A DNA stretch of 59,559 nucleotides from a virus, in IMG/VR virus record IMGVR_UViG_3300008259_003317, positions 1 through 59,559 of that record; one strand, 5' to 3'. The translations under genes and the position numbers were made by a program. Within the stretch, counting starts at the first letter, position 1; every line of letters begins with the position of its first letter. The notes under the pieces were generated by a model. It was given only the letters and a program-made list of their open reading frames with translations. It was not told the DNA's origin and ran no database searches. Positions 1 through 59,559 of this stretch are shown here, piece by piece.

Positions 1-71
1 TTAATAGGTTATTAACAGCAACATTCATTTACACTTCAATCGTAAAAAAACATAACCTGAAAGGAAATATC

Positions 72-1481
72 ATGAACACTTTCGTTCAAGCAATCGCAAA
101 TCAAGAAGCCCGTACTGCTAATGGCATGAAGGCTCGTAAGTCAACTGCTAAGGCATGTGTTGACTTGTTCTACAACATTGGCGCAAGCCGTGGTAAGAAC
201 ATCACAGGCGACTTCACAGCCGCTTATGTGGAAAACCAAGACGTTGCACTACGCATCGCACAATGGGCACGTGATGTCCGTGGTGGTGCAGGTGAACGTC
301 AACTGTTTCGCGACATTCTAGTTCATCTAGAAAAGCGTGACCCAGACGCCGCTTTGGCTCTTCTAAAGAAGATTCCAGAAGTTGGTCGTTGGGATGACAT
401 CTTCGTCTTCTCTACTCCAACTCTAAAGTCAGCCGCTTACACAATGTTGGGCGATGCCCTACGTGCTAAGAATGGTTTGGCTGCAAAGTGGACTCCTCGT
501 AAGGGTCAAATTGCCGCTGAAGTCCGTGCCTTCTTTGGCATGACTCCAAAGCAATACCGTAAGAGCCTTGTGGCACTTACAAAGGTTGTTGAAACCCAGA
601 TGTGTGCAGGAGACTGGGATAACATCAACTTTAGCCATGTTCCTTCTGTAGCATCACGTATCTACAAGAAGGCATTCAACCGCCACACACCTGCATTTGC
701 AGAGTATGTTGCCAAGTTGGTAAGTGGTGACAAGACTGTTAAGGTTAACGCTAATGCAATCTTCCCACACGATGTCCTAAAGGGTATCGCACATGGCTAC
801 ACAAAGTTGGACAAGACAGAGACCGACCATGTGATTGCACAATGGGATGCTCTTCCAAACTATGTAGGCGATGCAAGCATCATGCCTATCGTTGACGTTA
901 GTGGTTCTATGACTTGCCCAGCAGGTAAGAACACAAACGTTCGTTGTTTGGACGTTGCGGTTTCACTAGGCCTGTACCTAGCAGACAAGAACAAGGGTGT
1001 GTTCAAGGACACATTCTTGACTTTCTCAGACAAGCCAGAACTTGTTACTCTAAAGGGTAACATTGTTGAAAAGTGTGACCAAATGTCTCGTAGCGAATGG
1101 GGCATGAGTACTAACCTACATGCGGCTATGAACAAGATTCTAGACGTTGCGGTTAAGAACTCTGTACCAGCAAGCGACATGCCAGCCATGTTGCTGATCT
1201 TGTCAGACATGCAGTTTAACCACTGCGCTCGCTTCGACGATAGCGCAATGGAAATGATCGAACGAAAGTTCGAAGCTGCAGGTTACGCTGTACCACAAAT
1301 CGTTTTCTGGAACCTAAACAGTTCAGACAACGTGCCTGTTAAGTCAGACAAGAGTGGTGCGGCATTGGTAAGTGGATTTAGCCCAAGCATCATGACAGCC
1401 TTGCTGTCCGCTGATCTGGACCAATTCACTCCAGAAGGTATCATGCTTAAGACTATAATGGTCCCACGCTACGACCTTTAA
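72..1481 (+). CDS. DUF2828-like protein with TROVE-like N-terminus and C-terminal vWA domain
   Basis: 469 aa, preceded by AAAGGAAA before the ATG. The N-terminal two thirds is helical and resembles the TROVE/DUF2828 fold (GGAGER near residue 76, GRWDDIF near 107). The C-terminal third is a von Willebrand A domain with a MIDAS motif DVSGS near residue 275 and a second acidic strand, LILSDM, near 375. Family members are Ro60-like RNA-binding or metal-dependent adhesion proteins, and DUF2828 proteins occur in large phages. A role in RNA binding or host RNA handling is inference. It is the first complete gene of the window and ends in a strong terminator. Arg is mostly CGT, unlike the AGA-rich island downstream. 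Confidence 0.75.
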   Translation: MNTFVQAIANQEARTANGMKARKSTAKACVDLFYNIGASRGKNITGDFTAAYVENQDVALRIAQWARDVRGGAGERQLFRDILVHLEKRDPDAALALLKKIPEVGRWDDIFVFSTPTLKSAAYTMLGDALRAKNGLAAKWTPRKGQIAAEVRAFFGMTPKQYRKSLVALTKVVETQMCAGDWDNINFSHVPSVASRIYKKAFNRHTPAFAEYVAKLVSGDKTVKVNANAIFPHDVLKGIAHGYTKLDKTETDHVIAQWDALPNYVGDASIMPIVDVSGSMTCPAGKNTNVRCLDVAVSLGLYLADKNKGVFKDTFLTFSDKPELVTLKGNIVEKCDQMSRSEWGMSTNLHAAMNKILDVAVKNSVPASDMPAMLLILSDMQFNHCARFDDSAMEMIERKFEAAGYAVPQIVFWNLNSSDNVPVKSDKSGAALVSGFSPSIMTALLSADLDQFTPEGIMLKTIMVPRYDL

Positions 1482-1510
1482 ACTGTTGTAGAAATACAAC
1501 ACAGTTTGAG

Positions 1511-1535
1511 TAGGGCCTTCGGGCCCTATTTTTTT
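1511..1535 (+). terminator. Rho-independent terminator after the DUF2828 gene
   Basis: The inverted repeat TAGGGCC / GGCCCTA (1511-1517 with 1522-1528) has a 4-nt loop and is followed by a run of seven T. It lies 30 nt after the stop codon. A nearly identical terminator follows rIIB at 9641. Confidence 0.9.
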
Positions 1536-1538
1536 ATG

Positions 1539-1567
1539 TTGACAGTACCAAATTTTGGTGCTATAAT
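1539..1567 (+). promoter_or_regulatory. sigma70-like promoter, TTGACA-17-TATAAT
   Basis: Perfect TTGACA at 1539-1544, 17-nt spacer, perfect TATAAT at 1562-1567. The start codon at 1574 is only 7 nt past the -10, so transcription would begin at or beside the ATG: the first gene is either leaderless or starts internally. Confidence 0.85.
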
Positions 1568-1573
1568 TAGGTT

Positions 1574-1774
1574 ATGATAGAAGTAAAAAGCAAGACAAAC
1601 TCACAGGAGTTTGAAACATTGGCCCTAGCAATGGATTGGGCAAAAGAATTAGGCGAGTTTGTTACTATTAAAATCAATGGTATGGAACTTGTAGGTAAGT
1701 TTGGAGCGGACAGCGTTGTCGATGGCAAGTGTCCAGACGGTGTAGACTACACATGGAAAAAGCGGAGAATTTAA
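1574..1774 (+). CDS. small hypothetical phage protein
   Basis: 66 aa, not recognised. It is slightly basic, with an alternating strand/helix look and no membrane segment or cysteine pair. It sits directly behind a perfect sigma70-like promoter and 1 nt ahead of the phosphatase-like gene, so the two are probably co-transcribed. The start ATG lies almost at the predicted transcription start and no SD is possible upstream, so translation may be leaderless. Confidence 0.6.
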   Translation: MIEVKSKTNSQEFETLALAMDWAKELGEFVTIKINGMELVGKFGADSVVDGKCPDGVDYTWKKRRI

Positions 1775-1775
1775 A

Positions 1776-2093
1776 ATGCCATGGATTCAAAATTGTGCGG
1801 CAGATGATATTCCAAAAGGATTTCATGTTGCTGTAGGAGAAAATTCAATGTTGATCCAAATTGCCGATCCGGCAAGTTGGTTTCCAACACCAAAGCATCA
1901 ATTCAAAGAAGTTCATCGTTTTGAATTTCTCGATGTAGAAGCAGGGGATCATGTAGACGACGAAGAAATGCGTTGTAGTCAAGAACAGGCTAATGAACTT
2001 GTTCGTTTGCTACAACACGCACTGGATAAGCGCATGGATGTAATTGTTCATTGCTTTGCAGGTATTTGTCGTTTGACGATTGGCGTACAATGA
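1776..2093 (+). CDS. dual-specificity/tyrosine phosphatase-like protein, truncated after the active-site loop
   Basis: 105 aa. The C-terminal part carries the cysteine phosphatase signature, HC followed by a five-residue loop and Arg (HCFAGICR, about residues 92-99), preceded by a typical helix and the strand IVH. The family normally continues 40-70 residues past this Arg with SGA-type residues and two helices. Here the frame ends eight residues later at TGA. Other frames just downstream do not restore an obvious continuation. It may be a degraded copy or a catalytically altered short form. Similar short phosphatases occur in T4-like marine phages. Confidence 0.6.
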   Translation: MPWIQNCAADDIPKGFHVAVGENSMLIQIADPASWFPTPKHQFKEVHRFEFLDVEAGDHVDDEEMRCSQEQANELVRLLQHALDKRMDVIVHCFAGICRLTIGVQ

Positions 2094-2122
2094 GGGCAAT
2101 TGGAGATTGAAAGGAGGGCAAG

Positions 2123-2728
2123 ATGCCTAGTGTATTTTTAGTTAGCGACACGCACTTTGGTCACACTGGTGTTTGCCGCTTCACACGTAACGATGGTGTT
2201 ACAAAGTTACGCCCATGGACGGATCCAGATGAAATGGACGAAGCCATGGTCAAGGCTTGGAACGAAAGAGTCAAGCCTACTGACAAAGTCTACCACTTAG
2301 GTGACGTTGTCATTAACCGCAAGGCATTAAAAGTCTTACATCGGTTAAATGGTGATAAGGTATTAATCCGCGGTAACCACGACATCTTTAGGGATGACGA
2401 CTACAGGCAGTACTTTAGAGAATTACGTGCATATCATGTTATGAACGGAATGATCTTAAGCCACATTCCTGTACATAGTGATAGCTTAGGACGTTTTGGT
2501 GTTAACATTCACGGACACTTACACGCAAATCGTGTTATGAAGCCTAGGGGTGTTGATGCTAAGACTGGGGAAATCTTATACAGTGATAAGATTGATCCAC
2601 GCTACCATTGCGTATGCGTAGAACAAACTCCTGACTTTGCACCAATCTTATTTGAGGATGTGTTAAAACGCATTGCAGAAGAAGGCGGTGTAATTGGATT
2701 TAAGTCCGGTAACGGTCCTATAATGTAA
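2123..2728 (+). CDS. calcineurin-like metallophosphoesterase
   Basis: 201 aa with a strong SD (AAAGGAGGGCAAG) before ATG. The metallophosphoesterase motifs appear in order: SDTHFGH (about 8-14), GDVV (about 60), RGNHD (about 87) and IHGHLH (about 139). These residues bind a dinuclear metal centre. The family hydrolyses phosphomono- or diesters such as 2',3'-cyclic nucleotides, and phage members are often linked to RNA or nucleotide turnover. The exact substrate cannot be read from sequence. It is followed closely by a 31-aa gene and a PNK-like kinase, giving a plausible end-healing set. Confidence 0.85.
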   Translation: MPSVFLVSDTHFGHTGVCRFTRNDGVTKLRPWTDPDEMDEAMVKAWNERVKPTDKVYHLGDVVINRKALKVLHRLNGDKVLIRGNHDIFRDDDYRQYFRELRAYHVMNGMILSHIPVHSDSLGRFGVNIHGHLHANRVMKPRGVDAKTGEILYSDKIDPRYHCVCVEQTPDFAPILFEDVLKRIAEEGGVIGFKSGNGPIM

Positions 2729-2737
2729 GGAACAAGA

Positions 2738-2833
2738 ATGTCTTATCGTGAATATTATTTTCGACAGATGATTAGAAGCGGTAAGGCATTCTTTATCTAT
2801 TCTAAGGGTTTTATTTTGAATAGGAAAGTATAA
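2738..2833 (+). CDS. very small basic protein (31 aa)
   Basis: ATG at 2738 behind AAGGAACA. The frame is 31 codons and its TAA overlaps the next ATG (TAATG). The product is basic and aromatic (six Tyr/Phe in the first half) and unrecognised. The tight coupling on both sides and the SD support it as a real gene. Confidence 0.5.
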   Translation: MSYREYYFRQMIRSGKAFFIYSKGFILNRKV

Positions 2834-3294
2834 TGCCAAAATGTTATCAACTTATAGGAGTACCGGGTGCGGGTAAGAGCACTTGGACTAAAAACCAACA
2901 ATGGATGCTGGGCATGGAGTATGTAAGCACCGATCATCATGTAGAAGTGTATGCTGAATCTGTAGGTAAAACTTATTCAGAGGTGTTTACAGATTATATG
3001 CCTAAAGCAGTTGAACTAATGGCGGCAGAAGTTGTAGCCGCTAGAGAAGCAGGGCGTGATGTTGTTTGGGATCAAACTAGCACTACTGTTAAAAGTCGTG
3101 CTCGTAAGTTTAACATGTTACCAGACTATTATCATATTGCCGTAGTGTTTAAGACACCCGAGCATAAAGAACTCATGCGTCGATTGCTCAGTCGTCCTGG
3201 CAAAGAAATTCCAGAGCATGTTATTGCTAGTATGATTGCCAGTTGGGAAGAGCCAACTGAAGAAGAAGGATTCAAAGAAATCTGGCGGGTTTAG
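2833..3294 (+). CDS. P-loop kinase, polynucleotide-kinase-like (AAA_33)
   Basis: 153 aa. The Walker A motif GVPGAGKST lies at about residues 9-17. Next come a TDHHVE segment, the strand DVVWDQT (about 76-82) that acts as the Walker B-like region, and an R-rich lid (RRLLSRPG near 118). It matches the kinase domain of T4 Pnk and related small phage NTP-dependent kinases that phosphorylate 5'-hydroxyl ends of RNA or DNA. There is no phosphatase domain, but the neighbouring metallophosphoesterase could supply the complementary activity. It ends with TAG. Confidence 0.75.
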   Translation: MPKCYQLIGVPGAGKSTWTKNQQWMLGMEYVSTDHHVEVYAESVGKTYSEVFTDYMPKAVELMAAEVVAAREAGRDVVWDQTSTTVKSRARKFNMLPDYYHIAVVFKTPEHKELMRRLLSRPGKEIPEHVIASMIASWEEPTEEEGFKEIWRV

Positions 3295-3303
3295 TCAAAA
3301 GAC

Positions 3304-3332
3304 TTAAAAAAATTGTGCATCTGTTGTATAAT
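3304..3332 (+). promoter_or_regulatory. probable sigma70-like promoter, weak -35
   Basis: Perfect TATAAT at 3327-3332 with TTAAAA at 3304-3309, 17-nt spacer. It sits in the intergenic gap, 36 nt before the AAA ATPase start. Confidence 0.6.
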
Positions 3333-3367
3333 TAGGCGGCACAGCAACACATTGAAAGAAATTCAAA

Positions 3368-4444
3368 ATGACTTATTTTCTAAAACAAGGAAACACATAT
3401 CGTGTTTCAAAAAAAGAAGCTCTTGATATTCAGGAAAAACTTCCGGCTGGCAACTATGTTGTCAAAAAAGACGAAATGAGCGGACAACTGTTTCTTGAAC
3501 AAATTGATGCATTTGATGTCAAAGGTAAGATTTACGGAGACACCGAGAAACGTGCTGAACGTATTCTTTATGCATTCAATGATCGTCCTGCGTCAACCGG
3601 TGTAATGCTTACTGGTGAAAAAGGTTCAGGCAAGACACTGCTGGCAAAGATGCTTTCATTCAAAGGATACGACAAAGGAATCCCTACCATTGTTATTAAT
3701 CAACCTTGGTGCGGAGAACAGTTTAATGCTTTCATTCAAAGTATTGAACAACCTGTTATTGTTGTATTTGACGAGTTTGAAAAAGTCTATGACGAGCATG
3801 AACAAGAAGCTATGCTGACACTTCTAGATGGTGTATACCCAACTAAGAAGTTGTTTGTTCTAACCTGTAACGACAAATGGCGTGTGAATACCCACATGAA
3901 GAATCGTCCAGGTCGTATCTTTTACTCACTAGAGTACAAGGGACTTGAAGCAGAATTCATTCGTGAATACTGTAACGACAACTTGAAGGCAAAAGAACAC
4001 ATCGAAAAGATTATTGGTATTGCAGGAACGTTTGATCAATTCAACTTTGACATGCTAAAGGCACTAGTTGAGGAAATGAATCGATTCAACGAAACTCCGC
4101 AAGAAGCAATGACTATGCTGAACGCGAAACCTGAATACAGCAATGAAAGCCGTTACAAAATCAAAATGCTGATTAACGGTGAAGAAATGTCTGAAACTAA
4201 TTACGAAGACAAAGAATGGCACGGTAACCCACTTACCAAACATGTCAATGTTTCTTATCGTAATTACAACACCGATCCTGATGCCGACGGCGATTGGGAT
4301 TGGGAAAGCATTCGTTTTGAACCAAATCATCTTAAGAAGATTGATGGCAACGGTACCAAATACGTGTTTACCGACAGCAAAGGTAACAGCCTAATCCTAA
4401 CCAAAGTTAAGGAAGAAGGTTACAAGTATTGGGACGCTTTTTGA
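3368..4444 (+). CDS. AAA family ATPase
   Basis: 358 aa. Walker A GEKGSGKT lies at about residues 82-89, Walker B VVFDEFEK at about 135-142, and sensor-1-like TCND at about 175, followed by an arginine-containing RPGR segment. This is the layout of a AAA+ module. The C-terminal roughly 90 residues are acidic and Trp/Tyr-rich with no recognised domain. Phages use such ATPases as remodelling or loader factors, but the target is unknown. It has its own promoter, and the amber-reading tRNA starts 7 nt after its TGA, so both are probably on one transcript. Confidence 0.75.
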   Translation: MTYFLKQGNTYRVSKKEALDIQEKLPAGNYVVKKDEMSGQLFLEQIDAFDVKGKIYGDTEKRAERILYAFNDRPASTGVMLTGEKGSGKTLLAKMLSFKGYDKGIPTIVINQPWCGEQFNAFIQSIEQPVIVVFDEFEKVYDEHEQEAMLTLLDGVYPTKKLFVLTCNDKWRVNTHMKNRPGRIFYSLEYKGLEAEFIREYCNDNLKAKEHIEKIIGIAGTFDQFNFDMLKALVEEMNRFNETPQEAMTMLNAKPEYSNESRYKIKMLINGEEMSETNYEDKEWHGNPLTKHVNVSYRNYNTDPDADGDWDWESIRFEPNHLKKIDGNGTKYVFTDSKGNSLILTKVKEEGYKYWDAF

Positions 4445-4451
4445 GTAATGT

Positions 4452-4525
4452 GCGCTAGAAGCTGATCGGATAGCGAAAGCCTCTAAAACTTCTGGTAGCG
4501 GGTTCGACTCCCGCCTAGCGCACCA
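4452..4525 (+). tRNA. tRNA with CUA anticodon (putative amber suppressor)
   Basis: 74 nt with encoded CCA. The acceptor stem GCGCTAG / CTAGCGC (4452-4458 with 4515-4521) and T arm GCGGG-TTCGACT-CCCGC (4498-4514) are perfect. The D stem is GCT/AGC, with normal spacing throughout and a 5-nt variable loop. The seven-base anticodon loop CTCTAAA (4481-4487) places CTA at 34-36, which reads UAG. The anticodon stem (AAAGC with ACTTC) is weak: two of five positions do not pair. It is either a suppressor tRNA or one with a degenerate anticodon arm. Confidence 0.8.
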
Positions 4526-4617
4526 TTTCAAAAACTAAATAATTTTGTGGATGGTCCACAAACTAACACTCTTTAATAACTAGGTACTTAGAGTGTGTAC
4601 CGTAAAAAGGAAGAACC

Positions 4618-5028
4618 ATGATGTATAATCAAAAACTAGTAGCCTCTATCAAATCAAAAGGCAAAGTGCTCCGTGAATTCAAGGACACAGTCTATATTCC
4701 ATTTGCTAGCGAATATAGTATTCTACTCAAAAACCTCAACACAACTCGCGCTGTCGTTAATGTTTACATTGACGGGGATAACGTTGTACCTGGCGGATTA
4801 GTTATTGACGCAGGTCGTACTATTGATTTAGAACGTTGGATTAAAAACGGCAATCTCTCCGAGGGTAACAAGTTCAAGTTTATTGAACGCACACAGGCAA
4901 TTGAAGATGGTCCACGTGGAATCAAGATGGAAGATGGCTTAGTGCGTATTGAATACCAATTTGAAATTCCACGCCCTATTCTTAATATTCCAACTTGGAA
5001 TCTACTAATGCTAGTCTTAATAGTATGA
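4618..5028 (+). CDS. N-terminal part of a zinc-ribbon phage protein, interrupted by a frameshift
   Basis: 136 aa. ATG ATG at 4618/4621 behind AAGGAAGAACC. It is beta-rich, with a segment reading like a small beta-sandwich (VVNVYIDG, IDAGRTIDL, KFKFIE) as in accessory structural proteins. The last ten or so residues (after about 4995) look like out-of-frame translation. The conserved-looking continuation lies in the -1 frame (4995-5306) and ends in a zinc ribbon. The intended product is probably one protein of about 228 aa. A CTAAATAA element at 4535 could be a weak late promoter. Confidence 0.6.
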   Translation: MMYNQKLVASIKSKGKVLREFKDTVYIPFASEYSILLKNLNTTRAVVNVYIDGDNVVPGGLVIDAGRTIDLERWIKNGNLSEGNKFKFIERTQAIEDGPRGIKMEDGLVRIEYQFEIPRPILNIPTWNLLMLVLIV

Positions 5029-5306
5029 ATGTTACAGCAAGTGCTGCAAGTTTTCAAAATGAAACTGGCATTACTGTTCCAGGTAGTAAGTCAACACAGA
5101 GCTTCCAGCATGTGACCGTTGGCACATTAGAATCTACAGTTCATAACATTGTGTTGAAACTTGTAGGCGACTTAGGCAACAACAAACCTGTAGAAAAGGC
5201 TGTCACAGTTAAGCACAAGCCAAAGTGTGTAACTTGTGGCAAGCAGAATAAGGCTCACGCTAAATTCTGTTCAGAATGCGGCACAGCACTTGAAATATTT
5301 GCGTAA
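4995..5306 (+). CDS. C-terminal part of the same protein, with zinc ribbon
   Basis: The frame opens at a TTG at 4995, inside the end of the previous frame. It contains a Ser/Thr/Asn-rich linker, then a C-terminal zinc ribbon, CVTCGK...CSECG, in the last 30 residues. There is no SD before 4995. A single -1 shift after the ACT codon at 4993-4995 joins the two frames seamlessly. No classic slippery heptamer is visible, so a mutation or sequencing error is as likely as programmed frameshifting. Confidence 0.6.
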   Translation: MESTNASLNSMNVTASAASFQNETGITVPGSKSTQSFQHVTVGTLESTVHNIVLKLVGDLGNNKPVEKAVTVKHKPKCVTCGKQNKAHAKFCSECGTALEIFA

Positions 5307-5315
5307 ATAAAAGCA

Positions 5316-5334
5316 TGGGGGTGAAAGTCCCCCA
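5316..5334 (+). other. hairpin between genes
   Basis: TGGGGG (5316-5321) pairs perfectly with CCCCCA (5329-5334) across a 7-nt loop, just after a stop codon and before an SD. There is no T-run, so it is more likely an mRNA stability or processing structure than an intrinsic terminator. Confidence 0.5.
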
Positions 5335-5351
5335 ATTTAAAGGAATTTAAA

Positions 5352-5498
5352 ATGTTTATAGGATTAATGGGAGTTGACAACGATGGCAAGACCATGTACA
5401 CTCCTAGTGGTAAGAAAATATTTTTCACACTGCCATGGGGGCTAGCGTGGAAGGTGCAACAGATCCAACATTGGATCGCTCAAAAAACTTGGAGATAA
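5352..5498 (+). CDS. small hypothetical protein (48 aa)
   Basis: ATG at 5352 behind AAAGGAATTTAAA, ending TAA at 5498. 48 residues, Trp-rich in the second half (four Trp) and basic at the end. Not recognised. The clear SD, and the next gene's SD overlapping its last codons (GGAG at 5491), support it as a real gene in an operon. Confidence 0.5.
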   Translation: MFIGLMGVDNDGKTMYTPSGKKIFFTLPWGLAWKVQQIQHWIAQKTWR

Positions 5499-5500
5499 AA

Positions 5501-6139
5501 ATGAAATAGATTGAATATGCTTGTAAGGATGTAGTGTTCCATTTTAACAAAAAACACTTAGAAGATCAGACCGTTCCCATGTGGGTCTTAAAATTCCATG
5601 GCGAAACTCTTTATGTTAATCATGTAGACTGTACAGTTCCTTGGAGTACCAAGGAAACACCCGACAACAGTCACACTAAAGGCAGTATCAAAGTCAAGAA
5701 TGTATTGTTACGTATTGACGAAGAAAATTCTGCACAAATTTCCGAACTAACACTAATAGATAAATTTCGATTACGCAATCAGAAATTGGGCATCACACGG
5801 ATTATGTTTCGACCTAGTAGCGAAATGCATAAAGCATTAATGGCTAATGAGTATAAACACGGTCCATTAAAAACAATTCGCGGAGCCTGTGCAAGTTCGT
5901 TTATCATATGTGATTTACTAAGTCGTAAGGAAGTAATGTTAGCCCAAATTAAGTATGCAGATTGGAGAGAAGTTAAGCCAAACGAATCCTACTACCAACA
6001 GTACGATGATGTTAAAGGGTCCAATTTACATGTAGATTATGGGCCAAACGAATCCTACTACCAACAGTACGATGATGTTAAAGGGTCCAATTTACATGTA
6101 GATTATGGACACCCAAGCACACCATATGAGTATAGTTAA
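5501..6139 (+). CDS. hypothetical phage protein with in-frame TAG at codon 3 and a duplicated C-terminal segment
   Basis: The best-placed start is ATG 5501, 6 nt after GGAG (5491-5494). It reads Met-Lys-TAG-Ile-Glu-Tyr and then stays open in the same frame to the TAA at 6137-6139. Without readthrough, the next start would be GTG 5534 (201 aa), which has only a close AAGGAT. The protein is unrecognised: mixed alpha/beta, with a Cys-Thr-Val-Pro-Trp motif and a central basic part. The C-terminus carries two identical 22-residue units encoded by a perfect 66-bp tandem repeat. The CUA tRNA 1 kb upstream could read the amber codon. Both start models remain possible. Confidence 0.6.
5977..6108 (+). 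repeat. perfect 66-bp direct tandem duplication inside a gene
   Basis: Copy 1 is 5977-6042 and copy 2 is 6043-6108, identical base for base. 66 is a multiple of three, so it adds 22 residues (Tyr/Gln/Asp-rich) without breaking the frame. Absence of any mismatch points to a very recent duplication. Confidence 0.95.
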
Positions 6140-6153
6140 TACTTTAGTAATAC

Positions 6154-6182
6154 TTGACGAAATGCCCGTTTTGTCTTATACT
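6154..6182 (+). promoter_or_regulatory. sigma70-like promoter, TTGACG-17-TATACT
   Basis: TTGACG at 6154-6159 and TATACT at 6177-6182 with a 17-nt spacer. It lies 29 nt upstream of the start at 6212. Confidence 0.8.
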
Positions 6183-6211
6183 GTAACTACAGTAATAGAA
6201 AGGAGCTCAAA

Positions 6212-6403
6212 ATGTCCGAAGTTAAAATTGGCACCTTGTACAAAGTCACAGTAACTGAGTACGAAGCAGGATGGGGACAGCGTCCTTGCCCAGAAGAAAC
6301 CAAATTCTTCACCACCCGCAAAGAAGCTGAAACTTATGCAGAAGCCTGCAATCAAGGCACGTATGAGATTTATTGGAGAGCCCGTATAGATCAAATTGGT
6401 TAA
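6212..6403 (+). CDS. small hypothetical protein (63 aa)
   Basis: ATG with an excellent SD (AAAGGAGCTCAAA) and its own promoter. The beta-strand-rich start and central helix (KEAETYAEACN) suggest a small alpha/beta fold, unrecognised. It stands as a single-gene unit, since a second promoter follows within 40 nt. Confidence 0.65.
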   Translation: MSEVKIGTLYKVTVTEYEAGWGQRPCPEETKFFTTRKEAETYAEACNQGTYEIYWRARIDQIG

Positions 6404-6442
6404 ACTCCTGTCGATGAGTTCATATTTTGGACCCATCGACAG

Positions 6443-6471
6443 TTGACAAACACCCGTTCCTTTGCTATAAT
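6443..6471 (+). promoter_or_regulatory. sigma70-like promoter for rIIA, TTGACA-17-TATAAT
   Basis: Both boxes match consensus: TTGACA 6443-6448 and TATAAT 6466-6471, 17-nt spacer. It lies 40 nt before the chosen rIIA start, ruling out the longer upstream frame as coding. Confidence 0.9.
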
Positions 6472-6511
6472 ATACACATACAGTAAACAACTAGGCACAG
6501 AAAGGCTTACA

Positions 6512-8671
6512 ATGATTATTAACAGCGCACCGCAAGACCAAGCAGTTTTGAGTAACGTTGGTGAAGTTGGCGAGTTCCGTATTCGCAACTCTGCAAAGGC
6601 ATTCAACATTTTGAGTTCGGGTTTGTATGCAAACAAGATCCGTGCTATCATCCGTGAGCTGTCATGTAATGCAGTTGATTCGCATACTGCCGCTGGTAAA
6701 TACGAAACGCCATTTGATGTTCACTTGCCTAACCAATTGGAACCTTGGTTTAGCATTCGTGACTACGGTACAGGACTCAACCATGAGCAAGTCACCAGCA
6801 TCTACACCACGTACTTTGAATCCACTAAAACTGATTCTAATGATTTTATTGGCGCCCTTGGTCTTGGTTCTAAGTCTCCATTTAGTTATACGGATAACTT
6901 CACCGTCACCGCCATCAAAGATGGAGTCAAAGGTATCTATACTGCCTTCATCAACGAACAAGGGGTTCCTAGCATTGCATTGATGATGACTGAAACTACC
7001 GACGAACCTAGTGGTGTTGAAGTGAAGTTTTCAGTTAACGACCGTTATGACTATTCTAAATTCGTAGACGAAGCCCGCCAAGTTTATACTTACTTTGCTT
7101 TGCGTCCTGTTGTAAGCGGTGTCACAGATTTTAAATTCCGTGACGTAGAGTACGATACTAAGGACATTATTCCAGGTGTTCATAGCTATCAACGTGGCGG
7201 TCGTTCTGTTGCTATTATGGGCAATATTGCCTATCCTATCGAAGTTCCTAATGCTGATACATCGTTAGGCGATCTGCGTAACTTGTTGAACTGTGGTTTG
7301 GAAATGCACTTTGCTATTGGTGAATTGGATTTTCAAGCAAGCCGTGAAGGCCTGTCTTACATTCCGCAAACTATTTCGGCTATCAAACGTAAGCTAGAAG
7401 AGGTTAATGCTCAGTTGGCTATCCACGTTGCCAAAGAAGCAGATACTATTCCTAACTTGTGGGACCGTGCTGTACACTTGTACAAAAAGTATCACATGGG
7501 CTTATGGAGCCAGGCTGTTAAAAAGTATGTACAAGATACTAAACTGTCTACATTTGATGACAGCCGTTACGGTGGCACAATGACCTTCAAGTTAGGCATT
7601 GAAGATCTTGCTAAAAAGTATAACATTTCCATCCGTGGATTTAATTATGCTAAACATAGCAAAGCATATCCTAATCGTAAACAAGAGTCTGACCATAAGC
7701 AGAAAGCAGGTGGCGGCTACGATGTTACACATTACTGGGGTATTACTGTAGAAGAGCGTGTTCAGTTCATTGTAAACGATACTAAAGTTGGTGCTGTTGA
7801 ACGTGCTAAGTTTCACTATCGTGCAACCAAGCCAGACCATAGTACTACTGTTTTTGTTCTTGAAAAAGTAAACAAGAATAAAGATATGAACACTAAGGCT
7901 TTCTTCAAAGCAATCAGCAATCCTCCAAAGGATCGTATTGTACAGGCAAGTACCTTGCAAAAGAAGGATCGTGCTGATTCTACATTGGGTAAGAATGTTA
8001 CTATCCTATGTTTGCAAGAACGCGGTAGTGGTGGCTACTATCGTGAACGTGAAATGGTTTGGCGTGATGCTGGCAAAGCAGACAGCTTTGATACTAGCCA
8101 AACTTACTACTACTTGCCTTTGAGCGGCTTTGAAGTTCAAAGCAAACTAGGTTCAATCGATGTTAAACAGTTCTACAATGATTTGAAAGACTGTGGACTA
8201 GAAGGTCTAAAGACTACAATCTACGGTGTGCGTAAAGGCGACATTGAGTTTATTCGTACTCAAAAGAACTGGATCAACATCGAAGATCATATTGTTAGTG
8301 TTTTGAGCAAACCAATTGACAACAAACTTATTATGAGTTTGGTGTTACAGGCAGTTGACAATTTCAACTTGCTCAGCTATACTAGCAATATCGTAGACGC
8401 TGTGACTAATCCAGCAAGCCCTTATGTTAAATTGGTAACACAATTTAAGGGTTTTGAAAAGATTCGTTACAGTGAACAGAGTTTGAAGCGTCTGTGCAAT
8501 CGTTATGCTCAAGGTGTAACATTTAATCCAGAAGCCCAAGTGCAAAAGTTTGTTGATGAATGCTCTGTAATCAGCAAACGATATCCGTTGCTAGCCTACT
8601 TGCGTAGTGCTCCTAACGCAGAAGTTGCAGAGTATGTGAATATGATTGACACACAGAAAGGTGTAAAATAA
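6512..8671 (+). CDS. rIIA: rIIA-like protein with GHKL ATPase domain
   Basis: 719 aa, close to T4 rIIA (about 725). The start is ATG 6512, after AGAAAGGC and downstream of the promoter. The N-terminal GHKL fold shows the N-box ELSCNAVD (about residues 45-52), the G1 motif DYGTG (about 78-82) and G2-like GALGLGSKS (about 107-115), as in Hsp90/MutL-type ATPases. In T4, rIIA and rIIB are membrane-associated and affect lysis inhibition and exclusion by lambda rexAB; their mechanism is unsettled. rIIB follows after a 1-nt gap, the classic arrangement. Confidence 0.9.
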   Translation: MIINSAPQDQAVLSNVGEVGEFRIRNSAKAFNILSSGLYANKIRAIIRELSCNAVDSHTAAGKYETPFDVHLPNQLEPWFSIRDYGTGLNHEQVTSIYTTYFESTKTDSNDFIGALGLGSKSPFSYTDNFTVTAIKDGVKGIYTAFINEQGVPSIALMMTETTDEPSGVEVKFSVNDRYDYSKFVDEARQVYTYFALRPVVSGVTDFKFRDVEYDTKDIIPGVHSYQRGGRSVAIMGNIAYPIEVPNADTSLGDLRNLLNCGLEMHFAIGELDFQASREGLSYIPQTISAIKRKLEEVNAQLAIHVAKEADTIPNLWDRAVHLYKKYHMGLWSQAVKKYVQDTKLSTFDDSRYGGTMTFKLGIEDLAKKYNISIRGFNYAKHSKAYPNRKQESDHKQKAGGGYDVTHYWGITVEERVQFIVNDTKVGAVERAKFHYRATKPDHSTTVFVLEKVNKNKDMNTKAFFKAISNPPKDRIVQASTLQKKDRADSTLGKNVTILCLQERGSGGYYREREMVWRDAGKADSFDTSQTYYYLPLSGFEVQSKLGSIDVKQFYNDLKDCGLEGLKTTIYGVRKGDIEFIRTQKNWINIEDHIVSVLSKPIDNKLIMSLVLQAVDNFNLLSYTSNIVDAVTNPASPYVKLVTQFKGFEKIRYSEQSLKRLCNRYAQGVTFNPEAQVQKFVDECSVISKRYPLLAYLRSAPNAEVAEYVNMIDTQKGVK

Positions 8672-8672
8672 A

Positions 8673-9626
8673 ATGAGCTATCCATATTTGATTCAAGGTA
8701 GTAATATTGTTGTCGTAATTGGCAATAAATCGCATACCATTAGCAAGACGCACATTACCTATCAAAAGGTACTGGACGCAATTAAAACCAGTGATTGGGA
8801 TTCACTGCCTGACATTATTGAACCTAAAAAGGTTGTGTTGAACTACGGACAAGGCAACGTGTCTATCCAAGGTGAAACCTTATACTGGAAGGGCAAGGAA
8901 CTGAACACTGGTTTGTCAGTGCGTATGATCCAAATGTTGCAAGAAGGCTTTCCAATTGAGCCCATGGTTAACTTCATGGAAAACTTGTACCAAAACCCAA
9001 GTAAGCGAGCTGTTACTGAACTGTATGGTTTCTTGGAAAAGTGCAACTTGCCCATCACTCCAGACGGCCACTTCTTGGCTTACAAGAAAGTTCGTGCAGA
9101 CTATACAGATGTACACTCTGGTACGATGGATAACTCTGTTGGACAGATTGTTGAAATGGAACGTCACGATGTCGACGACAACAAGGACAATACTTGTTCA
9201 ACAGGCTTGCACTTCTGTAGCCAAAGTTACTTGAATAGTTTTGGTGGTGAACGTACTGTTATCGTTAAGATCAATCCACGTGACGTTGTAAGCATTCCAA
9301 GTGATTATAACGATGCTAAGGGTCGTGCTTGCCGCTACGAAGTGATTGGTGAGATGGAAGTTGAAGCCGATAAGGCGTTTACTCGCCCTGTCCAAACTCA
9401 AGCAAACCGTCCTATGAAGACTGGCACTAGTGCTTTTTACAAAGGATATAGTGCAGGTTGGCAAGGTAACATTAATGCAAGTCGTGAATACTACGGTAAA
9501 GAGTATACAGACTATACCGAAGGTTACGAAAAAGGCAGTGACGACCGTGAAAACGGTGGACAAGAACGTTATCGTTATGTACCTAACTTTACAGATGGCG
9601 GTGCTTGGCCGTTCGCTAAACAGTAA
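8673..9626 (+). CDS. rIIB: rIIB-like protein
   Basis: 317 aa, matching T4 rIIB length (312). The N-terminal beta-rich domain is followed by the typical rIIB C-terminal module with DGHFLAYKKV (about residue 131) and TGLHFCS (about 178). The last 70 residues are Tyr/Gly-rich (KGYSAGW, YTEGYEKG). It lies immediately downstream of rIIA and shares its promoter. A strong terminator closes the unit. Confidence 0.9.
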   Translation: MSYPYLIQGSNIVVVIGNKSHTISKTHITYQKVLDAIKTSDWDSLPDIIEPKKVVLNYGQGNVSIQGETLYWKGKELNTGLSVRMIQMLQEGFPIEPMVNFMENLYQNPSKRAVTELYGFLEKCNLPITPDGHFLAYKKVRADYTDVHSGTMDNSVGQIVEMERHDVDDNKDNTCSTGLHFCSQSYLNSFGGERTVIVKINPRDVVSIPSDYNDAKGRACRYEVIGEMEVEADKAFTRPVQTQANRPMKTGTSAFYKGYSAGWQGNINASREYYGKEYTDYTEGYEKGSDDRENGGQERYRYVPNFTDGGAWPFAKQ

Positions 9627-9640
9627 TTAAACTAGCACAT

Positions 9641-9667
9641 AATAGGGCCTTAGGGCCCTATTTTTTT
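9641..9667 (+). terminator. Rho-independent terminator after rIIB
   Basis: ATAGGGCC (9641-9648) pairs with GGCCCTAT (9653-9660), then seven T. Nearly the same core as the terminator at 1511. Confidence 0.9.
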
Positions 9668-9700
9668 GACTTTAAATGCGAGGGCGGTTTTCTTCGTTTG

Positions 9701-9708
9701 AATAAATA
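9701..9708 (+). promoter_or_regulatory. T4-late-type promoter element AATAAATA before the tail-fibre gene
   Basis: AATAAATA differs by one base from the T4 late -10 consensus TATAAATA. It lies 48 nt before the fibre start in the 129-nt gap after the rIIB terminator. No -35 box is needed for late promoters. Confidence 0.65.
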
Positions 9709-9755
9709 CTGTGTATTGGTCTACATAGATCTAAAAGAATAACGGAGATAGCACG

Positions 9756-10892
9756 ATGTCGCTACGCATTAGAAGAGGTACAGATGCCCAACGCACCGGG
9801 AAAACGTTCGATCCAGGAGAAATAGTTTGGACAACAGATAATCAACAACTTTGGGTTGGTACTGGAGTCACTGCTGGTGGAGTTCCTGTAGTAGGTTCAA
9901 ACGTTGCTGGTTACGGTATAGTATATAATAATATAACTAAAAAGTTAGATGTGTCAGGATTAACATCGGATGATGTAGTCCAAGGCGTCAACAACAAATA
10001 CTTTAGTACAGAACTAGCTGTTGATGCTGTTGGTGCAGCACTTGTGGCAGGCAATGCAACAAACGTAGGTATTACATTTACCTACGCAACAACACAAGAT
10101 GACGCTGGACGTATTAATGCTACTGTTGATGCGAGTGCGTTTATCGACACTGGTTTGTTAACTGTTCAAGCAGATACAACTCCTGAACTAGGTGGTAATT
10201 TAGATTTAAATTCAAAGGATATTAACGGAACAGGAAATATTAATATAACTGGATCAGTAACAGCTGACTCAGGAACTATTGACGATTTTGATGCAACAAC
10301 AGCTAATATTGGAACAATCAACACATCTGTTAGCCTATTAACAGACAATATTTTACCTTATGATGATGTTAATAATATTGTTAGATTTGGATCTAATACT
10401 GTTGCAACTACTGTTATGATAAGAGGTGACGGACAACAAACCACTATAGACTTAAGAGCTAATACTTCTAATGGAACAGGTCCTCAACCAATTATTAAAT
10501 TTGGAGCAATAAGAGGAACTCAATTAACACCAAGCGTAGTTCAAGACAATGATATATTAGGATCAATTATATTTTCAGGTTACACAGGTCAATCAAATCA
10601 AGACGGATTTGGTACTGGATTTGTTATGGGTGTCCGTGTTACAGATACAGGTGTATTGACAAACGAAGAAACATTTGACGGCACACTTATTGCGGGCACA
10701 GTTGCAGATGTTGTTGGAGGAACGTTTGTTAATATAGCGCCAGGCGGTATTTTATCAGCTCCTATATTCAAAGCAAAAGGATATGCAACAGGTAGCTTGC
10801 CTTCAAGCCCTGCTGAAGGTTACATAGTGTTTGACAGTACAACTAAAGAATTTAAAGGTTGGAATGGTACTGCTTGGGCAGTACTAGGCTAA
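9756..10892 (+). CDS. tail fibre / receptor-binding-like protein
   Basis: 378 aa, SD CGGAGATAGCACG. The N-terminus (IRRGTDAQR...GEIVWTTD..LWVGTG) is the common phage fibre or tropism-determinant start domain. The middle has Asp/Asn/Thr/Gly-rich repetitive beta strands typical of trimeric shafts. The section near residues 250-350 ends in a GGILSAPIF-type motif shared with the gene at 36649. The C-terminus (KGWNGTAWAVLG) is a typical fibre tip. It has a late promoter and a convergent 9-bp overlap with the sulfotransferase gene that begins the island. Confidence 0.8.
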   Translation: MSLRIRRGTDAQRTGKTFDPGEIVWTTDNQQLWVGTGVTAGGVPVVGSNVAGYGIVYNNITKKLDVSGLTSDDVVQGVNNKYFSTELAVDAVGAALVAGNATNVGITFTYATTQDDAGRINATVDASAFIDTGLLTVQADTTPELGGNLDLNSKDINGTGNINITGSVTADSGTIDDFDATTANIGTINTSVSLLTDNILPYDDVNNIVRFGSNTVATTVMIRGDGQQTTIDLRANTSNGTGPQPIIKFGAIRGTQLTPSVVQDNDILGSIIFSGYTGQSNQDGFGTGFVMGVRVTDTGVLTNEETFDGTLIAGTVADVVGGTFVNIAPGGILSAPIFKAKGYATGSLPSSPAEGYIVFDSTTKEFKGWNGTAWAVLG

Positions 10893-11492
10893 ACTATACT
10901 TAAAATAGTCAATGTCTCTTTGATGTACATTGGCAATTAATTTAATACTTTGATCACTAAAGTACTTTTTAAATTCCCAATGGTCATACCCACTTATATC
11001 AGGTAAAGGAATATCGCAATTTAGATATTCCTTTATTTTTTTGAAGTCTTGTTCTAAGTCTTCTGCTCGACATATATAATCAACCCATTCATCATTTACG
11101 TGAATAAAATCAATTTGATTTGTAAAACGATTAAACCATCGAGGAAACTCAAACGGAATATCTGGGTTACAGTAATCAGCTACCCATTCATTAATAGGCT
11201 TAAGGTCCAACAAAGTCATGTTATTCCAATCTAGCCAATATCCTTCCTTACTTACTTTTCGATATAAACTATACACACGTTGCCAAGGATTACGCACAAC
11301 GGTCATAGTTTTAGCAGAAGGATAATGATCCTTGACCGTTCCTAAATGCGGATGATCAATCATCCAAGGATCTGTATCATTTACTTCAAAGTTAACTTTA
11401 AGCCAATCTGAAATAATTTTCTTCATAGCCATTCCTGTACGAGGCACGTGAATGTATGCTAGTTCAGGTCGTTGTATATAAAAGGTACCCAT
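10884..11492 (-). CDS. sulfotransferase-family protein
   Basis: 202 aa. The N-terminal PAPS-binding loop IHVPRTGMAMKK lies at about residues 14-25 and the 3'-phosphate motif TVVRNPWQRVYS at about 64-75, the two hallmarks of the Sulfotransfer_2 family. It would transfer sulfate from PAPS to a sugar, lipid or protein hydroxyl; the acceptor is unknown. It is last in a three-gene minus-strand operon (12873 to 10884), coupled by TAATG to the desaturase. It ends with TAG and overlaps the fibre gene end-to-end. Confidence 0.8.
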   Translation of the reverse strand: MGTFYIQRPELAYIHVPRTGMAMKKIISDWLKVNFEVNDTDPWMIDHPHLGTVKDHYPSAKTMTVVRNPWQRVYSLYRKVSKEGYWLDWNNMTLLDLKPINEWVADYCNPDIPFEFPRWFNRFTNQIDFIHVNDEWVDYICRAEDLEQDFKKIKEYLNCDIPLPDISGYDHWEFKKYFSDQSIKLIANVHQRDIDYFKYSLA

Positions 11493-12262
11493 TAGTCAAT
11501 TTTAATTAGTTTAATGATCCATCCCATTGGGTCTAGCTCCCACCACTTTTTTCCTGCGTACCATGCACCAGGATTACCATGGTGATTATTATGCCAACCT
11601 TCTCCTAATGCAATAACGGCTGCAATCCAACTGTTAGTACTATAGTCTTTAGTTTCATAATTTCTATACCCGTGTCTATGACCCAATACATTAACTAAGC
11701 CAATTACGTGTACTGTTAAGGTTGCAGGCAACGCATATAAAAATACCCACAACATAGGATCAATTAAAATTAAAATAGCAGATGTAATAAAAATAACTTT
11801 AAAATAATTATTAAAAATCCATTTATGCAATGGCTTACGAATTAGATCTTTTACATAAGCCATCGAAATAGCTTCAACGTGCCAATCATAACCAACCCAT
11901 ACCTTAAATGCAGCCCAGTAAGAAAATTTTCCATCAACATAGGACGAGTGCGGATCTCCGGAACCATCAGACTTGGCATGGTGCATCCTATGTAATCCTA
12001 CCCAAGCAATGCTAGGACCAATAGTAGAATAGATACTGATAAAACTTAGTACATTTTCAAGCCACGGCCATGTTTTAAAACTACGATGAGTTAACATTCT
12101 GTGTAATGTAATAATTGCGCTAATATGTCCTATAACAAACCAAGATGCTAGCGCAACAAAGAACCAAGAGTATTGCCCTAAAGAGATTGCGTACCAGACA
12201 CCAATAATGCTGGCAATAAAATTAACTAACTGTATTAATCTTACTTTAAGATTATAACTCAT
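11492..12262 (-). CDS. fatty acid (acyl-CoA delta-9 type) desaturase
   Basis: 256 aa from ATG 12262, chosen because AGAGGAAGGAAC sits just before it and the ATG overlaps the upstream TGA. The longer frame lacks this. The three histidine boxes of membrane di-iron desaturases are intact: HRMLTH (54-59), HRMHH (91-95) and HNNHH (223-227). Hydrophobic segments near 15-50 and 155-190 are membrane spans. The enzyme would add a double bond to fatty acyl chains, so the phage may alter host membrane or an acyl product of the island. Confidence 0.9.
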   Translation of the reverse strand: MSYNLKVRLIQLVNFIASIIGVWYAISLGQYSWFFVALASWFVIGHISAIITLHRMLTHRSFKTWPWLENVLSFISIYSTIGPSIAWVGLHRMHHAKSDGSGDPHSSYVDGKFSYWAAFKVWVGYDWHVEAISMAYVKDLIRKPLHKWIFNNYFKVIFITSAILILIDPMLWVFLYALPATLTVHVIGLVNVLGHRHGYRNYETKDYSTNSWIAAVIALGEGWHNNHHGNPGAWYAGKKWWELDPMGWIIKLIKID

Positions 12263-12873
12263 GTTCCTTCCTCTAGTTGTGACCATTCCTGGTCAGTTAT
12301 TGTATTTGGATTCCATTTCTGAAAACTTCCTGGTGTTGTTTCTAAGTACACAAAGTTTTGCCAACATTTTTGTACGGGCCACGGACAAGTTTGTAAGTAC
12401 CCATAACCTAATGTCCATTTACCTTTGCTGGCGATGTCCATATGTTTAACCCATGTGTCCCACCAACGCTTTCCACCTCTGTTACGATTTTGCATTGTAA
12501 TAAGATACAAATCGTAATTGTTTATAGAAATTAATTTGTCTATTAAACTACACGTTACACGAAATCCGTCTGTCATATCCGTATGCTTCATTCGAAAGTC
12601 TGGAAATGTGTATAACCTATTAATCATTTTAGCCACGTTCTTTGGATAACGCCCATCATTAAATACGCCGCCCATTACCATAGGTTTACCAGTGCTAGTT
12701 TGGTAAACTACTCCGTACCCTGTATGTTGCTCAACTACTAAATTTTCTTTGGTATAATTATAACGCAACCAATTATCTTCTTCCAAGCATAGTTCTCGTA
12801 CCTTTTCAAATTCTAAATTTGATTGGTAGTAAACAATTATATGTGTATCAGTTAAATCATATCTGTTTTGCAT
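12259..12873 (-). CDS. hypothetical protein, possible acyltransferase-like fold
   Basis: 204 aa, unrecognised. The alternation of strands and helices with VMGGVF (about residue 65) and a basic Gly-Arg-rich segment (RNRGGKR near 135) faintly recalls GNAT acetyltransferases, but no diagnostic acetyl-CoA loop is seen. It is first gene of the operon with desaturase and sulfotransferase, and faces the plus-strand 2OG operon across a short shared promoter region. Confidence 0.5.
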   Translation of the reverse strand: MQNRYDLTDTHIIVYYQSNLEFEKVRELCLEEDNWLRYNYTKENLVVEQHTGYGVVYQTSTGKPMVMGGVFNDGRYPKNVAKMINRLYTFPDFRMKHTDMTDGFRVTCSLIDKLISINNYDLYLITMQNRNRGGKRWWDTWVKHMDIASKGKWTLGYGYLQTCPWPVQKCWQNFVYLETTPGSFQKWNPNTITDQEWSQLEEGT

Positions 12874-12880
12874 GGAATTG

Positions 12881-12894
12881 TATTTAATTAAATA
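12881..12894. promoter_or_regulatory. divergent late-type promoter palindrome
   Basis: TATTTAATTAAATA is a perfect palindrome that reads TTAAATA on both strands. It lies 7 nt from the minus gene start and 18 nt from the plus gene start. Both readings differ from late consensus TATAAATA by small changes. It could be a back-to-back late promoter or simply AT-rich spacer. Confidence 0.4.
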
Positions 12895-12912
12895 GTTGAG
12901 AGATAAAAAATA

Positions 12913-13545
12913 ATGCTAGATGCTGCGATTACAAAACTTAATTTTACTATAAAACTAGATAGTTTAAAAGAGTATTATCATACATTGACAACCAAATACG
13001 ATCACTTGTGTTGGAAGTGGGATAGGTACGGTCACGAAATTACAGAAGAGTGGTACAATCGTATTATATCAAATGGTCCAGGTTGTATACTTCCTTACGG
13101 TTGGGCAATACAAAGTAATTTAGTAGACTTGACTATACCATGCCCTCCATACAACATAAGCACACATGAAAGAACATATTATCGAAACACTGAACTAGCA
13201 TTTGGTTTAGTTACTAAATTACAAGAACTTATTCCTTATGCCTATCGATGGAGTCTAGTTGTTCAGCCGCCAACTGGTAAAGTAAGTAGACACGTTGACC
13301 AAGGCGATGAATACACAGCCCATATACCAATATATGATTCTCCAGGTGCCACATTTAAATTTTGGGATACTTTAGGCAATCGTAAAGATTTTGGGATACC
13401 AGCAGATGGCAGTGTTTATCTTGTTGATACTATAATAGAACACGAAACTGAAAATTTTAGTAACAGTGATAGAGTAGGGTTAGTGTTTAGATTTAAAAGG
13501 TCTGATTTACCAACATTAATGCAACTTACTGGTGAAATATCATGA
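12913..13545 (+). CDS. 2-oxoglutarate/Fe(II) dioxygenase, Asp/Asn-hydroxylase-like
   Basis: 210 aa. The facial triad reads H127-x-D129 (RHVDQG) and H177 (IIEHET), with an Arg about ten residues later (DRVGLVF) to hold 2-oxoglutarate. The setting of strands resembles the aspartyl/asparaginyl beta-hydroxylase family. It would hydroxylate a protein or small molecule using O2. First gene of a plus-strand operon running to 17960, coupled by ATGA to the next 2OG gene. Confidence 0.8.
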   Translation: MLDAAITKLNFTIKLDSLKEYYHTLTTKYDHLCWKWDRYGHEITEEWYNRIISNGPGCILPYGWAIQSNLVDLTIPCPPYNISTHERTYYRNTELAFGLVTKLQELIPYAYRWSLVVQPPTGKVSRHVDQGDEYTAHIPIYDSPGATFKFWDTLGNRKDFGIPADGSVYLVDTIIEHETENFSNSDRVGLVFRFKRSDLPTLMQLTGEIS

Positions 13546-14180
13546 CTATAATATATACTCCAATCGATATAGAATTTGACATGCCAGACGAGCAAGAACT
13601 TATTGACTGGTTTCATTCTCATAAAATTACAGACACAGATTATTGGGAGTATGCAGAAGGTCGACACGAATGGTGTTATGTAGCCTTGAGAGAACAACCA
13701 AGTGATTGGCGAACATATGATGCATGGTTAAAATGGTCAAAGGAACGCGAGCCAATAGAAAATGCTGGACTTTTCTTTCATCCAGGATTTGAGGGAAAAT
13801 TTCCAGGTTTAGCAAAGTGTATAAGAGAATTACCATTTGATCAAATAGGAACCAGCGGCTTTATTATGCAGATAGGAACTATACCTCCTCACCAGGATGC
13901 AGACTATAATATGACAGAGCCAAGACGATATATTATCTATATCACTGACCCAGCTTACAATACTTTTCATTTTGTACATAACGGTAAAAAGATATGGCCA
14001 AAAATTGATAACAAGTATCGATGTTTTGCTTTTAACAACAGTAATATTCAACATGCGGCAGATCCAACTGATAGGACTAAAATACTTTTAAGTACAGTAG
14101 GTATAATGAACAAACAAAAACACGAAGCTTTATTGGAACGCAGCTTGAAAAAATTTGCAGATAAAGTTATTATAATATAA
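13542..14180 (+). CDS. 2-oxoglutarate/Fe(II) dioxygenase-like protein
   Basis: 212 aa. H117-x-D119 (PPHQDAD), H171 (IQHAAD) and R178 form the expected metal and co-substrate set. It is clearly a paralogue of the gene at 47658: both start with a PIDIE...DEQ segment and share a FxGxFPG-like region, PKRY/PRRY, and a C-terminal HEALLERSLKK-type helix. Two copies at opposite ends of the island suggest an internal duplication. Confidence 0.75.
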   Translation: MTIIYTPIDIEFDMPDEQELIDWFHSHKITDTDYWEYAEGRHEWCYVALREQPSDWRTYDAWLKWSKEREPIENAGLFFHPGFEGKFPGLAKCIRELPFDQIGTSGFIMQIGTIPPHQDADYNMTEPRRYIIYITDPAYNTFHFVHNGKKIWPKIDNKYRCFAFNNSNIQHAADPTDRTKILLSTVGIMNKQKHEALLERSLKKFADKVIII

Positions 14181-14854
14181 TGTATTTTAAAAGATTAAAG
14201 GCACAATTTAAACATACTGTAGGTATGTTTGATCGTCAATACAAAGAAACAAAATCTGTTTTTAAAGATTATAATAACAGTATATGGTTTTTAGGTTGTA
14301 GTCATGTGTTTGGTACAGGATTAGAACATTATGAAACAGCACCTTATCAACTATCTAGTTTATCAAACAAGAAAGTTATAAATTTAGGCCATCCAGGTTC
14401 TGGTCCTATGATGGTTGAACAAACACTAACTAAGTTACTTAAAAAATATGAACCTTTAGCTATTGTTATAGCCTGGCCAAATTTTGATAGATGGCAAAGT
14501 TATGAAATAAACTTTCCTGGTGCTGTACTATGGATGCCGTTTTGTCTTGAAGATTCACAAAGCCATAATAACCATTTTGGATCTAAAAAACTTTGGCCAG
14601 AAAGTTATGAGAAATATAAAACTATGCTGTTAAATAACACTATTAAAGATGTAAATTTAAAATCATATTACAATGTTAAACAGATAACTAAAAATAAAAA
14701 AACTATAGAATTCCAATATATGCCGGATGAGCATATATCACTTAATTTGCCGTGTTATCCGTTTATAGATTATGCAAGGGACGATCAGCATCCAGGCAAA
14801 TTAACACAAAAAATAATAGCTGAGTACATTTGGAACAAACTAAATGAAATATAA
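14180..14854 (+). CDS. SGNH/GDSL-like hydrolase or acyltransferase
   Basis: 224 aa. Block I-like WFLGCSHVFG (about residues 31-40) supplies the nucleophile Ser. A Gly/Asn region follows (LGHPGSGP near 70), and a late Asp..His pair (DDQHPGK near 202) completes an SGNH layout. Enzymes of this type hydrolyse or transfer acyl groups on glycans or lipids. Four such genes occur in the island. Coupled by TAATG to the upstream 2OG gene. Confidence 0.65.
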   Translation: MYFKRLKAQFKHTVGMFDRQYKETKSVFKDYNNSIWFLGCSHVFGTGLEHYETAPYQLSSLSNKKVINLGHPGSGPMMVEQTLTKLLKKYEPLAIVIAWPNFDRWQSYEINFPGAVLWMPFCLEDSQSHNNHFGSKKLWPESYEKYKTMLLNNTIKDVNLKSYYNVKQITKNKKTIEFQYMPDEHISLNLPCYPFIDYARDDQHPGKLTQKIIAEYIWNKLNEI

Positions 14855-15533
14855 TTATTACTATAACGATGTGCCAGGTGTAGGGCTATGTAGAAATAAT
14901 TTAATTTATACTAGCCTTATTAGCGAAGACAAAAAAACGTTTGTACAATGGTACTATAATGATACAGAGTATCATAAAGGACACAACGAAATAGTTGACT
15001 CAAACTTGATGGCTGAAAAATTTCAAAGAGAATTACATTTTTTAAGTAACATGGCTTACCATAATCCATCAATGGTACCTGAAATTTTAGAAGTAAACAT
15101 TCCTGAAAGGAAAATATATTTAAGAATAGACGGTAGTGATTTTTGGAACAGAGCCGGTTGTGATACATCAAACTATGATAATATAGTCCCAGACTGGCAA
15201 GAGCAGATGTTAAAAATTATACAGGCTCATAAAGAAAGAGGTTGGTACAAATACAGTATGCATCCTAGCAGTTATTTTGTAGTAGACGGCCAATTAAAAA
15301 GTATAAATTACTTTTTCACTTATAGCAGTAACGAAGGCCCAATCAGCATTGCAGATCATGCTAGTCATATATACAGCACTAGACAGGATATAATGCGTGA
15401 ACAGATTGAACAAATGGGTATTAGTTGGGAAGGTAAAGAACCTTTAGATAAATTACAGATGTTATGTTTTGAAAGTTTTCGATCTAACTACAATGATGAT
15501 TTTATAGAAAAAGCTAAGAGGATATATGATTAA
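14844..15533 (+). CDS. kinase-like fold protein (aminoglycoside-phosphotransferase type)
   Basis: 229 aa. The segment from about residue 130 (HKERGWYKYSMHPSSYFVVDG followed by a short strand) mirrors the catalytic loop and metal-binding strand of APH/choline-kinase-like enzymes. The usual catalytic Asp is not in the standard place (MHPSS rather than HGDLH), so it may be a pseudokinase. The N-terminus is beta-rich. It overlaps both neighbours by 8-11 nt. Confidence 0.45.
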   Translation: MKYNYYYNDVPGVGLCRNNLIYTSLISEDKKTFVQWYYNDTEYHKGHNEIVDSNLMAEKFQRELHFLSNMAYHNPSMVPEILEVNIPERKIYLRIDGSDFWNRAGCDTSNYDNIVPDWQEQMLKIIQAHKERGWYKYSMHPSSYFVVDGQLKSINYFFTYSSNEGPISIADHASHIYSTRQDIMREQIEQMGISWEGKEPLDKLQMLCFESFRSNYNDDFIEKAKRIYD

Positions 15534-16329
15534 AGGAATAAATGGTAAATCCTATTTTGATATGGAAACATATATTGATATGGATCAATTTCAAAAATTG
15601 CAACCTGAGATACTAACAGGTTTTGCCCTAGCACGTGAATATGCTAAAGAAGGCACATGGATGAAGCCTGGCTTTTCATTTGAAAACATGAGTTACAAAC
15701 TTAGTTGGAAACCTATCTATCAGTCTATGGATGAGTTCATGGAACTGCCTAAAGACGATCCTTTATATCAAGCTGGCATAAAGTTAATGCCTACAGATTT
15801 TAAAAACTTTCAACAACGTAATAAATTTACTCGTTATCTAAAGATGGCAATGGGTGCATATGATCCATACATTTACTATTACTTGTGGGAAGAAGGTAGC
15901 TGGGATGATAGAACAGCACCACGTAAACTAACTCCAGAAGCTGAATACTTTCCTAATGTAGTTAAATGGGTAGAATCTATGGTAGGAACTATATTCCAAG
16001 AGATTGGCCGTGTTATATTTTTTCACTGTGAAGCAGACGGTATTCCGTTTGAACATCGCGACTTAGATGCTAAGAACGGCATCGATGTTGTTACACCCCA
16101 TCGTAATGAATTTATACATGTTCGTCCTAACACAAAGAAGGCTATGTACCTTTGGGATCCAGAGACCAAAGATAAAACATATCTTAACACTAGAGCTGCT
16201 TGGTGGAACGATGTAGATTGGCACGGCGGCGAACGTATCATGGAACAAAGTTATAGTTTACGTATTGACGGAAAATTTACAGAAGATTTTCGTAAACGCT
16301 TAGGTATAGAACATTTGGAATCTTATTAA
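15526..16329 (+). CDS. 2-oxoglutarate/Fe(II) dioxygenase-like protein
   Basis: 267 aa, larger than its neighbours. H177-x-D179 (EHRDLD) and H233 (DWHGGER) form the metal triad, with an Arg in YSLRIDG further on. A long N-terminal helical part (residues 1-150) is of unknown function. The DWHGG motif resembles the WHG[AG] block of the other 2OG proteins in the island. TAATG coupling to the radical-SAM gene that follows. Confidence 0.7.
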   Translation: MIKGINGKSYFDMETYIDMDQFQKLQPEILTGFALAREYAKEGTWMKPGFSFENMSYKLSWKPIYQSMDEFMELPKDDPLYQAGIKLMPTDFKNFQQRNKFTRYLKMAMGAYDPYIYYYLWEEGSWDDRTAPRKLTPEAEYFPNVVKWVESMVGTIFQEIGRVIFFHCEADGIPFEHRDLDAKNGIDVVTPHRNEFIHVRPNTKKAMYLWDPETKDKTYLNTRAAWWNDVDWHGGERIMEQSYSLRIDGKFTEDFRKRLGIEHLESY

Positions 16330-17960
16330 TGTACGATGTAATACTATTTGGAGATATGCCAGATCTTGAAACTTATTCAAGAGCAAGCGGCTCTCATCGT
16401 ATAGCAACTGAATTGAGAGAGCATGGGTACTCTGTTTTAGTTGTTGATTTTGCAAACTATATTAATTTTAAAAGATATAGTGAAATAATTGAACTATCAG
16501 TGGGAGAAAACACTCTAGCTGTTGGTTTTTCAACTACATGGTTTCCTTTTATTTTGCCAGACGGAACTGTTAGTCATAGAGAACCAAGCAAACCAGCCAT
16601 GCGATTTAATCCAAACACAGAAAATTCATTAAACAGTTTAAGTATGGAATTTGGAGGGCCCAATGTCCAATTTTATACTGATAAAATTAAATCTGTAAAT
16701 CCAAGAACAAAAATTATTTTAGGCGGCGCGAAAGCCTTTATGTACATTAATACATTAGGCGTTGATAATGTGTTTATAGGACATGCAGAAACTATGATTG
16801 TAGAATATCTACAAAGTCTTAAAAAAGGTCCAAGAAGATTGTGGAACAGAATTATTGATCACGATAAAAAAGCACAGTCACCCTCTTGGGATTTTAGAAG
16901 ATCTAACATTTCCTATGAGCCAGAATCTTTTATATTGCCTAGCGAAACACTTTTATTAGAAGTAGGAAGAGGTTGTAGATTTAATTGTAAGTTTTGTTCA
17001 TTCCCGCTTATAGGTCAAAAAAATGTTAAAGACTATATTAAATTTGAAGAGTGTCTTTATAACGAACTTTTAGACAATTGGAATCGTTGGGGAACATGGA
17101 AATACACTATAGTAGACGATACATTTAATGATAGTACAGAAAAACTAGAAATGGTCAAACGTGTAGTAGCAAGACTTCCTTTTAAACCTGCGTTTTGGTG
17201 TTATATGAGATTAGACATAATAGTTAATAATCCAGAACATATACAACTTGCCAAAGATATAGGAATTAGAGAAGTTTACTTTGGTATAGAAACATTAAAT
17301 CGAGAAGCTGGCAAAGTTATAGGTAAAGGCATGGATCCTAAACGTATTACAGATACTTTAGAAAAATGTGCTGAGGTATGGGGACACGATGTTTGGATAA
17401 TGACCGGATTAATATGCGGCCTTCCTAAAGACAATATTGCAGATTTTGAAAAAAGCTGTGCCTACTTTGACAGGCCAGATCGCCCAGTAGGTCACATAAA
17501 CACAACTCCGTTACGTATAATAAAACATACAGATTTTACAAAATATAGATTTAATGCTGCTTTTGAAATTGAAGCTGAAAAGTATGGATATGAATTTCCT
17601 TATCCAGATGTTCCTTGGCGATGGATTAAAAAGGACGGGACTGATATAGATACGTTTGAAAAAGCAACTGAAATAGCCGTGAAGTGGCAACAAAAATTAG
17701 ATAGCCATATTCAGTTTTATAGAAACTTTTTTTATATTAGTTGTATTAATTTACCAAAATATGATTTTAATACTCTAATGTCTTTTACTAAAAAAGAAGA
17801 TTTATATCAACATTTTGGAAGCGATAATATTAAAGAATTAATGAAACAACAAATAGAGGAAACTTATTTTATTCCTCTATTAGAATTTTTAAGGCAAAAA
17901 GCCTGTGAAAGTAATGAGGTGTTTAGATTTAGTTCCCACATTGAAACCAGCATGCCATGA
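16329..17960 (+). CDS. radical SAM enzyme with B12-binding-like N-terminal domain
   Basis: 543 aa. The N-terminal Rossmann-like domain (residues 1-170; IILGGAKAF near 130) matches the B12-binding fold, but no DxHxxG cobalamin His motif is seen. The radical SAM cluster motif is GCRFNCKFCSF (about residues 217-225). Later GIETLNREAG and CGLP motifs are typical of this class. Family members do methylations, ring contractions or C-C bond formation. Paralogous in plan to 38928, 40263 and 44588. Its last 72 bp overlap the convergent 2OG gene. Confidence 0.85.
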   Translation: MYDVILFGDMPDLETYSRASGSHRIATELREHGYSVLVVDFANYINFKRYSEIIELSVGENTLAVGFSTTWFPFILPDGTVSHREPSKPAMRFNPNTENSLNSLSMEFGGPNVQFYTDKIKSVNPRTKIILGGAKAFMYINTLGVDNVFIGHAETMIVEYLQSLKKGPRRLWNRIIDHDKKAQSPSWDFRRSNISYEPESFILPSETLLLEVGRGCRFNCKFCSFPLIGQKNVKDYIKFEECLYNELLDNWNRWGTWKYTIVDDTFNDSTEKLEMVKRVVARLPFKPAFWCYMRLDIIVNNPEHIQLAKDIGIREVYFGIETLNREAGKVIGKGMDPKRITDTLEKCAEVWGHDVWIMTGLICGLPKDNIADFEKSCAYFDRPDRPVGHINTTPLRIIKHTDFTKYRFNAAFEIEAEKYGYEFPYPDVPWRWIKKDGTDIDTFEKATEIAVKWQQKLDSHIQFYRNFFYISCINLPKYDFNTLMSFTKKEDLYQHFGSDNIKELMKQQIEETYFIPLLEFLRQKACESNEVFRFSSHIETSMP

Positions 17961-18443
17961 ATGTGGATCAGGAAACTTATAAGTATTTCCCTGCTCTTCT
18001 AAATAGAATATTTCATCCTCTAAAATGAATCCTGCACCAAAAGACGGCTTAGATAAAAAAATTACAAATCTTTGCAACTTATTTTTTAAGTATAAGTCTT
18101 TATAATTATTCATAATGTCTTTATGTAATGGTACACAAAAGCCTGGTTCAACCTTACTAACAAAACTACCAAGTGGTTCAACTCCACAAAATTTTCCTAA
18201 CTCGTCTACTATTTTTTGATCAAAATGTTGACCTGGATAATAATGTTTAAACTTAACTGAAGTAACATTTTTATAAACAGTTTCTAATAAATCAAAAGTT
18301 TCTTTAGACTCTTCTTTATAAAATACATCGTCTTTATTAATTTCAAGTGGAGCTAGTATAGTATTTCCTTCAACCAACTCACACGCAGCTATTAGTGCTT
18401 CACAATCAATAACAGATGAGCAATTTCCAATAAAGTTTTTCAT
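17889..18443 (-). CDS. 2-oxoglutarate/Fe(II) dioxygenase-like protein
   Basis: 184 aa. HxD is LHKDIM (about residue 103) and the distal His lies in HSWHAGFNVG (about 160). It starts with MKNFIGNC and is a tandem paralogue of the adjacent 18458 gene (MKLYVGNC, HSWHAGSNVG). A TATAAATA late element sits 15 nt upstream, inside the end of the upstream gene. Confidence 0.75.
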   Translation of the reverse strand: MKNFIGNCSSVIDCEALIAACELVEGNTILAPLEINKDDVFYKEESKETFDLLETVYKNVTSVKFKHYYPGQHFDQKIVDELGKFCGVEPLGSFVSKVEPGFCVPLHKDIMNNYKDLYLKNKLQRFVIFLSKPSFGAGFILEDEIFYLEEQGNTYKFPDPHSWHAGFNVGTKSKHLITFTGFLP

Positions 18444-18457
18444 AATATATCCTAAAT

Positions 18458-19006
18458 TTATTTATATCCTGTAAGAGTTAATAACATTTTAGGCAAAAGT
18501 CCAACATTAGATCCTGCATGCCAAGAGTGTATGTCTGCATACTGATATATCGATCCTTGCGGTTCATTGTAGTAGGCATCGTCTTCTGTTACAAACAAAT
18601 GCCCAGGAGCGGGTGGTGTTACAAACATAAAATATCTTATTAGTGTGCCTAACTTTTTATGTTCGTGTTCCCACGGATTTATATCCCAGTGCCATGGCGT
18701 ACACTTGCCTGGCCTTATTTCACTCACCCAACACATAATAGGAGTGCAATTTGTTATTTCTCCTAACATTGTAGAATAATTTAAACTAAAGTGTATTCCT
18801 GACTGATAGTGTCTATACTCCACAACATTTTCATCATAGCCAACTGATTTTAATAAGTTAGTTTGATATACACTTTCTTCATAAAATGGATTATTTGGTT
18901 CTAATTCTAAATGGCCATGATTTGGTTCAACTGTGTGCTGATTTATTTCAGATATTAAATCATTACAGCTAAAATGAGAATTGCAATTACCCACATATAA
19001 TTTCAT
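18458..19006 (-). CDS. 2-oxoglutarate/Fe(II) dioxygenase-like protein
   Basis: 182 aa. WHWDIN (about residue 100) gives HxD and HSWHAGSNVG (about 158) the distal His. The shared W-H-[AG]-x-x-N-[VIL]-G block links it to the plus-strand tandem family at 32464-35716. Coupled by ATGA to the upstream gene at 19003. Confidence 0.75.
   Translation of the reverse strand: MKLYVGNCNSHFSCNDLISEINQHTVEPNHGHLELEPNNPFYEESVYQTNLLKSVGYDENVVEYRHYQSGIHFSLNYSTMLGEITNCTPIMCWVSEIRPGKCTPWHWDINPWEHEHKKLGTLIRYFMFVTPPAPGHLFVTEDDAYYNEPQGSIYQYADIHSWHAGSNVGLLPKMLLTLTGYK
18459..18466 (-). promoter_or_regulatory. T4-late-type promoter TATAAATA (minus strand)
   Basis: Exact match to the T4 late -10 consensus, 15 nt upstream of the 2OG start at 18443 and overlapping the stop codon of the preceding gene. 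Confidence 0.65.
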
Positions 19007-19668
19007 ACTATTTCAAATTCCTGTGGTAATATATTTTTAAATTCTGACAAGTGCTGTCTTTCAATATTAAATTTAATTACATCATTGCTATAATTAAAAT
19101 CATTAACAATTCCATTCTTGTTAGCAGAGTTTAGCCAAGAGCTGACTCGATCATCAAATATATATCGTGCCTCAGCTTTGTCATCTATGACAGATTTTAT
19201 TATAACAGATACAGGATCAACTAACTTTGATAACCGTAGTAATTTTCTAACAACTAATTGGAACCTTACTCTATTACCAAAATTTACAGCGGTATGTTTA
19301 GGACTTGCGTCCATACTATACCAATACCCATCAGCTACAGTAGGGTACATTGTTTCTGTCTCAATATTTATAATGTAACATTTTTCTCCTGAGATGTTTA
19401 AATGAAATCTATCATCTATATCAGAATGTCCTATATATGACTCCCCTGCGTTAAGTCGTCTTACTTTTGCTTCACCAACTACACCTGGCAATGTATCCAT
19501 AATAGTTTGCCAAACTGTTCCTTTATATTTTTCTTTGAGTATCCAAGGATCGTAGAAAAAGTTACCAGTTTGTTCATTAAGGGTAAAATCAAATCCTTCG
19601 TGAAATATAGCATACAAGGCTTCTTGTATAAGTTCCGAGGACAGGCATATTGGCATTTTAGTCAGCAT
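19003..19668 (-). CDS. Asp/Asn beta-hydroxylase-like 2OG dioxygenase
   Basis: 221 aa from ATG 19668. GHSDIDD (HxD), PKHTAVNFG (distal His plus N-[FVI]-G) and RVRFQL (Arg) match the aspartyl/asparaginyl hydroxylase layout. The start is uncertain: a late-type TATAAATA lies only 5 nt upstream, so a downstream ATG at 19656 may be used. It faces the 2OG gene at 19708 back to back. Confidence 0.65.
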   Translation of the reverse strand: MLTKMPICLSSELIQEALYAIFHEGFDFTLNEQTGNFFYDPWILKEKYKGTVWQTIMDTLPGVVGEAKVRRLNAGESYIGHSDIDDRFHLNISGEKCYIINIETETMYPTVADGYWYSMDASPKHTAVNFGNRVRFQLVVRKLLRLSKLVDPVSVIIKSVIDDKAEARYIFDDRVSSWLNSANKNGIVNDFNYSNDVIKFNIERQHLSEFKNILPQEFEIV

Positions 19669-19672
19669 GAAA

Positions 19673-19680
19673 TATTTATA
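19673..19680 (-). promoter_or_regulatory. TATAAATA late-type element (minus strand)
   Basis: Exact consensus match in the 39-nt divergent gap. Its closeness to the ATG at 19668 would make the message nearly leaderless, which lowers confidence. Confidence 0.45.
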
Positions 19681-19707
19681 TGCTACTATTATAAGGTTAA
19701 ATATTTC

Positions 19708-20361
19708 ATGGACATTATTCAAGAAGCTACCAAAATACTTAGAAAACCTATTGGGTGGATTGAACTAGATATCAATTTCAATCTCACGGATTGGGTTGAA
19801 GAATCAAAAATTGCTGAACAATTTTTAGTTACACATAGAGAAAATGGCGGCCATAAAGGATGGCGTAGTTGTTGTATACACGGCATAGATACTGATAAGA
19901 CAGGACACTGGGCACAGTATTCTGCTACAGAAGAAGACATTACATATAAATGGACAGACTTATCTAAACTAACTCCTAAAATAACTAATTTTTGGAAATC
20001 ATTCCCTACAGAACGATTTGCCAGATTAAGATTTATGGAACTAGAACCAAATGGCTTTATTGCTCCGCATGATGATTCGCCAAGCGGTGTTAAAAATACA
20101 GAGTTTGATATGATGGATCATATGATTCCAATTAACCTAGCAATTACACATCCTGACAATTGTCAAATGCAATTAGAAGGATATGGCCGTGTTCCATTCC
20201 GTGCCGGCCGAGCATTTATTGTTAATATTACAAATGTACATTCTGCAATTAATAACAGCAATCAGCCCAGAATGCATATGATAGCACATTGTATTATTGG
20301 CAACAAGAAAAAAGAATTTGCAGAATTAGTTGTAAGAAGTTATAATAAACATCATGCTTGA
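19708..20361 (+). CDS. Asp/Asn beta-hydroxylase-like 2OG dioxygenase
   Basis: 217 aa. The start is ATG 19708, since the frame upstream antisenses the divergent gene. H121-x-D123 (APHDDS), a distal His in TNVHSAIN (near 182) and Arg in QPRMHMI complete the triad. The overall pattern, including FRAGRAFIVN, fits aspartyl/asparaginyl beta-hydroxylases acting on proteins. First of a plus-strand operon with QueC-like and radical-SAM genes; 8-nt overlap with the next. Confidence 0.8.
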   Translation: MDIIQEATKILRKPIGWIELDINFNLTDWVEESKIAEQFLVTHRENGGHKGWRSCCIHGIDTDKTGHWAQYSATEEDITYKWTDLSKLTPKITNFWKSFPTERFARLRFMELEPNGFIAPHDDSPSGVKNTEFDMMDHMIPINLAITHPDNCQMQLEGYGRVPFRAGRAFIVNITNVHSAINNSNQPRMHMIAHCIIGNKKKEFAELVVRSYNKHHA

Positions 20362-21076
20362 ATTTAATATTGACGGCGTACAGTTGCCTTTTGACAAAGA
20401 TTGGGATTTTGCTATTAGCCTAAGTGGAGGTGCCGATTCTGCTTTGTTAGCGTATCTGCTTAGTTCATTGGCCAACGAGCATCAAACTATTCATATTATT
20501 AATCATACAAGAATGTGGAAAACAAGACCTTGGCAACAATACGATGCTCTTGGAGTTTATGAATACTTGTTAAATGCATTTCCAAAACTAACTTATGTAT
20601 TTCATAAAAATTTTATTGCACCAGAATTAGAATACGGCAATATGGGTCCAAACTTAACAGACGAGTATGGTAAAAAAGTTAGTGGCGACAATATACAACA
20701 ACGTGCCTTTTCTGAATTCATCTGTCACAAGTACAATTTAGATGCTTACTACAATGCAGTTACTAGAAACCCAAGATTAGCAAAATTTAATGGTATGGCA
20801 GAAAGAGACATAGAAAAAAATCAAGACAACAAACACCTTGAATTCATGATACATATGAATAGAGTTGCTAGCCATCCATTTAGATTTGTAGATAAATCTT
20901 GGATATTAAAACAGTATAAAAGGTTGGATATCATGGACTTGTTTAATATAACAAGAAGCTGTGAAGGCGAATTTAAAAATATAACCTACGAAACATATAA
21001 ACCTAGACAGTATGTTCCTGTGTGCGGAGAATGTTTTTGGTGTAAAGAAAGAGAGTGGGCAATTGAACAACATTAA
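20354..21076 (+). CDS. QueC-like PP-loop ATPase
   Basis: 240 aa. The PP-loop SLSGGADSA lies at about residues 23-31. The C-terminus has the QueC zinc site: C in TRSCEGE, then CGECFWCKER. QueC makes 7-cyano-7-deazaguanine from the carboxylate, and relatives in defence systems adenylate or modify other partners. No queD, queE, folE or tgt-like gene is present, so classical queuosine or DNA deazaguanine synthesis is not supported here. The next radical-SAM gene starts inside its last codons. Confidence 0.75.
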   Translation: MLEFNIDGVQLPFDKDWDFAISLSGGADSALLAYLLSSLANEHQTIHIINHTRMWKTRPWQQYDALGVYEYLLNAFPKLTYVFHKNFIAPELEYGNMGPNLTDEYGKKVSGDNIQQRAFSEFICHKYNLDAYYNAVTRNPRLAKFNGMAERDIEKNQDNKHLEFMIHMNRVASHPFRFVDKSWILKQYKRLDIMDLFNITRSCEGEFKNITYETYKPRQYVPVCGECFWCKEREWAIEQH

Positions 21077-22331
21077 TCCTCCTACGTTTTGTATGCATCC
21101 GTTTACAGGGTTAGCAACTAGAGAAGACGGTGCTGTTAAAGTCTGTTGCCGAAGCCACCCTATTGGATTTATTCAAGATCAATCTTTGGAAGAAATCTGG
21201 AATGGCGACAATATGAAACGTATTCGTAAACAAGTTCTTACAGGATATCGTCCTCCAGAATGCGAACCCTGTTTTAGTCTAGAAGATCAAGGTGTTGAAA
21301 GTCTTAGACTGCGTCATGTTAACGGAACTATACCTGAAGCACGTATTAAATTGTACCCTATGGCTGTCAATAAAATGAATGACGATTATACAATGCCATT
21401 TGAAATTCCTACTATGGAAATTAAATTAAACAATTTGTGTAATTTAAAATGTCGCATGTGTAATCCAACCGACAGCACTAGTTGGAATGATTGGCAGGAA
21501 GTTGAAGAATTTTACGATAAAGAAAATAACTTTATTTCAGAGAATGTACGTAAACTTAATTTGATTAAAAAACCCTACTTAGATAAGTTTGAAGACAACC
21601 CTAATTGGTGGGATTCATTTGAAAAACTGTTGCCTTACTTTAGACGTGTAGAGTTTGCAGGCGGCGAACCGTTAATGGATCCACAACATTATAGAATTTT
21701 AGATATGTTAAAGCCTTACGGCAAAGACATTGAAATCAAATATGCTACTAATGGAACAACATTTGGAATAAAAGGAGGAAGGAATGTACATGAATATTGG
21801 CCTTATTTTAGATCAGTTGCCGTTAATATCTCTATTGATGGGATTGGCACTGTTTACGACTACATACGCGGCAACGGCAATTGGGATGAAGTTGTACAAA
21901 ACATACAAGAATTCAAGAAAATTCCCAATGTCAGCAGAATAGTTGGTGCGGTTGCTGTACAAGTAAGCAACGTATTAACTTTAGATAAAATGATAGAGTG
22001 TTTTTTAGATGAGCTTGACATTGTATTTTATACAAATATGGTCAAGTATCCTAGTCAACTATCTATTCAAGTATTACCTAAGTATCTAAAACTGTTGGCC
22101 ATACAACGTTTAGAGTTTGTAAAAGAACGTGTACCAGAATTTAGATATGTTAAACAAAATCCAATTTTATTAAATCTTACTTTAGGTCAAATTGAAGGAG
22201 TAATCAATTATATAAAGGCTGTAGATCAAAGCGACAAGTGGGAAGAGTGTATTGAATTTAATAAAAAGTTAGATGCATCTCGAAATCAATCCTTCGAAAC
22301 TGTGACACCCGAGTTCAAAAGGTATCTCTAA
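21063..22331 (+). CDS. twitch-domain radical SAM protein
   Basis: 422 aa from TTG 21063. The conserved N-terminal Cys (TFCMHPF) precedes any convenient ATG, so the TTG with a 14-nt overlap is preferred. An N-terminal twitch/SPASM-like cysteine set (FC, VCC, CEPC within the first 80 residues) precedes the radical SAM motif CNLKCRMC (about residue 131), then AGGEPL. Three proteins of this architecture are in the island (also 24987 and 27442). The family typically modifies peptides or small molecules; the substrate is unknown. Confidence 0.8.
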   Translation: MNNINPPTFCMHPFTGLATREDGAVKVCCRSHPIGFIQDQSLEEIWNGDNMKRIRKQVLTGYRPPECEPCFSLEDQGVESLRLRHVNGTIPEARIKLYPMAVNKMNDDYTMPFEIPTMEIKLNNLCNLKCRMCNPTDSTSWNDWQEVEEFYDKENNFISENVRKLNLIKKPYLDKFEDNPNWWDSFEKLLPYFRRVEFAGGEPLMDPQHYRILDMLKPYGKDIEIKYATNGTTFGIKGGRNVHEYWPYFRSVAVNISIDGIGTVYDYIRGNGNWDEVVQNIQEFKKIPNVSRIVGAVAVQVSNVLTLDKMIECFLDELDIVFYTNMVKYPSQLSIQVLPKYLKLLAIQRLEFVKERVPEFRYVKQNPILLNLTLGQIEGVINYIKAVDQSDKWEECIEFNKKLDASRNQSFETVTPEFKRYL

Positions 22332-23242
22332 TGATTAAAGTAACTAGTCGTTGGCCGCATCAAAATAGCATTAAGGTAGAATGGAATCTTGGCAAAAGAT
22401 GTAATTATGATTGTAGCTATTGCCCTAGTGAAATACACGACAACAAAAGTCCACACACGGATATAGAAATACTTAAACGTGCAGTAGATAAACTAGTAAC
22501 GTTAGGCAAACCAATACGGCTAAGTTTTACCGGAGGAGAACCTACAGTACATCCTAAGTTTCCAGAACTAATCAAATATTGTAAACACAAAGGTGTTAGT
22601 TGGATTAGTGTAACTACTAACGGAACATTGCCTCATGAATTTTACGATAGTCTTTCTGTTGATCAACTTGTGTTTAGTCTACATTTAGAATACGATTGGC
22701 AACGTGTTTATAATACTATGAGTAAAGTTGTTGACTATACTAAGATAAAAATTATAGCACAAATCATGTGTCATCACGATCACATGCTTGCGGCTCGTAC
22801 TATTTTTGCTAGATGCTTATCAATGCACATACCAGCAACACTAAGACGCATACGTTGGACACAAGGAGATCATGATTTGTTTGACGACATGCGGTATCAT
22901 CCAGATGATTTACATTGGATTAAAGAACAAGAAGCAACAGTAGAAAAAAATACAGTAGTATGGTTAGATGACAAATACGCACAGTTACATTACCATGCTA
23001 ACGACATGATTAAGAATCATCAAAATAAATTTAAAGGTTGGACTTGCAACGCAGGTATAGAAAGCCTAATGATAAATTGGGACGGAGATGTACACAGAGC
23101 GACTTGTAGAGTCGGTGGTAGTCTAGGCAACATATATGAAGGCAACTTCGTTGCACCTAGCGAACCCGTAACTTGTGACCGTAATTTCTGTACCTGCGCG
23201 GCAGACATTCCCCTTACAAAATATGCGTCTAACAACCCTTAA
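22331..23242 (+). CDS. radical SAM enzyme with C-terminal cysteine cluster
   Basis: 303 aa. RCNYDCSYC (about residues 27-35) binds the 4Fe-4S/SAM cluster and FTGGEP (about 70) the SAM amino group. The C-terminal 65 residues carry six cysteines (TCN, TCR, TCD, FCTC), a SPASM-like auxiliary cluster region. Close paralogue of 24019 and 48909, which share the [CS]YC-x-P start and an HDNK-like segment. Same operon as the twitch protein, 1-nt overlap. Confidence 0.85.
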   Translation: MIKVTSRWPHQNSIKVEWNLGKRCNYDCSYCPSEIHDNKSPHTDIEILKRAVDKLVTLGKPIRLSFTGGEPTVHPKFPELIKYCKHKGVSWISVTTNGTLPHEFYDSLSVDQLVFSLHLEYDWQRVYNTMSKVVDYTKIKIIAQIMCHHDHMLAARTIFARCLSMHIPATLRRIRWTQGDHDLFDDMRYHPDDLHWIKEQEATVEKNTVVWLDDKYAQLHYHANDMIKNHQNKFKGWTCNAGIESLMINWDGDVHRATCRVGGSLGNIYEGNFVAPSEPVTCDRNFCTCAADIPLTKYASNNP

Positions 23243-24032
23243 CCCTTCTAAGTATAAAAGATTTTTTGCCTTTGGTTGTAGTTTTACAAATTACAATTGG
23301 CCAACGTGGGCTGATATTATAGGACAGGACATTCCTGTTTATCAAAACTGGGGTAAAATAGGTGCCGGCAATCATTATATTTTTAACAGCATAATTGAAG
23401 CAGATGCTAGATATAACTTTAACAAAGAAGATTTAGTTATAGTTATGTGGACATTCTTACATAGAGAAGACAGGTACTACAACAGTACGTGGCAATGTGA
23501 TACAATCCAATCCTTAGAACAAACATATGGCGGAGATTGGTTTAAAAAATATGCGTTGGATCGTAGATCCTTTTTAATAAGAGATTTAGCGTTGGCAACA
23601 GCCGCACAATCAACTATACAAAAAGCTAACTGGGAACAATTTTGGACTAGTCCAATTACAAATATAGACAAGGATAAAGTTGAGTCTACAGGTATATATA
23701 ATAATTTAATTCCAGAGTCAGAAGGAAGGCCTTATTGGGTTGAATCATTTGATAGTTTATGTAATGGTACTAATATAAATCCGTTGCTAGAAAATTTAGA
23801 TGTTATTAAAGTTTACAAAGACCTATTTTTAAACATAAACAAAACAGTTGAAGGCAGATGGAGTTACGAATATACAAAATCTAGAAAACTTCCTAATAAC
23901 GATCAGCATCCTTCACCTGCCGAAGCGTTGGCATTTTTAAATAGTGTATGGCCTGATAACTTGTTGAGTAACACAGCACAAACATACGCAAATCAGTGGA
24001 CAGTTAATACTGAGCCGGTCAATCGACTTTAG
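23223..24032 (+). CDS. SGNH-like hydrolase/acyltransferase-like protein
   Basis: 269 aa from ATG 23223, overlapping the radical-SAM gene by 20 nt. FAFGCSFTN (about residue 15) is the SGNH block I and DQHPSPAEA (about 242) a late Asp-x-His. GAGNHYI (near 45) fits the Gly/Asn blocks. Large insertion relative to small SGNH enzymes. Ends in TAG, with a 14-bp convergent overlap with the next operon. Confidence 0.6.
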   Translation: MRLTTLNPSKYKRFFAFGCSFTNYNWPTWADIIGQDIPVYQNWGKIGAGNHYIFNSIIEADARYNFNKEDLVIVMWTFLHREDRYYNSTWQCDTIQSLEQTYGGDWFKKYALDRRSFLIRDLALATAAQSTIQKANWEQFWTSPITNIDKDKVESTGIYNNLIPESEGRPYWVESFDSLCNGTNINPLLENLDVIKVYKDLFLNINKTVEGRWSYEYTKSRKLPNNDQHPSPAEALAFLNSVWPDNLLSNTAQTYANQWTVNTEPVNRL

Positions 24033-24990
24033 ATTTAGTAATATGAGTATCTGGTTGGCATGAACAATCTAACTTTGGACAAGTTATACTGTTAAGTGTT
24101 AGAACTGGTATTTGTTTGAAGATGTTTACAGAACAACTAAACACAGGTACTTGGCATGATCCTAATACATCTCCGCTAGCAGTGATTGATATTGATTCTT
24201 TTCCAACACTACATTGCCAATTGTAAAACATATTCCATTTGTTTGTAATAATTTCATGCGGACGATTCGCTGTAGCACTACCATCATCAAATAGAGTAAT
24301 ACTTTCATGAAGTTTGATATCGTCTAATCGTTTGAATATCCAATCACTGCTGGGGATACGTTTCATATTGATGTATGCTAGTTGATCAGAAGTATAACAG
24401 TCTATCCCGTGACCGGTTGCATCAACGATTGGCTTGGCTTCAATAAACCAAGGATGCTTACTTGTTTTCATACGATCAATATATCCCGTACACTTATCCC
24501 AGTTTTTTGCATCCATAAGCATTAACGCTGTTACTTTAACACCTGCTTCAAATAACAGATCAGCAACTTTTATATAATGATCTATGTCTACGTATTCGTT
24601 GTGACAACTTAGCACAACATCATCAAACACTTGTGTATTTTCTTCCCACCAGCGTACAGTACGCGAACCGTTGCTAACTAATGTAATATATACGTCATGA
24701 GTCTTACGTATCTCGTTACAGAACACTTGTAACTCAGGCCATAGAGTAGGCTCACCGCCTCCAGAGATTGTCAAATGAAATTTTGTCTTGTTTTGTGTTT
24801 TATAAAAGTCAAATAGTTTTCTAAAAGAAGACAACACTAGATTAGTATCCTCTGGGTAACGAAACTTATTATCATGTGCTCCAGGAAAACAATATGAGCA
24901 ATTAAAATTGCAAATATCAGTAGGCCAGAAGCGTATTTGCAAAACTTCTGATCCTTGAGTTGATACTATTTTAATTGGAGTTTTTTTCAT
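24019..24990 (-). CDS. radical SAM enzyme
   Basis: 323 aa. ICNFNCSYCFPG (about residues 28-36) and SGGGEPT (near 75) define the radical SAM core. The C-terminal third has Cys clusters (QCS, SCQ, CPKLDCSC) suited to an auxiliary Fe-S centre. Paralogue of 22331 and 48909. Last of four consecutive, translationally coupled radical-SAM genes on the minus strand. Confidence 0.85.
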   Translation of the reverse strand: MKKTPIKIVSTQGSEVLQIRFWPTDICNFNCSYCFPGAHDNKFRYPEDTNLVLSSFRKLFDFYKTQNKTKFHLTISGGGEPTLWPELQVFCNEIRKTHDVYITLVSNGSRTVRWWEENTQVFDDVVLSCHNEYVDIDHYIKVADLLFEAGVKVTALMLMDAKNWDKCTGYIDRMKTSKHPWFIEAKPIVDATGHGIDCYTSDQLAYINMKRIPSSDWIFKRLDDIKLHESITLFDDGSATANRPHEIITNKWNMFYNWQCSVGKESISITASGDVLGSCQVPVFSCSVNIFKQIPVLTLNSITCPKLDCSCQPDTHITKSKVD

Positions 24991-26384
24991 TTTAATTCTG
25001 GAAATGTTTTATTAAACTCTGTACCTCTTACATTATCTAAATTAAAAATATATTCTTTAAAATCAGGCAATAACTGAGAATGGTCTTCTGCTAATACAAA
25101 TTTTAATATTGCTTCCCAACGTTTCCAACCATACGGGTTGTGTTGCCAAAAATTATCATCTTGAGTATAATTATCCCAAAGCCATTGTTTAAAATCTGCA
25201 AAGTCTTTTACCAATTGATCTTTATCTTCTTTTGGTAATACTCTAGCAGATAAAAACGTTGGTATGTATAACAAATGCAAATTAATTATACCACCACCTG
25301 CTTGGTAATCATCAATAGTAAATTTATTAATTTTTTTAAATCCTTGATTTAATTTCCACTTGGCAAAATCTATTATATGCTTAATGTTTAAAACTTGTAC
25401 TGCACACGCAATCGCACAATGAATGTTATCTGGTGTATTATCCATGAGCCATAAATTACGTTCAATGTCTTCCCAGTTTGCTGGAAATCTAATGTACGAA
25501 TTACGGTCGCCAAATGCATCAATACTAAACGCATAGCGAACTTGTTTAAATTGACTCCAAACATTTATAATATCTTCATTGACAAATATACCATTACTGT
25601 TATATCTTAAGCTGATATTCTTAGCATAGCCTCTTTTAATAATTTCATCTAGAAACTTTCTATGCTCTTTTATCATCAAAGGTTCGCCACCTGCAAAATA
25701 CAACTGAGTAATATTTGGAATTTGTTCAAATATTTGATTCCACAATTCTGGTTTTTCGTACCAGTAGTTGTCAAATGTATCCGCAGACCATTCTATTTGC
25801 TTTAACACAGTTTTACTTTTAATTAAAGGAGCAATTTTTTTATAGTCCTCTACCCATCGACTGCTGTCGTGTGGACTACACATAACACATTTTAAATTAC
25901 AAGTGTGACCCAACCGCAGATCAAAATAACGTATTACAGGAGGAACAGATCCATCGTCAGTGCTATCAATAAGCTCTTTGAAATCTAAACCTTCTCGTTG
26001 CCATTCGTATGATTCCCACATACGTTTACTAACAACACCATTTGACTCTTCTTCGAAACATTTTGTACAACTGGCAGGAATCTTTCCTTCCATCATTGTT
26101 TTGCGTACTGAACGCATATAGTCATTATTCCATGCATCTAATGGTAATTGTTTGCCAAAGTTAGCAGGAGCACCGTCTTCATTTTTTACTAGTCCTACAA
26201 TGTGATCCCCTGTTGATGCTCCACTAGCGTTAGCGCCACAACAAAGACGAGCATCTCCATTAGGGCGAGTAGCAACATGAATCCAAGGAAGAACACAAAA
26301 ACTATAAGACCCTGTTAGGTCATGTATTTGTCGCTGTGCTTGCCCAATACGGGTATCAGCTGGCTGTAACCAAAATATTTTCAT
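24987..26384 (-). CDS. twitch-domain radical SAM protein
   Basis: 465 aa. N-terminal twitch cysteines: FCVLPW (about 33), LCCGA (about 50), CTKCFEE (about 105). Radical SAM motif CNLKCVMC (about 164) and FAGGEPL follow. The first 28 residues before the conserved FC block are an extra leader of unknown role. Architecture as in 21063 and 27442. ATGA overlaps on both sides put it in the minus-strand four-gene operon. Confidence 0.8.
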   Translation of the reverse strand: MKIFWLQPADTRIGQAQRQIHDLTGSYSFCVLPWIHVATRPNGDARLCCGANASGASTGDHIVGLVKNEDGAPANFGKQLPLDAWNNDYMRSVRKTMMEGKIPASCTKCFEEESNGVVSKRMWESYEWQREGLDFKELIDSTDDGSVPPVIRYFDLRLGHTCNLKCVMCSPHDSSRWVEDYKKIAPLIKSKTVLKQIEWSADTFDNYWYEKPELWNQIFEQIPNITQLYFAGGEPLMIKEHRKFLDEIIKRGYAKNISLRYNSNGIFVNEDIINVWSQFKQVRYAFSIDAFGDRNSYIRFPANWEDIERNLWLMDNTPDNIHCAIACAVQVLNIKHIIDFAKWKLNQGFKKINKFTIDDYQAGGGIINLHLLYIPTFLSARVLPKEDKDQLVKDFADFKQWLWDNYTQDDNFWQHNPYGWKRWEAILKFVLAEDHSQLLPDFKEYIFNLDNVRGTEFNKTFPELK

Positions 26385-27442
26385 TTAACCTCTTGGTCTG
26401 TGCATTTTGAATAATTGTTTATATTACTGCGTCCACAACTTCTAGCACATACAATTAATTTGTTTTCATTCCAATACTCATGCCACATTGTTTGAAATGC
26501 ATTTGAATTTACAATATCTTTTATAGATCGTTTAAGAAGATTAGATTCGCCTAATCTAAACATCATTTCATCATGCTGACGTTTTATTTCATACTTAATT
26601 GATGCAGCTTCGTTATCCTGGATGTATGTGTAAGGAGTATTTGCCATCCAGCAACAAGGATAAAAATCTTTATAGGCATCAATATAAACTTCCCTATCTG
26701 CTTGTGCTTTACAAGAGATAGACGAACTATTGACTATTTCTTTATACTGTTGGATAGCCTTCTTGTCAATAAAAACTAAAGGAGTATCTGTAGCTGGTTC
26801 CAAATAATGAGTAACATTACCTGCTCGATCAACTACTCGTTGCTTTGGTTCAATTATAAAACGCGAGCTGTTTTTCAAAGTAAAATATTTAAATCCTAGA
26901 TCAACTGACATTTGTCTAGCTTTATCAACTTGATGCTCGTTGTGTTTAAATTTTATAAAAACCCATTCAGCTATTCCGCCCGCTAAAATAAAAGCTCTTG
27001 CATTTTCAATTACATCTTCAAATTTTGTTCCTACTCTATATAAGTGATGCGTATCTTCTAAACCGTCTAATGCAAAAACTACTCTATGTTCTTTTGGTAG
27101 TGCATGAGCTAATTTTGTCCACCATGATTTACTACGAGCTCCACCGTTAGTATGTATAGCAACATTGACATGAGGAGCAACTTTTGTAGAATAATCACAC
27201 ATGTCAATTAAATTGTTATTCAATATAGGATCACCAAACGTTCCGCAGTAATAGTAACTGTGAATTTGATTTAACAATTCAGTAGTCATTATTTCTTTAA
27301 AATCTTGTAGTGACCATTCATTTATTTTAATATGAGGATTTGGCAAACCGCCGTCTATATTCCTGTTACACATAGGGCAACTTGCTTGACAGTTATTTGT
27401 TATTTCTAAATGAACTTGTTTTATATCTTCAAATTTAAACAT
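26381..27442 (-). CDS. radical SAM enzyme with SPASM-like C-terminus
   Basis: 353 aa. NNCQASCPMCNR (about residues 17-24) is the CxxxCxxC cluster motif and GTFGDP takes the place of GGEP. The C-terminal region has C-A, YPCCWM and CARSC, typical of SPASM auxiliary clusters in peptide- or sugar-modifying enzymes. It differs from the other subfamilies here and has no close paralogue in the window. Confidence 0.8.
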   Translation of the reverse strand: MFKFEDIKQVHLEITNNCQASCPMCNRNIDGGLPNPHIKINEWSLQDFKEIMTTELLNQIHSYYYCGTFGDPILNNNLIDMCDYSTKVAPHVNVAIHTNGGARSKSWWTKLAHALPKEHRVVFALDGLEDTHHLYRVGTKFEDVIENARAFILAGGIAEWVFIKFKHNEHQVDKARQMSVDLGFKYFTLKNSSRFIIEPKQRVVDRAGNVTHYLEPATDTPLVFIDKKAIQQYKEIVNSSSISCKAQADREVYIDAYKDFYPCCWMANTPYTYIQDNEAASIKYEIKRQHDEMMFRLGESNLLKRSIKDIVNSNAFQTMWHEYWNENKLIVCARSCGRSNINNYSKCTDQEVK

Positions 27443-28758
27443 TATTCATAATCTTTTATAAATGGAAACAGAGTTTTATAATTCGTTCCTCTAATTTTAT
27501 CATACATTTGTAACACCCTAGTTCTTTCCTTAACAACAAAATCAAATGATGTATTATTATCATTTAAAATATATTTTCCCCTAAAGTCTACTACATTAGG
27601 AGTTTCTAACATCTGTTTAATAGATTTTATCATTTCATAAAAAGAAGGGTTATCCAACCATACTTTGTAATTTTTTGTTTTTTCTAAATACTTTTCAATT
27701 AAATCTATAACTTGTTTCTTTTGTTCTGGCTCTAGATATCTTATTGAAAAGTAAGTTGGGTTTTCAACATATTGCATATTAATGATATACCGATTTCTAG
27801 TTTGACTTATTTTTTCAAATTCATCAATTATTTGTTCAATATCAAAAATGTTAAAAATATTCACAGTAAAAGAAACCACTGGATTTATTTTTTCATTGGC
27901 TAACAACTTATCAATATTATTTCTAAATTGTTCATAACTAGCAGGATATCTTATAAATCTAAATTTTTCAGGATTTACATGATCCCAACTTGTGCTAATA
28001 GTAACTGTCTTAAATTGTAACAGACTATTAACCATTTTGTCTGTCAACTTGGTTAAGTTAGTTATAAAATAAATCTTAATACGGTCGGCCGCATTCTCAT
28101 TAATTAAATTTTCTAGCAATATTGGAACCATTGGATTAACTAAAGGTTCGCCGCCAACAAATTGCAATTCTTCTACGTTTAACAAGGCATCCTTTAAATT
28201 TTGATATAAATTTTCTAAGTCAGTACTTTCGTCAAACCCAGTCCAGTCTATCTCCCAATCATCAATCCATTGTAACCATGTAGGTAATTTTTCTCCATGC
28301 TTTTTCCAATCATCTACTTCTTTTTGTATAAGACTGCTAGAAGCTTGGTTACACATTATACATTTTAAATTACACAAATTACCAATTTTAATTTGCAATA
28401 ACTTATCTGGCATTGTTGATAAAGCACCGTTGTTTTTAACAGCATCATCTACAAAACTATTGTACCTTTCCTCACTTATATTAGATATACTTTTTTGTCT
28501 AAATGAAAATTCTCCGTTTGACTCCATCTGCCAACATTTTGAGCAAGTTGGATTTTGAACACCGTTAATTAAGTCTAATCTTAATTGTCTATAATAATTG
28601 TTGTTCCAAACTTCTTTCACAGGATCCTTGATAAAATTGACAGGTACTGCCAAGTTTTTATCAGATGGTATACCTGGTTCACTATGACAACAGGCTCTGT
28701 AATCGCCGTTGTTCATACTGTACAAAGATGTAAATGGAAACAAACAAAAGTTTTTCAA
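27442..28758 (-). CDS. twitch-domain radical SAM protein
   Basis: 438 aa. Starts directly with the conserved block NFCLFPF, then ACCHS and CSKCWQ. The radical SAM motif is CNLKCIMC (about residue 131), followed by VGGEPL. The first gene of the four-gene radical-SAM operon, with a TATAAATA late element 41 nt upstream. Ends in TAA overlapping the next ATG. Confidence 0.8.
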   Translation of the reverse strand: MKNFCLFPFTSLYSMNNGDYRACCHSEPGIPSDKNLAVPVNFIKDPVKEVWNNNYYRQLRLDLINGVQNPTCSKCWQMESNGEFSFRQKSISNISEERYNSFVDDAVKNNGALSTMPDKLLQIKIGNLCNLKCIMCNQASSSLIQKEVDDWKKHGEKLPTWLQWIDDWEIDWTGFDESTDLENLYQNLKDALLNVEELQFVGGEPLVNPMVPILLENLINENAADRIKIYFITNLTKLTDKMVNSLLQFKTVTISTSWDHVNPEKFRFIRYPASYEQFRNNIDKLLANEKINPVVSFTVNIFNIFDIEQIIDEFEKISQTRNRYIINMQYVENPTYFSIRYLEPEQKKQVIDLIEKYLEKTKNYKVWLDNPSFYEMIKSIKQMLETPNVVDFRGKYILNDNNTSFDFVVKERTRVLQMYDKIRGTNYKTLFPFIKDYE

Positions 28759-28784
28759 AATTTTCTATCTAGAAAGAAAGGTGC

Positions 28785-28806
28785 ATAAATATCATCTATA
28801 TTTATA
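28785..28806. promoter_or_regulatory. divergent pair of late-type promoters
   Basis: ATAAATA on the plus strand (28785-28791) and an exact TATAAATA on the minus strand (28799-28806). They are almost equally distant from the two divergent genes: 41 nt to the minus start at 28758 and 42 nt to the plus start at 28833. They would drive the radical-SAM operon leftward and the mixed operon rightward. Confidence 0.7.
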
Positions 28807-28832
28807 GGCACCCTGATGTCAGTTAGAAATTC

Positions 28833-30044
28833 ATGAATACGATTTATTATCAATCTACCAATAGTCAAATAGTTTACATTATTGTAGACAAAACAGGTAC
28901 TTACCAAAATAATTGGACTAGAGAGATAATAAAAAACATTTCCGATTTTAACATAAGCAATATTTGGTCTAAAGGTTACAGCGTTTTAGTTGGATTGGAT
29001 GAAGATTCTTTGCTTAAATTTGCTGTTGATAAAAAATATTCAATTGCAGTTGTACTAAGCACTGGTACTGATTTTATCAACGGTGACAATTTTTTTAAGG
29101 CTGTAGAAGTATTATGTCATTCAGACTTCTTTATTACAGGGCATATTCTTGACAGAAAGGAAGCATACTATGAATTGCATCATCAATGTTACATCATAAA
29201 TTTGTTGACTTATAATGACCTAGGACAACCAGAAATTGGACAGCAAGAATTGGGTGCCTATCATAGACAATGTATTCCACAGAGAAGTTTTGAAAACATC
29301 CATGACGACTATACTCCTTTATGGATAAGCGGCGGAGATGACTATAAAACCTTTCATCATAAATTACATGGATGGAATATATTATCATTAGCTTTTGAAA
29401 AAGATTTGCCAGTACAAGTTTTTCAAGATGAATTTAGGCATAATAAAAAGTATTATTACCCTGACAATCAATCTGAGTTTTTAAAACATGTTTCGTGGGT
29501 GTATGCAAGAGAAAAATATTGCATGGAGGAACATGTTCACACTTCCCATACTGAACATATTGAAATATTAGAAAATGATTTTGAATGTGTTATTACTCCT
29601 GCTAGCGGTAATTGGTTTGTTAATTACATAGATAAACAAAAACCTGTAACAGTGATTTATTATGATTACAATGTAAAAGCCTTAGACTACTGGAAAATCC
29701 ATGCTCCAAAAATAGATAATGTTAGCTATCATTTTGTTAAAATTGATCTATTAGGTATTTGTAATTATTCTGATATTATTCTAAAAAATAGAGGAAAAAC
29801 AATAATAAATCTCAGCAATATTTTTTGTTACGAAGGCACAAGTGCTTTTTTAAGTTTACAGTATAGAATGACAAAAGAAAACGAAATGTTAGCTAACATA
29901 CCTGATGACTTCTATGTCCTTTTTAATAGTCGTAGTTGTAAAGGGTTTTACAATACAATCCATTTTGGAAAAAATTTACAAAGAACTTCGATTACACAAC
30001 TACAAAAACCAACTTGGCATATTAATCAGGATTGGACTATATGA
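28833..30044 (+). CDS. two-domain hypothetical protein, possible transferase
   Basis: 403 aa, not confidently recognised. Residues 1-170 form a Rossmann-like or GT-A-like alternation (VLVGLDEDS, IAVVLSTGTD, FFITGHILDRK, YYELHHQCYIIN). Residues 240-403 include VITPASGNW...VTVIYYDYN, which looks like a class I SAM-methyltransferase motif I/II region. No catalytic motif is decisive. Heads a long plus-strand operon behind a late-type element; next gene coupled by ATGA. Confidence 0.5.
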   Translation: MNTIYYQSTNSQIVYIIVDKTGTYQNNWTREIIKNISDFNISNIWSKGYSVLVGLDEDSLLKFAVDKKYSIAVVLSTGTDFINGDNFFKAVEVLCHSDFFITGHILDRKEAYYELHHQCYIINLLTYNDLGQPEIGQQELGAYHRQCIPQRSFENIHDDYTPLWISGGDDYKTFHHKLHGWNILSLAFEKDLPVQVFQDEFRHNKKYYYPDNQSEFLKHVSWVYAREKYCMEEHVHTSHTEHIEILENDFECVITPASGNWFVNYIDKQKPVTVIYYDYNVKALDYWKIHAPKIDNVSYHFVKIDLLGICNYSDIILKNRGKTIINLSNIFCYEGTSAFLSLQYRMTKENEMLANIPDDFYVLFNSRSCKGFYNTIHFGKNLQRTSITQLQKPTWHINQDWTI

Positions 30045-30466
30045 GTATAGATTTAAAATATTGGATTGATAGTTTAACTATTCCTAGACCAGAACTAGGA
30101 GGATTAAGTGTTTGTCCGTATGCAAAGGGAATAGAATACGAAATAGTAGAAACTGACGGGAGTGATATAGACCCGCCGCCCTGGGACTTTGAACTTATAA
30201 TTTACAAACTTCCTGATGAATATTCTGATTTTGAAGTTATTAGTATTGCAACAGAATATAGTAAAATATACCCAACTATGGTGTTTTTACCAGATCCTAA
30301 AAATCGAGAAACTTTTATCAACGGAGTTAATACAAACAATGGAAAATTTAATCTAATTTTATGCCAGTATAGGGATAATTTAGAAAAAGCCCGTATGCGT
30401 TTAAAAAACACCAATTATTACTCATTTTGGGATTCAAAATACTTAAATGAAATTTTAAGTAGCTAA
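30041..30466 (+). CDS. small hypothetical protein, DUF1415-like start
   Basis: 141 aa from ATG 30041 (ATGA overlap with upstream stop; the alternative ATG nine nt earlier is less well placed). The segment LSVCPYAKG near residue 23 recalls the CPFAK motif of DUF1415-type proteins, whose function is unknown. Mixed alpha/beta, no membrane segment. Confidence 0.45.
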   Translation: MSIDLKYWIDSLTIPRPELGGLSVCPYAKGIEYEIVETDGSDIDPPPWDFELIIYKLPDEYSDFEVISIATEYSKIYPTMVFLPDPKNRETFINGVNTNNGKFNLILCQYRDNLEKARMRLKNTNYYSFWDSKYLNEILSS

Positions 30467-30469
30467 ATA
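30463..30469 (+). promoter_or_regulatory. late-type element CTAAATA before the nitroreductase
   Basis: One base from ATAAATA, 21 nt upstream of the nitroreductase start, in the only intergenic gap of this operon. Overlaps the end of the preceding gene. Confidence 0.4.
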
Positions 30470-30490
30470 TACATAGTATCGGAGAAAACC

Positions 30491-31168
30491 ATGATTGACG
30501 ACACAATTAACGTTAGTTTTAAAGAAATTGAAAAAGCAATCCTTAAAAGCCAGCATTGTTTTAGAAATTGGGATTTAGAAAAAGAAATCCCACAAGAACA
30601 TATTGATCTTATGAAGTTTGCAACAACACAAGCACCTAGTTTACAGAATGTTGCTTTTTACAAAATACATTGGATCCAGGATAGAGAAACTATTGAAAAA
30701 GTTCATGCTTGCACTCATGGCGCTCCTTACCGTATAGAAAATGGTAAAAAAGTTGTAGATCCAAACCCAAGAGAAGATGATCACCTATACGACATGGGCG
30801 ATGCTACACAGTCACAAGCTCTTGCTAACATTGTAGTTGTTTTTGAAAAATATTATCACCCAGAAGAATATTTTAAAGAAAAAAGAATAAATGACACAGC
30901 ACGTGAGTTTGATTCTCAAGTTGCTTTAGGTATTTCATCAGGTTACTTAAATTTAACAGCTGGGCTGTTAGGTTACGAAACAGGCTGTTGTATCAGTATA
31001 CAACACGATAAATTAAAAGAGGCCTTAAACATGGAAGGCGATCCTTTGCTAATTATGGGCATTGGTATTAAAGCACCTAACATGTCAAGAAGAGTTCACC
31101 AGCTTGAACACGACATCATTTATCCAACCAATCCTAGACAAGAAGTTCCAATCGTTGAGTACAATTGA
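30491..31168 (+). CDS. nitroreductase-family flavoenzyme
   Basis: 225 aa, SD CGGAGAAAACC. The N-terminal R-NWDLEKEIP..HIDLMKFAT pattern, the central FATTQAPSLQN FMN-binding region (near residue 39) and the C-terminal GYETGCCISI segment fit FMN-dependent nitroreductases that reduce or oxidise small molecules, including peptide azoline oxidation in some clusters. Substrate unknown. The 2OG gene starts inside its end. Confidence 0.75.
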   Translation: MIDDTINVSFKEIEKAILKSQHCFRNWDLEKEIPQEHIDLMKFATTQAPSLQNVAFYKIHWIQDRETIEKVHACTHGAPYRIENGKKVVDPNPREDDHLYDMGDATQSQALANIVVVFEKYYHPEEYFKEKRINDTAREFDSQVALGISSGYLNLTAGLLGYETGCCISIQHDKLKEALNMEGDPLLIMGIGIKAPNMSRRVHQLEHDIIYPTNPRQEVPIVEYN

Positions 31169-31739
31169 TCTTACTCACAGTAAATTTAATTTAACAAATT
31201 GGAATCAACTTAAAAACCGATACGCTGATTATATAGATGATAATATAGTTGGACAAGAACTTATTGTCTTTGAAAATAACAGTGACGAAGTTAAATGGAT
31301 TGAAGAACAAATTATCACAGATGTAAATCGTTTTACAGGCTTAAATCATAAGATTAAAGTTGCTGTCTTAGGCGGACTGTGTAGTGGTAATTTACTTAAA
31401 GAACATATAGACGGGTTTAATCCTCCAAGACCAGATGCCTGTTGTTATTCTCTTAACATCCCTATTAAAAATTATGAAAATTTTGTTATGGAGTGGTATG
31501 AAGGAAACTACATTCCAAAAGAAAGACAAGACAAGCCAAATACAGATTCTCAATTTGTTGCAGATGAAATGCAACATCTTAGACCTGAATGGTTAGGCGA
31601 ACGTAAACTTAAAAGTTCCGCAAATATCTTAGAACCAACTATAGTACAGATAAATATCCCGCATCAGGTTAAAAACTACAGCAATAAAACAAGAGTAGTA
31701 TTGGCTGTAAGATTTACTCCTGATATAGGAATAAAATGA
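31155..31739 (+). CDS. 2-oxoglutarate/Fe(II) dioxygenase-like protein
   Basis: 194 aa from TTG 31155, overlapping the nitroreductase by 14 nt. Upstream ATG codons lie deep in that gene. EHIDGF (about residue 80) provides HxD, and NIPHQVKN plus TRVVLAVRF near the C-terminus the distal His and Arg. The same TTG-with-14-nt-overlap arrangement is used at 21063. Confidence 0.65.
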   Translation: MSTIDLTHSKFNLTNWNQLKNRYADYIDDNIVGQELIVFENNSDEVKWIEEQIITDVNRFTGLNHKIKVAVLGGLCSGNLLKEHIDGFNPPRPDACCYSLNIPIKNYENFVMEWYEGNYIPKERQDKPNTDSQFVADEMQHLRPEWLGERKLKSSANILEPTIVQINIPHQVKNYSNKTRVVLAVRFTPDIGIK

Positions 31740-32467
31740 AAAAATTATGGATATTTGGCGACTCCTTTTCAACGGGCAGAGACAGTAACGTTGTCTCTTG
31801 GACCAACTTATTAGCACAACGGCTAGAAGCTACCTTAGAAATAACTGCTAAAGGAGGAAGTTCTTTAGCTTGGATGATGTATGAATCTTCACTAAAAAAA
31901 GATTTTTTTGGAGCAGATGATTATGTTATATTTCAAACAACAACATTAGGAAGAGCTTTACTTGACAAAACTAAACCAGGTTTAGCAGAGTATTGGAAAG
32001 ATTGTCCAGACTGGATAGCTTTAACAAAAAAACAGAAAGAAGGCTATCAATTCCATATGGATTACATTCATGATGAGCAAGTATTACTCCAACAATTTAT
32101 AATGTGGATGTGGGGTATGTCTAATTTCACAAAACATCTTAAACATAAACCTATTATTGTAAACGCATGGGATATAGGTTCTTTTGATCTTCCAGAAGGC
32201 TGGATACAATCTAAAGGAGCATTATTAGATTTAAGTATGGCTGAATTTCCTGGTACATATGATGAAAGTATAAATTGGATGTTAGAAAACGCTGGTGATC
32301 CTAGACACAATCATTTTAGCACTATAAATCATTACATTATCGAAGACCTTCTCTACAAAGGATTAGTTAATAGAGAAAATGTAGATTTTAACAAATTAGA
32401 ATGTAAAATATATAAAAATTATCCGCCTGTTGGAGAAACTTCCTGGCAAAGGGCTTGGATATTATGA
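31736..32467 (+). CDS. SGNH/GDSL-like hydrolase
   Basis: 243 aa. IFGDSFSTG (residues 6-14) is a canonical block I with catalytic Ser. KGGSSLAWM (near 40) supplies the Gly block, and DPRHNHFS (near 190) the terminal Asp..His. Cytosolic, no signal peptide. ATGA overlaps both sides. Confidence 0.7.
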   Translation: MKKLWIFGDSFSTGRDSNVVSWTNLLAQRLEATLEITAKGGSSLAWMMYESSLKKDFFGADDYVIFQTTTLGRALLDKTKPGLAEYWKDCPDWIALTKKQKEGYQFHMDYIHDEQVLLQQFIMWMWGMSNFTKHLKHKPIIVNAWDIGSFDLPEGWIQSKGALLDLSMAEFPGTYDESINWMLENAGDPRHNHFSTINHYIIEDLLYKGLVNRENVDFNKLECKIYKNYPPVGETSWQRAWIL

Positions 32468-33114
32468 TAAAATATATAGGTAACTTTCGTGATTGGATAA
32501 AACCAGAGTGGTTAGATGAAGTGCTAAACAAACCAGGGTTTGATATGCCGAAGCACAGTTTAAGGAATGAAGCACGTTTTAATCCTATATTATACAAATA
32601 TCTAGACGGCGATGTCACAAAAGTACATAGCAAATTAGAGTACTTAGAAATTGTAGACGAATTAAAACGCATGGACTCTAATGATATAAATGTAAGACAT
32701 GCTAGAATGTATGTTAGTTATCTAGATCCAGATTTAGATTTAGACGAAGAATACAAAATGTATACTAGAGCAGGGTATGATGTTTTTGGAACACATTTTA
32801 GTCTATTAGAAAAATTTGATGTTAGTTTTGATATATTGCAAAACCCTCCTCCATTTTTAGATTATAAAGATAAACATATAACCTGGTGGTTTAGTAAAAT
32901 GAAACCTGGAAATATTATGCCTATGCACATAGACAGGGCTCAGCCACAAAAGGAAATACACAAATATTGGATGCCTTGGACTCCTTACGAACCAGGACAT
33001 GTATTTGTAATTGGTGACACTGAAATATCAAATTATAAGGTAGGCGATGTTTATGAATTTGATTATGCAGGATCATGGCACGGTGCATTTAATATTGGAA
33101 AAACACCAAATTGA
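32464..33114 (+). CDS. 2OG dioxygenase-like protein, C-terminally clipped tandem copy
   Basis: 216 aa from ATG 32464 (ATGA). It starts MIKYIGNFRDWI like its paralogues. MHIDRA gives HxD and SWHGAFNIG the distal His. The frame stops right after NIGKTP, where the intact paralogues continue with R-x-x-LQ-type strands for another 10-20 residues. The Arg expected to bind 2-oxoglutarate is therefore lost. The next gene begins in another frame at the same point, so this is one side of a fused deletion between tandem copies. Confidence 0.65.
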   Translation: MIKYIGNFRDWIKPEWLDEVLNKPGFDMPKHSLRNEARFNPILYKYLDGDVTKVHSKLEYLEIVDELKRMDSNDINVRHARMYVSYLDPDLDLDEEYKMYTRAGYDVFGTHFSLLEKFDVSFDILQNPPPFLDYKDKHITWWFSKMKPGNIMPMHIDRAQPQKEIHKYWMPWTPYEPGHVFVIGDTEISNYKVGDVYEFDYAGSWHGAFNIGKTPN

Positions 33115-33133
33115 TAAAGGCGAACGTGATCAG

Positions 33134-33538
33134 ATGCACCCAACTGAACGTGCAATATACGAAACTTACGGAACTGATGGAATTCATTTTCAATTACTAG
33201 AAGACGGTCTTTTAAGTTTTGATATCGATCCTCCTTGGATAACAGACGAGTTGTTTGAATGGTGGGTTACTAAAATGTATCCAGGACAATATATTCCAGT
33301 TCATAAGGATAATCTTAGAGGCGGGGACATCAACACTAAAAGATATTGGATACCATTATCAGATTATGATCCTGGACATATCTTTTTATACGAGGATACT
33401 ATAGTGACTAAGTATAAAAAAGGAGATTTGTATCTGTATGACGAAGCACAGGCTTGGCACGGAGCAATAAATTTAGGAAGCACACCTAGAATTATTTTAC
33501 AGGTTAGTACATATCATACCAAATATAGGAATAGATAA
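33134..33538 (+). CDS. 2OG dioxygenase-like protein, N-terminally truncated tandem copy
   Basis: 134 aa from ATG 33134. Homology to the paralogues runs upstream to about 33110 (DKGERDQ matching EKGERAE of 33834), but the first 40-50 residues with the IGNYR start are missing. The catalytic core is complete: VHKDNL, AWHGAINLG and TPRIILQ. It directly abuts the clipped copy at 32464, out of frame with it. Confidence 0.65.
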   Translation: MHPTERAIYETYGTDGIHFQLLEDGLLSFDIDPPWITDELFEWWVTKMYPGQYIPVHKDNLRGGDINTKRYWIPLSDYDPGHIFLYEDTIVTKYKKGDLYLYDEAQAWHGAINLGSTPRIILQVSTYHTKYRNR

Positions 33539-33834
33539 TGAAGTATCTTTTAAATGTAACAGATATGGGTATCACAGAAAAAGACATCGACTCGTGGTAT
33601 GATGCTTTTTTAAATGCCGAAGGTATGTATCGTCCACGCGATGGAGGTAAACCTAAAGGACCTGAGGGCGAATCTGAATGGCATAAAGCCATTGATGCAG
33701 TTTATGATCCCAATGGGTGCTACTTTCAAATGTTTGATGAAACTAATTCACCTATAGAAATTCCTACATTTCATAAATGCGGCAGAGCTGTTCCAAGAAT
33801 TATTTTACAAGTAACATTGTATGAGGAAGAATAA
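33538..33834 (+). CDS. remnant of a 2OG dioxygenase gene (internal deletion)
   Basis: 98 aa, in frame and TAATG-coupled on both sides. The N-terminal part aligns with paralogues up to the FQMFDETNSPIEIP segment. It then jumps to the final HKCGRAVPRIILQ strand, omitting about 75 residues that hold the HxD motif and the distal-His block. It cannot be an active oxygenase. Probably a decaying copy kept in frame by chance or a recent event. Confidence 0.6.
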   Translation: MKYLLNVTDMGITEKDIDSWYDAFLNAEGMYRPRDGGKPKGPEGESEWHKAIDAVYDPNGCYFQMFDETNSPIEIPTFHKCGRAVPRIILQVTLYEEE

Positions 33835-34388
33835 TGAAATTTATAGGCAATTATAGAAATTGGATTCAAGACGAATGGATACAACACGTACTCAATAACG
33901 AGGGACTACCACAGCCTAAATATGAGTTTGATCAAAACAATATTCTTGATGCAATAGAAAAAGGTGAACGTGCAGAATTTTGTGAGTATCAAAAAAAATA
34001 TGTTGAAGCAGGGTATGATTTAAATTCTCTAATGTATTATATTTTTGACGCTAGTAATTTTCCTTTTGATATAGGAATCCCACCTTGGGTAACTAATTAC
34101 GACAAATCAACGACAGGAACTTATTTTAATCTGTTTAAATATCACCCAGGGCACGTACTTCCTATACACAGCGACAAGACCACTAAATTTGAAAAAAACT
34201 GTAAAAGATATTGGATGAGCTGGAAAGATTACGAAGAAGGCCATATATTAATCTATCAAGATAATCTCATTGCTCCGTATAAAGCAGGAGATGTTTTTGA
34301 ATTTACAGATCCATTTGCTACTCATGGTGCGGCCAATATTGGACTCAGTACTAGAATTACTTTTCAGTTTACACTATATGACCACTAA
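33834..34388 (+). CDS. 2OG dioxygenase-like protein (intact tandem copy)
   Basis: 184 aa, the best full-length reference for the tandem family: MKFIGNYRNWI start, IHSDKT (HxD, near residue 107), ATHGAANIG (distal His, near 165) and STRITFQ (Arg). Acts presumably as a hydroxylase; the substrate is unknown. An SGNH gene starts 11 nt before its stop. Confidence 0.7.
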   Translation: MKFIGNYRNWIQDEWIQHVLNNEGLPQPKYEFDQNNILDAIEKGERAEFCEYQKKYVEAGYDLNSLMYYIFDASNFPFDIGIPPWVTNYDKSTTGTYFNLFKYHPGHVLPIHSDKTTKFEKNCKRYWMSWKDYEEGHILIYQDNLIAPYKAGDVFEFTDPFATHGAANIGLSTRITFQFTLYDH

Positions 34389-35187
34389 GTTATTTGTTTT
34401 TGGTTGCAGTTATGCAACAGGGGAAGAATTATTAATGCATGAATTAGGTGCTGTAGACGTCTACCGATGTTTGCAGGATTTACACGTTGATCAAAAAAGT
34501 CAAAAACATAAACTAACTCATCCTAAAAAATTTTTTAATAAATTAAAAGAAGAAAATTTATTAGAAGCATACGAACAAATTAGAGATAGACAAAAAAAAA
34601 TTGCTTGGCCTCAACAATTAGCTGACAAATTAAATTATGAATGTGTAAATCTTGCTGAAAGCGGTAATAGCTTAGACAAGATGTTATTTCAATTGTATGA
34701 AGAAATTTATAAAGGTAACATTACAAAACAAGATACTATTATTATAAGTTTGACTCAGCTTACTAGAAATGCCTACATAAACAAAACAATAGAAGCCTTC
34801 CAACTTCCTTCTCTAATGTGGCCAACAAAAAGTCTAATTGGCGTAGCAGATACGGGAGATTATAAACCTGTAATTAATGCAAGAACGGATGAGGCGTTAA
34901 TTGATTGGTTTACTGACGATAGGATTTTATGGGACGGTATAAAAAATCTACAGGCATTTAAGAATGTAAAACAATTTTTTAATTTGCATTTAGTTCCTGC
35001 TATGTCTTATGATGTAAAAACAAACATTGAATTGTTAAAAGAAATTTATGAAGATTGTAGTAAAGGATTCCTTACTAACAAACATTTAGACGATTTTTCA
35101 ACTATAAGACATGCATGGGGACATCCTGACATCACAGCACACAACAAATATGCTGACCATTTATATGAAATACTTAGGGAATTATAA
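34378..35187 (+). CDS. SGNH-like hydrolase
   Basis: 269 aa from ATG 34378. VFGCSYATGEE (about residues 7-16) is block I, NLAESGNSLDK (near 97) is the Gly/Asn region, and WGHPDITAHN near the end supplies His and Asp. Fourth SGNH-like member of the island. Overlaps both 2OG neighbours by 11 and 23 nt. Confidence 0.65.
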   Translation: MTTKLFVFGCSYATGEELLMHELGAVDVYRCLQDLHVDQKSQKHKLTHPKKFFNKLKEENLLEAYEQIRDRQKKIAWPQQLADKLNYECVNLAESGNSLDKMLFQLYEEIYKGNITKQDTIIISLTQLTRNAYINKTIEAFQLPSLMWPTKSLIGVADTGDYKPVINARTDEALIDWFTDDRILWDGIKNLQAFKNVKQFFNLHLVPAMSYDVKTNIELLKEIYEDCSKGFLTNKHLDDFSTIRHAWGHPDITAHNKYADHLYEILREL

Positions 35188-35716
35188 ACATCTTATAAAG
35201 CAAGAATGGATTAGTCTTTTAATTGAAACTAAAGGCACTCCTATAAGTCCTTGGAAAGATCATAAAGAATCTGAAATTGAAGACGATGTAATAATAGAAC
35301 AAACAACAGCTACAACTAAAGACGAAGCCTCGTTATTTTCTAAAGACGGAATTTACGGAAATAAATTAATTATGGCAGAAATTTTTACAGAAGAAAATCT
35401 GCCTTTTCCGTTAAACTTGCAAGAATTAAATTATTTGCTTGACGGTGATTGGTGGATTGTAAAACAATTGCCAGGTCAATACATGCCCATGCATAGGGAC
35501 ACAGTGCATAATCAAAACGACAACATTAGAATTTGGATGCCATTGATAGATTATACTGAAGGTCACATTTTTATACACGAAGGAAAATTTGTAAAAGATT
35601 ACACAGCTGGGGATTTATGGCAGTATAACAATGACAACGATCTTCATGGAAGTGTAAATTTAGGCCTAACTCCAAGATTTATTTTACAGATTAGTAAAAA
35701 GAAAATACCATGGTAA
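35165..35716 (+). CDS. 2OG dioxygenase-like protein (tandem family)
   Basis: 183 aa from ATG 35165, starting MKYLGNYKHLIKQEWI. MHRDTV gives HxD, DLHGSVNLG the distal His, and TPRFILQ the Arg. Complete relative to the 33834 copy. It is separated from the other copies by an SGNH gene, as 32464 is preceded by one, suggesting that an SGNH+2OG pair was the duplicated unit. Confidence 0.7.
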   Translation: MKYLGNYKHLIKQEWISLLIETKGTPISPWKDHKESEIEDDVIIEQTTATTKDEASLFSKDGIYGNKLIMAEIFTEENLPFPLNLQELNYLLDGDWWIVKQLPGQYMPMHRDTVHNQNDNIRIWMPLIDYTEGHIFIHEGKFVKDYTAGDLWQYNNDNDLHGSVNLGLTPRFILQISKKKIPW

Positions 35717-36516
35717 ACAAACTTACAGAAATTCTAAACAACACTTGCTCTAATTGGGAGCAATGGATAAATTCTTTTGATAATTTTGTTGGCCATAAAC
35801 CTAGAGATTCAAACAATAAAATTTCAATGTATAAAGATTATCCAGACTATTGTATTTGGGAACAAGATGATGAAAACATTTATACAATAAGTTACAAATA
35901 TGTCAATCATATCAATTTATATGGCGATATGCATTGTCTGCAACAGTATAGTTTAGATAAGATGAACGCATTAATTAACTATCAAAAAATTTATAATGTT
36001 TGTGATAGTAATGTATTACCAGCGTTAAATAAATTTGAAATAAAAGATCATTACATATTCACACATTTTAAAAGTTCATACAACAATGTAGGGTTTCCTG
36101 CTCCTTACAATTTGTTTAAGATAATGATGTACAGTGATAATGTTATTGATGACTTTAATTTTTATATTACTACAATAGTTGATAACTATTTTTCTTTATG
36201 GAAAACTTGTAAAGAATTAAATTTGCCGTTTTATAAACCAAGTCATTTACTTATAAATCATTTCTGCGATGATAACGTTTGGTACTTTAAAGATTCTACA
36301 TTTTTTCATACAGAAAATATAAGTGTTGAAGAAATTGCAAATTCATGGTTTTATACTATAGACGGATTTAAAAGAGCGCAAGGAATAATTGATGCTTACA
36401 GCAACAGGCCTGATAGTGATTTAGAGATAAGAAATAAAATTTTTGAAGAAATTAATGTTTTAAAAAGTTATGCGAGGAATAAATGTCTAAGTTTGCAGAA
36501 TGTAAATCAATTATAA
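35710..36516 (+). CDS. hypothetical protein, faintly kinase-like
   Basis: 268 aa, unrecognised and very AT-rich. The segment YKPSHLLINHFCDDNVWYFK (about 178-197) resembles the catalytic-loop-plus-metal-strand region of APH-like kinases, as in 14844, but again without a standard catalytic Asp. Many Tyr/Asn/Phe residues. 7-nt overlap with the 2OG gene upstream. Confidence 0.4.
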   Translation: MVNKLTEILNNTCSNWEQWINSFDNFVGHKPRDSNNKISMYKDYPDYCIWEQDDENIYTISYKYVNHINLYGDMHCLQQYSLDKMNALINYQKIYNVCDSNVLPALNKFEIKDHYIFTHFKSSYNNVGFPAPYNLFKIMMYSDNVIDDFNFYITTIVDNYFSLWKTCKELNLPFYKPSHLLINHFCDDNVWYFKDSTFFHTENISVEEIANSWFYTIDGFKRAQGIIDAYSNRPDSDLEIRNKIFEEINVLKSYARNKCLSLQNVNQL

Positions 36517-36695
36517 ATCATTATAAAAATGATGTTCCAATAATTTCTCTAGAAACTAATTTATATGTTTTTGCTGAAGCACAGTCTAGCGGTTCTGAAA
36601 AACATTATGATTATACTACATGGGTCTGGAATGATAAAGTTATAAAAATTAAAGAGGTTGGAATTCATCCTGAATTAGAGGATGGACAGCAATAG
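36483..36695 (+). CDS. small hypothetical protein (70 aa)
   Basis: ATG at 36483 after GCGAGGAATAA, overlapping the previous gene by 34 nt in another frame. Mixed alpha/beta with no recognised motif. Last gene of the plus operon; its end overlaps the convergent fibre-like gene by 47 bp. Confidence 0.5.
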   Translation: MSKFAECKSIINHYKNDVPIISLETNLYVFAEAQSSGSEKHYDYTTWVWNDKVIKIKEVGIHPELEDGQQ

Positions 36696-37644
36696 CACAT
36701 TCAACACCATTTAGATTAACTTTAAAATATCTTACTTTCGTTTGATCAATACAATCTTCTGGAATCTCTTGCAAATTTAAATCTAATTTATTTTCTACAA
36801 CTACACCCTGATAAGCAGTTAGAACCCCATCACTTGAAATTTTAATCCTGACTTCAGGTTTACTAAACGGAGTGGTCCTGGTAACCCAATTCATACTTAC
36901 TGGAAAATACCCTGGGGCAGGATCTTTATCTAAAATAGCTGTTTGTGCCATTCCCCATTCCCAAGAATCTTCCTCACAGGATTTGCCCATCCAATCAAAT
37001 GCATAAACAAAATCTCCATTTTTACAAGGTAACGGATTTTCTTGTGTGCCTCTAAATCTATTGTAGGATGTCCAACCTGCTTTGTAGGCATTGTTGTCAT
37101 AAGAATTAAATGTTAAGGCAGGCTGTTTAAAATTTCCTTGCTGATTAATTTTTATTCCTGTTGAAGTAGTGTTAATAGTCAACGGAACTTCATAATCAAA
37201 ATTTGTTCCGCCAGCATGCCACCAGTCTTTAGTAGTGTCTCTTTCAGCTACAGAATTTTTATTAAAATTTATAATAATTTTAGGTGCAGATAAAACGCCG
37301 TTAGGATCAATAGTTACATAGTTTCCATCATATATAGATTTTATTGATCCTAACATTAACGTGGGGTCTATCTGTTCCTTTCCAGGAAAAATATTTTCAT
37401 CGTTAACTACGGCACTAATAAATGAACTATTTACAAAAGCTTCACCTGTTGCTCCTGTATATGCAGTAAATTTTAATACACCAATCTGATCTCCATTTTG
37501 AATTATTTGAGGATTGTCAAAATCACCACGGCAAGATGCAATTTTAATAGAAGGTTGTGATTTTTTAAAACCTGTGGTAGGACCTTGCACCGTCAAAGGA
37601 GAACCATGACCATTATATTTTATAATAATTTCTTCTAGATTCAT
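36649..37644 (-). CDS. tail-fibre-like structural protein
   Basis: 331 aa. The N-terminal half shares a specific pattern with the fibre at 9756: PSIKIASCRGD...QNGDQIGVLKFTAYTG, then VTIDPNGVLSAPKI, matching PIIKFGAIRG...QDNDILGSIIFSGYTG and VNIAPGGILSAPIF. It lacks the usual fibre start domain. The rest is beta-rich. It is last in an operon after a 2OG oxygenase and a methyltransferase, with 4-nt coupling. Likely a second adhesin subunit or a modified target protein. Confidence 0.7.
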   Translation of the reverse strand: MNLEEIIIKYNGHGSPLTVQGPTTGFKKSQPSIKIASCRGDFDNPQIIQNGDQIGVLKFTAYTGATGEAFVNSSFISAVVNDENIFPGKEQIDPTLMLGSIKSIYDGNYVTIDPNGVLSAPKIIINFNKNSVAERDTTKDWWHAGGTNFDYEVPLTINTTSTGIKINQQGNFKQPALTFNSYDNNAYKAGWTSYNRFRGTQENPLPCKNGDFVYAFDWMGKSCEEDSWEWGMAQTAILDKDPAPGYFPVSMNWVTRTTPFSKPEVRIKISSDGVLTAYQGVVVENKLDLNLQEIPEDCIDQTKVRYFKVNLNGVECAIAVHPLIQDEFQPL

Positions 37645-38279
37645 ATATTTCCGTAAATTACGATTGACCTTGCAAACTGGTGTTTTCCTTTTACTACTTC
37701 TATTTTTAAATTAGTATCTTTAATTTGCTCTTCAATTTCTTCTAAACTAAAAGATGCTAGTAATGAATTATAATAATCTTGCTGAAATAATTTTGATTCG
37801 TTGGATGCATAATATTCAACTATAGATTTTGCCTGATCAGTATTTTCTGGTCGTAAGAAATCAAAAATAAAACACATATTACTAATGTTTTTAACACAGT
37901 TCCAAAAAGTTTTAGTATCATGAATATGATGTAGAGTATTTGTAGATATTACACAGTCTGCTTTGTCTTCAACATCAGAAAAATTTTTATGACGAACACA
38001 TACACCGCTACTGTGATATTCAATTAAATCTTGTGCTATTTTTACCATTTGCTCACTTCCGTCAAATCCCAAAATATTGAGCTTTGGGTATTTGCTTTCT
38101 AAAGCAATAAGGTACTCTGCTGTACCTGATCCTAAATCAATAATTTTACCAGAGTTAATATTCACATATTTTTCGTATAGTTCAAGAAACCCTGTTATAC
38201 CATAACTCTTATCACCATTTAAAAATGCTTTTACATTTTCAGGATTTATCATTAATTCAGATTCGTTTAATCTCTGCAT
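37641..38279 (-). CDS. class I SAM-dependent methyltransferase
   Basis: 212 aa. Motif I is IIDLGSGTAEY (about residues 41-51), the acidic strand end is GFDGSEQM (about 69), and motif IV-like CVISTNTLHHI (about 105) follows. This is a complete Rossmann methyltransferase. The substrate is not evident; its operon partners are a 2OG oxygenase and a fibre-like gene. Confidence 0.85.
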   Translation of the reverse strand: MQRLNESELMINPENVKAFLNGDKSYGITGFLELYEKYVNINSGKIIDLGSGTAEYLIALESKYPKLNILGFDGSEQMVKIAQDLIEYHSSGVCVRHKNFSDVEDKADCVISTNTLHHIHDTKTFWNCVKNISNMCFIFDFLRPENTDQAKSIVEYYASNESKLFQQDYYNSLLASFSLEEIEEQIKDTNLKIEVVKGKHQFARSIVIYGNI

Positions 38280-38869
38280 GAAAGATTGGCTCCGATAATA
38301 ATTCTGTCTTCGCTATTTAGATTAGGTCTAGTTTTATGATTCACCCACCCTGGAAAAATAATTAAATCTCCAGATTTGGTGTCAACTTCGTGTTCAAATA
38401 AATTATGGTATTGATCTCTATCTATATGATAAGGCTGGAATTTAAGTATTGTTGTTAATGGATTTTCAAAAACTAAATTTGCATTTTTTGGTTGCTTACT
38501 AATGTAGAACGTTGCAGTCATGTCAATAGGTGCATGATTATGTACATCAATAAAAGATCCTTCTTTGTAAACATTAAACCACATTTCGCAAACTTTAGGA
38601 ACATAAGCATCACTAAAATTTAATTTTTTATGATATATTTTTGCATGAGTTTCGATAAAATCTACAACTTTTTTAAATTCTTGTAATTTGTGTAAATCTC
38701 TTTTGGACACATACGAGCACACGCCCTGTCCCCTCATTGATCCTTGATTATTTTCCAAGGAGTGATTATAATTGGAGTTTATCATAGGCAGAAGTACATC
38801 TTTTATGTCTTCTAAATTTTCATGATATTCTGTTTTATAAATGCTTAATGGAAATAAATCAATAGTCAT
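38267..38869 (-). CDS. 2OG-Fe(II) oxygenase, TIGR02466-like
   Basis: 200 aa. The N-terminal PLSIYKTEY start, W-x-N-V-Y..G-x-F-x-x-x-H-N-H core (near residue 105), and the C-terminal FPGWVNHKTRPN..RIIIGANLS match the TIGR02466 oxygenase family common in cyanophages and other marine phages. First gene of the operon leading to the fibre-like protein, with AATAAATA 26 nt upstream. Confidence 0.8.
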   Translation of the reverse strand: MTIDLFPLSIYKTEYHENLEDIKDVLLPMINSNYNHSLENNQGSMRGQGVCSYVSKRDLHKLQEFKKVVDFIETHAKIYHKKLNFSDAYVPKVCEMWFNVYKEGSFIDVHNHAPIDMTATFYISKQPKNANLVFENPLTTILKFQPYHIDRDQYHNLFEHEVDTKSGDLIIFPGWVNHKTRPNLNSEDRIIIGANLSCRD

Positions 38870-38894
38870 AAACGTTGGTTTTCTTTTAGATAAG

Positions 38895-38902
38895 TATTTA
38901 TT
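38895..38902 (-). promoter_or_regulatory. T4-late-type element AATAAATA (minus strand)
   Basis: Same octamer as in front of the tail fibre at 9701. It lies 26 nt upstream of the 2OG-methyltransferase-fibre operon. Confidence 0.6.
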
Positions 38903-38927
38903 GACAAAAAAACTACCAAAAAAATAA

Positions 38928-40266
38928 ATGAATCATGCCTTAATTTTTTCTATTCACAATGCCATTCCCCATAGACCCATGGGGCCGCATAGAATAGCCA
39001 GTTATCTACGAGAGCAAGATTGGGACGTTGAGGTCATCGACTTCGCTCTAAAATGGAGTTTAGATCAACTCAAAGAACTAGCCAAATCTAGAATTACTAG
39101 CGAAACTAAATTTCTAGGTTTAAGTTGTTGGTTTGGTCATTGGGATGATGTTGCTACTCAATTTTGCGATTGGATTAAACAGCAATGGCCTAATGTAAAA
39201 CTCATATATGGCAGTATGACCTATCCATCATTTCAATGTAAAAGTATAGACTATTACGTTATTGGGTACGGTGAAAAGGCTATGTTAGAACTAGCTAGAT
39301 CTTTTACTGGTAACGGAAACAAAATAGCTTTCGATCCAAGGTGGTTTGGTGATAAAAAATTAATTGTTGCTAACGAAACTTATCCAGCTTTTCCTATGCC
39401 ATCTTTATTGGTAAAATATGAAGATAGGGACTACATAGAGTCCTGGGAGTGGCTCACAACAGAATTATCTCGAGGTTGTAAATTTAGTTGCGCTTTTTGC
39501 AATTTTCCTATTCTAGGAGTAAAAGAAGATCACAGTAGATCGGACCAAGACTTTGATTATCAAATTAGAGATGCCTACGAAAGATTTGGAGTAAGCAATT
39601 ACTATGTTGCAGATGAAACAATTAATCAAGATAAAGAAATGTTAAGAAGGTATGCAAATGTATCTGATAAATTTAATTTTAATGTAAGAATGCACGGGTT
39701 TATACGAGCAGATCTTTTAGTAAACAATGAAGATACTTGGGACTTACTTTTAAAAATTGGAGTTAAAGGACATCATTACGGTATTGAAACATTTAATAAA
39801 AAATCGGGAGCAGTTATTGGAAAGGGCATGAATCCAGCTAAACTACAAGAAGGCCTTCTTAAAGTTAAAAAATGTTTTAGAAATTCCAACAGACCCAAAA
39901 GATTCTAAACTATCATTTTTTTCAACAAATTATAAAAAATACGGATATAGGCCTGCACACAGAGATTTGAAGGGAAAGATTTCTGATTATTATTTTAAGA
40001 ATGTCTTTAGCCAATCTATATTAGATTGGGAAACAGACCATTGGTCTATGGAAGAAGTATATCATATATGTCAAGAAAATTATGCAAGAACAAAGTCAGT
40101 AAACATGTTAGGGCCGTGGCATTGGGGGCCGTTTAGTCTTAAAGCTAAGGGAGATTTAAAATTAATAGGTACCTATCACAAAAATGATGATGTGTCAGAT
40201 AATAATGAAATTGAAGATTTTTTGTCTAGATATATTACTAAAAAAATAGACTGGAAGAAAAAATGA
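38928..40266 (+). pseudogene. broken radical SAM gene (B12-binding type), about 140-bp internal deletion
   Basis: The first frame (38928-39908) gives 326 aa, closely similar to the next gene: both share PHRIASYLREQ, GYGEKAMLELARSF and the SAM motif SRGCKFSC-x-FC. It derails at KKCF. The rest continues in another frame from LEIPTDPKDSK to the TGA at 40266, which overlaps the ATG of the intact paralogue. Relative to 40263-41723, the segment equivalent to 41214-41353 (140 bp, not a multiple of three) is missing at junction 39878/39879. The lost part includes the CGLP region, so the product should be inactive. Confidence 0.85.
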
Positions 40267-41723
40267 ATCACGCTGTAATATTTGGATTACATTCTATGAT
40301 GCCGCATCGATTTGTAGGCCCACACAGAATAGCCAGTTATTTAAGAGAGCAAGGTTGGGACGTTGAAGTTGTCGACTTTGCTAGTTTTTGGACTTTAGAT
40401 CAACTTAAAGAACTAGCTAAATCGCGTATAACAAGCCATACAAAATTCTTTGGGTTTGGTGCTTTTTTTGGTGTATGGAATGATCATATAGATGAATTTT
40501 GTGTATGGGTTAAACAGAATTATCCTGCTGTTAACATAATTTATGGTAGTCATACATTTCCTAGATTTGATTCTAAAGGTGTCGATTATTACGTTGTAGG
40601 TTATGGCGAAAAGGCTATGTTAGAACTAGCCAGATCCTTCACTGGTAATGGAAATAAAATTGCTTTCGATGTAAGATGGTTTGGTAACAAAAAACTAGTT
40701 GTAGCCAACGAAACATATCCTAGTTTTCCAATGAACAGTCTTAGAGTAATATATGAAGACAGAGATTACATAGAATCTTGGGAGTGGTTAACTTTTGAAT
40801 TTTCTAGAGGATGTAAATTTAGTTGTAAATTTTGTAACTACCCTATACTAGGAGTAAAAGAAGATCACAGTAGAACCGCCGAAGATTGGGACTATCAAAT
40901 TAGAGATGCCTACGAAAGGTTTGGTATTAAACATTATTATGTTGCAGATGAAACCCCTAACCAAGATAAAGAATTACTGGAAAAGTATGCTAAGATTGCC
41001 GACAGGTTTCCTTTTGAATTAAGAACACATGGCTTTATTAGGGCAGATCTATTAGTCACACATAGAGATACGTGGGATCCGTTAATTAGATTAGGTTTCT
41101 TTGGTCATATGTATGGAGTTGAAACTCTTTATAAAAAAGCAGGTTCTGCAATTGGCAAGGGCATGGATCCTGAAAAAATAAAGGAAGGGTTACTAGCAGT
41201 CAAAAAACATTTTAATGCTATCCGTCCTTACCGTGCTGTAATGAATTTAATATGTGGATTGCCTAACGAAACTAAAGAAACATGGGAAGCTGGGGTAAAG
41301 TGGTCTGAGGATGAATGGTTACAAACGAACGAAGGTGTTGGATATTATGCACTAGAAATTCCTATAGATCCTATGGATGCTAAACCTTCATTTATTTCAT
41401 CGAACTGGAAAGAATTAGGCTATCGAGAAGTTGAATCTGATCAACCAAAAAATTCTCGAGCATCGAAAAAATATGCAGAAGAGTTATTAAGCTGGGAAAA
41501 TGATCATATGACATTAAAATGGGCCGTGGAGGCTTGTAATAAAGCATACGAAAAAAACAAAGCAAGAATGGGTGTAAGTATTTGGCACTGGGGAGATTTT
41601 GGCCTAATCACAGACAATGATTTAAACAAGATCCAAACATTTTCTAAACACCAAGACCTATCTCCTAATGGCGAGATGGAGTTATTTTTACAGAGATATA
41701 TAAACAAAAAATTATCATCATGA
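40263..41723 (+). CDS. radical SAM enzyme with B12-binding-like domain
   Basis: 486 aa. The N-terminal domain to about residue 165 has the B12-binding fold without a clear DxHxxG. The radical SAM motif is SRGCKFSCKFCNY (near 184). Then YGVETLYKKAG and LICGLPNETKETW, as in 16329. The HWGDFGL C-terminus is shared with its broken twin upstream. An intact member of a tandem pair; ATGA links to the next 2OG gene. Confidence 0.85.
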   Translation: MNHAVIFGLHSMMPHRFVGPHRIASYLREQGWDVEVVDFASFWTLDQLKELAKSRITSHTKFFGFGAFFGVWNDHIDEFCVWVKQNYPAVNIIYGSHTFPRFDSKGVDYYVVGYGEKAMLELARSFTGNGNKIAFDVRWFGNKKLVVANETYPSFPMNSLRVIYEDRDYIESWEWLTFEFSRGCKFSCKFCNYPILGVKEDHSRTAEDWDYQIRDAYERFGIKHYYVADETPNQDKELLEKYAKIADRFPFELRTHGFIRADLLVTHRDTWDPLIRLGFFGHMYGVETLYKKAGSAIGKGMDPEKIKEGLLAVKKHFNAIRPYRAVMNLICGLPNETKETWEAGVKWSEDEWLQTNEGVGYYALEIPIDPMDAKPSFISSNWKELGYREVESDQPKNSRASKKYAEELLSWENDHMTLKWAVEACNKAYEKNKARMGVSIWHWGDFGLITDNDLNKIQTFSKHQDLSPNGEMELFLQRYINKKLSS

Positions 41724-42325
41724 AATTAATATTAAACCAAATACGCCATAACTTAGAAAAAGTTAAATTAGAGATTCCTTATAGTTATCAACAGATATCA
41801 CAAGAACTTGAAAACGAACAGTGGAATAGCCATGCTAACTATACAGAGAAAGCTGGCAATCCTCATTTATGTAGATCAACACTTGGATCTCCAACAAGTA
41901 TAATTTTAAAAGAAATATTGCATTTCCTTTCGTCGGACGAAATTAAAAAACAAATAATTACTCAGTTATATCAAAATAACAAAGATATGCAAAGTAATTG
42001 GGACGGCTGGTCTCCTGAAAAAATGTTTGATAAAACATTATGGGGCGGACAATATTTGCGTGACGAACCAGGATTTCAAATAGACAAACATATAGATTCT
42101 AGAATACAAATAATTACTTTGATAATATATTTTATAGAACAAGACGATCCAAGTCAATCAACATTTTTTTATACTGATAAAAACGGATCAGATTTATATC
42201 GTATAGAAACAAACTTCTGTGAAGGAGTTTGTTTTGTAAATGATTTTGATGTTTGGCATGAAGGCTACAATAAATCTAATAAAAACAGATTTCTAATTAA
42301 CCTTGGACTTATTGTTAACGTATGA
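41720..42325 (+). CDS. 2OG-Fe(II) dioxygenase-like protein
   Basis: 201 aa. DKHIDSR (HxD, near residue 127) and DVWHEGYN (distal His, near 177), then NRFLINLGL with Arg. Beta-helix layout as in small phage 2OG enzymes. Coupled between radical-SAM and amidinotransferase genes by ATGA overlaps. Confidence 0.75.
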   Translation: MKLILNQIRHNLEKVKLEIPYSYQQISQELENEQWNSHANYTEKAGNPHLCRSTLGSPTSIILKEILHFLSSDEIKKQIITQLYQNNKDMQSNWDGWSPEKMFDKTLWGGQYLRDEPGFQIDKHIDSRIQIITLIIYFIEQDDPSQSTFFYTDKNGSDLYRIETNFCEGVCFVNDFDVWHEGYNKSNKNRFLINLGLIVNV

Positions 42326-43389
42326 TTTACACCAACTGGGATCCTTTAGAAAAAATTATAGTAGGCAATTGCTACACACAAGTACCCGAGTCTTGGCAAA
42401 TAACAGGCGATGCAAGAGAACTTTTAAATCAAATTTTACGAGAAACTAAAGAAGATTTAGATAATCTTGCAAATACCCTAACAAAGTTAGGTGTAACAGT
42501 ATACCGTCCTGTTGTTTATAATTTACCTGCATTAGTCGAATTTCCAACATTTAAAGTTTTAATGGCAACTAACCCTGTTGTTCCTCGAGATCAATATTTT
42601 GCCTATGGGAATACTTTATATCAAACTTACACAAGTATGCCAGACAGATATATAGATAGTTTACATTATTATGAAATATTTGCTGATCTATTTAAACAAG
42701 GATATAATTGGCTCAGTCAACCTCCGCCGGTATTGACTAACTTTACAGACAAATATAAATGGTATGTGGAAGGCCCTACGATTTATAGTAATTTGTACAA
42801 AGATAAAATTCTGTGGCATACCGCAACTATGTTTAAATGTGGAGATGCATTGATTACTAATAATGCTGGACCTGGTACGCAACTAGGTTTAGAATGGATG
42901 AAAAGAAACTGTGATGCAACTATAATTAACAACGATAATACTAAAGTAGATAACTGGGGTCATATTGACCATGGGTTTTATATGATAGATGATAATACTG
43001 TTATTTGCATGAATGAAACTTGGGTCCCTGAGGTATTGCGTAACAAAAATATTATAGAGCTTGACGGTATGTTTGAACCATTTAATTATCAAAACTTCAT
43101 TCAAAAAACTCATAGCATAAAGGATCAAAGTTCACTTGAGTGGTTAGAACAGTGGTTTCTCGAATGGAAGGGTTATGCACAAGATGTAGCTTTTGAAACA
43201 AATGTTCTTGTGGTAGATTCTAATAATATAATTTTTTCAACAGAACAACCTAAAGTTTTTGAACTACTAGCAAGACATAATGTTAATTGCCATGTTGTCA
43301 AGCAACGACACGGAATGTTTTGGGAAGCTGGGATACATTGCCTTACGCTAGATGTTTCTAGGAAAGGGAACAGGCGTTCTGTAATCTAG
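42322..43389 (+). CDS. amidinotransferase / arginine deiminase superfamily enzyme
   Basis: 355 aa. The start WDPLEKIIVGN is the family's entry strand. PRDQYFAYGN (D near residue 90), GHIDHGF (His near 214) and GIHCLTLD with the catalytic Cys near 340 give the full amidinotransferase triad. Such enzymes move an amidino group from Arg to an amine, making guanidino products, or hydrolyse guanidines. With the neighbouring aminotransferase it points to amine or guanidine chemistry in the island's product. Ends TAG; 32-bp convergent overlap. Confidence 0.85.
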   Translation: MIYTNWDPLEKIIVGNCYTQVPESWQITGDARELLNQILRETKEDLDNLANTLTKLGVTVYRPVVYNLPALVEFPTFKVLMATNPVVPRDQYFAYGNTLYQTYTSMPDRYIDSLHYYEIFADLFKQGYNWLSQPPPVLTNFTDKYKWYVEGPTIYSNLYKDKILWHTATMFKCGDALITNNAGPGTQLGLEWMKRNCDATIINNDNTKVDNWGHIDHGFYMIDDNTVICMNETWVPEVLRNKNIIELDGMFEPFNYQNFIQKTHSIKDQSSLEWLEQWFLEWKGYAQDVAFETNVLVVDSNNIIFSTEQPKVFELLARHNVNCHVVKQRHGMFWEAGIHCLTLDVSRKGNRRSVI

Positions 43390-44527
43390 TTTGCAATTTA
43401 TTAAAATATTCAGAGGATGCATTTAACGGAACAATCAGTAATATTGATGTATCACTTTTACTATTCCATACTCCAACATTAATACCATTATTATAAAAAA
43501 CTTCTTCTGCCGTAGGTTTAATTGTTAATTTAAAAACTAAACCATAATTTTTATAACTTAACACAGATCCATTACTAACTAAATTATCCATTACAAATTT
43601 TGCTCTAGCAAGAGTGCTTTCAAAATTTTCATAATGGTTTTCTTTTTCTAAAATTTCTAAGTATTTTAAGGTACAATATACACCGCTTAGAGAAAAAGAA
43701 TATGTAAATCCGTGAGCTAAAAATTTATCCTTAACAGACTGATAAATTTTATCATTTACAAGGCAGGCACTTAAAGGAAAATATCCTCCTGAAAACGATT
43801 TACCTAAACAAAAAATATCTGGATTAGCATATGGATTAAACCCAAAGAATTTTCCTGTCTTGCCGCCGCACATGGCAATATCATCTATAATTAAAACTAC
43901 ATTATTTTCTGTACATAAAGCTCTAAGTTCTTTCCAAAATTCATCAGACAACGTATCTAAACCGTTATTCCAAGAGCATGATTCTATAACTATACAATTT
44001 GCATCACTTATTTCTTTTCTTATAAGTTCTATATCAAAAGAAGGAAGTACACAACAATTTATGTGTTTACCCCAATGCTGAGTCATCTCAGGAATAGAGC
44101 CTATACTTGAAACTAAAAAAGTACTTCCATGATAAGAACTTTGGAAGCCTATGATTTTTTGCCTGTCTGGGTTGTACATTGTTGCTAATTTAATAGCACT
44201 TTCAACAGCATCACTTCCAGATAAGGTAAACAACGATTTGTAGCCATTGCTCAGATCAAATAGCTTTTCAGATAAATTTAAGACAGCTTCATTGGTAGTC
44301 ATATACTCCCCGCTTACAAACGGGTTTTTAAGCATCTGTTCACTGACGTAATCTATTATGTCTTTTCTATTAAATCCTAGCATAAAACAGCCAGCATTTC
44401 CAAGACTTAGATCTAAAATATCTTTTCCGCTATCTGTGTAACTAAACTGACTGTAAGATTCAATCACACGGGTTTTTGACCAATTTGAATTTACAACGAA
44501 TGGATATAATAATTTAGGATGTTTCAT
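43358..44527 (-). CDS. class III PLP aminotransferase
   Basis: 389 aa from ATG 44527 (the longer frame begins inside the divergent promoter). The PLP sites are complete: SGSDAVESAIK (103-113), SYHGST (131-136), IIDD (Asp 215/216) and the Schiff-base Lys243 in LGKSFSGG. Related to glutamate-1-semialdehyde and diamine or aminosugar aminotransferases. It would make or use an amine on a small molecule or sugar. Divergent from the 44588 radical-SAM gene. Confidence 0.85.
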   Translation of the reverse strand: MKHPKLLYPFVVNSNWSKTRVIESYSQFSYTDSGKDILDLSLGNAGCFMLGFNRKDIIDYVSEQMLKNPFVSGEYMTTNEAVLNLSEKLFDLSNGYKSLFTLSGSDAVESAIKLATMYNPDRQKIIGFQSSYHGSTFLVSSIGSIPEMTQHWGKHINCCVLPSFDIELIRKEISDANCIVIESCSWNNGLDTLSDEFWKELRALCTENNVVLIIDDIAMCGGKTGKFFGFNPYANPDIFCLGKSFSGGYFPLSACLVNDKIYQSVKDKFLAHGFTYSFSLSGVYCTLKYLEILEKENHYENFESTLARAKFVMDNLVSNGSVLSYKNYGLVFKLTIKPTAEEVFYNNGINVGVWNSKSDTSILLIVPLNASSEYFNKLQTRLQNACSLS

Positions 44528-44541
44528 ATTTTCTTTGCGAT

Positions 44542-44559
44542 TATTTAACCCGATAAATA
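44542..44559. promoter_or_regulatory. divergent late-type elements
   Basis: GATAAATA on plus (44552-44559, 28 nt before the radical-SAM start) and TTAAATA on minus (44542-44548, 15 nt before the aminotransferase start). The plus element is the stronger. Confidence 0.5.
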
Positions 44560-44587
44560 TCAAGTCTTAAAAGAACTGAAATTATAT

Positions 44588-46495
44588 ATGAAATCTGTCT
44601 ACTTGATTCAGCCCGAAATTACCTCAGGTGTTCTCAACGAACACTATTTGCCTTTTAGTGTGGGCTGTATATGGGCATACGCAAATCAATTTGAATATGT
44701 AAAAAACAATTTTACTTTAAAAGATGTTGTTTGGAAACGAGAGCGTCAGGTAGATGTACTAAACAGAATAGATAACCCTGATATTGTTGGATTTAGCACT
44801 TATGTTTGGAACCATAATTGGAATATATCTCTTGCAAAAAAAATTAAAAAAAGATGGCCTAATTGTTTAATTGTTTTTGGTGGGCCTAGCATTAATGAAA
44901 CATGGTTAAAACATGATTTTATTGATGTTGCTATGTTTGGTGAAGGCGAAGAAGCATGGGCTAAATTGTTAAAGATGGTTGTAGATAATGAGCCTATACA
45001 TCGTTATTGGAACAACCCGCGTCAAACAAATATTTCCGATTATCCTAGTCCGTACACAACTGGATTCTTTGATAAAATTATTGCTGACAACCCAGATGTA
45101 ATGTGGTTCATGATGTTAGAGACAAATAGAGGTTGTCCTTATCATTGTACTTTTTGTGGTTGGGGCGCAGATTATCTAAACAAATTAAAAGTTTTTAATT
45201 TAGATAGAGTAGCACATGAAATTGAATGGGCCATAACACATAACATTCATTGGATTTTTGTTATCGATGCTAATAGCGGAATTTTAAAAGAACGAGACGT
45301 AGAAATAGCGTGGATGATTAGACATGCAGTTGAAACACCAGGAAGCAAAATACGTCGTGTTACATTTAATCATGCAAAAAATTTAAATGAACATTGCTTT
45401 GAAATGGAAAAAATTATTCAAGAGTGGACTTACGGACTTGAAATAGCTATTCAAAGTCTACACGAGCCTACGCTGGAAGCCAGCAAAAGAATTAACATGG
45501 GCTTAAACAATCTTGAAAGAGTTTATGAACTAAGCAGAAAATACGGCATTCGATACTACACTGAATTAGTCCTTGGCTTACCTTTAGAAACAAAAGAAAC
45601 TTATATAAACGGTCTAATGAAACTTACTGAATTAGGTCAACACGATTCAATAAAAACATATCTATGTACAGTTATTCCCAATAGCGAAATGGACAGTGAA
45701 GAATATCGAAGCAAATACGGTATTAAACTAATTTATCCTAGAGATATGTACAGAAGTTTAGAAGAAAGAAAATGGGACGATGAAGATAACAGTCATGAAG
45801 ATATAGCCATGGTATGTGAAACTGATTCTGCTTCAAGACAAGATTTAGCTGACTGTTTAAGTTATGCGTGGATGATGAGTCAATTTCATTACAGCGGTTA
45901 TACTCAATTAATATCTAGATATCTATATCATATGAAGGGTGTGTCTTACAGAACATTCTATGATAAATTGTATCATGCATTAAAAACAGATCCTGTAGGA
46001 AGACACTTGTTAGAAAATGTTGAAGAAATTCTAATAAATTATCTAACACACGGTGAGATACCTAGTAATGAAAAATGGGGGAACGTAATTGCATTGACTT
46101 TATCAGAAAGTTATGGTGGCAATGAAATTTACGACAACGCAGATTATTTTATATCTTTAGGTATCAATATAGGAAGAGAAATATCTGCCTTAGATCCTAG
46201 CATTGAAGAGCTGCAAAAAGCATTTATTAAAAACAACAAAAACAAATACCCGTACAGCATAGTATCTAGTGTTGACATTGATAGATGGGAAAACGCCCAC
46301 GTTGTTTACGAAATCAAAGATAGAATTTCCGTTAGTCATCAACAGGATCAGATGTATGAAAAATGGTTAAGAAAAACTGATATTATTAACATTACTAATC
46401 CCTATGTTGAAAAGTTTATTAAAGGAACTTACAAACGAACTGTAATTCCTATCATTTCAACTCCAACTACAGTGATGGATGGAAGACCTTTATGA
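44588..46495 (+). CDS. radical SAM enzyme with B12-binding-like domain (long form)
   Basis: 635 aa. The B12-binding-like N-terminus (IVFGGPSI near residue 97, GEGEEAW near 119) is followed by GCPYHCTFCGW (about 184-192) and LVLGLPLETKETY (near 330). A long C-terminal region (450-635) has no recognised domain and no precedent among the other island members. Heads an operon with a Tes-like radical-SAM gene and a 2OG gene. Confidence 0.85.
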   Translation: MKSVYLIQPEITSGVLNEHYLPFSVGCIWAYANQFEYVKNNFTLKDVVWKRERQVDVLNRIDNPDIVGFSTYVWNHNWNISLAKKIKKRWPNCLIVFGGPSINETWLKHDFIDVAMFGEGEEAWAKLLKMVVDNEPIHRYWNNPRQTNISDYPSPYTTGFFDKIIADNPDVMWFMMLETNRGCPYHCTFCGWGADYLNKLKVFNLDRVAHEIEWAITHNIHWIFVIDANSGILKERDVEIAWMIRHAVETPGSKIRRVTFNHAKNLNEHCFEMEKIIQEWTYGLEIAIQSLHEPTLEASKRINMGLNNLERVYELSRKYGIRYYTELVLGLPLETKETYINGLMKLTELGQHDSIKTYLCTVIPNSEMDSEEYRSKYGIKLIYPRDMYRSLEERKWDDEDNSHEDIAMVCETDSASRQDLADCLSYAWMMSQFHYSGYTQLISRYLYHMKGVSYRTFYDKLYHALKTDPVGRHLLENVEEILINYLTHGEIPSNEKWGNVIALTLSESYGGNEIYDNADYFISLGINIGREISALDPSIEELQKAFIKNNKNKYPYSIVSSVDIDRWENAHVVYEIKDRISVSHQQDQMYEKWLRKTDIINITNPYVEKFIKGTYKRTVIPIISTPTTVMDGRPL

Positions 46496-47658
46496 TTATA
46501 GGATTTAATCAATCTAACATTGAAAGGTTACAAGAATCCATCAAAGGAACTTTGTTAGATCAAACAGTAAGTCTTTGTCATCAGTGCCATAGGCACATTC
46601 CTGCGTGGCGATATCATAAAGACAATCAAGTGTTTATTGCTAAAGCGTGTCCTATACACGGTGTTAGTCATCACATGATTGAAGCTGATTATGAGTTTTA
46701 CGCTAACCTGTATTATACTCAGGATAATCCTCAGTTTAATTTTAATGGCGGAGTACTTATTGAAGGCAGTGATCGTTGTAATTTAGAATGCCCACATTGT
46801 TATCATTTACCAGAAAACGATACCCGCGATCCTTCTATAGAAGAATTGCTTGATCAAATACGAGCCATGCCGGTGGGTGAGGATGGAGTACATAGAATTA
46901 TCCTCGCTGGTGCTGAAAGTACCTTACGCAAAGACTTTCCAGAATTGGTAACAGCAATACGTGGGCTACACCCTGCAATAGATGTTAGTGTAATGACTAA
47001 CGGAATACGTTTTAATGATATTGAATTCTCTCACAAGTGTGTTGAAGCGGGACTTGCAGGTGTTAATATTGGTCTTAATCATCCAAGTTACATTGATCAC
47101 GAAACAGTAAGACGTAAGCAAGTTAGTGCTATTGAGAACATGCACAGAGAAGATGTTAAGATAGGTTACATTAGTTATACTATGGTGGACTTTAGTGAAC
47201 TTGATTACATCTTAACCGAGATTACTAGTAACCCATGGACTCCTAAAAACTTCCGCATCCGTAATGGTGCAGAGATAGGTCGTAATGCTAGTACTGAACA
47301 ACCATTTGTTAGTAACTTATACAAACGTGCAGAGCAATGGTGTAAGGACAACGGCAAACATTTTGAACGCATCATCGAAGCAGACAATAACATTTATCAT
47401 GTAATGGTTAAGATTGAAGATAAGATTGTACGTTTGATTAGTTGGTGTGACGAAACTAACATTGATATGGAAGAGTTACGTAGTGGACCTTGGTGTAACT
47501 TTGTGCCTGACGGTATTACAAACTTTCTACATCAAATTATTAGAAGAGATATTTGGAAAAATCAGAAACTTGTATTGCCAGACAGTCCACCTAATAGATA
47601 TTTGTTTAATAGAAACCCTGTTAAAACAAAACTAGATTTACTTAATATAGACCTATAA
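46492..47658 (+). CDS. radical SAM protein with N-terminal CxxC/CPxHG domain
   Basis: 388 aa. The N-terminal zinc-ribbon-like part LCHQCHRHIPA...KACPIHG (residues 23-55) is the hallmark of the MJ0619/tetraether-lipid-synthase-like radical SAM group. The core motif is RCNLECPHCYH (about 94-101), with LAGAEST replacing GGEPT. C-terminal cysteines (SWCD, GPWCN) may hold another cluster. Members act on lipids or pterins. A lipid substrate would fit the desaturase, but this is inference. Confidence 0.75.
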   Translation: MIIGFNQSNIERLQESIKGTLLDQTVSLCHQCHRHIPAWRYHKDNQVFIAKACPIHGVSHHMIEADYEFYANLYYTQDNPQFNFNGGVLIEGSDRCNLECPHCYHLPENDTRDPSIEELLDQIRAMPVGEDGVHRIILAGAESTLRKDFPELVTAIRGLHPAIDVSVMTNGIRFNDIEFSHKCVEAGLAGVNIGLNHPSYIDHETVRRKQVSAIENMHREDVKIGYISYTMVDFSELDYILTEITSNPWTPKNFRIRNGAEIGRNASTEQPFVSNLYKRAEQWCKDNGKHFERIIEADNNIYHVMVKIEDKIVRLISWCDETNIDMEELRSGPWCNFVPDGITNFLHQIIRRDIWKNQKLVLPDSPPNRYLFNRNPVKTKLDLLNIDL

Positions 47659-48344
47659 TGGGAATAGCTTTTTTACCTATAGATATAGAAACAGCATTGC
47701 CTGATGAACAAAAGATTATTGACTACTGTAATCGCCAGAGTTTTTTAGACAAAAGCATTTCTAATTGCTGGGATACTGTTCCAGTTTATGCGCGACTTAA
47801 TGAAGATCAATTACACGATATTCCTACACTGCTAGAATTAATACGGACAAAAACTGTTTATACTGGCATAAAAGGCAAATATTTAAATAATTTTGATAAA
47901 GAATTTCCAGAAATCGCAGCAATTATAGATCAATTGCCTTTTAAAGAACTAGCATACGCAGTACTTTTTAGGCAAACCTCTGAAGTTAATCCGCATATGG
48001 ACCGAGGAAAAGAAGAACTTTACGATTCTACTTTAGTAGAAAATGACGATACAAAAGCATTGTATCTAGAGCCAAAACGTTATAATATTTTACTTACCAA
48101 GCACGACTATAAAAGTTTTTATGTTTGCAATACTCAAGATAGTAATCCAATATATCCTGAAATTCCAAAACATAGAGCCTGTTTTGCTTTTTCAAATGAC
48201 GAACATTATCACGGTGCAAATTTTGTTGGTCAGGATAAAATCATGTTATTCATGTCTGGATCTTTAGATAAATTAAAACATCAAGAATTAATTAAAAAAA
48301 GTATGCAGAAATACTCTAAAGAAGTTATAGCGTTTTACCAATAA
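47658..48344 (+). CDS. 2OG dioxygenase-like protein, paralogue of the 13542 gene
   Basis: 228 aa. Starts FLPIDIETALPDEQ like 13542. NPHMDRG gives HxD (near residue 115), and HYHGANF the distal His. The C-terminal helix (HQELIKKSMQK) is also shared. TAATG coupled. 20-bp convergent overlap with the methyltransferase gene. Confidence 0.75.
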   Translation: MGIAFLPIDIETALPDEQKIIDYCNRQSFLDKSISNCWDTVPVYARLNEDQLHDIPTLLELIRTKTVYTGIKGKYLNNFDKEFPEIAAIIDQLPFKELAYAVLFRQTSEVNPHMDRGKEELYDSTLVENDDTKALYLEPKRYNILLTKHDYKSFYVCNTQDSNPIYPEIPKHRACFAFSNDEHYHGANFVGQDKIMLFMSGSLDKLKHQELIKKSMQKYSKEVIAFYQ

Positions 48345-48918
48345 CCATAAATCTTTTATACAACGGAAGCTCTAACTCTCCAGCCCATAGCACTTTAATG
48401 TGACACTGCTGTTTAAATTCTTCCAAGTCTTTGGCAATCCGAACATGTTCTGGGATATTGTAATTATTACTTTGTAAAACTAGTAAACTATTATGAGGAT
48501 GCCCGCTTAACCACAAGTCATATTGATCCTGTGTAATATGTTCGCAACTAGTATTGATGATAACATCTGCATCGCTACGAACTGTACACATGTCTGCTGT
48601 TACAGCTCGAAACTTTCCAACCATCTCTTCTATTTTGTTCATGTTAGTGGCAATTGGTTCACAAGTAGGATCAATATCAATACTTCGGATATTAGATACA
48701 GGAACATCGCTTTGGAATAACATACTGGCCAATACTCCAACCCAACCTCCGTGTATGTCTATTGACACAAATTTTTTTACATGTGGTCGTAAATTTTTAA
48801 TTAACCACTCTTTGCTTTTAAGTTGACCTGACCAAAATGCATCCATAGTCCGTATAGGGTCTGAACTTTGTCGGATAGCCTGCATCCAATGATGTAGATG
48901 TTCTGTATCTATTTGCAT
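48325..48918 (-). CDS. SAM-dependent methyltransferase-like protein
   Basis: 197 aa. VSIDIHGGWVGVLA (about residues 51-64) is a motif-I variant, RSIDIDPTCEPIA the acidic strand, and VIINTSCEHI (about 115) motif IV. Similar small methyltransferase-like proteins are widespread in marine T4-like phages. Follows the radical-SAM gene with a 10-nt overlap. Confidence 0.65.
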   Translation of the reverse strand: MQIDTEHLHHWMQAIRQSSDPIRTMDAFWSGQLKSKEWLIKNLRPHVKKFVSIDIHGGWVGVLASMLFQSDVPVSNIRSIDIDPTCEPIATNMNKIEEMVGKFRAVTADMCTVRSDADVIINTSCEHITQDQYDLWLSGHPHNSLLVLQSNNYNIPEHVRIAKDLEEFKQQCHIKVLWAGELELPLYKRFMVIGKTL

Positions 48919-49877
48919 TTTGGTATCTTACTATCTGCTGAACTTACACATGTGGGAGTAATACAGCGTTTAGGTTCCTTAAATAATTCAAAGTGTTCAA
49001 GAGTTCCTAGAGGTTCATCATGACAACTATAACTTCTTTTAACTTCGTTGCTTCTTATTATAACACTTTGATAACCGCTATTGCAAGTCCAATCTTTAAA
49101 TTTATTAAATCCAAAAGCATTAAATCTTTCAGCCTGATCAAAGTAATAATCTTTAACCCCATCGTTGAGACGAATCTGATAAACGTCTTCTCCTTGTGAT
49201 TTTTGTGGAAACCCTTCTTGCATTAGTTTAATCATATCATCAGTGTAGCCATCAACTACACGACTAGCAGTAAGATCACTTTGTGGTTTAAGAGTTACAT
49301 TGATTCCACGTTTATGAAATCTTGCCATACGCTCATATAATTCATAAAACTTTTCAGGAACCATAACTTGATTAACAGTAACATGTACTAGTTCATATTG
49401 TAATTGTAAACACTTGTCACCGAACTCTTGTTCTCCTGCAAATTCATCATGGAAGCTGGCTGTAATACTTCTTCGTTGTAACAAAGCAGTTGCATCACAC
49501 CAACTTTTCCACCATTTACTTCCTGGCGACAAATTAGTAGTCATATGCACACTTTGGTAACTGCTTTCTTTTTCGTCTAGGTGTTTGATTAAATCCAAAA
49601 GATGTTTATAGGCAGTTGGTTCGCCACCACTAAAACTCCAATGGAATTGGTTAAACCCATTGGCCCGTGCTTGTCTTTTAATCTCGTCTACTGTGGATTT
49701 GTAAACTTCAAGTGGTTGGTGATCCAATTTGTCGCTACGGGCATATGGCCAACAGTAGCTACAATTATAATTACAAAATCGTCCAAGAATCCAACTTACA
49801 GAAAACAACGGACGATCTAACATGGTACGTTGTCCAAAACTTACAATTTGTTCGAATGGTATTTGGTTAAAGTTCAT
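48909..49877 (-). CDS. radical SAM enzyme
   Basis: 322 aa. RFCNYNCSYCWP (about residues 33-41) and FSGGEPT (near 81) define the core. The C-terminus carries CNS, SCH and CITPTCVSS cysteines. Paralogue of 22331 and 24019. It is the outermost gene of the island; the tRNA-like gene and the right-hand phage region begin 77 nt away. Confidence 0.85.
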   Translation of the reverse strand: MNFNQIPFEQIVSFGQRTMLDRPLFSVSWILGRFCNYNCSYCWPYARSDKLDHQPLEVYKSTVDEIKRQARANGFNQFHWSFSGGEPTAYKHLLDLIKHLDEKESSYQSVHMTTNLSPGSKWWKSWCDATALLQRRSITASFHDEFAGEQEFGDKCLQLQYELVHVTVNQVMVPEKFYELYERMARFHKRGINVTLKPQSDLTASRVVDGYTDDMIKLMQEGFPQKSQGEDVYQIRLNDGVKDYYFDQAERFNAFGFNKFKDWTCNSGYQSVIIRSNEVKRSYSCHDEPLGTLEHFELFKEPKRCITPTCVSSADSKIPKCK

Positions 49878-49918
49878 TAGATGTATTTAACGTATAGCAA
49901 CTAGGGTACCAAAATAAC

Positions 49919-49947
49919 TTGACTTTATCCAATATCGAATATATACT
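49919..49947 (+). promoter_or_regulatory. sigma70-like promoter, TTGACT-17-TATACT
   Basis: TTGACT 49919-49924 and TATACT 49942-49947, 17-nt spacer. The -10 ends 6 nt before the first base of the tRNA-like gene, so transcription would start at its 5' end. Confidence 0.85.
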
Positions 49948-49953
49948 ATGCAT

Positions 49954-50070
49954 GTAGACGTGAGTGGAACTGGTAGACCTCTCCCGGTGGTATGTAACAA
50001 ACTGCCATTGGGAGGAACAGGCCAAGCCAATATGGCGGCTTTGTAGGTTCGAATCCTACCGTCTACACCA
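49954..50070 (+). tRNA. tRNA-like gene, unusually long (117 nt), anticodon uncertain
   Basis: The acceptor stem GTAGACG (49954-49960) with CGTCTAC (50060-50066) is perfect. Discriminator A and encoded CCA follow, and the T arm GTAGG-TTCGAAT-CCTAC (50043-50059) is perfect. The D region (GG at 49972-49973) resembles class II tRNAs, and a possible long variable arm lies at 50015-50042. In place of a normal anticodon arm is a hairpin of at least ten pairs (49981-49990 with 50005-50014) whose loop contains T-GTA-A, a possible Tyr-type anticodon. Either it carries an insertion or intron, or it is a degenerate tRNA. Its own promoter argues for expression. Confidence 0.6.
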
Positions 50071-50095
50071 TTATTAACTACACACAGAGGCTGGA

Positions 50096-50461
50096 ATGAA
50101 AAAGGCATTTTTGATTGGTTGCTTACTACTTGTAACAGTAATTGTAACTATGAGTTTTAATACTAAACCTCCCGTATCTACTGGAGTTATGACGTTTAAG
50201 GGTTGGGAAAATCCTGAGACAAAATTTGACGCTAGTAAAAACGAAGTAATGGATGTAAAATTGCGTTGGGTCGTTGTTAAAGATATCGATGCCGCTTGTA
50301 ACGCAGAACAAAAAAAGCGTGGAGGCAAAGTGTTTAACTTTGCAGTTCAGGCTTGTTCGTTTTGGCAAGGCAAAGAATGTATTATTATGACTCCAAAAAT
50401 GGCTAGTATTCATAACCTAGGACATGAGACTTTGCATTGTTTTAGAGGTGATTTCCATTGA
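50096..50461 (+). CDS. short exported protein with HEXXHXXXGXXH metallopeptidase motif
   Basis: 121 aa, SD GAGGCTGGA. An N-terminal hydrophobic segment (residues 4-19) is a signal peptide or anchor. Two Cys pairs may form disulfides. The extreme C-terminus is GHETLHCFRGDFH, which fits the zinc-binding pattern of metzincin-like peptidases (HEXXHXXXGXXH). The domain is far shorter than usual peptidases, so activity is unproven. Confidence 0.6.
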   Translation: MKKAFLIGCLLLVTVIVTMSFNTKPPVSTGVMTFKGWENPETKFDASKNEVMDVKLRWVVVKDIDAACNAEQKKRGGKVFNFAVQACSFWQGKECIIMTPKMASIHNLGHETLHCFRGDFH

Positions 50462-50853
50462 GGGACTTAGTTGAGGACATTTACAAAGATGCGGAGATTC
50501 TAAACAAAATCCGCACACGTGATGACTATGCTCAAAACCTATATGCGGCATGGTGTAATATGCGCTGGTGCCCAAAAGATCTTTGGCCTGCTATTAGACA
50601 AGATCCAAGCAAGGATTTATGGTCAGCTAGTTGGCGTGGCGCAGGCGGAATTGTAGCACGGTTTCGTAATAACGGTGAAGACTATATGGACTATTACTGT
50701 AGTGGTATGGGCGGTCTTGCAAGTTACGATTTGAAAGAAGGTGATGAGTACATGGCCCAAATGAAGTTTGTTCCAGAAGGAACTATTACAGACGAGATTG
50801 CCACAGATCTTGACAGGCTAGGTTGGTTTCCTGTACCATGGGAAGATGATTAA
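50458..50853 (+). CDS. hypothetical phage protein
   Basis: 131 aa from TTG 50458, with SD AGAGGTGA and TTGA overlap with the upstream stop. Acidic, Trp-rich (YAAWCNMRWC, SASWRGAGGIVA). Proteins with this W-RGAGG layout are known in T4-like phages without assigned function. No membrane segment. Confidence 0.6.
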   Translation: MRDLVEDIYKDAEILNKIRTRDDYAQNLYAAWCNMRWCPKDLWPAIRQDPSKDLWSASWRGAGGIVARFRNNGEDYMDYYCSGMGGLASYDLKEGDEYMAQMKFVPEGTITDEIATDLDRLGWFPVPWEDD

Positions 50854-50869
50854 GTTTTAAAGTAAATAT

Positions 50870-51052
50870 ATGATGGAAGACAAAGAAAAATTTATTTTTA
50901 CAGCTGAAGAGATTTTTCAGGATATCCCTGGAGATTCTGAAAATGTTATGATGAAGTTTCCAGATGAAGTGTTAGCACTTACTGGCTGGAAAGAAGGAGA
51001 CATATTGGATATTAAAGTAGAAGACGGTAAAATTATCGTCACAAAATCATAA
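50870..51052 (+). CDS. AbrB/MazE-like small protein
   Basis: 60 aa. ATG ATG start. The C-terminal MKFPDEVLALTGWKEGDILDIKVEDGKIIVTK pattern (given here by its key residues P, L, G-W-x-x-G-D, D-G-x-I) is the swapped-hairpin AbrB/SpoVT fold of DNA-binding antitoxin-type regulators. The acidic N-terminal arm is unusual. TAATG overlap with the IF-1 gene. Confidence 0.55.
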   Translation: MMEDKEKFIFTAEEIFQDIPGDSENVMMKFPDEVLALTGWKEGDILDIKVEDGKIIVTKS

Positions 51053-51270
51053 TGGCAAAAGACGACATTATTGAGTTAGTTGGGTCTGTTGAAGAAGTGC
51101 TACCAGGAAACATGTTTAGAGTTAAGGTGGAAAATATGCCTAATACTTTACTTTGTTACATGGGTGGAAAATTAAAGCAACACAAGATTAGAATCATTTT
51201 GGGTGACTCTGTCAAAATAGAAGTTAGTCCATATGATTTATCAAAAGGTAGGGTAACTTATAGGTTGTAA
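51052..51270 (+). CDS. infA: translation initiation factor IF-1 homologue
   Basis: 72 aa, exactly the bacterial IF-1 length. It begins MAKDD-I-E, has G-x-V-x-E-x-LPGNMFRVKVEN (OB-fold strands 1-2), GKLKQHKIRIILGD (strand 3-4) and ends SPYDLSKGRVTYR, all IF-1 landmarks. IF-1 binds the 30S A site and helps IF-2 and IF-3 during initiation. A phage copy could bias initiation toward phage messages, including the leaderless or TTG starts seen here, but that is inference. Confidence 0.9.
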   Translation: MAKDDIIELVGSVEEVLPGNMFRVKVENMPNTLLCYMGGKLKQHKIRIILGDSVKIEVSPYDLSKGRVTYRL

Positions 51271-51272
51271 CT

Positions 51273-51938
51273 ATGAACAGCGTGATGGAAACTATTTGTG
51301 CTATATGCAACACAATCAGATCTAGCACAAAATCGGGTTTAAGTTTTCAAAAGCTGCTCAGTCAAGTTCGTAGGGAGTTTCGTCTTAACGGGATGGAACT
51401 TAAAATAAAAACCCATAGAGATAAAACACTAGCATCGGAAGTTTTTTATGCTAATGGATACTACGACCCAATGGACGATGAAGAGGGTGATAAGTGTATC
51501 GAACTAGTTATTACTCATAACTTTCCTAAAGATCACATTTGGTTTCCAAAACATTCAACCGAACTACTTATTCAGGTGTTTGATACAGTAGTACATGAGT
51601 TACGACATCAGCGCCAATACCGAAAACGTAAATTCAAAATGGGTGCTGACCGAGGACCTGAGCATAAAGAATATCTAGCCGACCCAGACGAAATAGATGC
51701 ATACTCGATTTCAATTGCTACTGAACTTTGTAGAAGTTTAGGCAAAACTAGAGCACTAAGATATCTTCATAATGTTGAAACTTTGAGCAGATTCAAAGTA
51801 AACAACCATTTTGTAAGCCCATGTTTGAGCATGTATAAAGGCGAATTTCCAAACCAAAACGATCCAATTATGCAACAACTAACCAAAAAAGTCTATGTCC
51901 GTTTGAAAAAGATTGACACAGACTTCATTTTCATGTAA
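51273..51938 (+). CDS. putative zinc metallopeptidase-like phage protein
   Basis: 221 aa. VVHELRHQRQYRKR (about residues 109-122) contains HEXXH (HELRH) in a helix, with acidic residues (DPDEID near 147) that could provide the third ligand. No signal peptide, so it would act in the cytoplasm. The C-terminal third is of unknown function. The next promoter lies inside its last codons. Confidence 0.6.
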   Translation: MNSVMETICAICNTIRSSTKSGLSFQKLLSQVRREFRLNGMELKIKTHRDKTLASEVFYANGYYDPMDDEEGDKCIELVITHNFPKDHIWFPKHSTELLIQVFDTVVHELRHQRQYRKRKFKMGADRGPEHKEYLADPDEIDAYSISIATELCRSLGKTRALRYLHNVETLSRFKVNNHFVSPCLSMYKGEFPNQNDPIMQQLTKKVYVRLKKIDTDFIFM

Positions 51939-51941
51939 AAT
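51913..51941 (+). promoter_or_regulatory. sigma70-like promoter, TTGACA-17-TAAAAT
   Basis: TTGACA 51913-51918 and TAAAAT 51936-51941 with 17-nt spacer, located in the end of the upstream gene and 32 nt before ATG 51973. Confidence 0.75.
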
Positions 51942-51972
51942 ACACAGTATATTAACTCACACAGAGAGCGAC

Positions 51973-52659
51973 ATGAAAGAGTTTCCAACCCAACAAGTGC
52001 TAGAGCTGGCTTGTGCGGCTCAGCGTATCAATGGAACCTATCTCAAAGAAAGCGAAAACATCTATGCAGACGATGGTGTATTCTTGTTTACCAAAAAAAC
52101 CAACAAGATGTTGATGCTTTGCACACTGGACCCTGCTATTTGGACAGCCGATCCAAAAGATGCACCAATGCCTCTTAAGATATTACCTGAAGATACTGTA
52201 CTGGCCGAAGAAATTAAAAAGCATTTTCGTAAATTTATGTTTAGCGCCATTGAAGGCGAAAACGATTTTCAAACTAGTATTAACACAATCCTGACAGGAG
52301 ATACTGTTAAACAAAATCAATTTGGTTATGTGGCATGTTTGCCCAGTGTATATGTTCGTGATATTGCACAATCCAAAGTTAAAAAAGCCTCACGGGCTGT
52401 TGAAGAAGGATCGTTAGCAGAAATTGGAACCCAACTTAGAGATTTGGACGCAGAAATAATTTCATCAATTAAGTCAAAAAACTTTGAAGGTTTCAATATT
52501 GATGCTATAATAAACAACAAGATGGTGTCTTGGATGAACAAAACAAATCTTGAACTTGGGCCTGCTGTCATAGTTAAAGCCAAAGTTAAAGATTGTAACA
52601 AACATTGGAAACATGGCAATGATGTTACCAGACTGCATTATGTAAAGGCGGCACAATGA
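51973..52659 (+). CDS. hypothetical phage protein
   Basis: 228 aa from ATG 51973, after the promoter and the AGAGAGCGAC spacer. Unrecognised: a short N-terminal alpha/beta part, a middle stretch IEGENDFQTSIN, and a charged helical second half. No catalytic motif or membrane segment. ATGA overlap with a 41-aa membrane protein. Confidence 0.6.
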   Translation: MKEFPTQQVLELACAAQRINGTYLKESENIYADDGVFLFTKKTNKMLMLCTLDPAIWTADPKDAPMPLKILPEDTVLAEEIKKHFRKFMFSAIEGENDFQTSINTILTGDTVKQNQFGYVACLPSVYVRDIAQSKVKKASRAVEEGSLAEIGTQLRDLDAEIISSIKSKNFEGFNIDAIINNKMVSWMNKTNLELGPAVIVKAKVKDCNKHWKHGNDVTRLHYVKAAQ

Positions 52660-52781
52660 AACGTTTTTTAGACCCAAAATTTGTTGAAGGATTTTTAATA
52701 TTCTTCGTTATTCAACCACTGATTTTTTGTACGGCAGTTGGTGTTTTTATCTACGGTGTTATTCAAAGTATTTGGGGTTAA
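52656..52781 (+). CDS. small single-pass membrane protein (41 aa)
   Basis: ATG 52656 overlaps the previous TGA (ATGA), TAA at 52779. Residues 12-36 are strongly hydrophobic, one transmembrane helix, after a positively charged start. Unrecognised. Confidence 0.55.
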   Translation: MKRFLDPKFVEGFLIFFVIQPLIFCTAVGVFIYGVIQSIWG

Positions 52782-52783
52782 CT

Positions 52784-53038
52784 ATGAGCAAGTCAAAACA
52801 TAAACCTTATCAGTGGATTGATGGTGAAACAGCGGATCGTATCACTAGTCTTAACTTAAAGGACTATCGTTCCTATTTGAAAAAAGAGTTGGCGGAATGG
52901 AAGAAGAATCCTAAGACAGATGATAACCCTGATGGTTATTGGTTGCATCCAGAAGATGTCACAGGAAATATTCGTAGAATAGAAGCATTAAATTTAATTA
53001 TTAACGACTTTGTCGAAACATCGGATGAGATAAAATGA
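52784..53038 (+). CDS. hypothetical phage protein (84 aa)
   Basis: ATG 52784 right after the membrane gene's stop. Highly charged, KSKHKPYQWID start, Trp/Asp/Asn-rich middle, helical end. No known domain seen. TGA overlaps the next ATG (ATGA). Confidence 0.6.
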   Translation: MSKSKHKPYQWIDGETADRITSLNLKDYRSYLKKELAEWKKNPKTDDNPDGYWLHPEDVTGNIRRIEALNLIINDFVETSDEIK

Positions 53039-53424
53039 GAGAAGAACTAGATAAGTTGTTGTGTGAAAAGTATCCAAAGATGATGGTCAATCGCAACAGG
53101 CCCATGACAGAAACTTGTATGTGTTGGGGCTTTGAGTGTGGCGATGGCTGGTTCAATATCCTTGACAGACTTATGGGTAATATCCAACATCATATTGATT
53201 GGAAGAATCAACAAAAAGAAAAGTTTGATCGGTCAGGCGTTACCTGTGAAGGCTGTGGTGCCCAAGCTGAAACATATTGGCCAAAGGCCGAAAATGGCGG
53301 TATCGGTGGATGGGTTCGTACAGAATGCAAGCCATGTGAACAAAAGCGTGAAGAAGAACATGCCAGGCGTTTGGCAGAGTGGGAAGAAGAACGTAGATTA
53401 CTCAAAGAAGGAAACGAGCAATGA
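53035..53424 (+). CDS. phage protein with zinc-ribbon cysteines
   Basis: 129 aa. The N-terminal CMCWGFECGDGWFNILD block (about residues 23-39) is typical of a small family in T4-like phages. A second pair set CEGCGA...CKPCEQ (about 66-103) forms a plausible zinc ribbon. Charged coiled tail (EEEHARRLAEWEEERR). Function unknown. Confidence 0.65.
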   Translation: MREELDKLLCEKYPKMMVNRNRPMTETCMCWGFECGDGWFNILDRLMGNIQHHIDWKNQQKEKFDRSGVTCEGCGAQAETYWPKAENGGIGGWVRTECKPCEQKREEEHARRLAEWEEERRLLKEGNEQ

Positions 53425-53984
53425 TTACAATGAAAGAATGGATGGAACTAGTCGACTATAAAATCACCGAAGGTGCCGAATATGGTTGGGGTTGTTACGG
53501 CCCTAATAGTTATCAACTAAGTAGTTGGAACGGTATTCATGGCAAGGGCGGATACAGTTTTAATATTGTTTTTAGTACTAAGAGCCAAAAAGTCTACGAA
53601 GTAGACGTTTGCGATTATACTAATGACCGTGCTTATCGAATGATTAATCCTAAGTTTCACGAAAAGCATCGCAAAGAAGCGGAGATGCGTGATGTTAATT
53701 TGAACGAAGCTTGGGATGATGTTGAGTATACAAATTTGGATGTTGTTGATGACTTTATCCAAAAATGTCTTGCCATTAAGGCAGGAGAGGACTATGACAC
53801 ACGGGTGCAAGTTCCGGTTGACTTTTCGGACGAAGAACTGTTAAAATACATGAAAATGGCGCATGACCGTGATATGACTTTCAACGAGTTCGTTGAAGAT
53901 GCACTGCGTCATGCACTTGAAGAAATTAAAGCAGGGCGTCTTACTAAGGAAGATGCACAGAAGTTTATAGAAAACGAGGACTAA
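53421..53984 (+). CDS. hypothetical phage protein with RHH-like C-terminus
   Basis: 187 aa. The N-terminal domain has Gly/Tyr-rich strands (GWGCYGPNSYQLSSW). Residues 140-175 (DRDMTFNEFVEDALRHALEE) resemble the helix pair of ribbon-helix-helix regulators. Unassigned. TAAATG junction with the phosphoesterase gene. Confidence 0.5.
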   Translation: MITMKEWMELVDYKITEGAEYGWGCYGPNSYQLSSWNGIHGKGGYSFNIVFSTKSQKVYEVDVCDYTNDRAYRMINPKFHEKHRKEAEMRDVNLNEAWDDVEYTNLDVVDDFIQKCLAIKAGEDYDTRVQVPVDFSDEELLKYMKMAHDRDMTFNEFVEDALRHALEEIKAGRLTKEDAQKFIENED

Positions 53985-54836
53985 ATGCGTATTAAATTAG
54001 TCAGTGATCTTCATTTAGAGTTCAGTGACATCAACATTCAAAACGATAATAACTATGACGTTTTGATTCTCGGTGGCGATATCATGATCGCCCAGGATCT
54101 CCACGACCATATGGAGTTGCCTAGCTATAATATGTATGGAGTTATTCCGGACCTTGGCCGTAAACAACAGCGTGTTCAACGGTTCCGTGACTTCTTCAAA
54201 CGTTGTAGTTTTCAATTTCCTCATGTAATTTACATCATGGGCAATCACGAATTCTATCATGGCAAGTTTTACGCAGCTATTGATTATATGCGTGAAGAAT
54301 GTGCCAAGTATCCCAACATTTATATGTTGGAACAAGATATGAAGATTATCGATGATGTTGTGTTTGTTGGTGGAACACTTTGGACTAACATGAACAAGCG
54401 TGATCCGCTTACAATGCATGCCATTGAAGGAATGATGAACGACTTTCGAATCATTCGAAATGACCATAGAAACTATGCCGCTATGAGTGCGTTAGATGTA
54501 GCAATACGTCATGACAGAACTCTTGGGTACATTAAGGTTATAGTTGAAGAACACAAGGACAAAAAGTGCGTTGTCGTTGGACATCACAGTCCTAGTTTCC
54601 AAAGCTGTCACGAAATGTATGGTAACGACACATTGATGAACGGTGGATACCACAGTGATCTCAGTGAGTTCATTTTGGATCATCCGCAAATCAAACTTTG
54701 GACACATGGACATACTCATCATCCATTTGATTATATGATTGGTGAGACAAGAATTGTGTGCAACCCACGTGGATATGAAAACGATGGCTACAGCGAGGAC
54801 ACTGGCTGGAACCCTAACATTTTATTGGAGATTTAA
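53985..54836 (+). CDS. calcineurin-like metallophosphoesterase
   Basis: 283 aa. The motif series is complete: SDLHLEF (about 6-12), LGGDI (about 30), GNHEFYH (about 85), VVVGHHSPS (about 191) and THGHTHHPF (about 237). Different subfamily from the 2123 enzyme, with the longer spacing of the YydB or UDP-diacylglucosamine-hydrolase-like group. Substrate unknown. Confidence 0.85.
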   Translation: MRIKLVSDLHLEFSDINIQNDNNYDVLILGGDIMIAQDLHDHMELPSYNMYGVIPDLGRKQQRVQRFRDFFKRCSFQFPHVIYIMGNHEFYHGKFYAAIDYMREECAKYPNIYMLEQDMKIIDDVVFVGGTLWTNMNKRDPLTMHAIEGMMNDFRIIRNDHRNYAAMSALDVAIRHDRTLGYIKVIVEEHKDKKCVVVGHHSPSFQSCHEMYGNDTLMNGGYHSDLSEFILDHPQIKLWTHGHTHHPFDYMIGETRIVCNPRGYENDGYSEDTGWNPNILLEI

Positions 54837-55007
54837 ATGACAGAAGAAAAACGACCAACAGTTGTTGATATGCTAAGAACTACTGGCAACAATACTGCTG
54901 AATTCATGGATAAAGTAGCAGCTCATATTGAAAATCTTGAGAAAGAAATTATTCGTTTGCGCGAGCGTGTCCAAGAAATGGAAATGGCAAATGACGACTT
55001 TAAGTGA
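54837..55007 (+). CDS. small coiled-coil protein (56 aa)
   Basis: ATG directly after the previous stop. Residues 22-52 form a regular heptad coiled coil (HIENLEKEIIRLRERVQEME). Such short coiled coils multimerise or act as scaffolds. Overlaps the next gene by 17 nt. Confidence 0.55.
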   Translation: MTEEKRPTVVDMLRTTGNNTAEFMDKVAAHIENLEKEIIRLRERVQEMEMANDDFK

Positions 55008-55311
55008 AAAAGAATTTAAGCTATTCAAAAAATGGCTTAAAGGACATTTGGCTTTTGGTCCAGTGACTGTTGTCTTTACCAAAAAAGACGGAACCGAAAG
55101 AGTGATGGAGTGTACAACCAGTCCATCACTCGTTCCAGTTGACTTAACTGAAGAAATACACTATACTAACACTGATAATCCAATAGACTTTCCTAAACCA
55201 AAGAAAGAAAGAAAAGTAAATGAAGACGTTTGTCCCGTTTATGATTTAGAATCAAATCATTGGAAAAGTTTCCGTTGGGATTCAGTTAAACAAATTAAAA
55301 TCAAACTATGA
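54991..55311 (+). CDS. WYL-like SH3-related phage protein (DUF2693-like)
   Basis: 106 aa from ATG 54991. The first helix pair (LSEKEFKLFKKWLKGHL) is followed by VTVVFTKKDGTERVMECT, a beta-hairpin pattern seen in phage SH3-like proteins, and ends with a FRWDSVKQI motif common in that small family. Function unknown; possibly a DNA- or protein-binding accessory factor. Confidence 0.5.
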   Translation: MTTLSEKEFKLFKKWLKGHLAFGPVTVVFTKKDGTERVMECTTSPSLVPVDLTEEIHYTNTDNPIDFPKPKKERKVNEDVCPVYDLESNHWKSFRWDSVKQIKIKL

Positions 55312-55754
55312 AAATTGGACTAAGTTACAGCCGATGCGTTCGAGATATTGTCGACGGTGTAGTAGACATTGACGATGTGCTAGTTATCATTGCTCGAACA
55401 GACTTCGATCCCCATAACGATGACCAATGGCAAGGCATTTGGGAAGGTTACGGCGGTGGTGATGACGCAAACTCAATGCGTGGACTATTCAGTGGTAGCA
55501 ACCCAGAGTGGTACGGTTATAAAGATGAAGACGAAGACCGCTTTCGTAGTGTAAGTATTGAGCTGTGGGAACGTGGCCTGTTTCATCAGCCACGTAAGTT
55601 TGGTGCTCATCCAAAGCGCCGTCCTGAAATTTGGCTAGAAGCTGTGCTACCTAGCTCAGAGCTAGAAAAGAATCCAGCCGCAAAGACTGCTTGGGACAAG
55701 TTCCAAACTATTGCGGGTTTAACTAACGTAGAACTTGATGACAAATACCAATGA
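55308..55754 (+). CDS. hypothetical phage protein
   Basis: 148 aa. N-terminal ISYSRC-VRDIV-like strand/helix, then IIARTDFDP and a Gly/Asp-rich central loop (GYGGGDDANS). This layout occurs in many tailed phages but has no assigned function. Cytoplasmic. ATGA coupled on both sides. Confidence 0.6.
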   Translation: MKIGLSYSRCVRDIVDGVVDIDDVLVIIARTDFDPHNDDQWQGIWEGYGGGDDANSMRGLFSGSNPEWYGYKDEDEDRFRSVSIELWERGLFHQPRKFGAHPKRRPEIWLEAVLPSSELEKNPAAKTAWDKFQTIAGLTNVELDDKYQ

Positions 55755-56005
55755 AATTTCTAATTGCATTTGTAATTGTGTTAGTTGCAGGATGCAGTAA
55801 CAGTGCTCCTTTACCTACGATTGAAGAGCTGATAAACTATCCGCTGTCATGTAAGAAAAAGAATGAGCAGTATCGGCATTTAGCAGATATCCAAAAAAGA
55901 AAAAACTTTTCAGAAAACCCAGATAACTTGTCTCCCCAAGATAGACAATACAATTCAGTATTGAGAGAACATCTTTGGTGGTTTGTTTATAATTGTGAAC
56001 AATGA
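55751..56005 (+). CDS. small lipoprotein
   Basis: 84 aa. Signal sequence MKFLIAFVIVLVAGCSN with lipobox VAGC, Cys at residue 15, so it would be lipidated and exported. The rest is charged and helical (PLSCKKKNEQYRHLADIQKRK). May be a superinfection or lysis-related envelope protein; unproven. ATGA overlap with the next gene. Confidence 0.65.
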   Translation: MKFLIAFVIVLVAGCSNSAPLPTIEELINYPLSCKKKNEQYRHLADIQKRKNFSENPDNLSPQDRQYNSVLREHLWWFVYNCEQ

Positions 56006-56526
56006 AAAAATTTCTATTACTTTTAGCTTTGATAAGCCAAACTGTTTTAGCGGATGATTGTCAAGTGCGTCAAGCTAGTAAAGTCACAGCCGAACGACAA
56101 ATGGGCAATATTGATGATTTGGTTAAAATTAAAAGTCATCAAAAATGCCAAGTCAAATTTAGCATTGTAATCGATGGTGAAAAACACAATGTAAATTGGA
56201 CACACGAAGATTACGGTGATCCGGAAATCAGTTGCCAAAAAGCTATCGAGTATGGTATGAGCGAATTGAATATGCGCTTGGGTGGTAAGTACCAAAGCGA
56301 ATCTATGTTGGTTTGCGGGAAAGGTACAGCACAAAATCGTCCTTGGAAAATTGGTGACGAAGGTTTGGAAAACGAATTTGGCATGGTTGCCAATAAAAAG
56401 TATTTCAAATTTAAAGGAGCCAACTGTCGTTACTTTAGTGAACGCTATAATAACGGACGTTTACAGTTCTCCAAAGGTGTCATATGTCAAAACGACCAAC
56501 TTTGGTCTGTAGTTGACAAGTGGTAA
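56002..56526 (+). CDS. exported (periplasmic) hypothetical protein
   Basis: 174 aa. Clear signal peptide (residues 1-17, KKFLLLLALISQTVLA followed by AD). Six cysteines suggest disulfides. No known domain. Sits between a lipoprotein and a nuclease-like gene. Confidence 0.65.
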   Translation: MKKFLLLLALISQTVLADDCQVRQASKVTAERQMGNIDDLVKIKSHQKCQVKFSIVIDGEKHNVNWTHEDYGDPEISCQKAIEYGMSELNMRLGGKYQSESMLVCGKGTAQNRPWKIGDEGLENEFGMVANKKYFKFKGANCRYFSERYNNGRLQFSKGVICQNDQLWSVVDKW

Positions 56527-56572
56527 TGTTCGCAATACAATTGATTCATGTTTAACCAAATGAAAGAACTAT

Positions 56573-57214
56573 ATGACACTAACACATAACGTTGTTGAGC
56601 AAGTATTAACACCGTTGAAGGATCCTTTTATAATTCCTTTTGATGGAACTAGTCAAACTAGATCTACAAACACAGGACGATTTGGATTCTTTATTGAACG
56701 TCAATTTAATATTTTACCAAATAGTGACAGAAATGCAGATACAGAGTATGCAGAATTTAAATCGGTTAATATTAAAAATACGTTCACAGTAAAACCAATT
56801 TCTATTGGTACTATTCCGTTACAAGAATATAATCGATTAGTGTCAACCTTTCCACATGTTTCTTTTTTTAATAGCGACCCTTTCAAAAAAATGTCAAAAA
56901 CCCTTTATGTGTTTTACAGAAAAAAAGGCGGCTATTACGACGATGCCAAATATAATGTTGATAGCTGGGTTCATTTTGACATGTCAAATTTGGACGATTC
57001 AACTAAACGTATTTTAGAAAATGATTATTGGGCATGTGTACAAGCTATGACCAAGTACAGCTATAATCGATTAAGTTGTAGTTCCTCTCAAAATCCAAGC
57101 ACCCGCTATTTACAGTTAAGTTATAAAGGAGACGGCTACTATAATTACCCGTGCTGGAAGTTTAGTACCGAATTCTTAAAAAAGATGTATGCAATTGGTA
57201 AAAATGTCCATTGA
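56573..57214 (+). CDS. MutH/Sau3AI-like endonuclease
   Basis: 213 aa. GRFGFFIERQFN (about residues 37-48) and the later DTEYAEFKSVN (about 57-67) reproduce the E...D...ExK catalytic order of MutH/Sau3AI nucleases (D-x(n)-E-F-K). A short C-terminal lobe with Tyr-rich strands follows. It could nick or cut host or unmodified DNA. There is no matching methyltransferase alongside. Its end overlaps the next promoter. Confidence 0.55.
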   Translation: MTLTHNVVEQVLTPLKDPFIIPFDGTSQTRSTNTGRFGFFIERQFNILPNSDRNADTEYAEFKSVNIKNTFTVKPISIGTIPLQEYNRLVSTFPHVSFFNSDPFKKMSKTLYVFYRKKGGYYDDAKYNVDSWVHFDMSNLDDSTKRILENDYWACVQAMTKYSYNRLSCSSSQNPSTRYLQLSYKGDGYYNYPCWKFSTEFLKKMYAIGKNVH

Positions 57215-57239
57215 CATTTGGCAACATCTATCATATAAT
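57211..57239 (+). promoter_or_regulatory. sigma70-like promoter, TTGACA-17-TATAAT
   Basis: Consensus TTGACA 57211-57216 and TATAAT 57234-57239, 17-nt spacer, 36 nt before the first gene of the lipoprotein/ClpP run. Confidence 0.9.
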
Positions 57240-57274
57240 ATAGTCATGTTCAACAACATATTGAGGCACATTTT

Positions 57275-57403
57275 ATGAAGGCATTTATTGCAGGCACTAT
57301 CTTTGGATTGGTACTGGCTACCGTTGGATTTAGCGGTATTGCTCGTATGCTTGATAAAGGTGTAGAAACAGTTAAAACACAGTCACAGGAGATGGCAAAA
57401 TGA
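57275..57403 (+). CDS. small single-pass membrane protein (42 aa)
   Basis: ATG 57275 after GAGGCACATTTT. Residues 4-22 are a hydrophobic helix with Gly/Ala/Phe. The remainder is hydrophilic, ending KTQSQEMAK. ATGA overlap with the lipoprotein gene. Confidence 0.6.
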   Translation: MKAFIAGTIFGLVLATVGFSGIARMLDKGVETVKTQSQEMAK

Positions 57404-57522
57404 AAGTAGTATTCGCATTTGTAGTAACACTAGCTCTTACCGCTTGTTCTACTGTAGCAGGAGTTGGTAAGGACCTTACGTCTAGTGCAGAATGGACTAA
57501 AGAAAAAATAGGTGGAAAATAA
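57400..57522 (+). CDS. entericidin-like lipoprotein (40 aa)
   Basis: Signal with lipobox LTAC, Cys at residue 16, then STVAGVGKDL like entericidin A/B (N-T-V-x-G-V-G-x-D). Entericidins are small membrane-perturbing lipoproteins of an antidote-toxin pair in bacteria. Here it would be an envelope peptide, possibly helping lysis. TAATG to the next gene. Confidence 0.65.
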   Translation: MKVVFAFVVTLALTACSTVAGVGKDLTSSAEWTKEKIGGK

Positions 57523-58076
57523 TGAAAAAGATACTTACTCTGTTGCCAATTGTTGCTGTTTTGACCGCTTGTGGTACAACAGATCCTTATGGTAAAAGAG
57601 CCGATATGGAACGTGAACGACAAGAACGCTATGTTGAACGTGCTATTGATAAGGCTCCTAAATGGATGTTTGAAGTTCCTACTAGCACTAGTGCTGTGTA
57701 TGAAGCAGGTACTGGTAAAAGCACAGACTTTAGCTATGCAGACATGCTGGCAAAAGATGACGCATACCGAAAAATTTGTATGACCGCAGGTGGTACAATG
57801 AGTATGCGTAATAAAGTTTACCGTACCGAAGGTGAAAATTCAGCTACGGCTGTTAACGAATTAGTCAGCAAGAGTTCATGCGACAAAGTTGATTTGACAG
57901 GCGTCGAGCTTAAAGAAATTAAGCGTGTGCCTGAAGGCAAATGGTTCCGTACTTATGTATTGGTAGCATTACCTACGGGTGATGCTAATATTCTAAGACG
58001 TGCCAAAGAGCAACATCGACTCCAAGAAATGGCTCAACAACGTGCTCCGGAGGCATTTAAAGAGCTGGAGCGATAA
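57522..58076 (+). CDS. LPP20-family-like lipoprotein
   Basis: 184 aa. Lipobox LTAC with Cys at residue 17. The PKWMFEVPTSTSAVYEAGTGKS and FSYADMLAKDDAYRKI segments match the LPP20 fold, a bacterial outer-membrane lipoprotein family. Unusual on a phage. Coupled by TAATG on both sides to other envelope proteins, so the four genes 57275-58234 look like an envelope-active cassette. Confidence 0.65.
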   Translation: MKKILTLLPIVAVLTACGTTDPYGKRADMERERQERYVERAIDKAPKWMFEVPTSTSAVYEAGTGKSTDFSYADMLAKDDAYRKICMTAGGTMSMRNKVYRTEGENSATAVNELVSKSSCDKVDLTGVELKEIKRVPEGKWFRTYVLVALPTGDANILRRAKEQHRLQEMAQQRAPEAFKELER

Positions 58077-58234
58077 TGGAATATATCGTTATTGGTTTCT
58101 TATCGGCACTAGGTTGGTGGGGTGCTAACTATTATGTTATTACACCCTACTTGCCTGAACCCGTCTTCAAAGAAAAGAAAGTTGAAGAGAAAAAAGAACA
58201 ACCTAAACCAGAAATTAAGAAAGAATCACAATGA
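58076..58234 (+). CDS. small membrane protein with charged C-terminal tail (52 aa)
   Basis: One hydrophobic segment (residues 3-24), then a Lys/Glu/Pro-rich tail (KEKKVEEKKEQPKPE). Similar small anchored tails occur in spanin-like or TonB-like helper proteins. ATGA overlap with the next ORF. Confidence 0.55.
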   Translation: MEYIVIGFLSALGWWGANYYVITPYLPEPVFKEKKVEEKKEQPKPEIKKESQ

Positions 58235-58344
58235 TTAGACTTTGGTTAGTATTTGCTATCTTTGCTGTCATTATTCACTTTGGTATTACTGTCTGGAGAA
58301 ATACGAATGTCAGGACGAGGAATAATTGCCGAACAACCGCCTGA
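58231..58344 (+). CDS. small membrane peptide (37 aa)
   Basis: ATG 58231 (ATGA overlap). Hydrophobic residues 3-21, then a basic Arg/Asn/Thr tail. Overlaps the next zinc-ribbon gene by 38 nt in another frame. Real but least secure of the small genes. Confidence 0.4.
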   Translation: MIRLWLVFAIFAVIIHFGITVWRNTNVRTRNNCRTTA

Positions 58345-58483
58345 AGTTTGCGAGATGTGCGGTACAGTAGATGAGTGCAGACCTTACGGTCCAAACGATG
58401 AAAATATCTGTTTTGAATGCGCTATGAAAGATAAAGAAACAACCGAGCGGAAAATGTCCGCTTACATTTTTGGAGAAGAATAA
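58307..58483 (+). CDS. small zinc-ribbon protein (58 aa)
   Basis: ATG 58307 behind [20 protein letters not shown] and CFEC form two pairs of a small zinc ribbon, then a charged helical tail. Function unknown, common style for phage host-interaction peptides. TAATG to clpP. Confidence 0.6.
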
Positions 58484-59073
58484 TGCCACATTTGGTACCA
58501 ATGGTTATCGAGCAAGAAGCTCGCGGAGAACGTAGTTATGACATTTATAGTCGACTGCTCAAGGATCGAATCGTTATGCTAGACACAGATGTTAATGAGC
58601 ATAGTGCTAGTTTGATAGTAGCACAGCTCTTATTTTTGGAGAGCCAAGGAAATGAAGACATCTCATTTTTTATCAATAGCCCTGGCGGTGTGGTTACTGC
58701 TGGCATGGCAATTTATGATACCATGCAATTCATCCGTCCAGATGTTTCAACTATTGTCATGGGACAAGCGTGTAGCATGGGTTCACTTTTAGCCCAAGCA
58801 GGTGCTAAAGGCAAGCGTAAAATGCTTCCAAATGCTCGCCATATGATTCATCAACCAAGTGGTGGTGCGGGTGGGCAGGCTACTGACATGGAAATTCAAG
58901 TAAAAGAAATCTTAAAAATGAAACAAAATCTTACCCAAATTTATGTTAACCATAACAGCAAGGGCAAGACTTTTGAGGAGTTTTATGCAGCTATGGAACG
59001 GGATAACTTTATGAGTGCTCAAGAAGCTGTAGATTTTGGTTTGGTAGACGAGATCATTACAAAACGTCCGTAG
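58483..59073 (+). CDS. clpP: ClpP-like serine protease
   Basis: 196 aa, typical ClpP length. GQACSMGS (Ser near 99), HMIHQPSG (His near 124) and [12 protein letters not shown] (Asp near 173) give the catalytic triad. [22 protein letters not shown] is the standard N-terminal part. ClpP forms a tetradecameric chamber and works with ClpX or ClpA. No phage ATPase partner is adjacent, so it may join the host unfoldase or replace the host peptidase. Ends TAG. Confidence 0.95.
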
Positions 59074-59085
59074 ACTTGGTAATAC

Positions 59086-59559
59086 TTATATTTTTATATT
59101 TGCTAAAATTTTATCACCAATATTGTCTGTGGAGTGAATAATAACATCTAAGAACATATCATTTACAACCCACTTTTTGGCTGCAACATACACTACACCA
59201 TTTGGTGTGTTAACTTTATTCTGGTCATAACGTAGATTTGTGTTCCAACCGGAATAGTATCTGCCAATACTAATCTTTGTATTGTACCATAGCCAGGGCA
59301 CAATTAAAACAAACTTGTTACCGTTCTTATAAGCATACTGCCAATTGAAATCATTAGGGCCCCAAGATTGTTTCATATCTGTAGCGAATCGTTTTGCATC
59401 CACTTGTTTATAACCTGGTATTTGGGGAGCACCATTGGGTAACTGTACAACCTTAGTTTGCTCAAGATGTGAAGCCGAAGTACAACAGTTTTTATGGCCA
59501 AGCTCTTGAGTTTTTTGTTGAAAAGGTGTCAATTTACTCGCAGGAATTCCTATAATTTT
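59086..59559 (-). CDS. hypothetical protein, 5' end outside the window
   Basis: Open from the window edge (59559) to the stop at 59086, at least 157 codons. A TTG at 59530 is an in-window start candidate but the frame stays open beyond. Beta-rich with several Trp (FNWQYAYK, VPWLWYNTK, RYYSGWNTN), a region reminiscent of small cell-wall-binding or toxin-like folds, but unrecognised. It is the only minus-strand gene of the right flank. Confidence 0.5.
   Translation of the reverse strand, partial: KIIGIPASKLTPFQQKTQELGHKNCCTSASHLEQTKVVQLPNGAPQIPGYKQVDAKRFATDMKQSWGPNDFNWQYAYKNGNKFVLIVPWLWYNTKISIGRYYSGWNTNLRYDQNKVNTPNGVVYVAAKKWVVNDMFLDVIIHSTDNIGDKILANIKI

Follow-up and report, generated by a model that had tools for sequence, protein, structure and literature searches.

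An enzyme island between a tail-fiber gene and a tRNA-like gene

The window, by which we mean the whole 59,559-nucleotide stretch analyzed (IMG/VR record IMGVR_UViG_3300008259_003317), is from a T4-like phage that has not been cultured and contains a 39-kb island of enzyme genes. The limits proposed for it from the sequence, positions 10884 to 49877, hold: they enclose 48 ORFs at a coding density of 99.3%, with a GC content of 0.333 compared to 0.412 in the left flank and 0.386 in the right (Table 1). The island occupies a hotspot between the Mtd-type tail-fiber gene g12 and a tRNA-like gene without an anticodon. This site is empty in the relative L239, where the tRNA-like gene comes immediately after the g12 homolog. 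A fiber-like gene within the island, g47, gave no match in a Pfam profile search; its best relative in L066 is the one that also ranks first for g12. We recognized no NRPS, PKS, or transporter gene within the island.

TABLE 1 Features of the island and its borders
Feature	Position	Strand	Description	Match or occurrence (79 g26-bait loci)
g12	9756..10892	+	Tail-fiber-like protein, Mtd N-terminal domain; left border of island	PF18454 Mtd_N, E 2.7e-6, above Pfam cutoff
g13-g15	10884..12873	-	Accessory: sulfotransferase-like g13, fatty-acid desaturase g14, g15	PF13469 weak (g13); PF00487 1e-18 (g14)
g16-g20	12913..16329	+	Accessory: 2OG-like g16, g17, g20; SGNH-like g18; g19	PF05118 weak (g16); g19 in 52/79, g20 in 39/79
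g21	16329..17960	+	B12-type radical SAM, accessory	PF04055 8.6e-17
g22-g23	17889..19006	-	2OG-like pair, accessory yet frequent	Family: 33 genes in 22/71 sequence sets
g24	19003..19722	-	Core 2OG-like oxygenase	76/79
g25	19507..20361	+	Asp/Arg-hydroxylase-type 2OG oxygenase	PF05118 3.3e-10
g26	20354..21076	+	Core QueC-like PP-loop ATPase	
g27	21012..22331	+	Core N-twitch radical SAM	75/79
g28	22331..23242	+	Core radical SAM	PF04055 8e-14; 70/79
g29	23175..24032	+	SGNH-like, accessory	10/79
g30	24019..24990	-	Core (less constant) radical SAM	PF04055 1.3e-13; 46/79
g31	24987..26384	-	Core N-twitch radical SAM	73/79
g32	26381..27442	-	Core radical SAM	PF04055 1e-6, at cutoff; 78/79
g33	27442..28758	-	Third N-twitch radical SAM, accessory paralog	NF033640 278 bits
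g34	28833..30044	+	GT-A-like domain (~9-226) and class I methyltransferase-fold domain (~220-381)	
g35-g46	30032..36695	+	Accessory: nitroreductase g36; SGNH-like g38, g43; 2OG-like g37, g39, g40, g41, g42, g44; g35, g45, g46 without family call	PF00881 (g36)
g47	36649..37644	-	Fiber-like structural protein within island	
g48-g49	37641..38869	-	Methyltransferase g48; 2OG-FeII_Oxy_5 g49	PF13649 9e-11; PF13759 1.1e-14
g50-g54	38928..43389	+	Accessory: tandem B12 radical SAM g50/g51 (split) and g52 (intact); 2OG-like g53; amidinotransferase-like g54	
g55	43358..44563	-	Class III aminotransferase	PF00202 3e-44
g56-g58	44588..48344	+	KedN5-like B12 radical SAM g56; TrsS/Tes-like radical SAM g57; 2OG-like g58	NF033712 (KedN5) 4e-46 (g56); NF045646 3e-22 (g57)
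g59	48325..48918	-	Core methyltransferase-like	68/79, median identity 76%
g60	48909..49877	-	Core radical SAM, right end of protein island	PF04055 8e-13; 57/79 (10-kb flanks)
Promoter	49919..49947	+	Sigma70-type promoter of tRNA-like gene (TTGACT, 17 bp, TATACT)	
tRNA-like RNA	49954..50070	+	No anticodon loop; right border of island	

The sequence-only reading had counted 12 radical-SAM genes and sorted them into classes. Exactly 12 ORFs of the island carry CxxxCxxC, and Pfam and NCBIfam profile searches agree with the classes: g21, g50, g52, and g56 are B12-type, and g28, g30, g32, and g60 are simple radical-SAM genes. The Pfam cutoff for PF04055 was reached or exceeded by 11 of the 12, the exception being g56 (23.6 bits against 29.5), and the three N-twitch proteins all pass the curated NF033640 cutoff of 170 bits (g27 at 337 and g31 at 396 bits; g33 in Table 1).

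The proposed count of 15 2OG oxygenase genes plus a remnant fared less evenly. Only g25 and g49 pass 2OG Pfam cutoffs, with g16, g40, and g53 matching weakly; since the others were assigned by an HxD...H motif and family membership, the count is plausible rather than proven gene by gene. The true start of g25 may lie downstream of its mechanical ORF start. Deletions of ~130 to 230 bp specific to the window account for the "remnant" g41, for the g39/g40 junction, and for the g50/g51 split, as the near-identical relative G001 has all of these genes intact; the intact form of g50 also occurs in G002 and, at 490 amino acids, in L005. Old pseudogene decay was thus rejected for g41 and g50/g51, and a microdeletion or an assembly error is possible. 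Elsewhere among the accessory genes, g19 is possibly kinase-like, as judged by eye, and gene order is kept in relatives for g13-g15 (L125, L129, and L161) and for g35-g46 (L066).

T4-late-type elements had been claimed for several operons. The canonical TATAAATA shows no enrichment in the island (4 found versus 9.35 expected), but across relatives 42% of divergent first genes have a T4-late-like box, TAAATA, within the 20 bp ahead of the start codon, compared to 2.3% of internal genes. Such comparative promoter evidence supports a predicted late-type expression of the island operons.

Nine genes form a conserved core

To measure co-occurrence, we used the QueC-like gene g26, which is not a radical-SAM gene, as bait and drew 79 viral loci. 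Nearly all of them carry g24, g27, g28, g31, g32, and g59, and most carry g60. The gene set recurs in recognizable order in dozens of distinct viral contigs, far beyond chance, and two protein baits ruled out a random scatter of single genes. The core is g24, g26, g27, g28, g30, g31, g32, g59, and g60, that is, two N-twitch and four other radical-SAM enzymes with a QueC-like, a methyltransferase-like, and a 2OG-like protein. The suggestion that all ~43 genes form a joint system passed the co-occurrence search proposed with it for these nine families, which stand together in conserved order in many phages; the remaining genes are accessory and come and go, and g45, g47, and g48 were found in none of the 79 loci. 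The earlier statement that the set fits no known pathway holds.

We call g26 QueC-like rather than QueC because it scores 19.1 bits against PF06508, below the curated cutoff of 22. Its AF2 model (pLDDT 87.7) has QueC (2pg3) as the best PDB match, the PP-loop SGGADSA and the four-Cys zinc site (C203, C224, C227, and C230) are invariant in 15 homologs, and PDB sequence searches with g26 and g31 returned nothing. The methyltransferase call for g59 is uncertain, since its PDB matches are weak and of the spermidine-synthase type only. The QueC-like fold and full zinc signature of g26, weak matches of some radical-SAM members to QueE models, and a QueD-like gene seen by eye in the extension G001 would fit a hypermodification of phage DNA or RNA, with the modified base made by QueC-like and QueE-like enzymes. 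We regard this as very improbable: a TGT/DpdA homolog was found in 0 of 11 large relatives (whose records may be incomplete), the promoters are of late type, and we know of no base-modification pathway that approaches the island's number of 2OG and twitch enzymes.

The core might instead encode a natural-product pathway, for a small molecule or ribosomal peptide of, for example, antibacterial or predation-related use, shared by phages and bacteria of the Bdellovibrionota. SPASM/twitch radical-SAM enzymes are often peptide maturases, the amidinotransferase, aminotransferase, and B12 radical-SAM genes resemble those of natural-product clusters, and a stable core with changing tailoring genes is what such a pathway would show. 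This, too, seems improbable given the late-type promoters and the lack of a recognized exporter or assembly line; no precursor-peptide gene was seen in the intergenic gaps, all of ≤74 bp, although a small overlapping gene could encode one.

The accessory gene g34 combines two folds. Its AF2 model (pLDDT 91.3) matches LH3, COLGALT1, the PBCV-1 glycosyltransferase, and EgtD; as the GT-A matches have Z scores of ~10 at 5 to 10% identity, they speak to fold and not to function. LH3, COLGALT1, and the PBCV-1 capsid glycosyltransferase resemble g34 further in having a 2OG domain fused or adjacent to GT-A, but in g34 no obvious DxD motif was seen. A g53-type 2OG domain is fused to g34 in L174, in a Bdellovibrionota protein the C-terminal domain of g34 is joined to a 2OG domain recognized by a weak match, and g25 adjoins g34 in 19 loci; a direct g25-g34 fusion was looked for and not found.

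Relatives in uncultured phages and in Bdellovibrionota

Among 50,697 isolate phage records, none matched g26, g59, or g60. Given how widely viral g60 is spread in the tree, the core is unlikely to be confined to a single narrow lineage of phages, and Gp23 was present in 7 of the 14 relatives examined. The chemistry would therefore seem to be common among viruses while lacking a laboratory representative or known product, a conserved multienzyme pathway in dozens to hundreds of uncultured viral contigs.

Radical-SAM-rich T4-like phages have been reported earlier (PMC2853527, PMC5332604), so the radical-SAM density described as extreme in the sequence-only reading is not unique. The T4-like Campylobacter phages CP220 and CPt10 carry an interchangeable radical-SAM cluster (PMC2853527), which, like the island, is a module swapped between relatives. 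In CP220 it comprises five radical-SAM genes, among them three of g32 type and one of g28 type, and a glycine amidinotransferase to which g54 is related; the island shares this clustering of radical-SAM and amidinotransferase genes in a T4-like phage. The CP220 cluster differs in having only 10 to 12 genes, near baseplate genes and including two nucleotide-sugar-transferase-like genes, with no N-twitch gene and no match found to g26, g59, or g60. The T4-like genome TARA_ERS488813_N000010 equals the island with 12 radical-SAM genes, accompanied by an A-type Fe-S carrier (PMC5332604), and G001 likewise has an A-type-carrier-like gene (L084:8275-8625); in the passage on these genes the authors read them as part of Fe-S metabolism and describe no gene order or core. 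The host recognition cluster of T4-like pelagimyophages is also a large variable region with tail fibers, Mtd-type domains, and radical-SAM cassettes, but it lies between VrlC and gp14 and is described mainly for glycosyltransferases, and we found no conserved enzyme core described for it (PMC7029224). For the island, the Mtd-type fiber neighbor was confirmed.

Relatives of the gene set also lie on chromosomes of Bdellovibrionota, predatory-type bacteria; a single one of these chromosomes can carry as many as 37 N-twitch radical-SAM genes. No virion genes were recognized alongside these arrays in the stretches examined, and their neighbors include GT-A-like (by eye), SDR, and UDP-sugar-dehydrogenase-like genes. 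A link to HTTM carboxylases in the cellular arrays was considered and set aside as weak and inconsistent. The sugar-related neighbors are what one would expect if, late in infection, the phage enzymes remodeled the surface glycan or lipid of the infected cell, either to exclude superinfection or to release virions, and if Bdellovibrionota applied the same chemistry to their own envelope. The sulfotransferase, desaturase, and SGNH-like proteins of the window point the same way, as does the connection drawn by the pelagimyophage authors between host-recognition-cluster glycosyltransferases and O-chain changes (PMC7029224). We consider this joint reading possible, if on the unlikely side: the core has no recognized glycosyltransferase or sugar-nucleotide gene, late expression would leave little time to alter the surface, and the contigs richest in glycosyltransferases (e.g., L107) belong to marine MAGs whose assignment is odd.

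In one open-access library we found no paper describing the core, and as far as we could find the conserved core, its Bdellovibrionota counterpart, and the tRNA-like gene are nowhere described.

Possible role in surface decoration

The island looks like a late-acting pathway of chemical decoration. Our tentative preference is that virion fiber proteins are hydroxylated, glycosylated, and tailored by radical chemistry late in infection, with host-envelope decoration close behind. The substrate of these late-acting enzymes would be a macromolecule, most likely the fiber or other surface-exposed virion proteins of the phage itself. Asp/Arg-hydroxylase-type 2OG oxygenases would hydroxylate side chains, g34-type proteins would glycosylate and methylate the resulting hydroxyls in the manner of LH3 and COLGALT1 on collagen, radical-SAM enzymes would add C-methyl groups or cross-links, and the QueC-like enzyme would use ATP to turn a carboxylate into an amide or nitrile. 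Accessory genes would vary the pattern, so that the exposed surface differs between relatives while the core chemistry remains constant.

Several observations are consistent with fiber modification: the conserved co-occurrence and order; the placement of g12 next to the island and g47 inside it, and the empty site after g12 in L239; the TAAATA boxes before divergent first genes; the fold of g34, with collagen-type and viral-capsid enzymes among its best matches; the 2OG fusions; and the membership of g25 in PF05118, a protein-hydroxylase family. The analogous CP220 cluster, with its baseplate neighbors and transferase-like genes, argues in the same direction, as does the lack of recognized NRPS, PKS, or transporter genes. 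Against it, the Bdellovibrionota arrays suggest chemistry not tied to virions, the core includes no recognized glycosyltransferase and g34 itself occurs in only 29 of the 79 g26-bait loci, the GT-A matches indicate a fold and not a function, with no obvious DxD in g34, and late timing is a prediction from sequence. A broader version, which we hold doubtful, is an undescribed tailoring system in which N-twitch and other radical-SAM, QueC-like, and 2OG/GT-A enzymes produce a protein or glycan surface dense with modifications in phages and Bdellovibrionota, diversified in the manner of an antigen locus.

Separating core from accessory genes reduces 43 odd enzymes to nine that are open to expression and testing. 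Two experimental entry points are the counterpart in Bdellovibrionota and the distantly related cluster of the Campylobacter phages, which can be cultured.

A tRNA-like RNA marks the right border

The border RNA has acceptor, D, and T arms and a CCA end. In place of the seven-base anticodon loop stands a variable hairpin, which in L171 and L074 shrinks to a tetraloop. Pairing is kept in 100% of cells in the acceptor and T arm and in 97% in the D stem, and 15 of 26 pairs show changes on both sides. The covariance model scores the window, itself one of the 24 training rows, at 102 bits. Amber recoding, prompted by a CTA tRNA, was set aside, as 8 of 78 listed ORFs end in TAG. Five loci have the RNA and no core genes in the stretch covered, and the model gave no hit in many loci that carry the core, although some of these stop short of the site; this weakens the inclusion of the RNA in the core. 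Of 82 distinct copies, 66 have a sigma70-type promoter upstream, and the gene presents a second testable puzzle.

Island core in related viral contigs

The sequence-only reading had taken the island for a joint system, and its proposed check, a search of related phages for the same gene set, bore this out with two baits (N-twitch radical SAM and the QueC-like gene g26): the core families occur together and in repeated orders. A profile of the three N-twitch paralogues (g27, g31, and g33) found at least 571 candidate stretches with a relative among viral contigs, and 79 loci were retained. Gene orders recur among these loci, and two or more radical-SAM matches were present in 33/33 contigs tested, with a maximum of 22. 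Across 71 sequence sets, the window counted, families recurred as follows: twitch, 70; g32, 56; g28, 52; g59, 52; g60, 44; g30, 26; g24, 22; and g26, 21.

Because this bait is a radical-SAM family, we redid the co-occurrence test with g26, which is not. The resulting counts, which are approximate since near-duplicate loci are included and flanks stop at 10 kb, were 78/79 for g32, 76/79 for g24, 75/79 for g27, 73/79 for g31, 70/79 for g28, 68/79 for g59, 57/79 for g60, and 46/79 for g30, and the commonest neighbor pairs were 26-27 (53), 27-28 (46), 32-59 (36), and 59-60 (33). Median identity to the window was 60 to 76% for g26, g27, g28, g31, g59, and g60. Accessory genes varied (g56 in 5 loci, g13 in 9, g54 in 12, and g52 in 21), and g45, g47, and g48 were absent from all 79. 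We therefore define the core as g24, g26, g27, g28, g30, g31, g32, g59, and g60, around which accessory genes change.

Gene content of the island

The window (59,559 bases) is an IMG/VR virus record and has 48 ORFs at positions 10884 to 49877, with a coding density of 99.3% and a GC content of 0.333, compared to 0.412 and 0.386 in the flanks. The CxxxCxxC motif occurs in exactly 12 ORFs of the island, and Pfam and NCBIfam return the four radical-SAM classes previously assigned to 12 genes. The companion claim of 15 2OG oxygenase-like genes is plausible: only g25 and g49 exceed Pfam cutoffs, and the rest are weak matches or rest on motif and family. Its 2OG "remnant" did not survive comparison with G001 (70,871 bp), which, like G002 (18,021 bp), is a near-identical record from another metagenome overlapping the window. 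In G001, g39 to g41 are intact and g50 is a single intact 490-amino-acid protein; the window copy thus owes its remnant and its split gene to recent deletions or to assembly errors. G002 matches G001 at both deletion sites within its span, and each of the four deletions could be a microdeletion or an assembly error.

Features located in the window and in L084, a stretch of G001
Sequence	Feature	Position	Strand	Remarks
Window	tRNA, CTA anticodon	4452-4525	+	ARAGORN tRNA-Pyl; good Rfam tRNA
Window	In-gene deletions relative to G001	33107, 33789, about 39876, 53231		Sizes 120-230 bp
Window	tRNA-like gene	49954-50070	+	Acceptor, D and T arms, CCA; without anticodon loop
L084	Fibre-like ORF	1-8269	-	>2,756 aa; beyond window
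L084	A-type Fe-S carrier-like gene	8275-8625	-	Adjoins fibre-like ORF; beyond window
L084	QueD-like gene (by eye)	12012-12494	-	Outside island
L084	Another N-twitch radical SAM gene	15375-16751	-	Outside island

Island borders and promoters

Where relatives extend as far as the border, most have a divergent tRNA-like gene after g60 and then g61 or another gene. One locus (L239) is an empty site, with the tRNA-like gene directly after an Mtd-type fibre gene; from this and the shared border, we conclude that the island sits in a hotspot adjoining the fibre gene. The tRNA-like RNA is new. Missed in the window by both ARAGORN and Rfam, it is about 96 to 119 nt long in relatives, and at least 120 viral stretches match its exact 3'-end pattern. 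Among 24 homologues, 15/26 pairs changed on both sides, the acceptor and T arms covary, and the D arm resembles that of tRNA-Leu by eye. A sigma70-type promoter precedes 66/82 distinct copies. Since five loci carry the gene without core genes in the stretch examined, it is part of the site, not of the core. The CTA tRNA is possibly an amber suppressor, though the window uses TAG as a stop.

T4-late-type elements had been ascribed to several operons. The full TATAAATA is not enriched in the island; the shorter TAAATA box proved informative across relatives, occurring in the last 20 bp before 42% of 611 divergent first genes versus 2.3% of 2,196 internal genes. Shine-Dalgarno-like motifs precede 14% and 37%, respectively. 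In about 150 viral loci, the TAAATA box of divergent genes stands about 10 to 14 nt upstream of the start codon, and Shine-Dalgarno motifs are scarce there. This sequence pattern fits putative T4-type late promoters giving transcripts that are likely leaderless or nearly so.

Predicted enzymes and possible function

The AlphaFold model of g26 (pLDDT 87.7) has QueC as its best solved match, and the protein has an SGGxDS loop and four invariant Cys; we call it QueC-like because it falls below the Pfam cutoff. Nucleic acid modification by the island seems very improbable, a reading weakened by the absence of TGT/DpdA from 11 relatives. The nearest solved relatives of g60, all weak matches, are viperin-like and sulfatase-maturating enzymes. 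Synthesis of a small molecule is an unlikely role for the set.

The predicted structure of g34 (pLDDT 91.3) combines a GT-A-like N-terminal domain, nearest to LH3, COLGALT1, Mimivirus R699, and the PBCV-1 capsid glycosyltransferase (Z about 10), with a methyltransferase-fold C-terminal domain nearest to EgtD (Z about 10). One viral locus (L174) encodes a g53-type 2OG domain and g34 as a single fused protein, and the g34 C-terminal domain also occurs in a Bdellovibrionota protein, there fused to a 2OG domain whose match is weak. We tentatively favor the reading that the island may decorate surface-exposed virion proteins, because it is joint, late-type, and modular, lies beside fibre genes, and has protein-hydroxylase-like and collagen-glycosyltransferase-like parts.

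Carriers of island genes

Among 50,697 phage records, no isolate matched g60, g59, or g26, and twitch matches were remote. The T4 capsid protein Gp23 is encoded in 7/14 large-relative records. Searching 84,980 cellular genomes with the g60 profile yielded 25 loci, mainly in Bdellovibrionota, several on contigs of 100 to 900 kb, with neighbors of 31, 32, 59, and 28 type. Sampling of Bdellovibrionota placed g60 in 16/241 genomes; N-twitch genes above the cutoff occurred in 41/144 Bdellovibrionota versus 3/299 Pseudomonadota, with up to 37 matches per Bdellovibrionota genome. Bdellovibrionota chromosomal arrays of N-twitch genes (L191 to L203; e.g., G039:C1:745-774 kb) have 2OG, QueC-like, amidinotransferase-like, and further island-type neighbors. 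In the g60 tree, 90 viral rows form one fully supported group separate from the cellular group, inside which four viral rows fall. The tree and the cellular data are compatible with Bdellovibrionota as putative phage hosts.

The main objection to decoration of virion proteins is that island-type genes form arrays in cellular genomes. Because of these arrays we raised our estimate for decoration of the envelope, which comes close behind decoration of virion proteins, the reading we prefer.

In our literature search we came across no published account of the nine-gene core. Radical-SAM richness was already known in T4-like phages, namely, CP220/CPt10 (PMC2853527), pelagimyophages (PMC7029224), and TARA_ERS488813_N000010 (PMC5332604). 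The CP220 cluster has g32-, g28-, and g54-type genes in common with the island.
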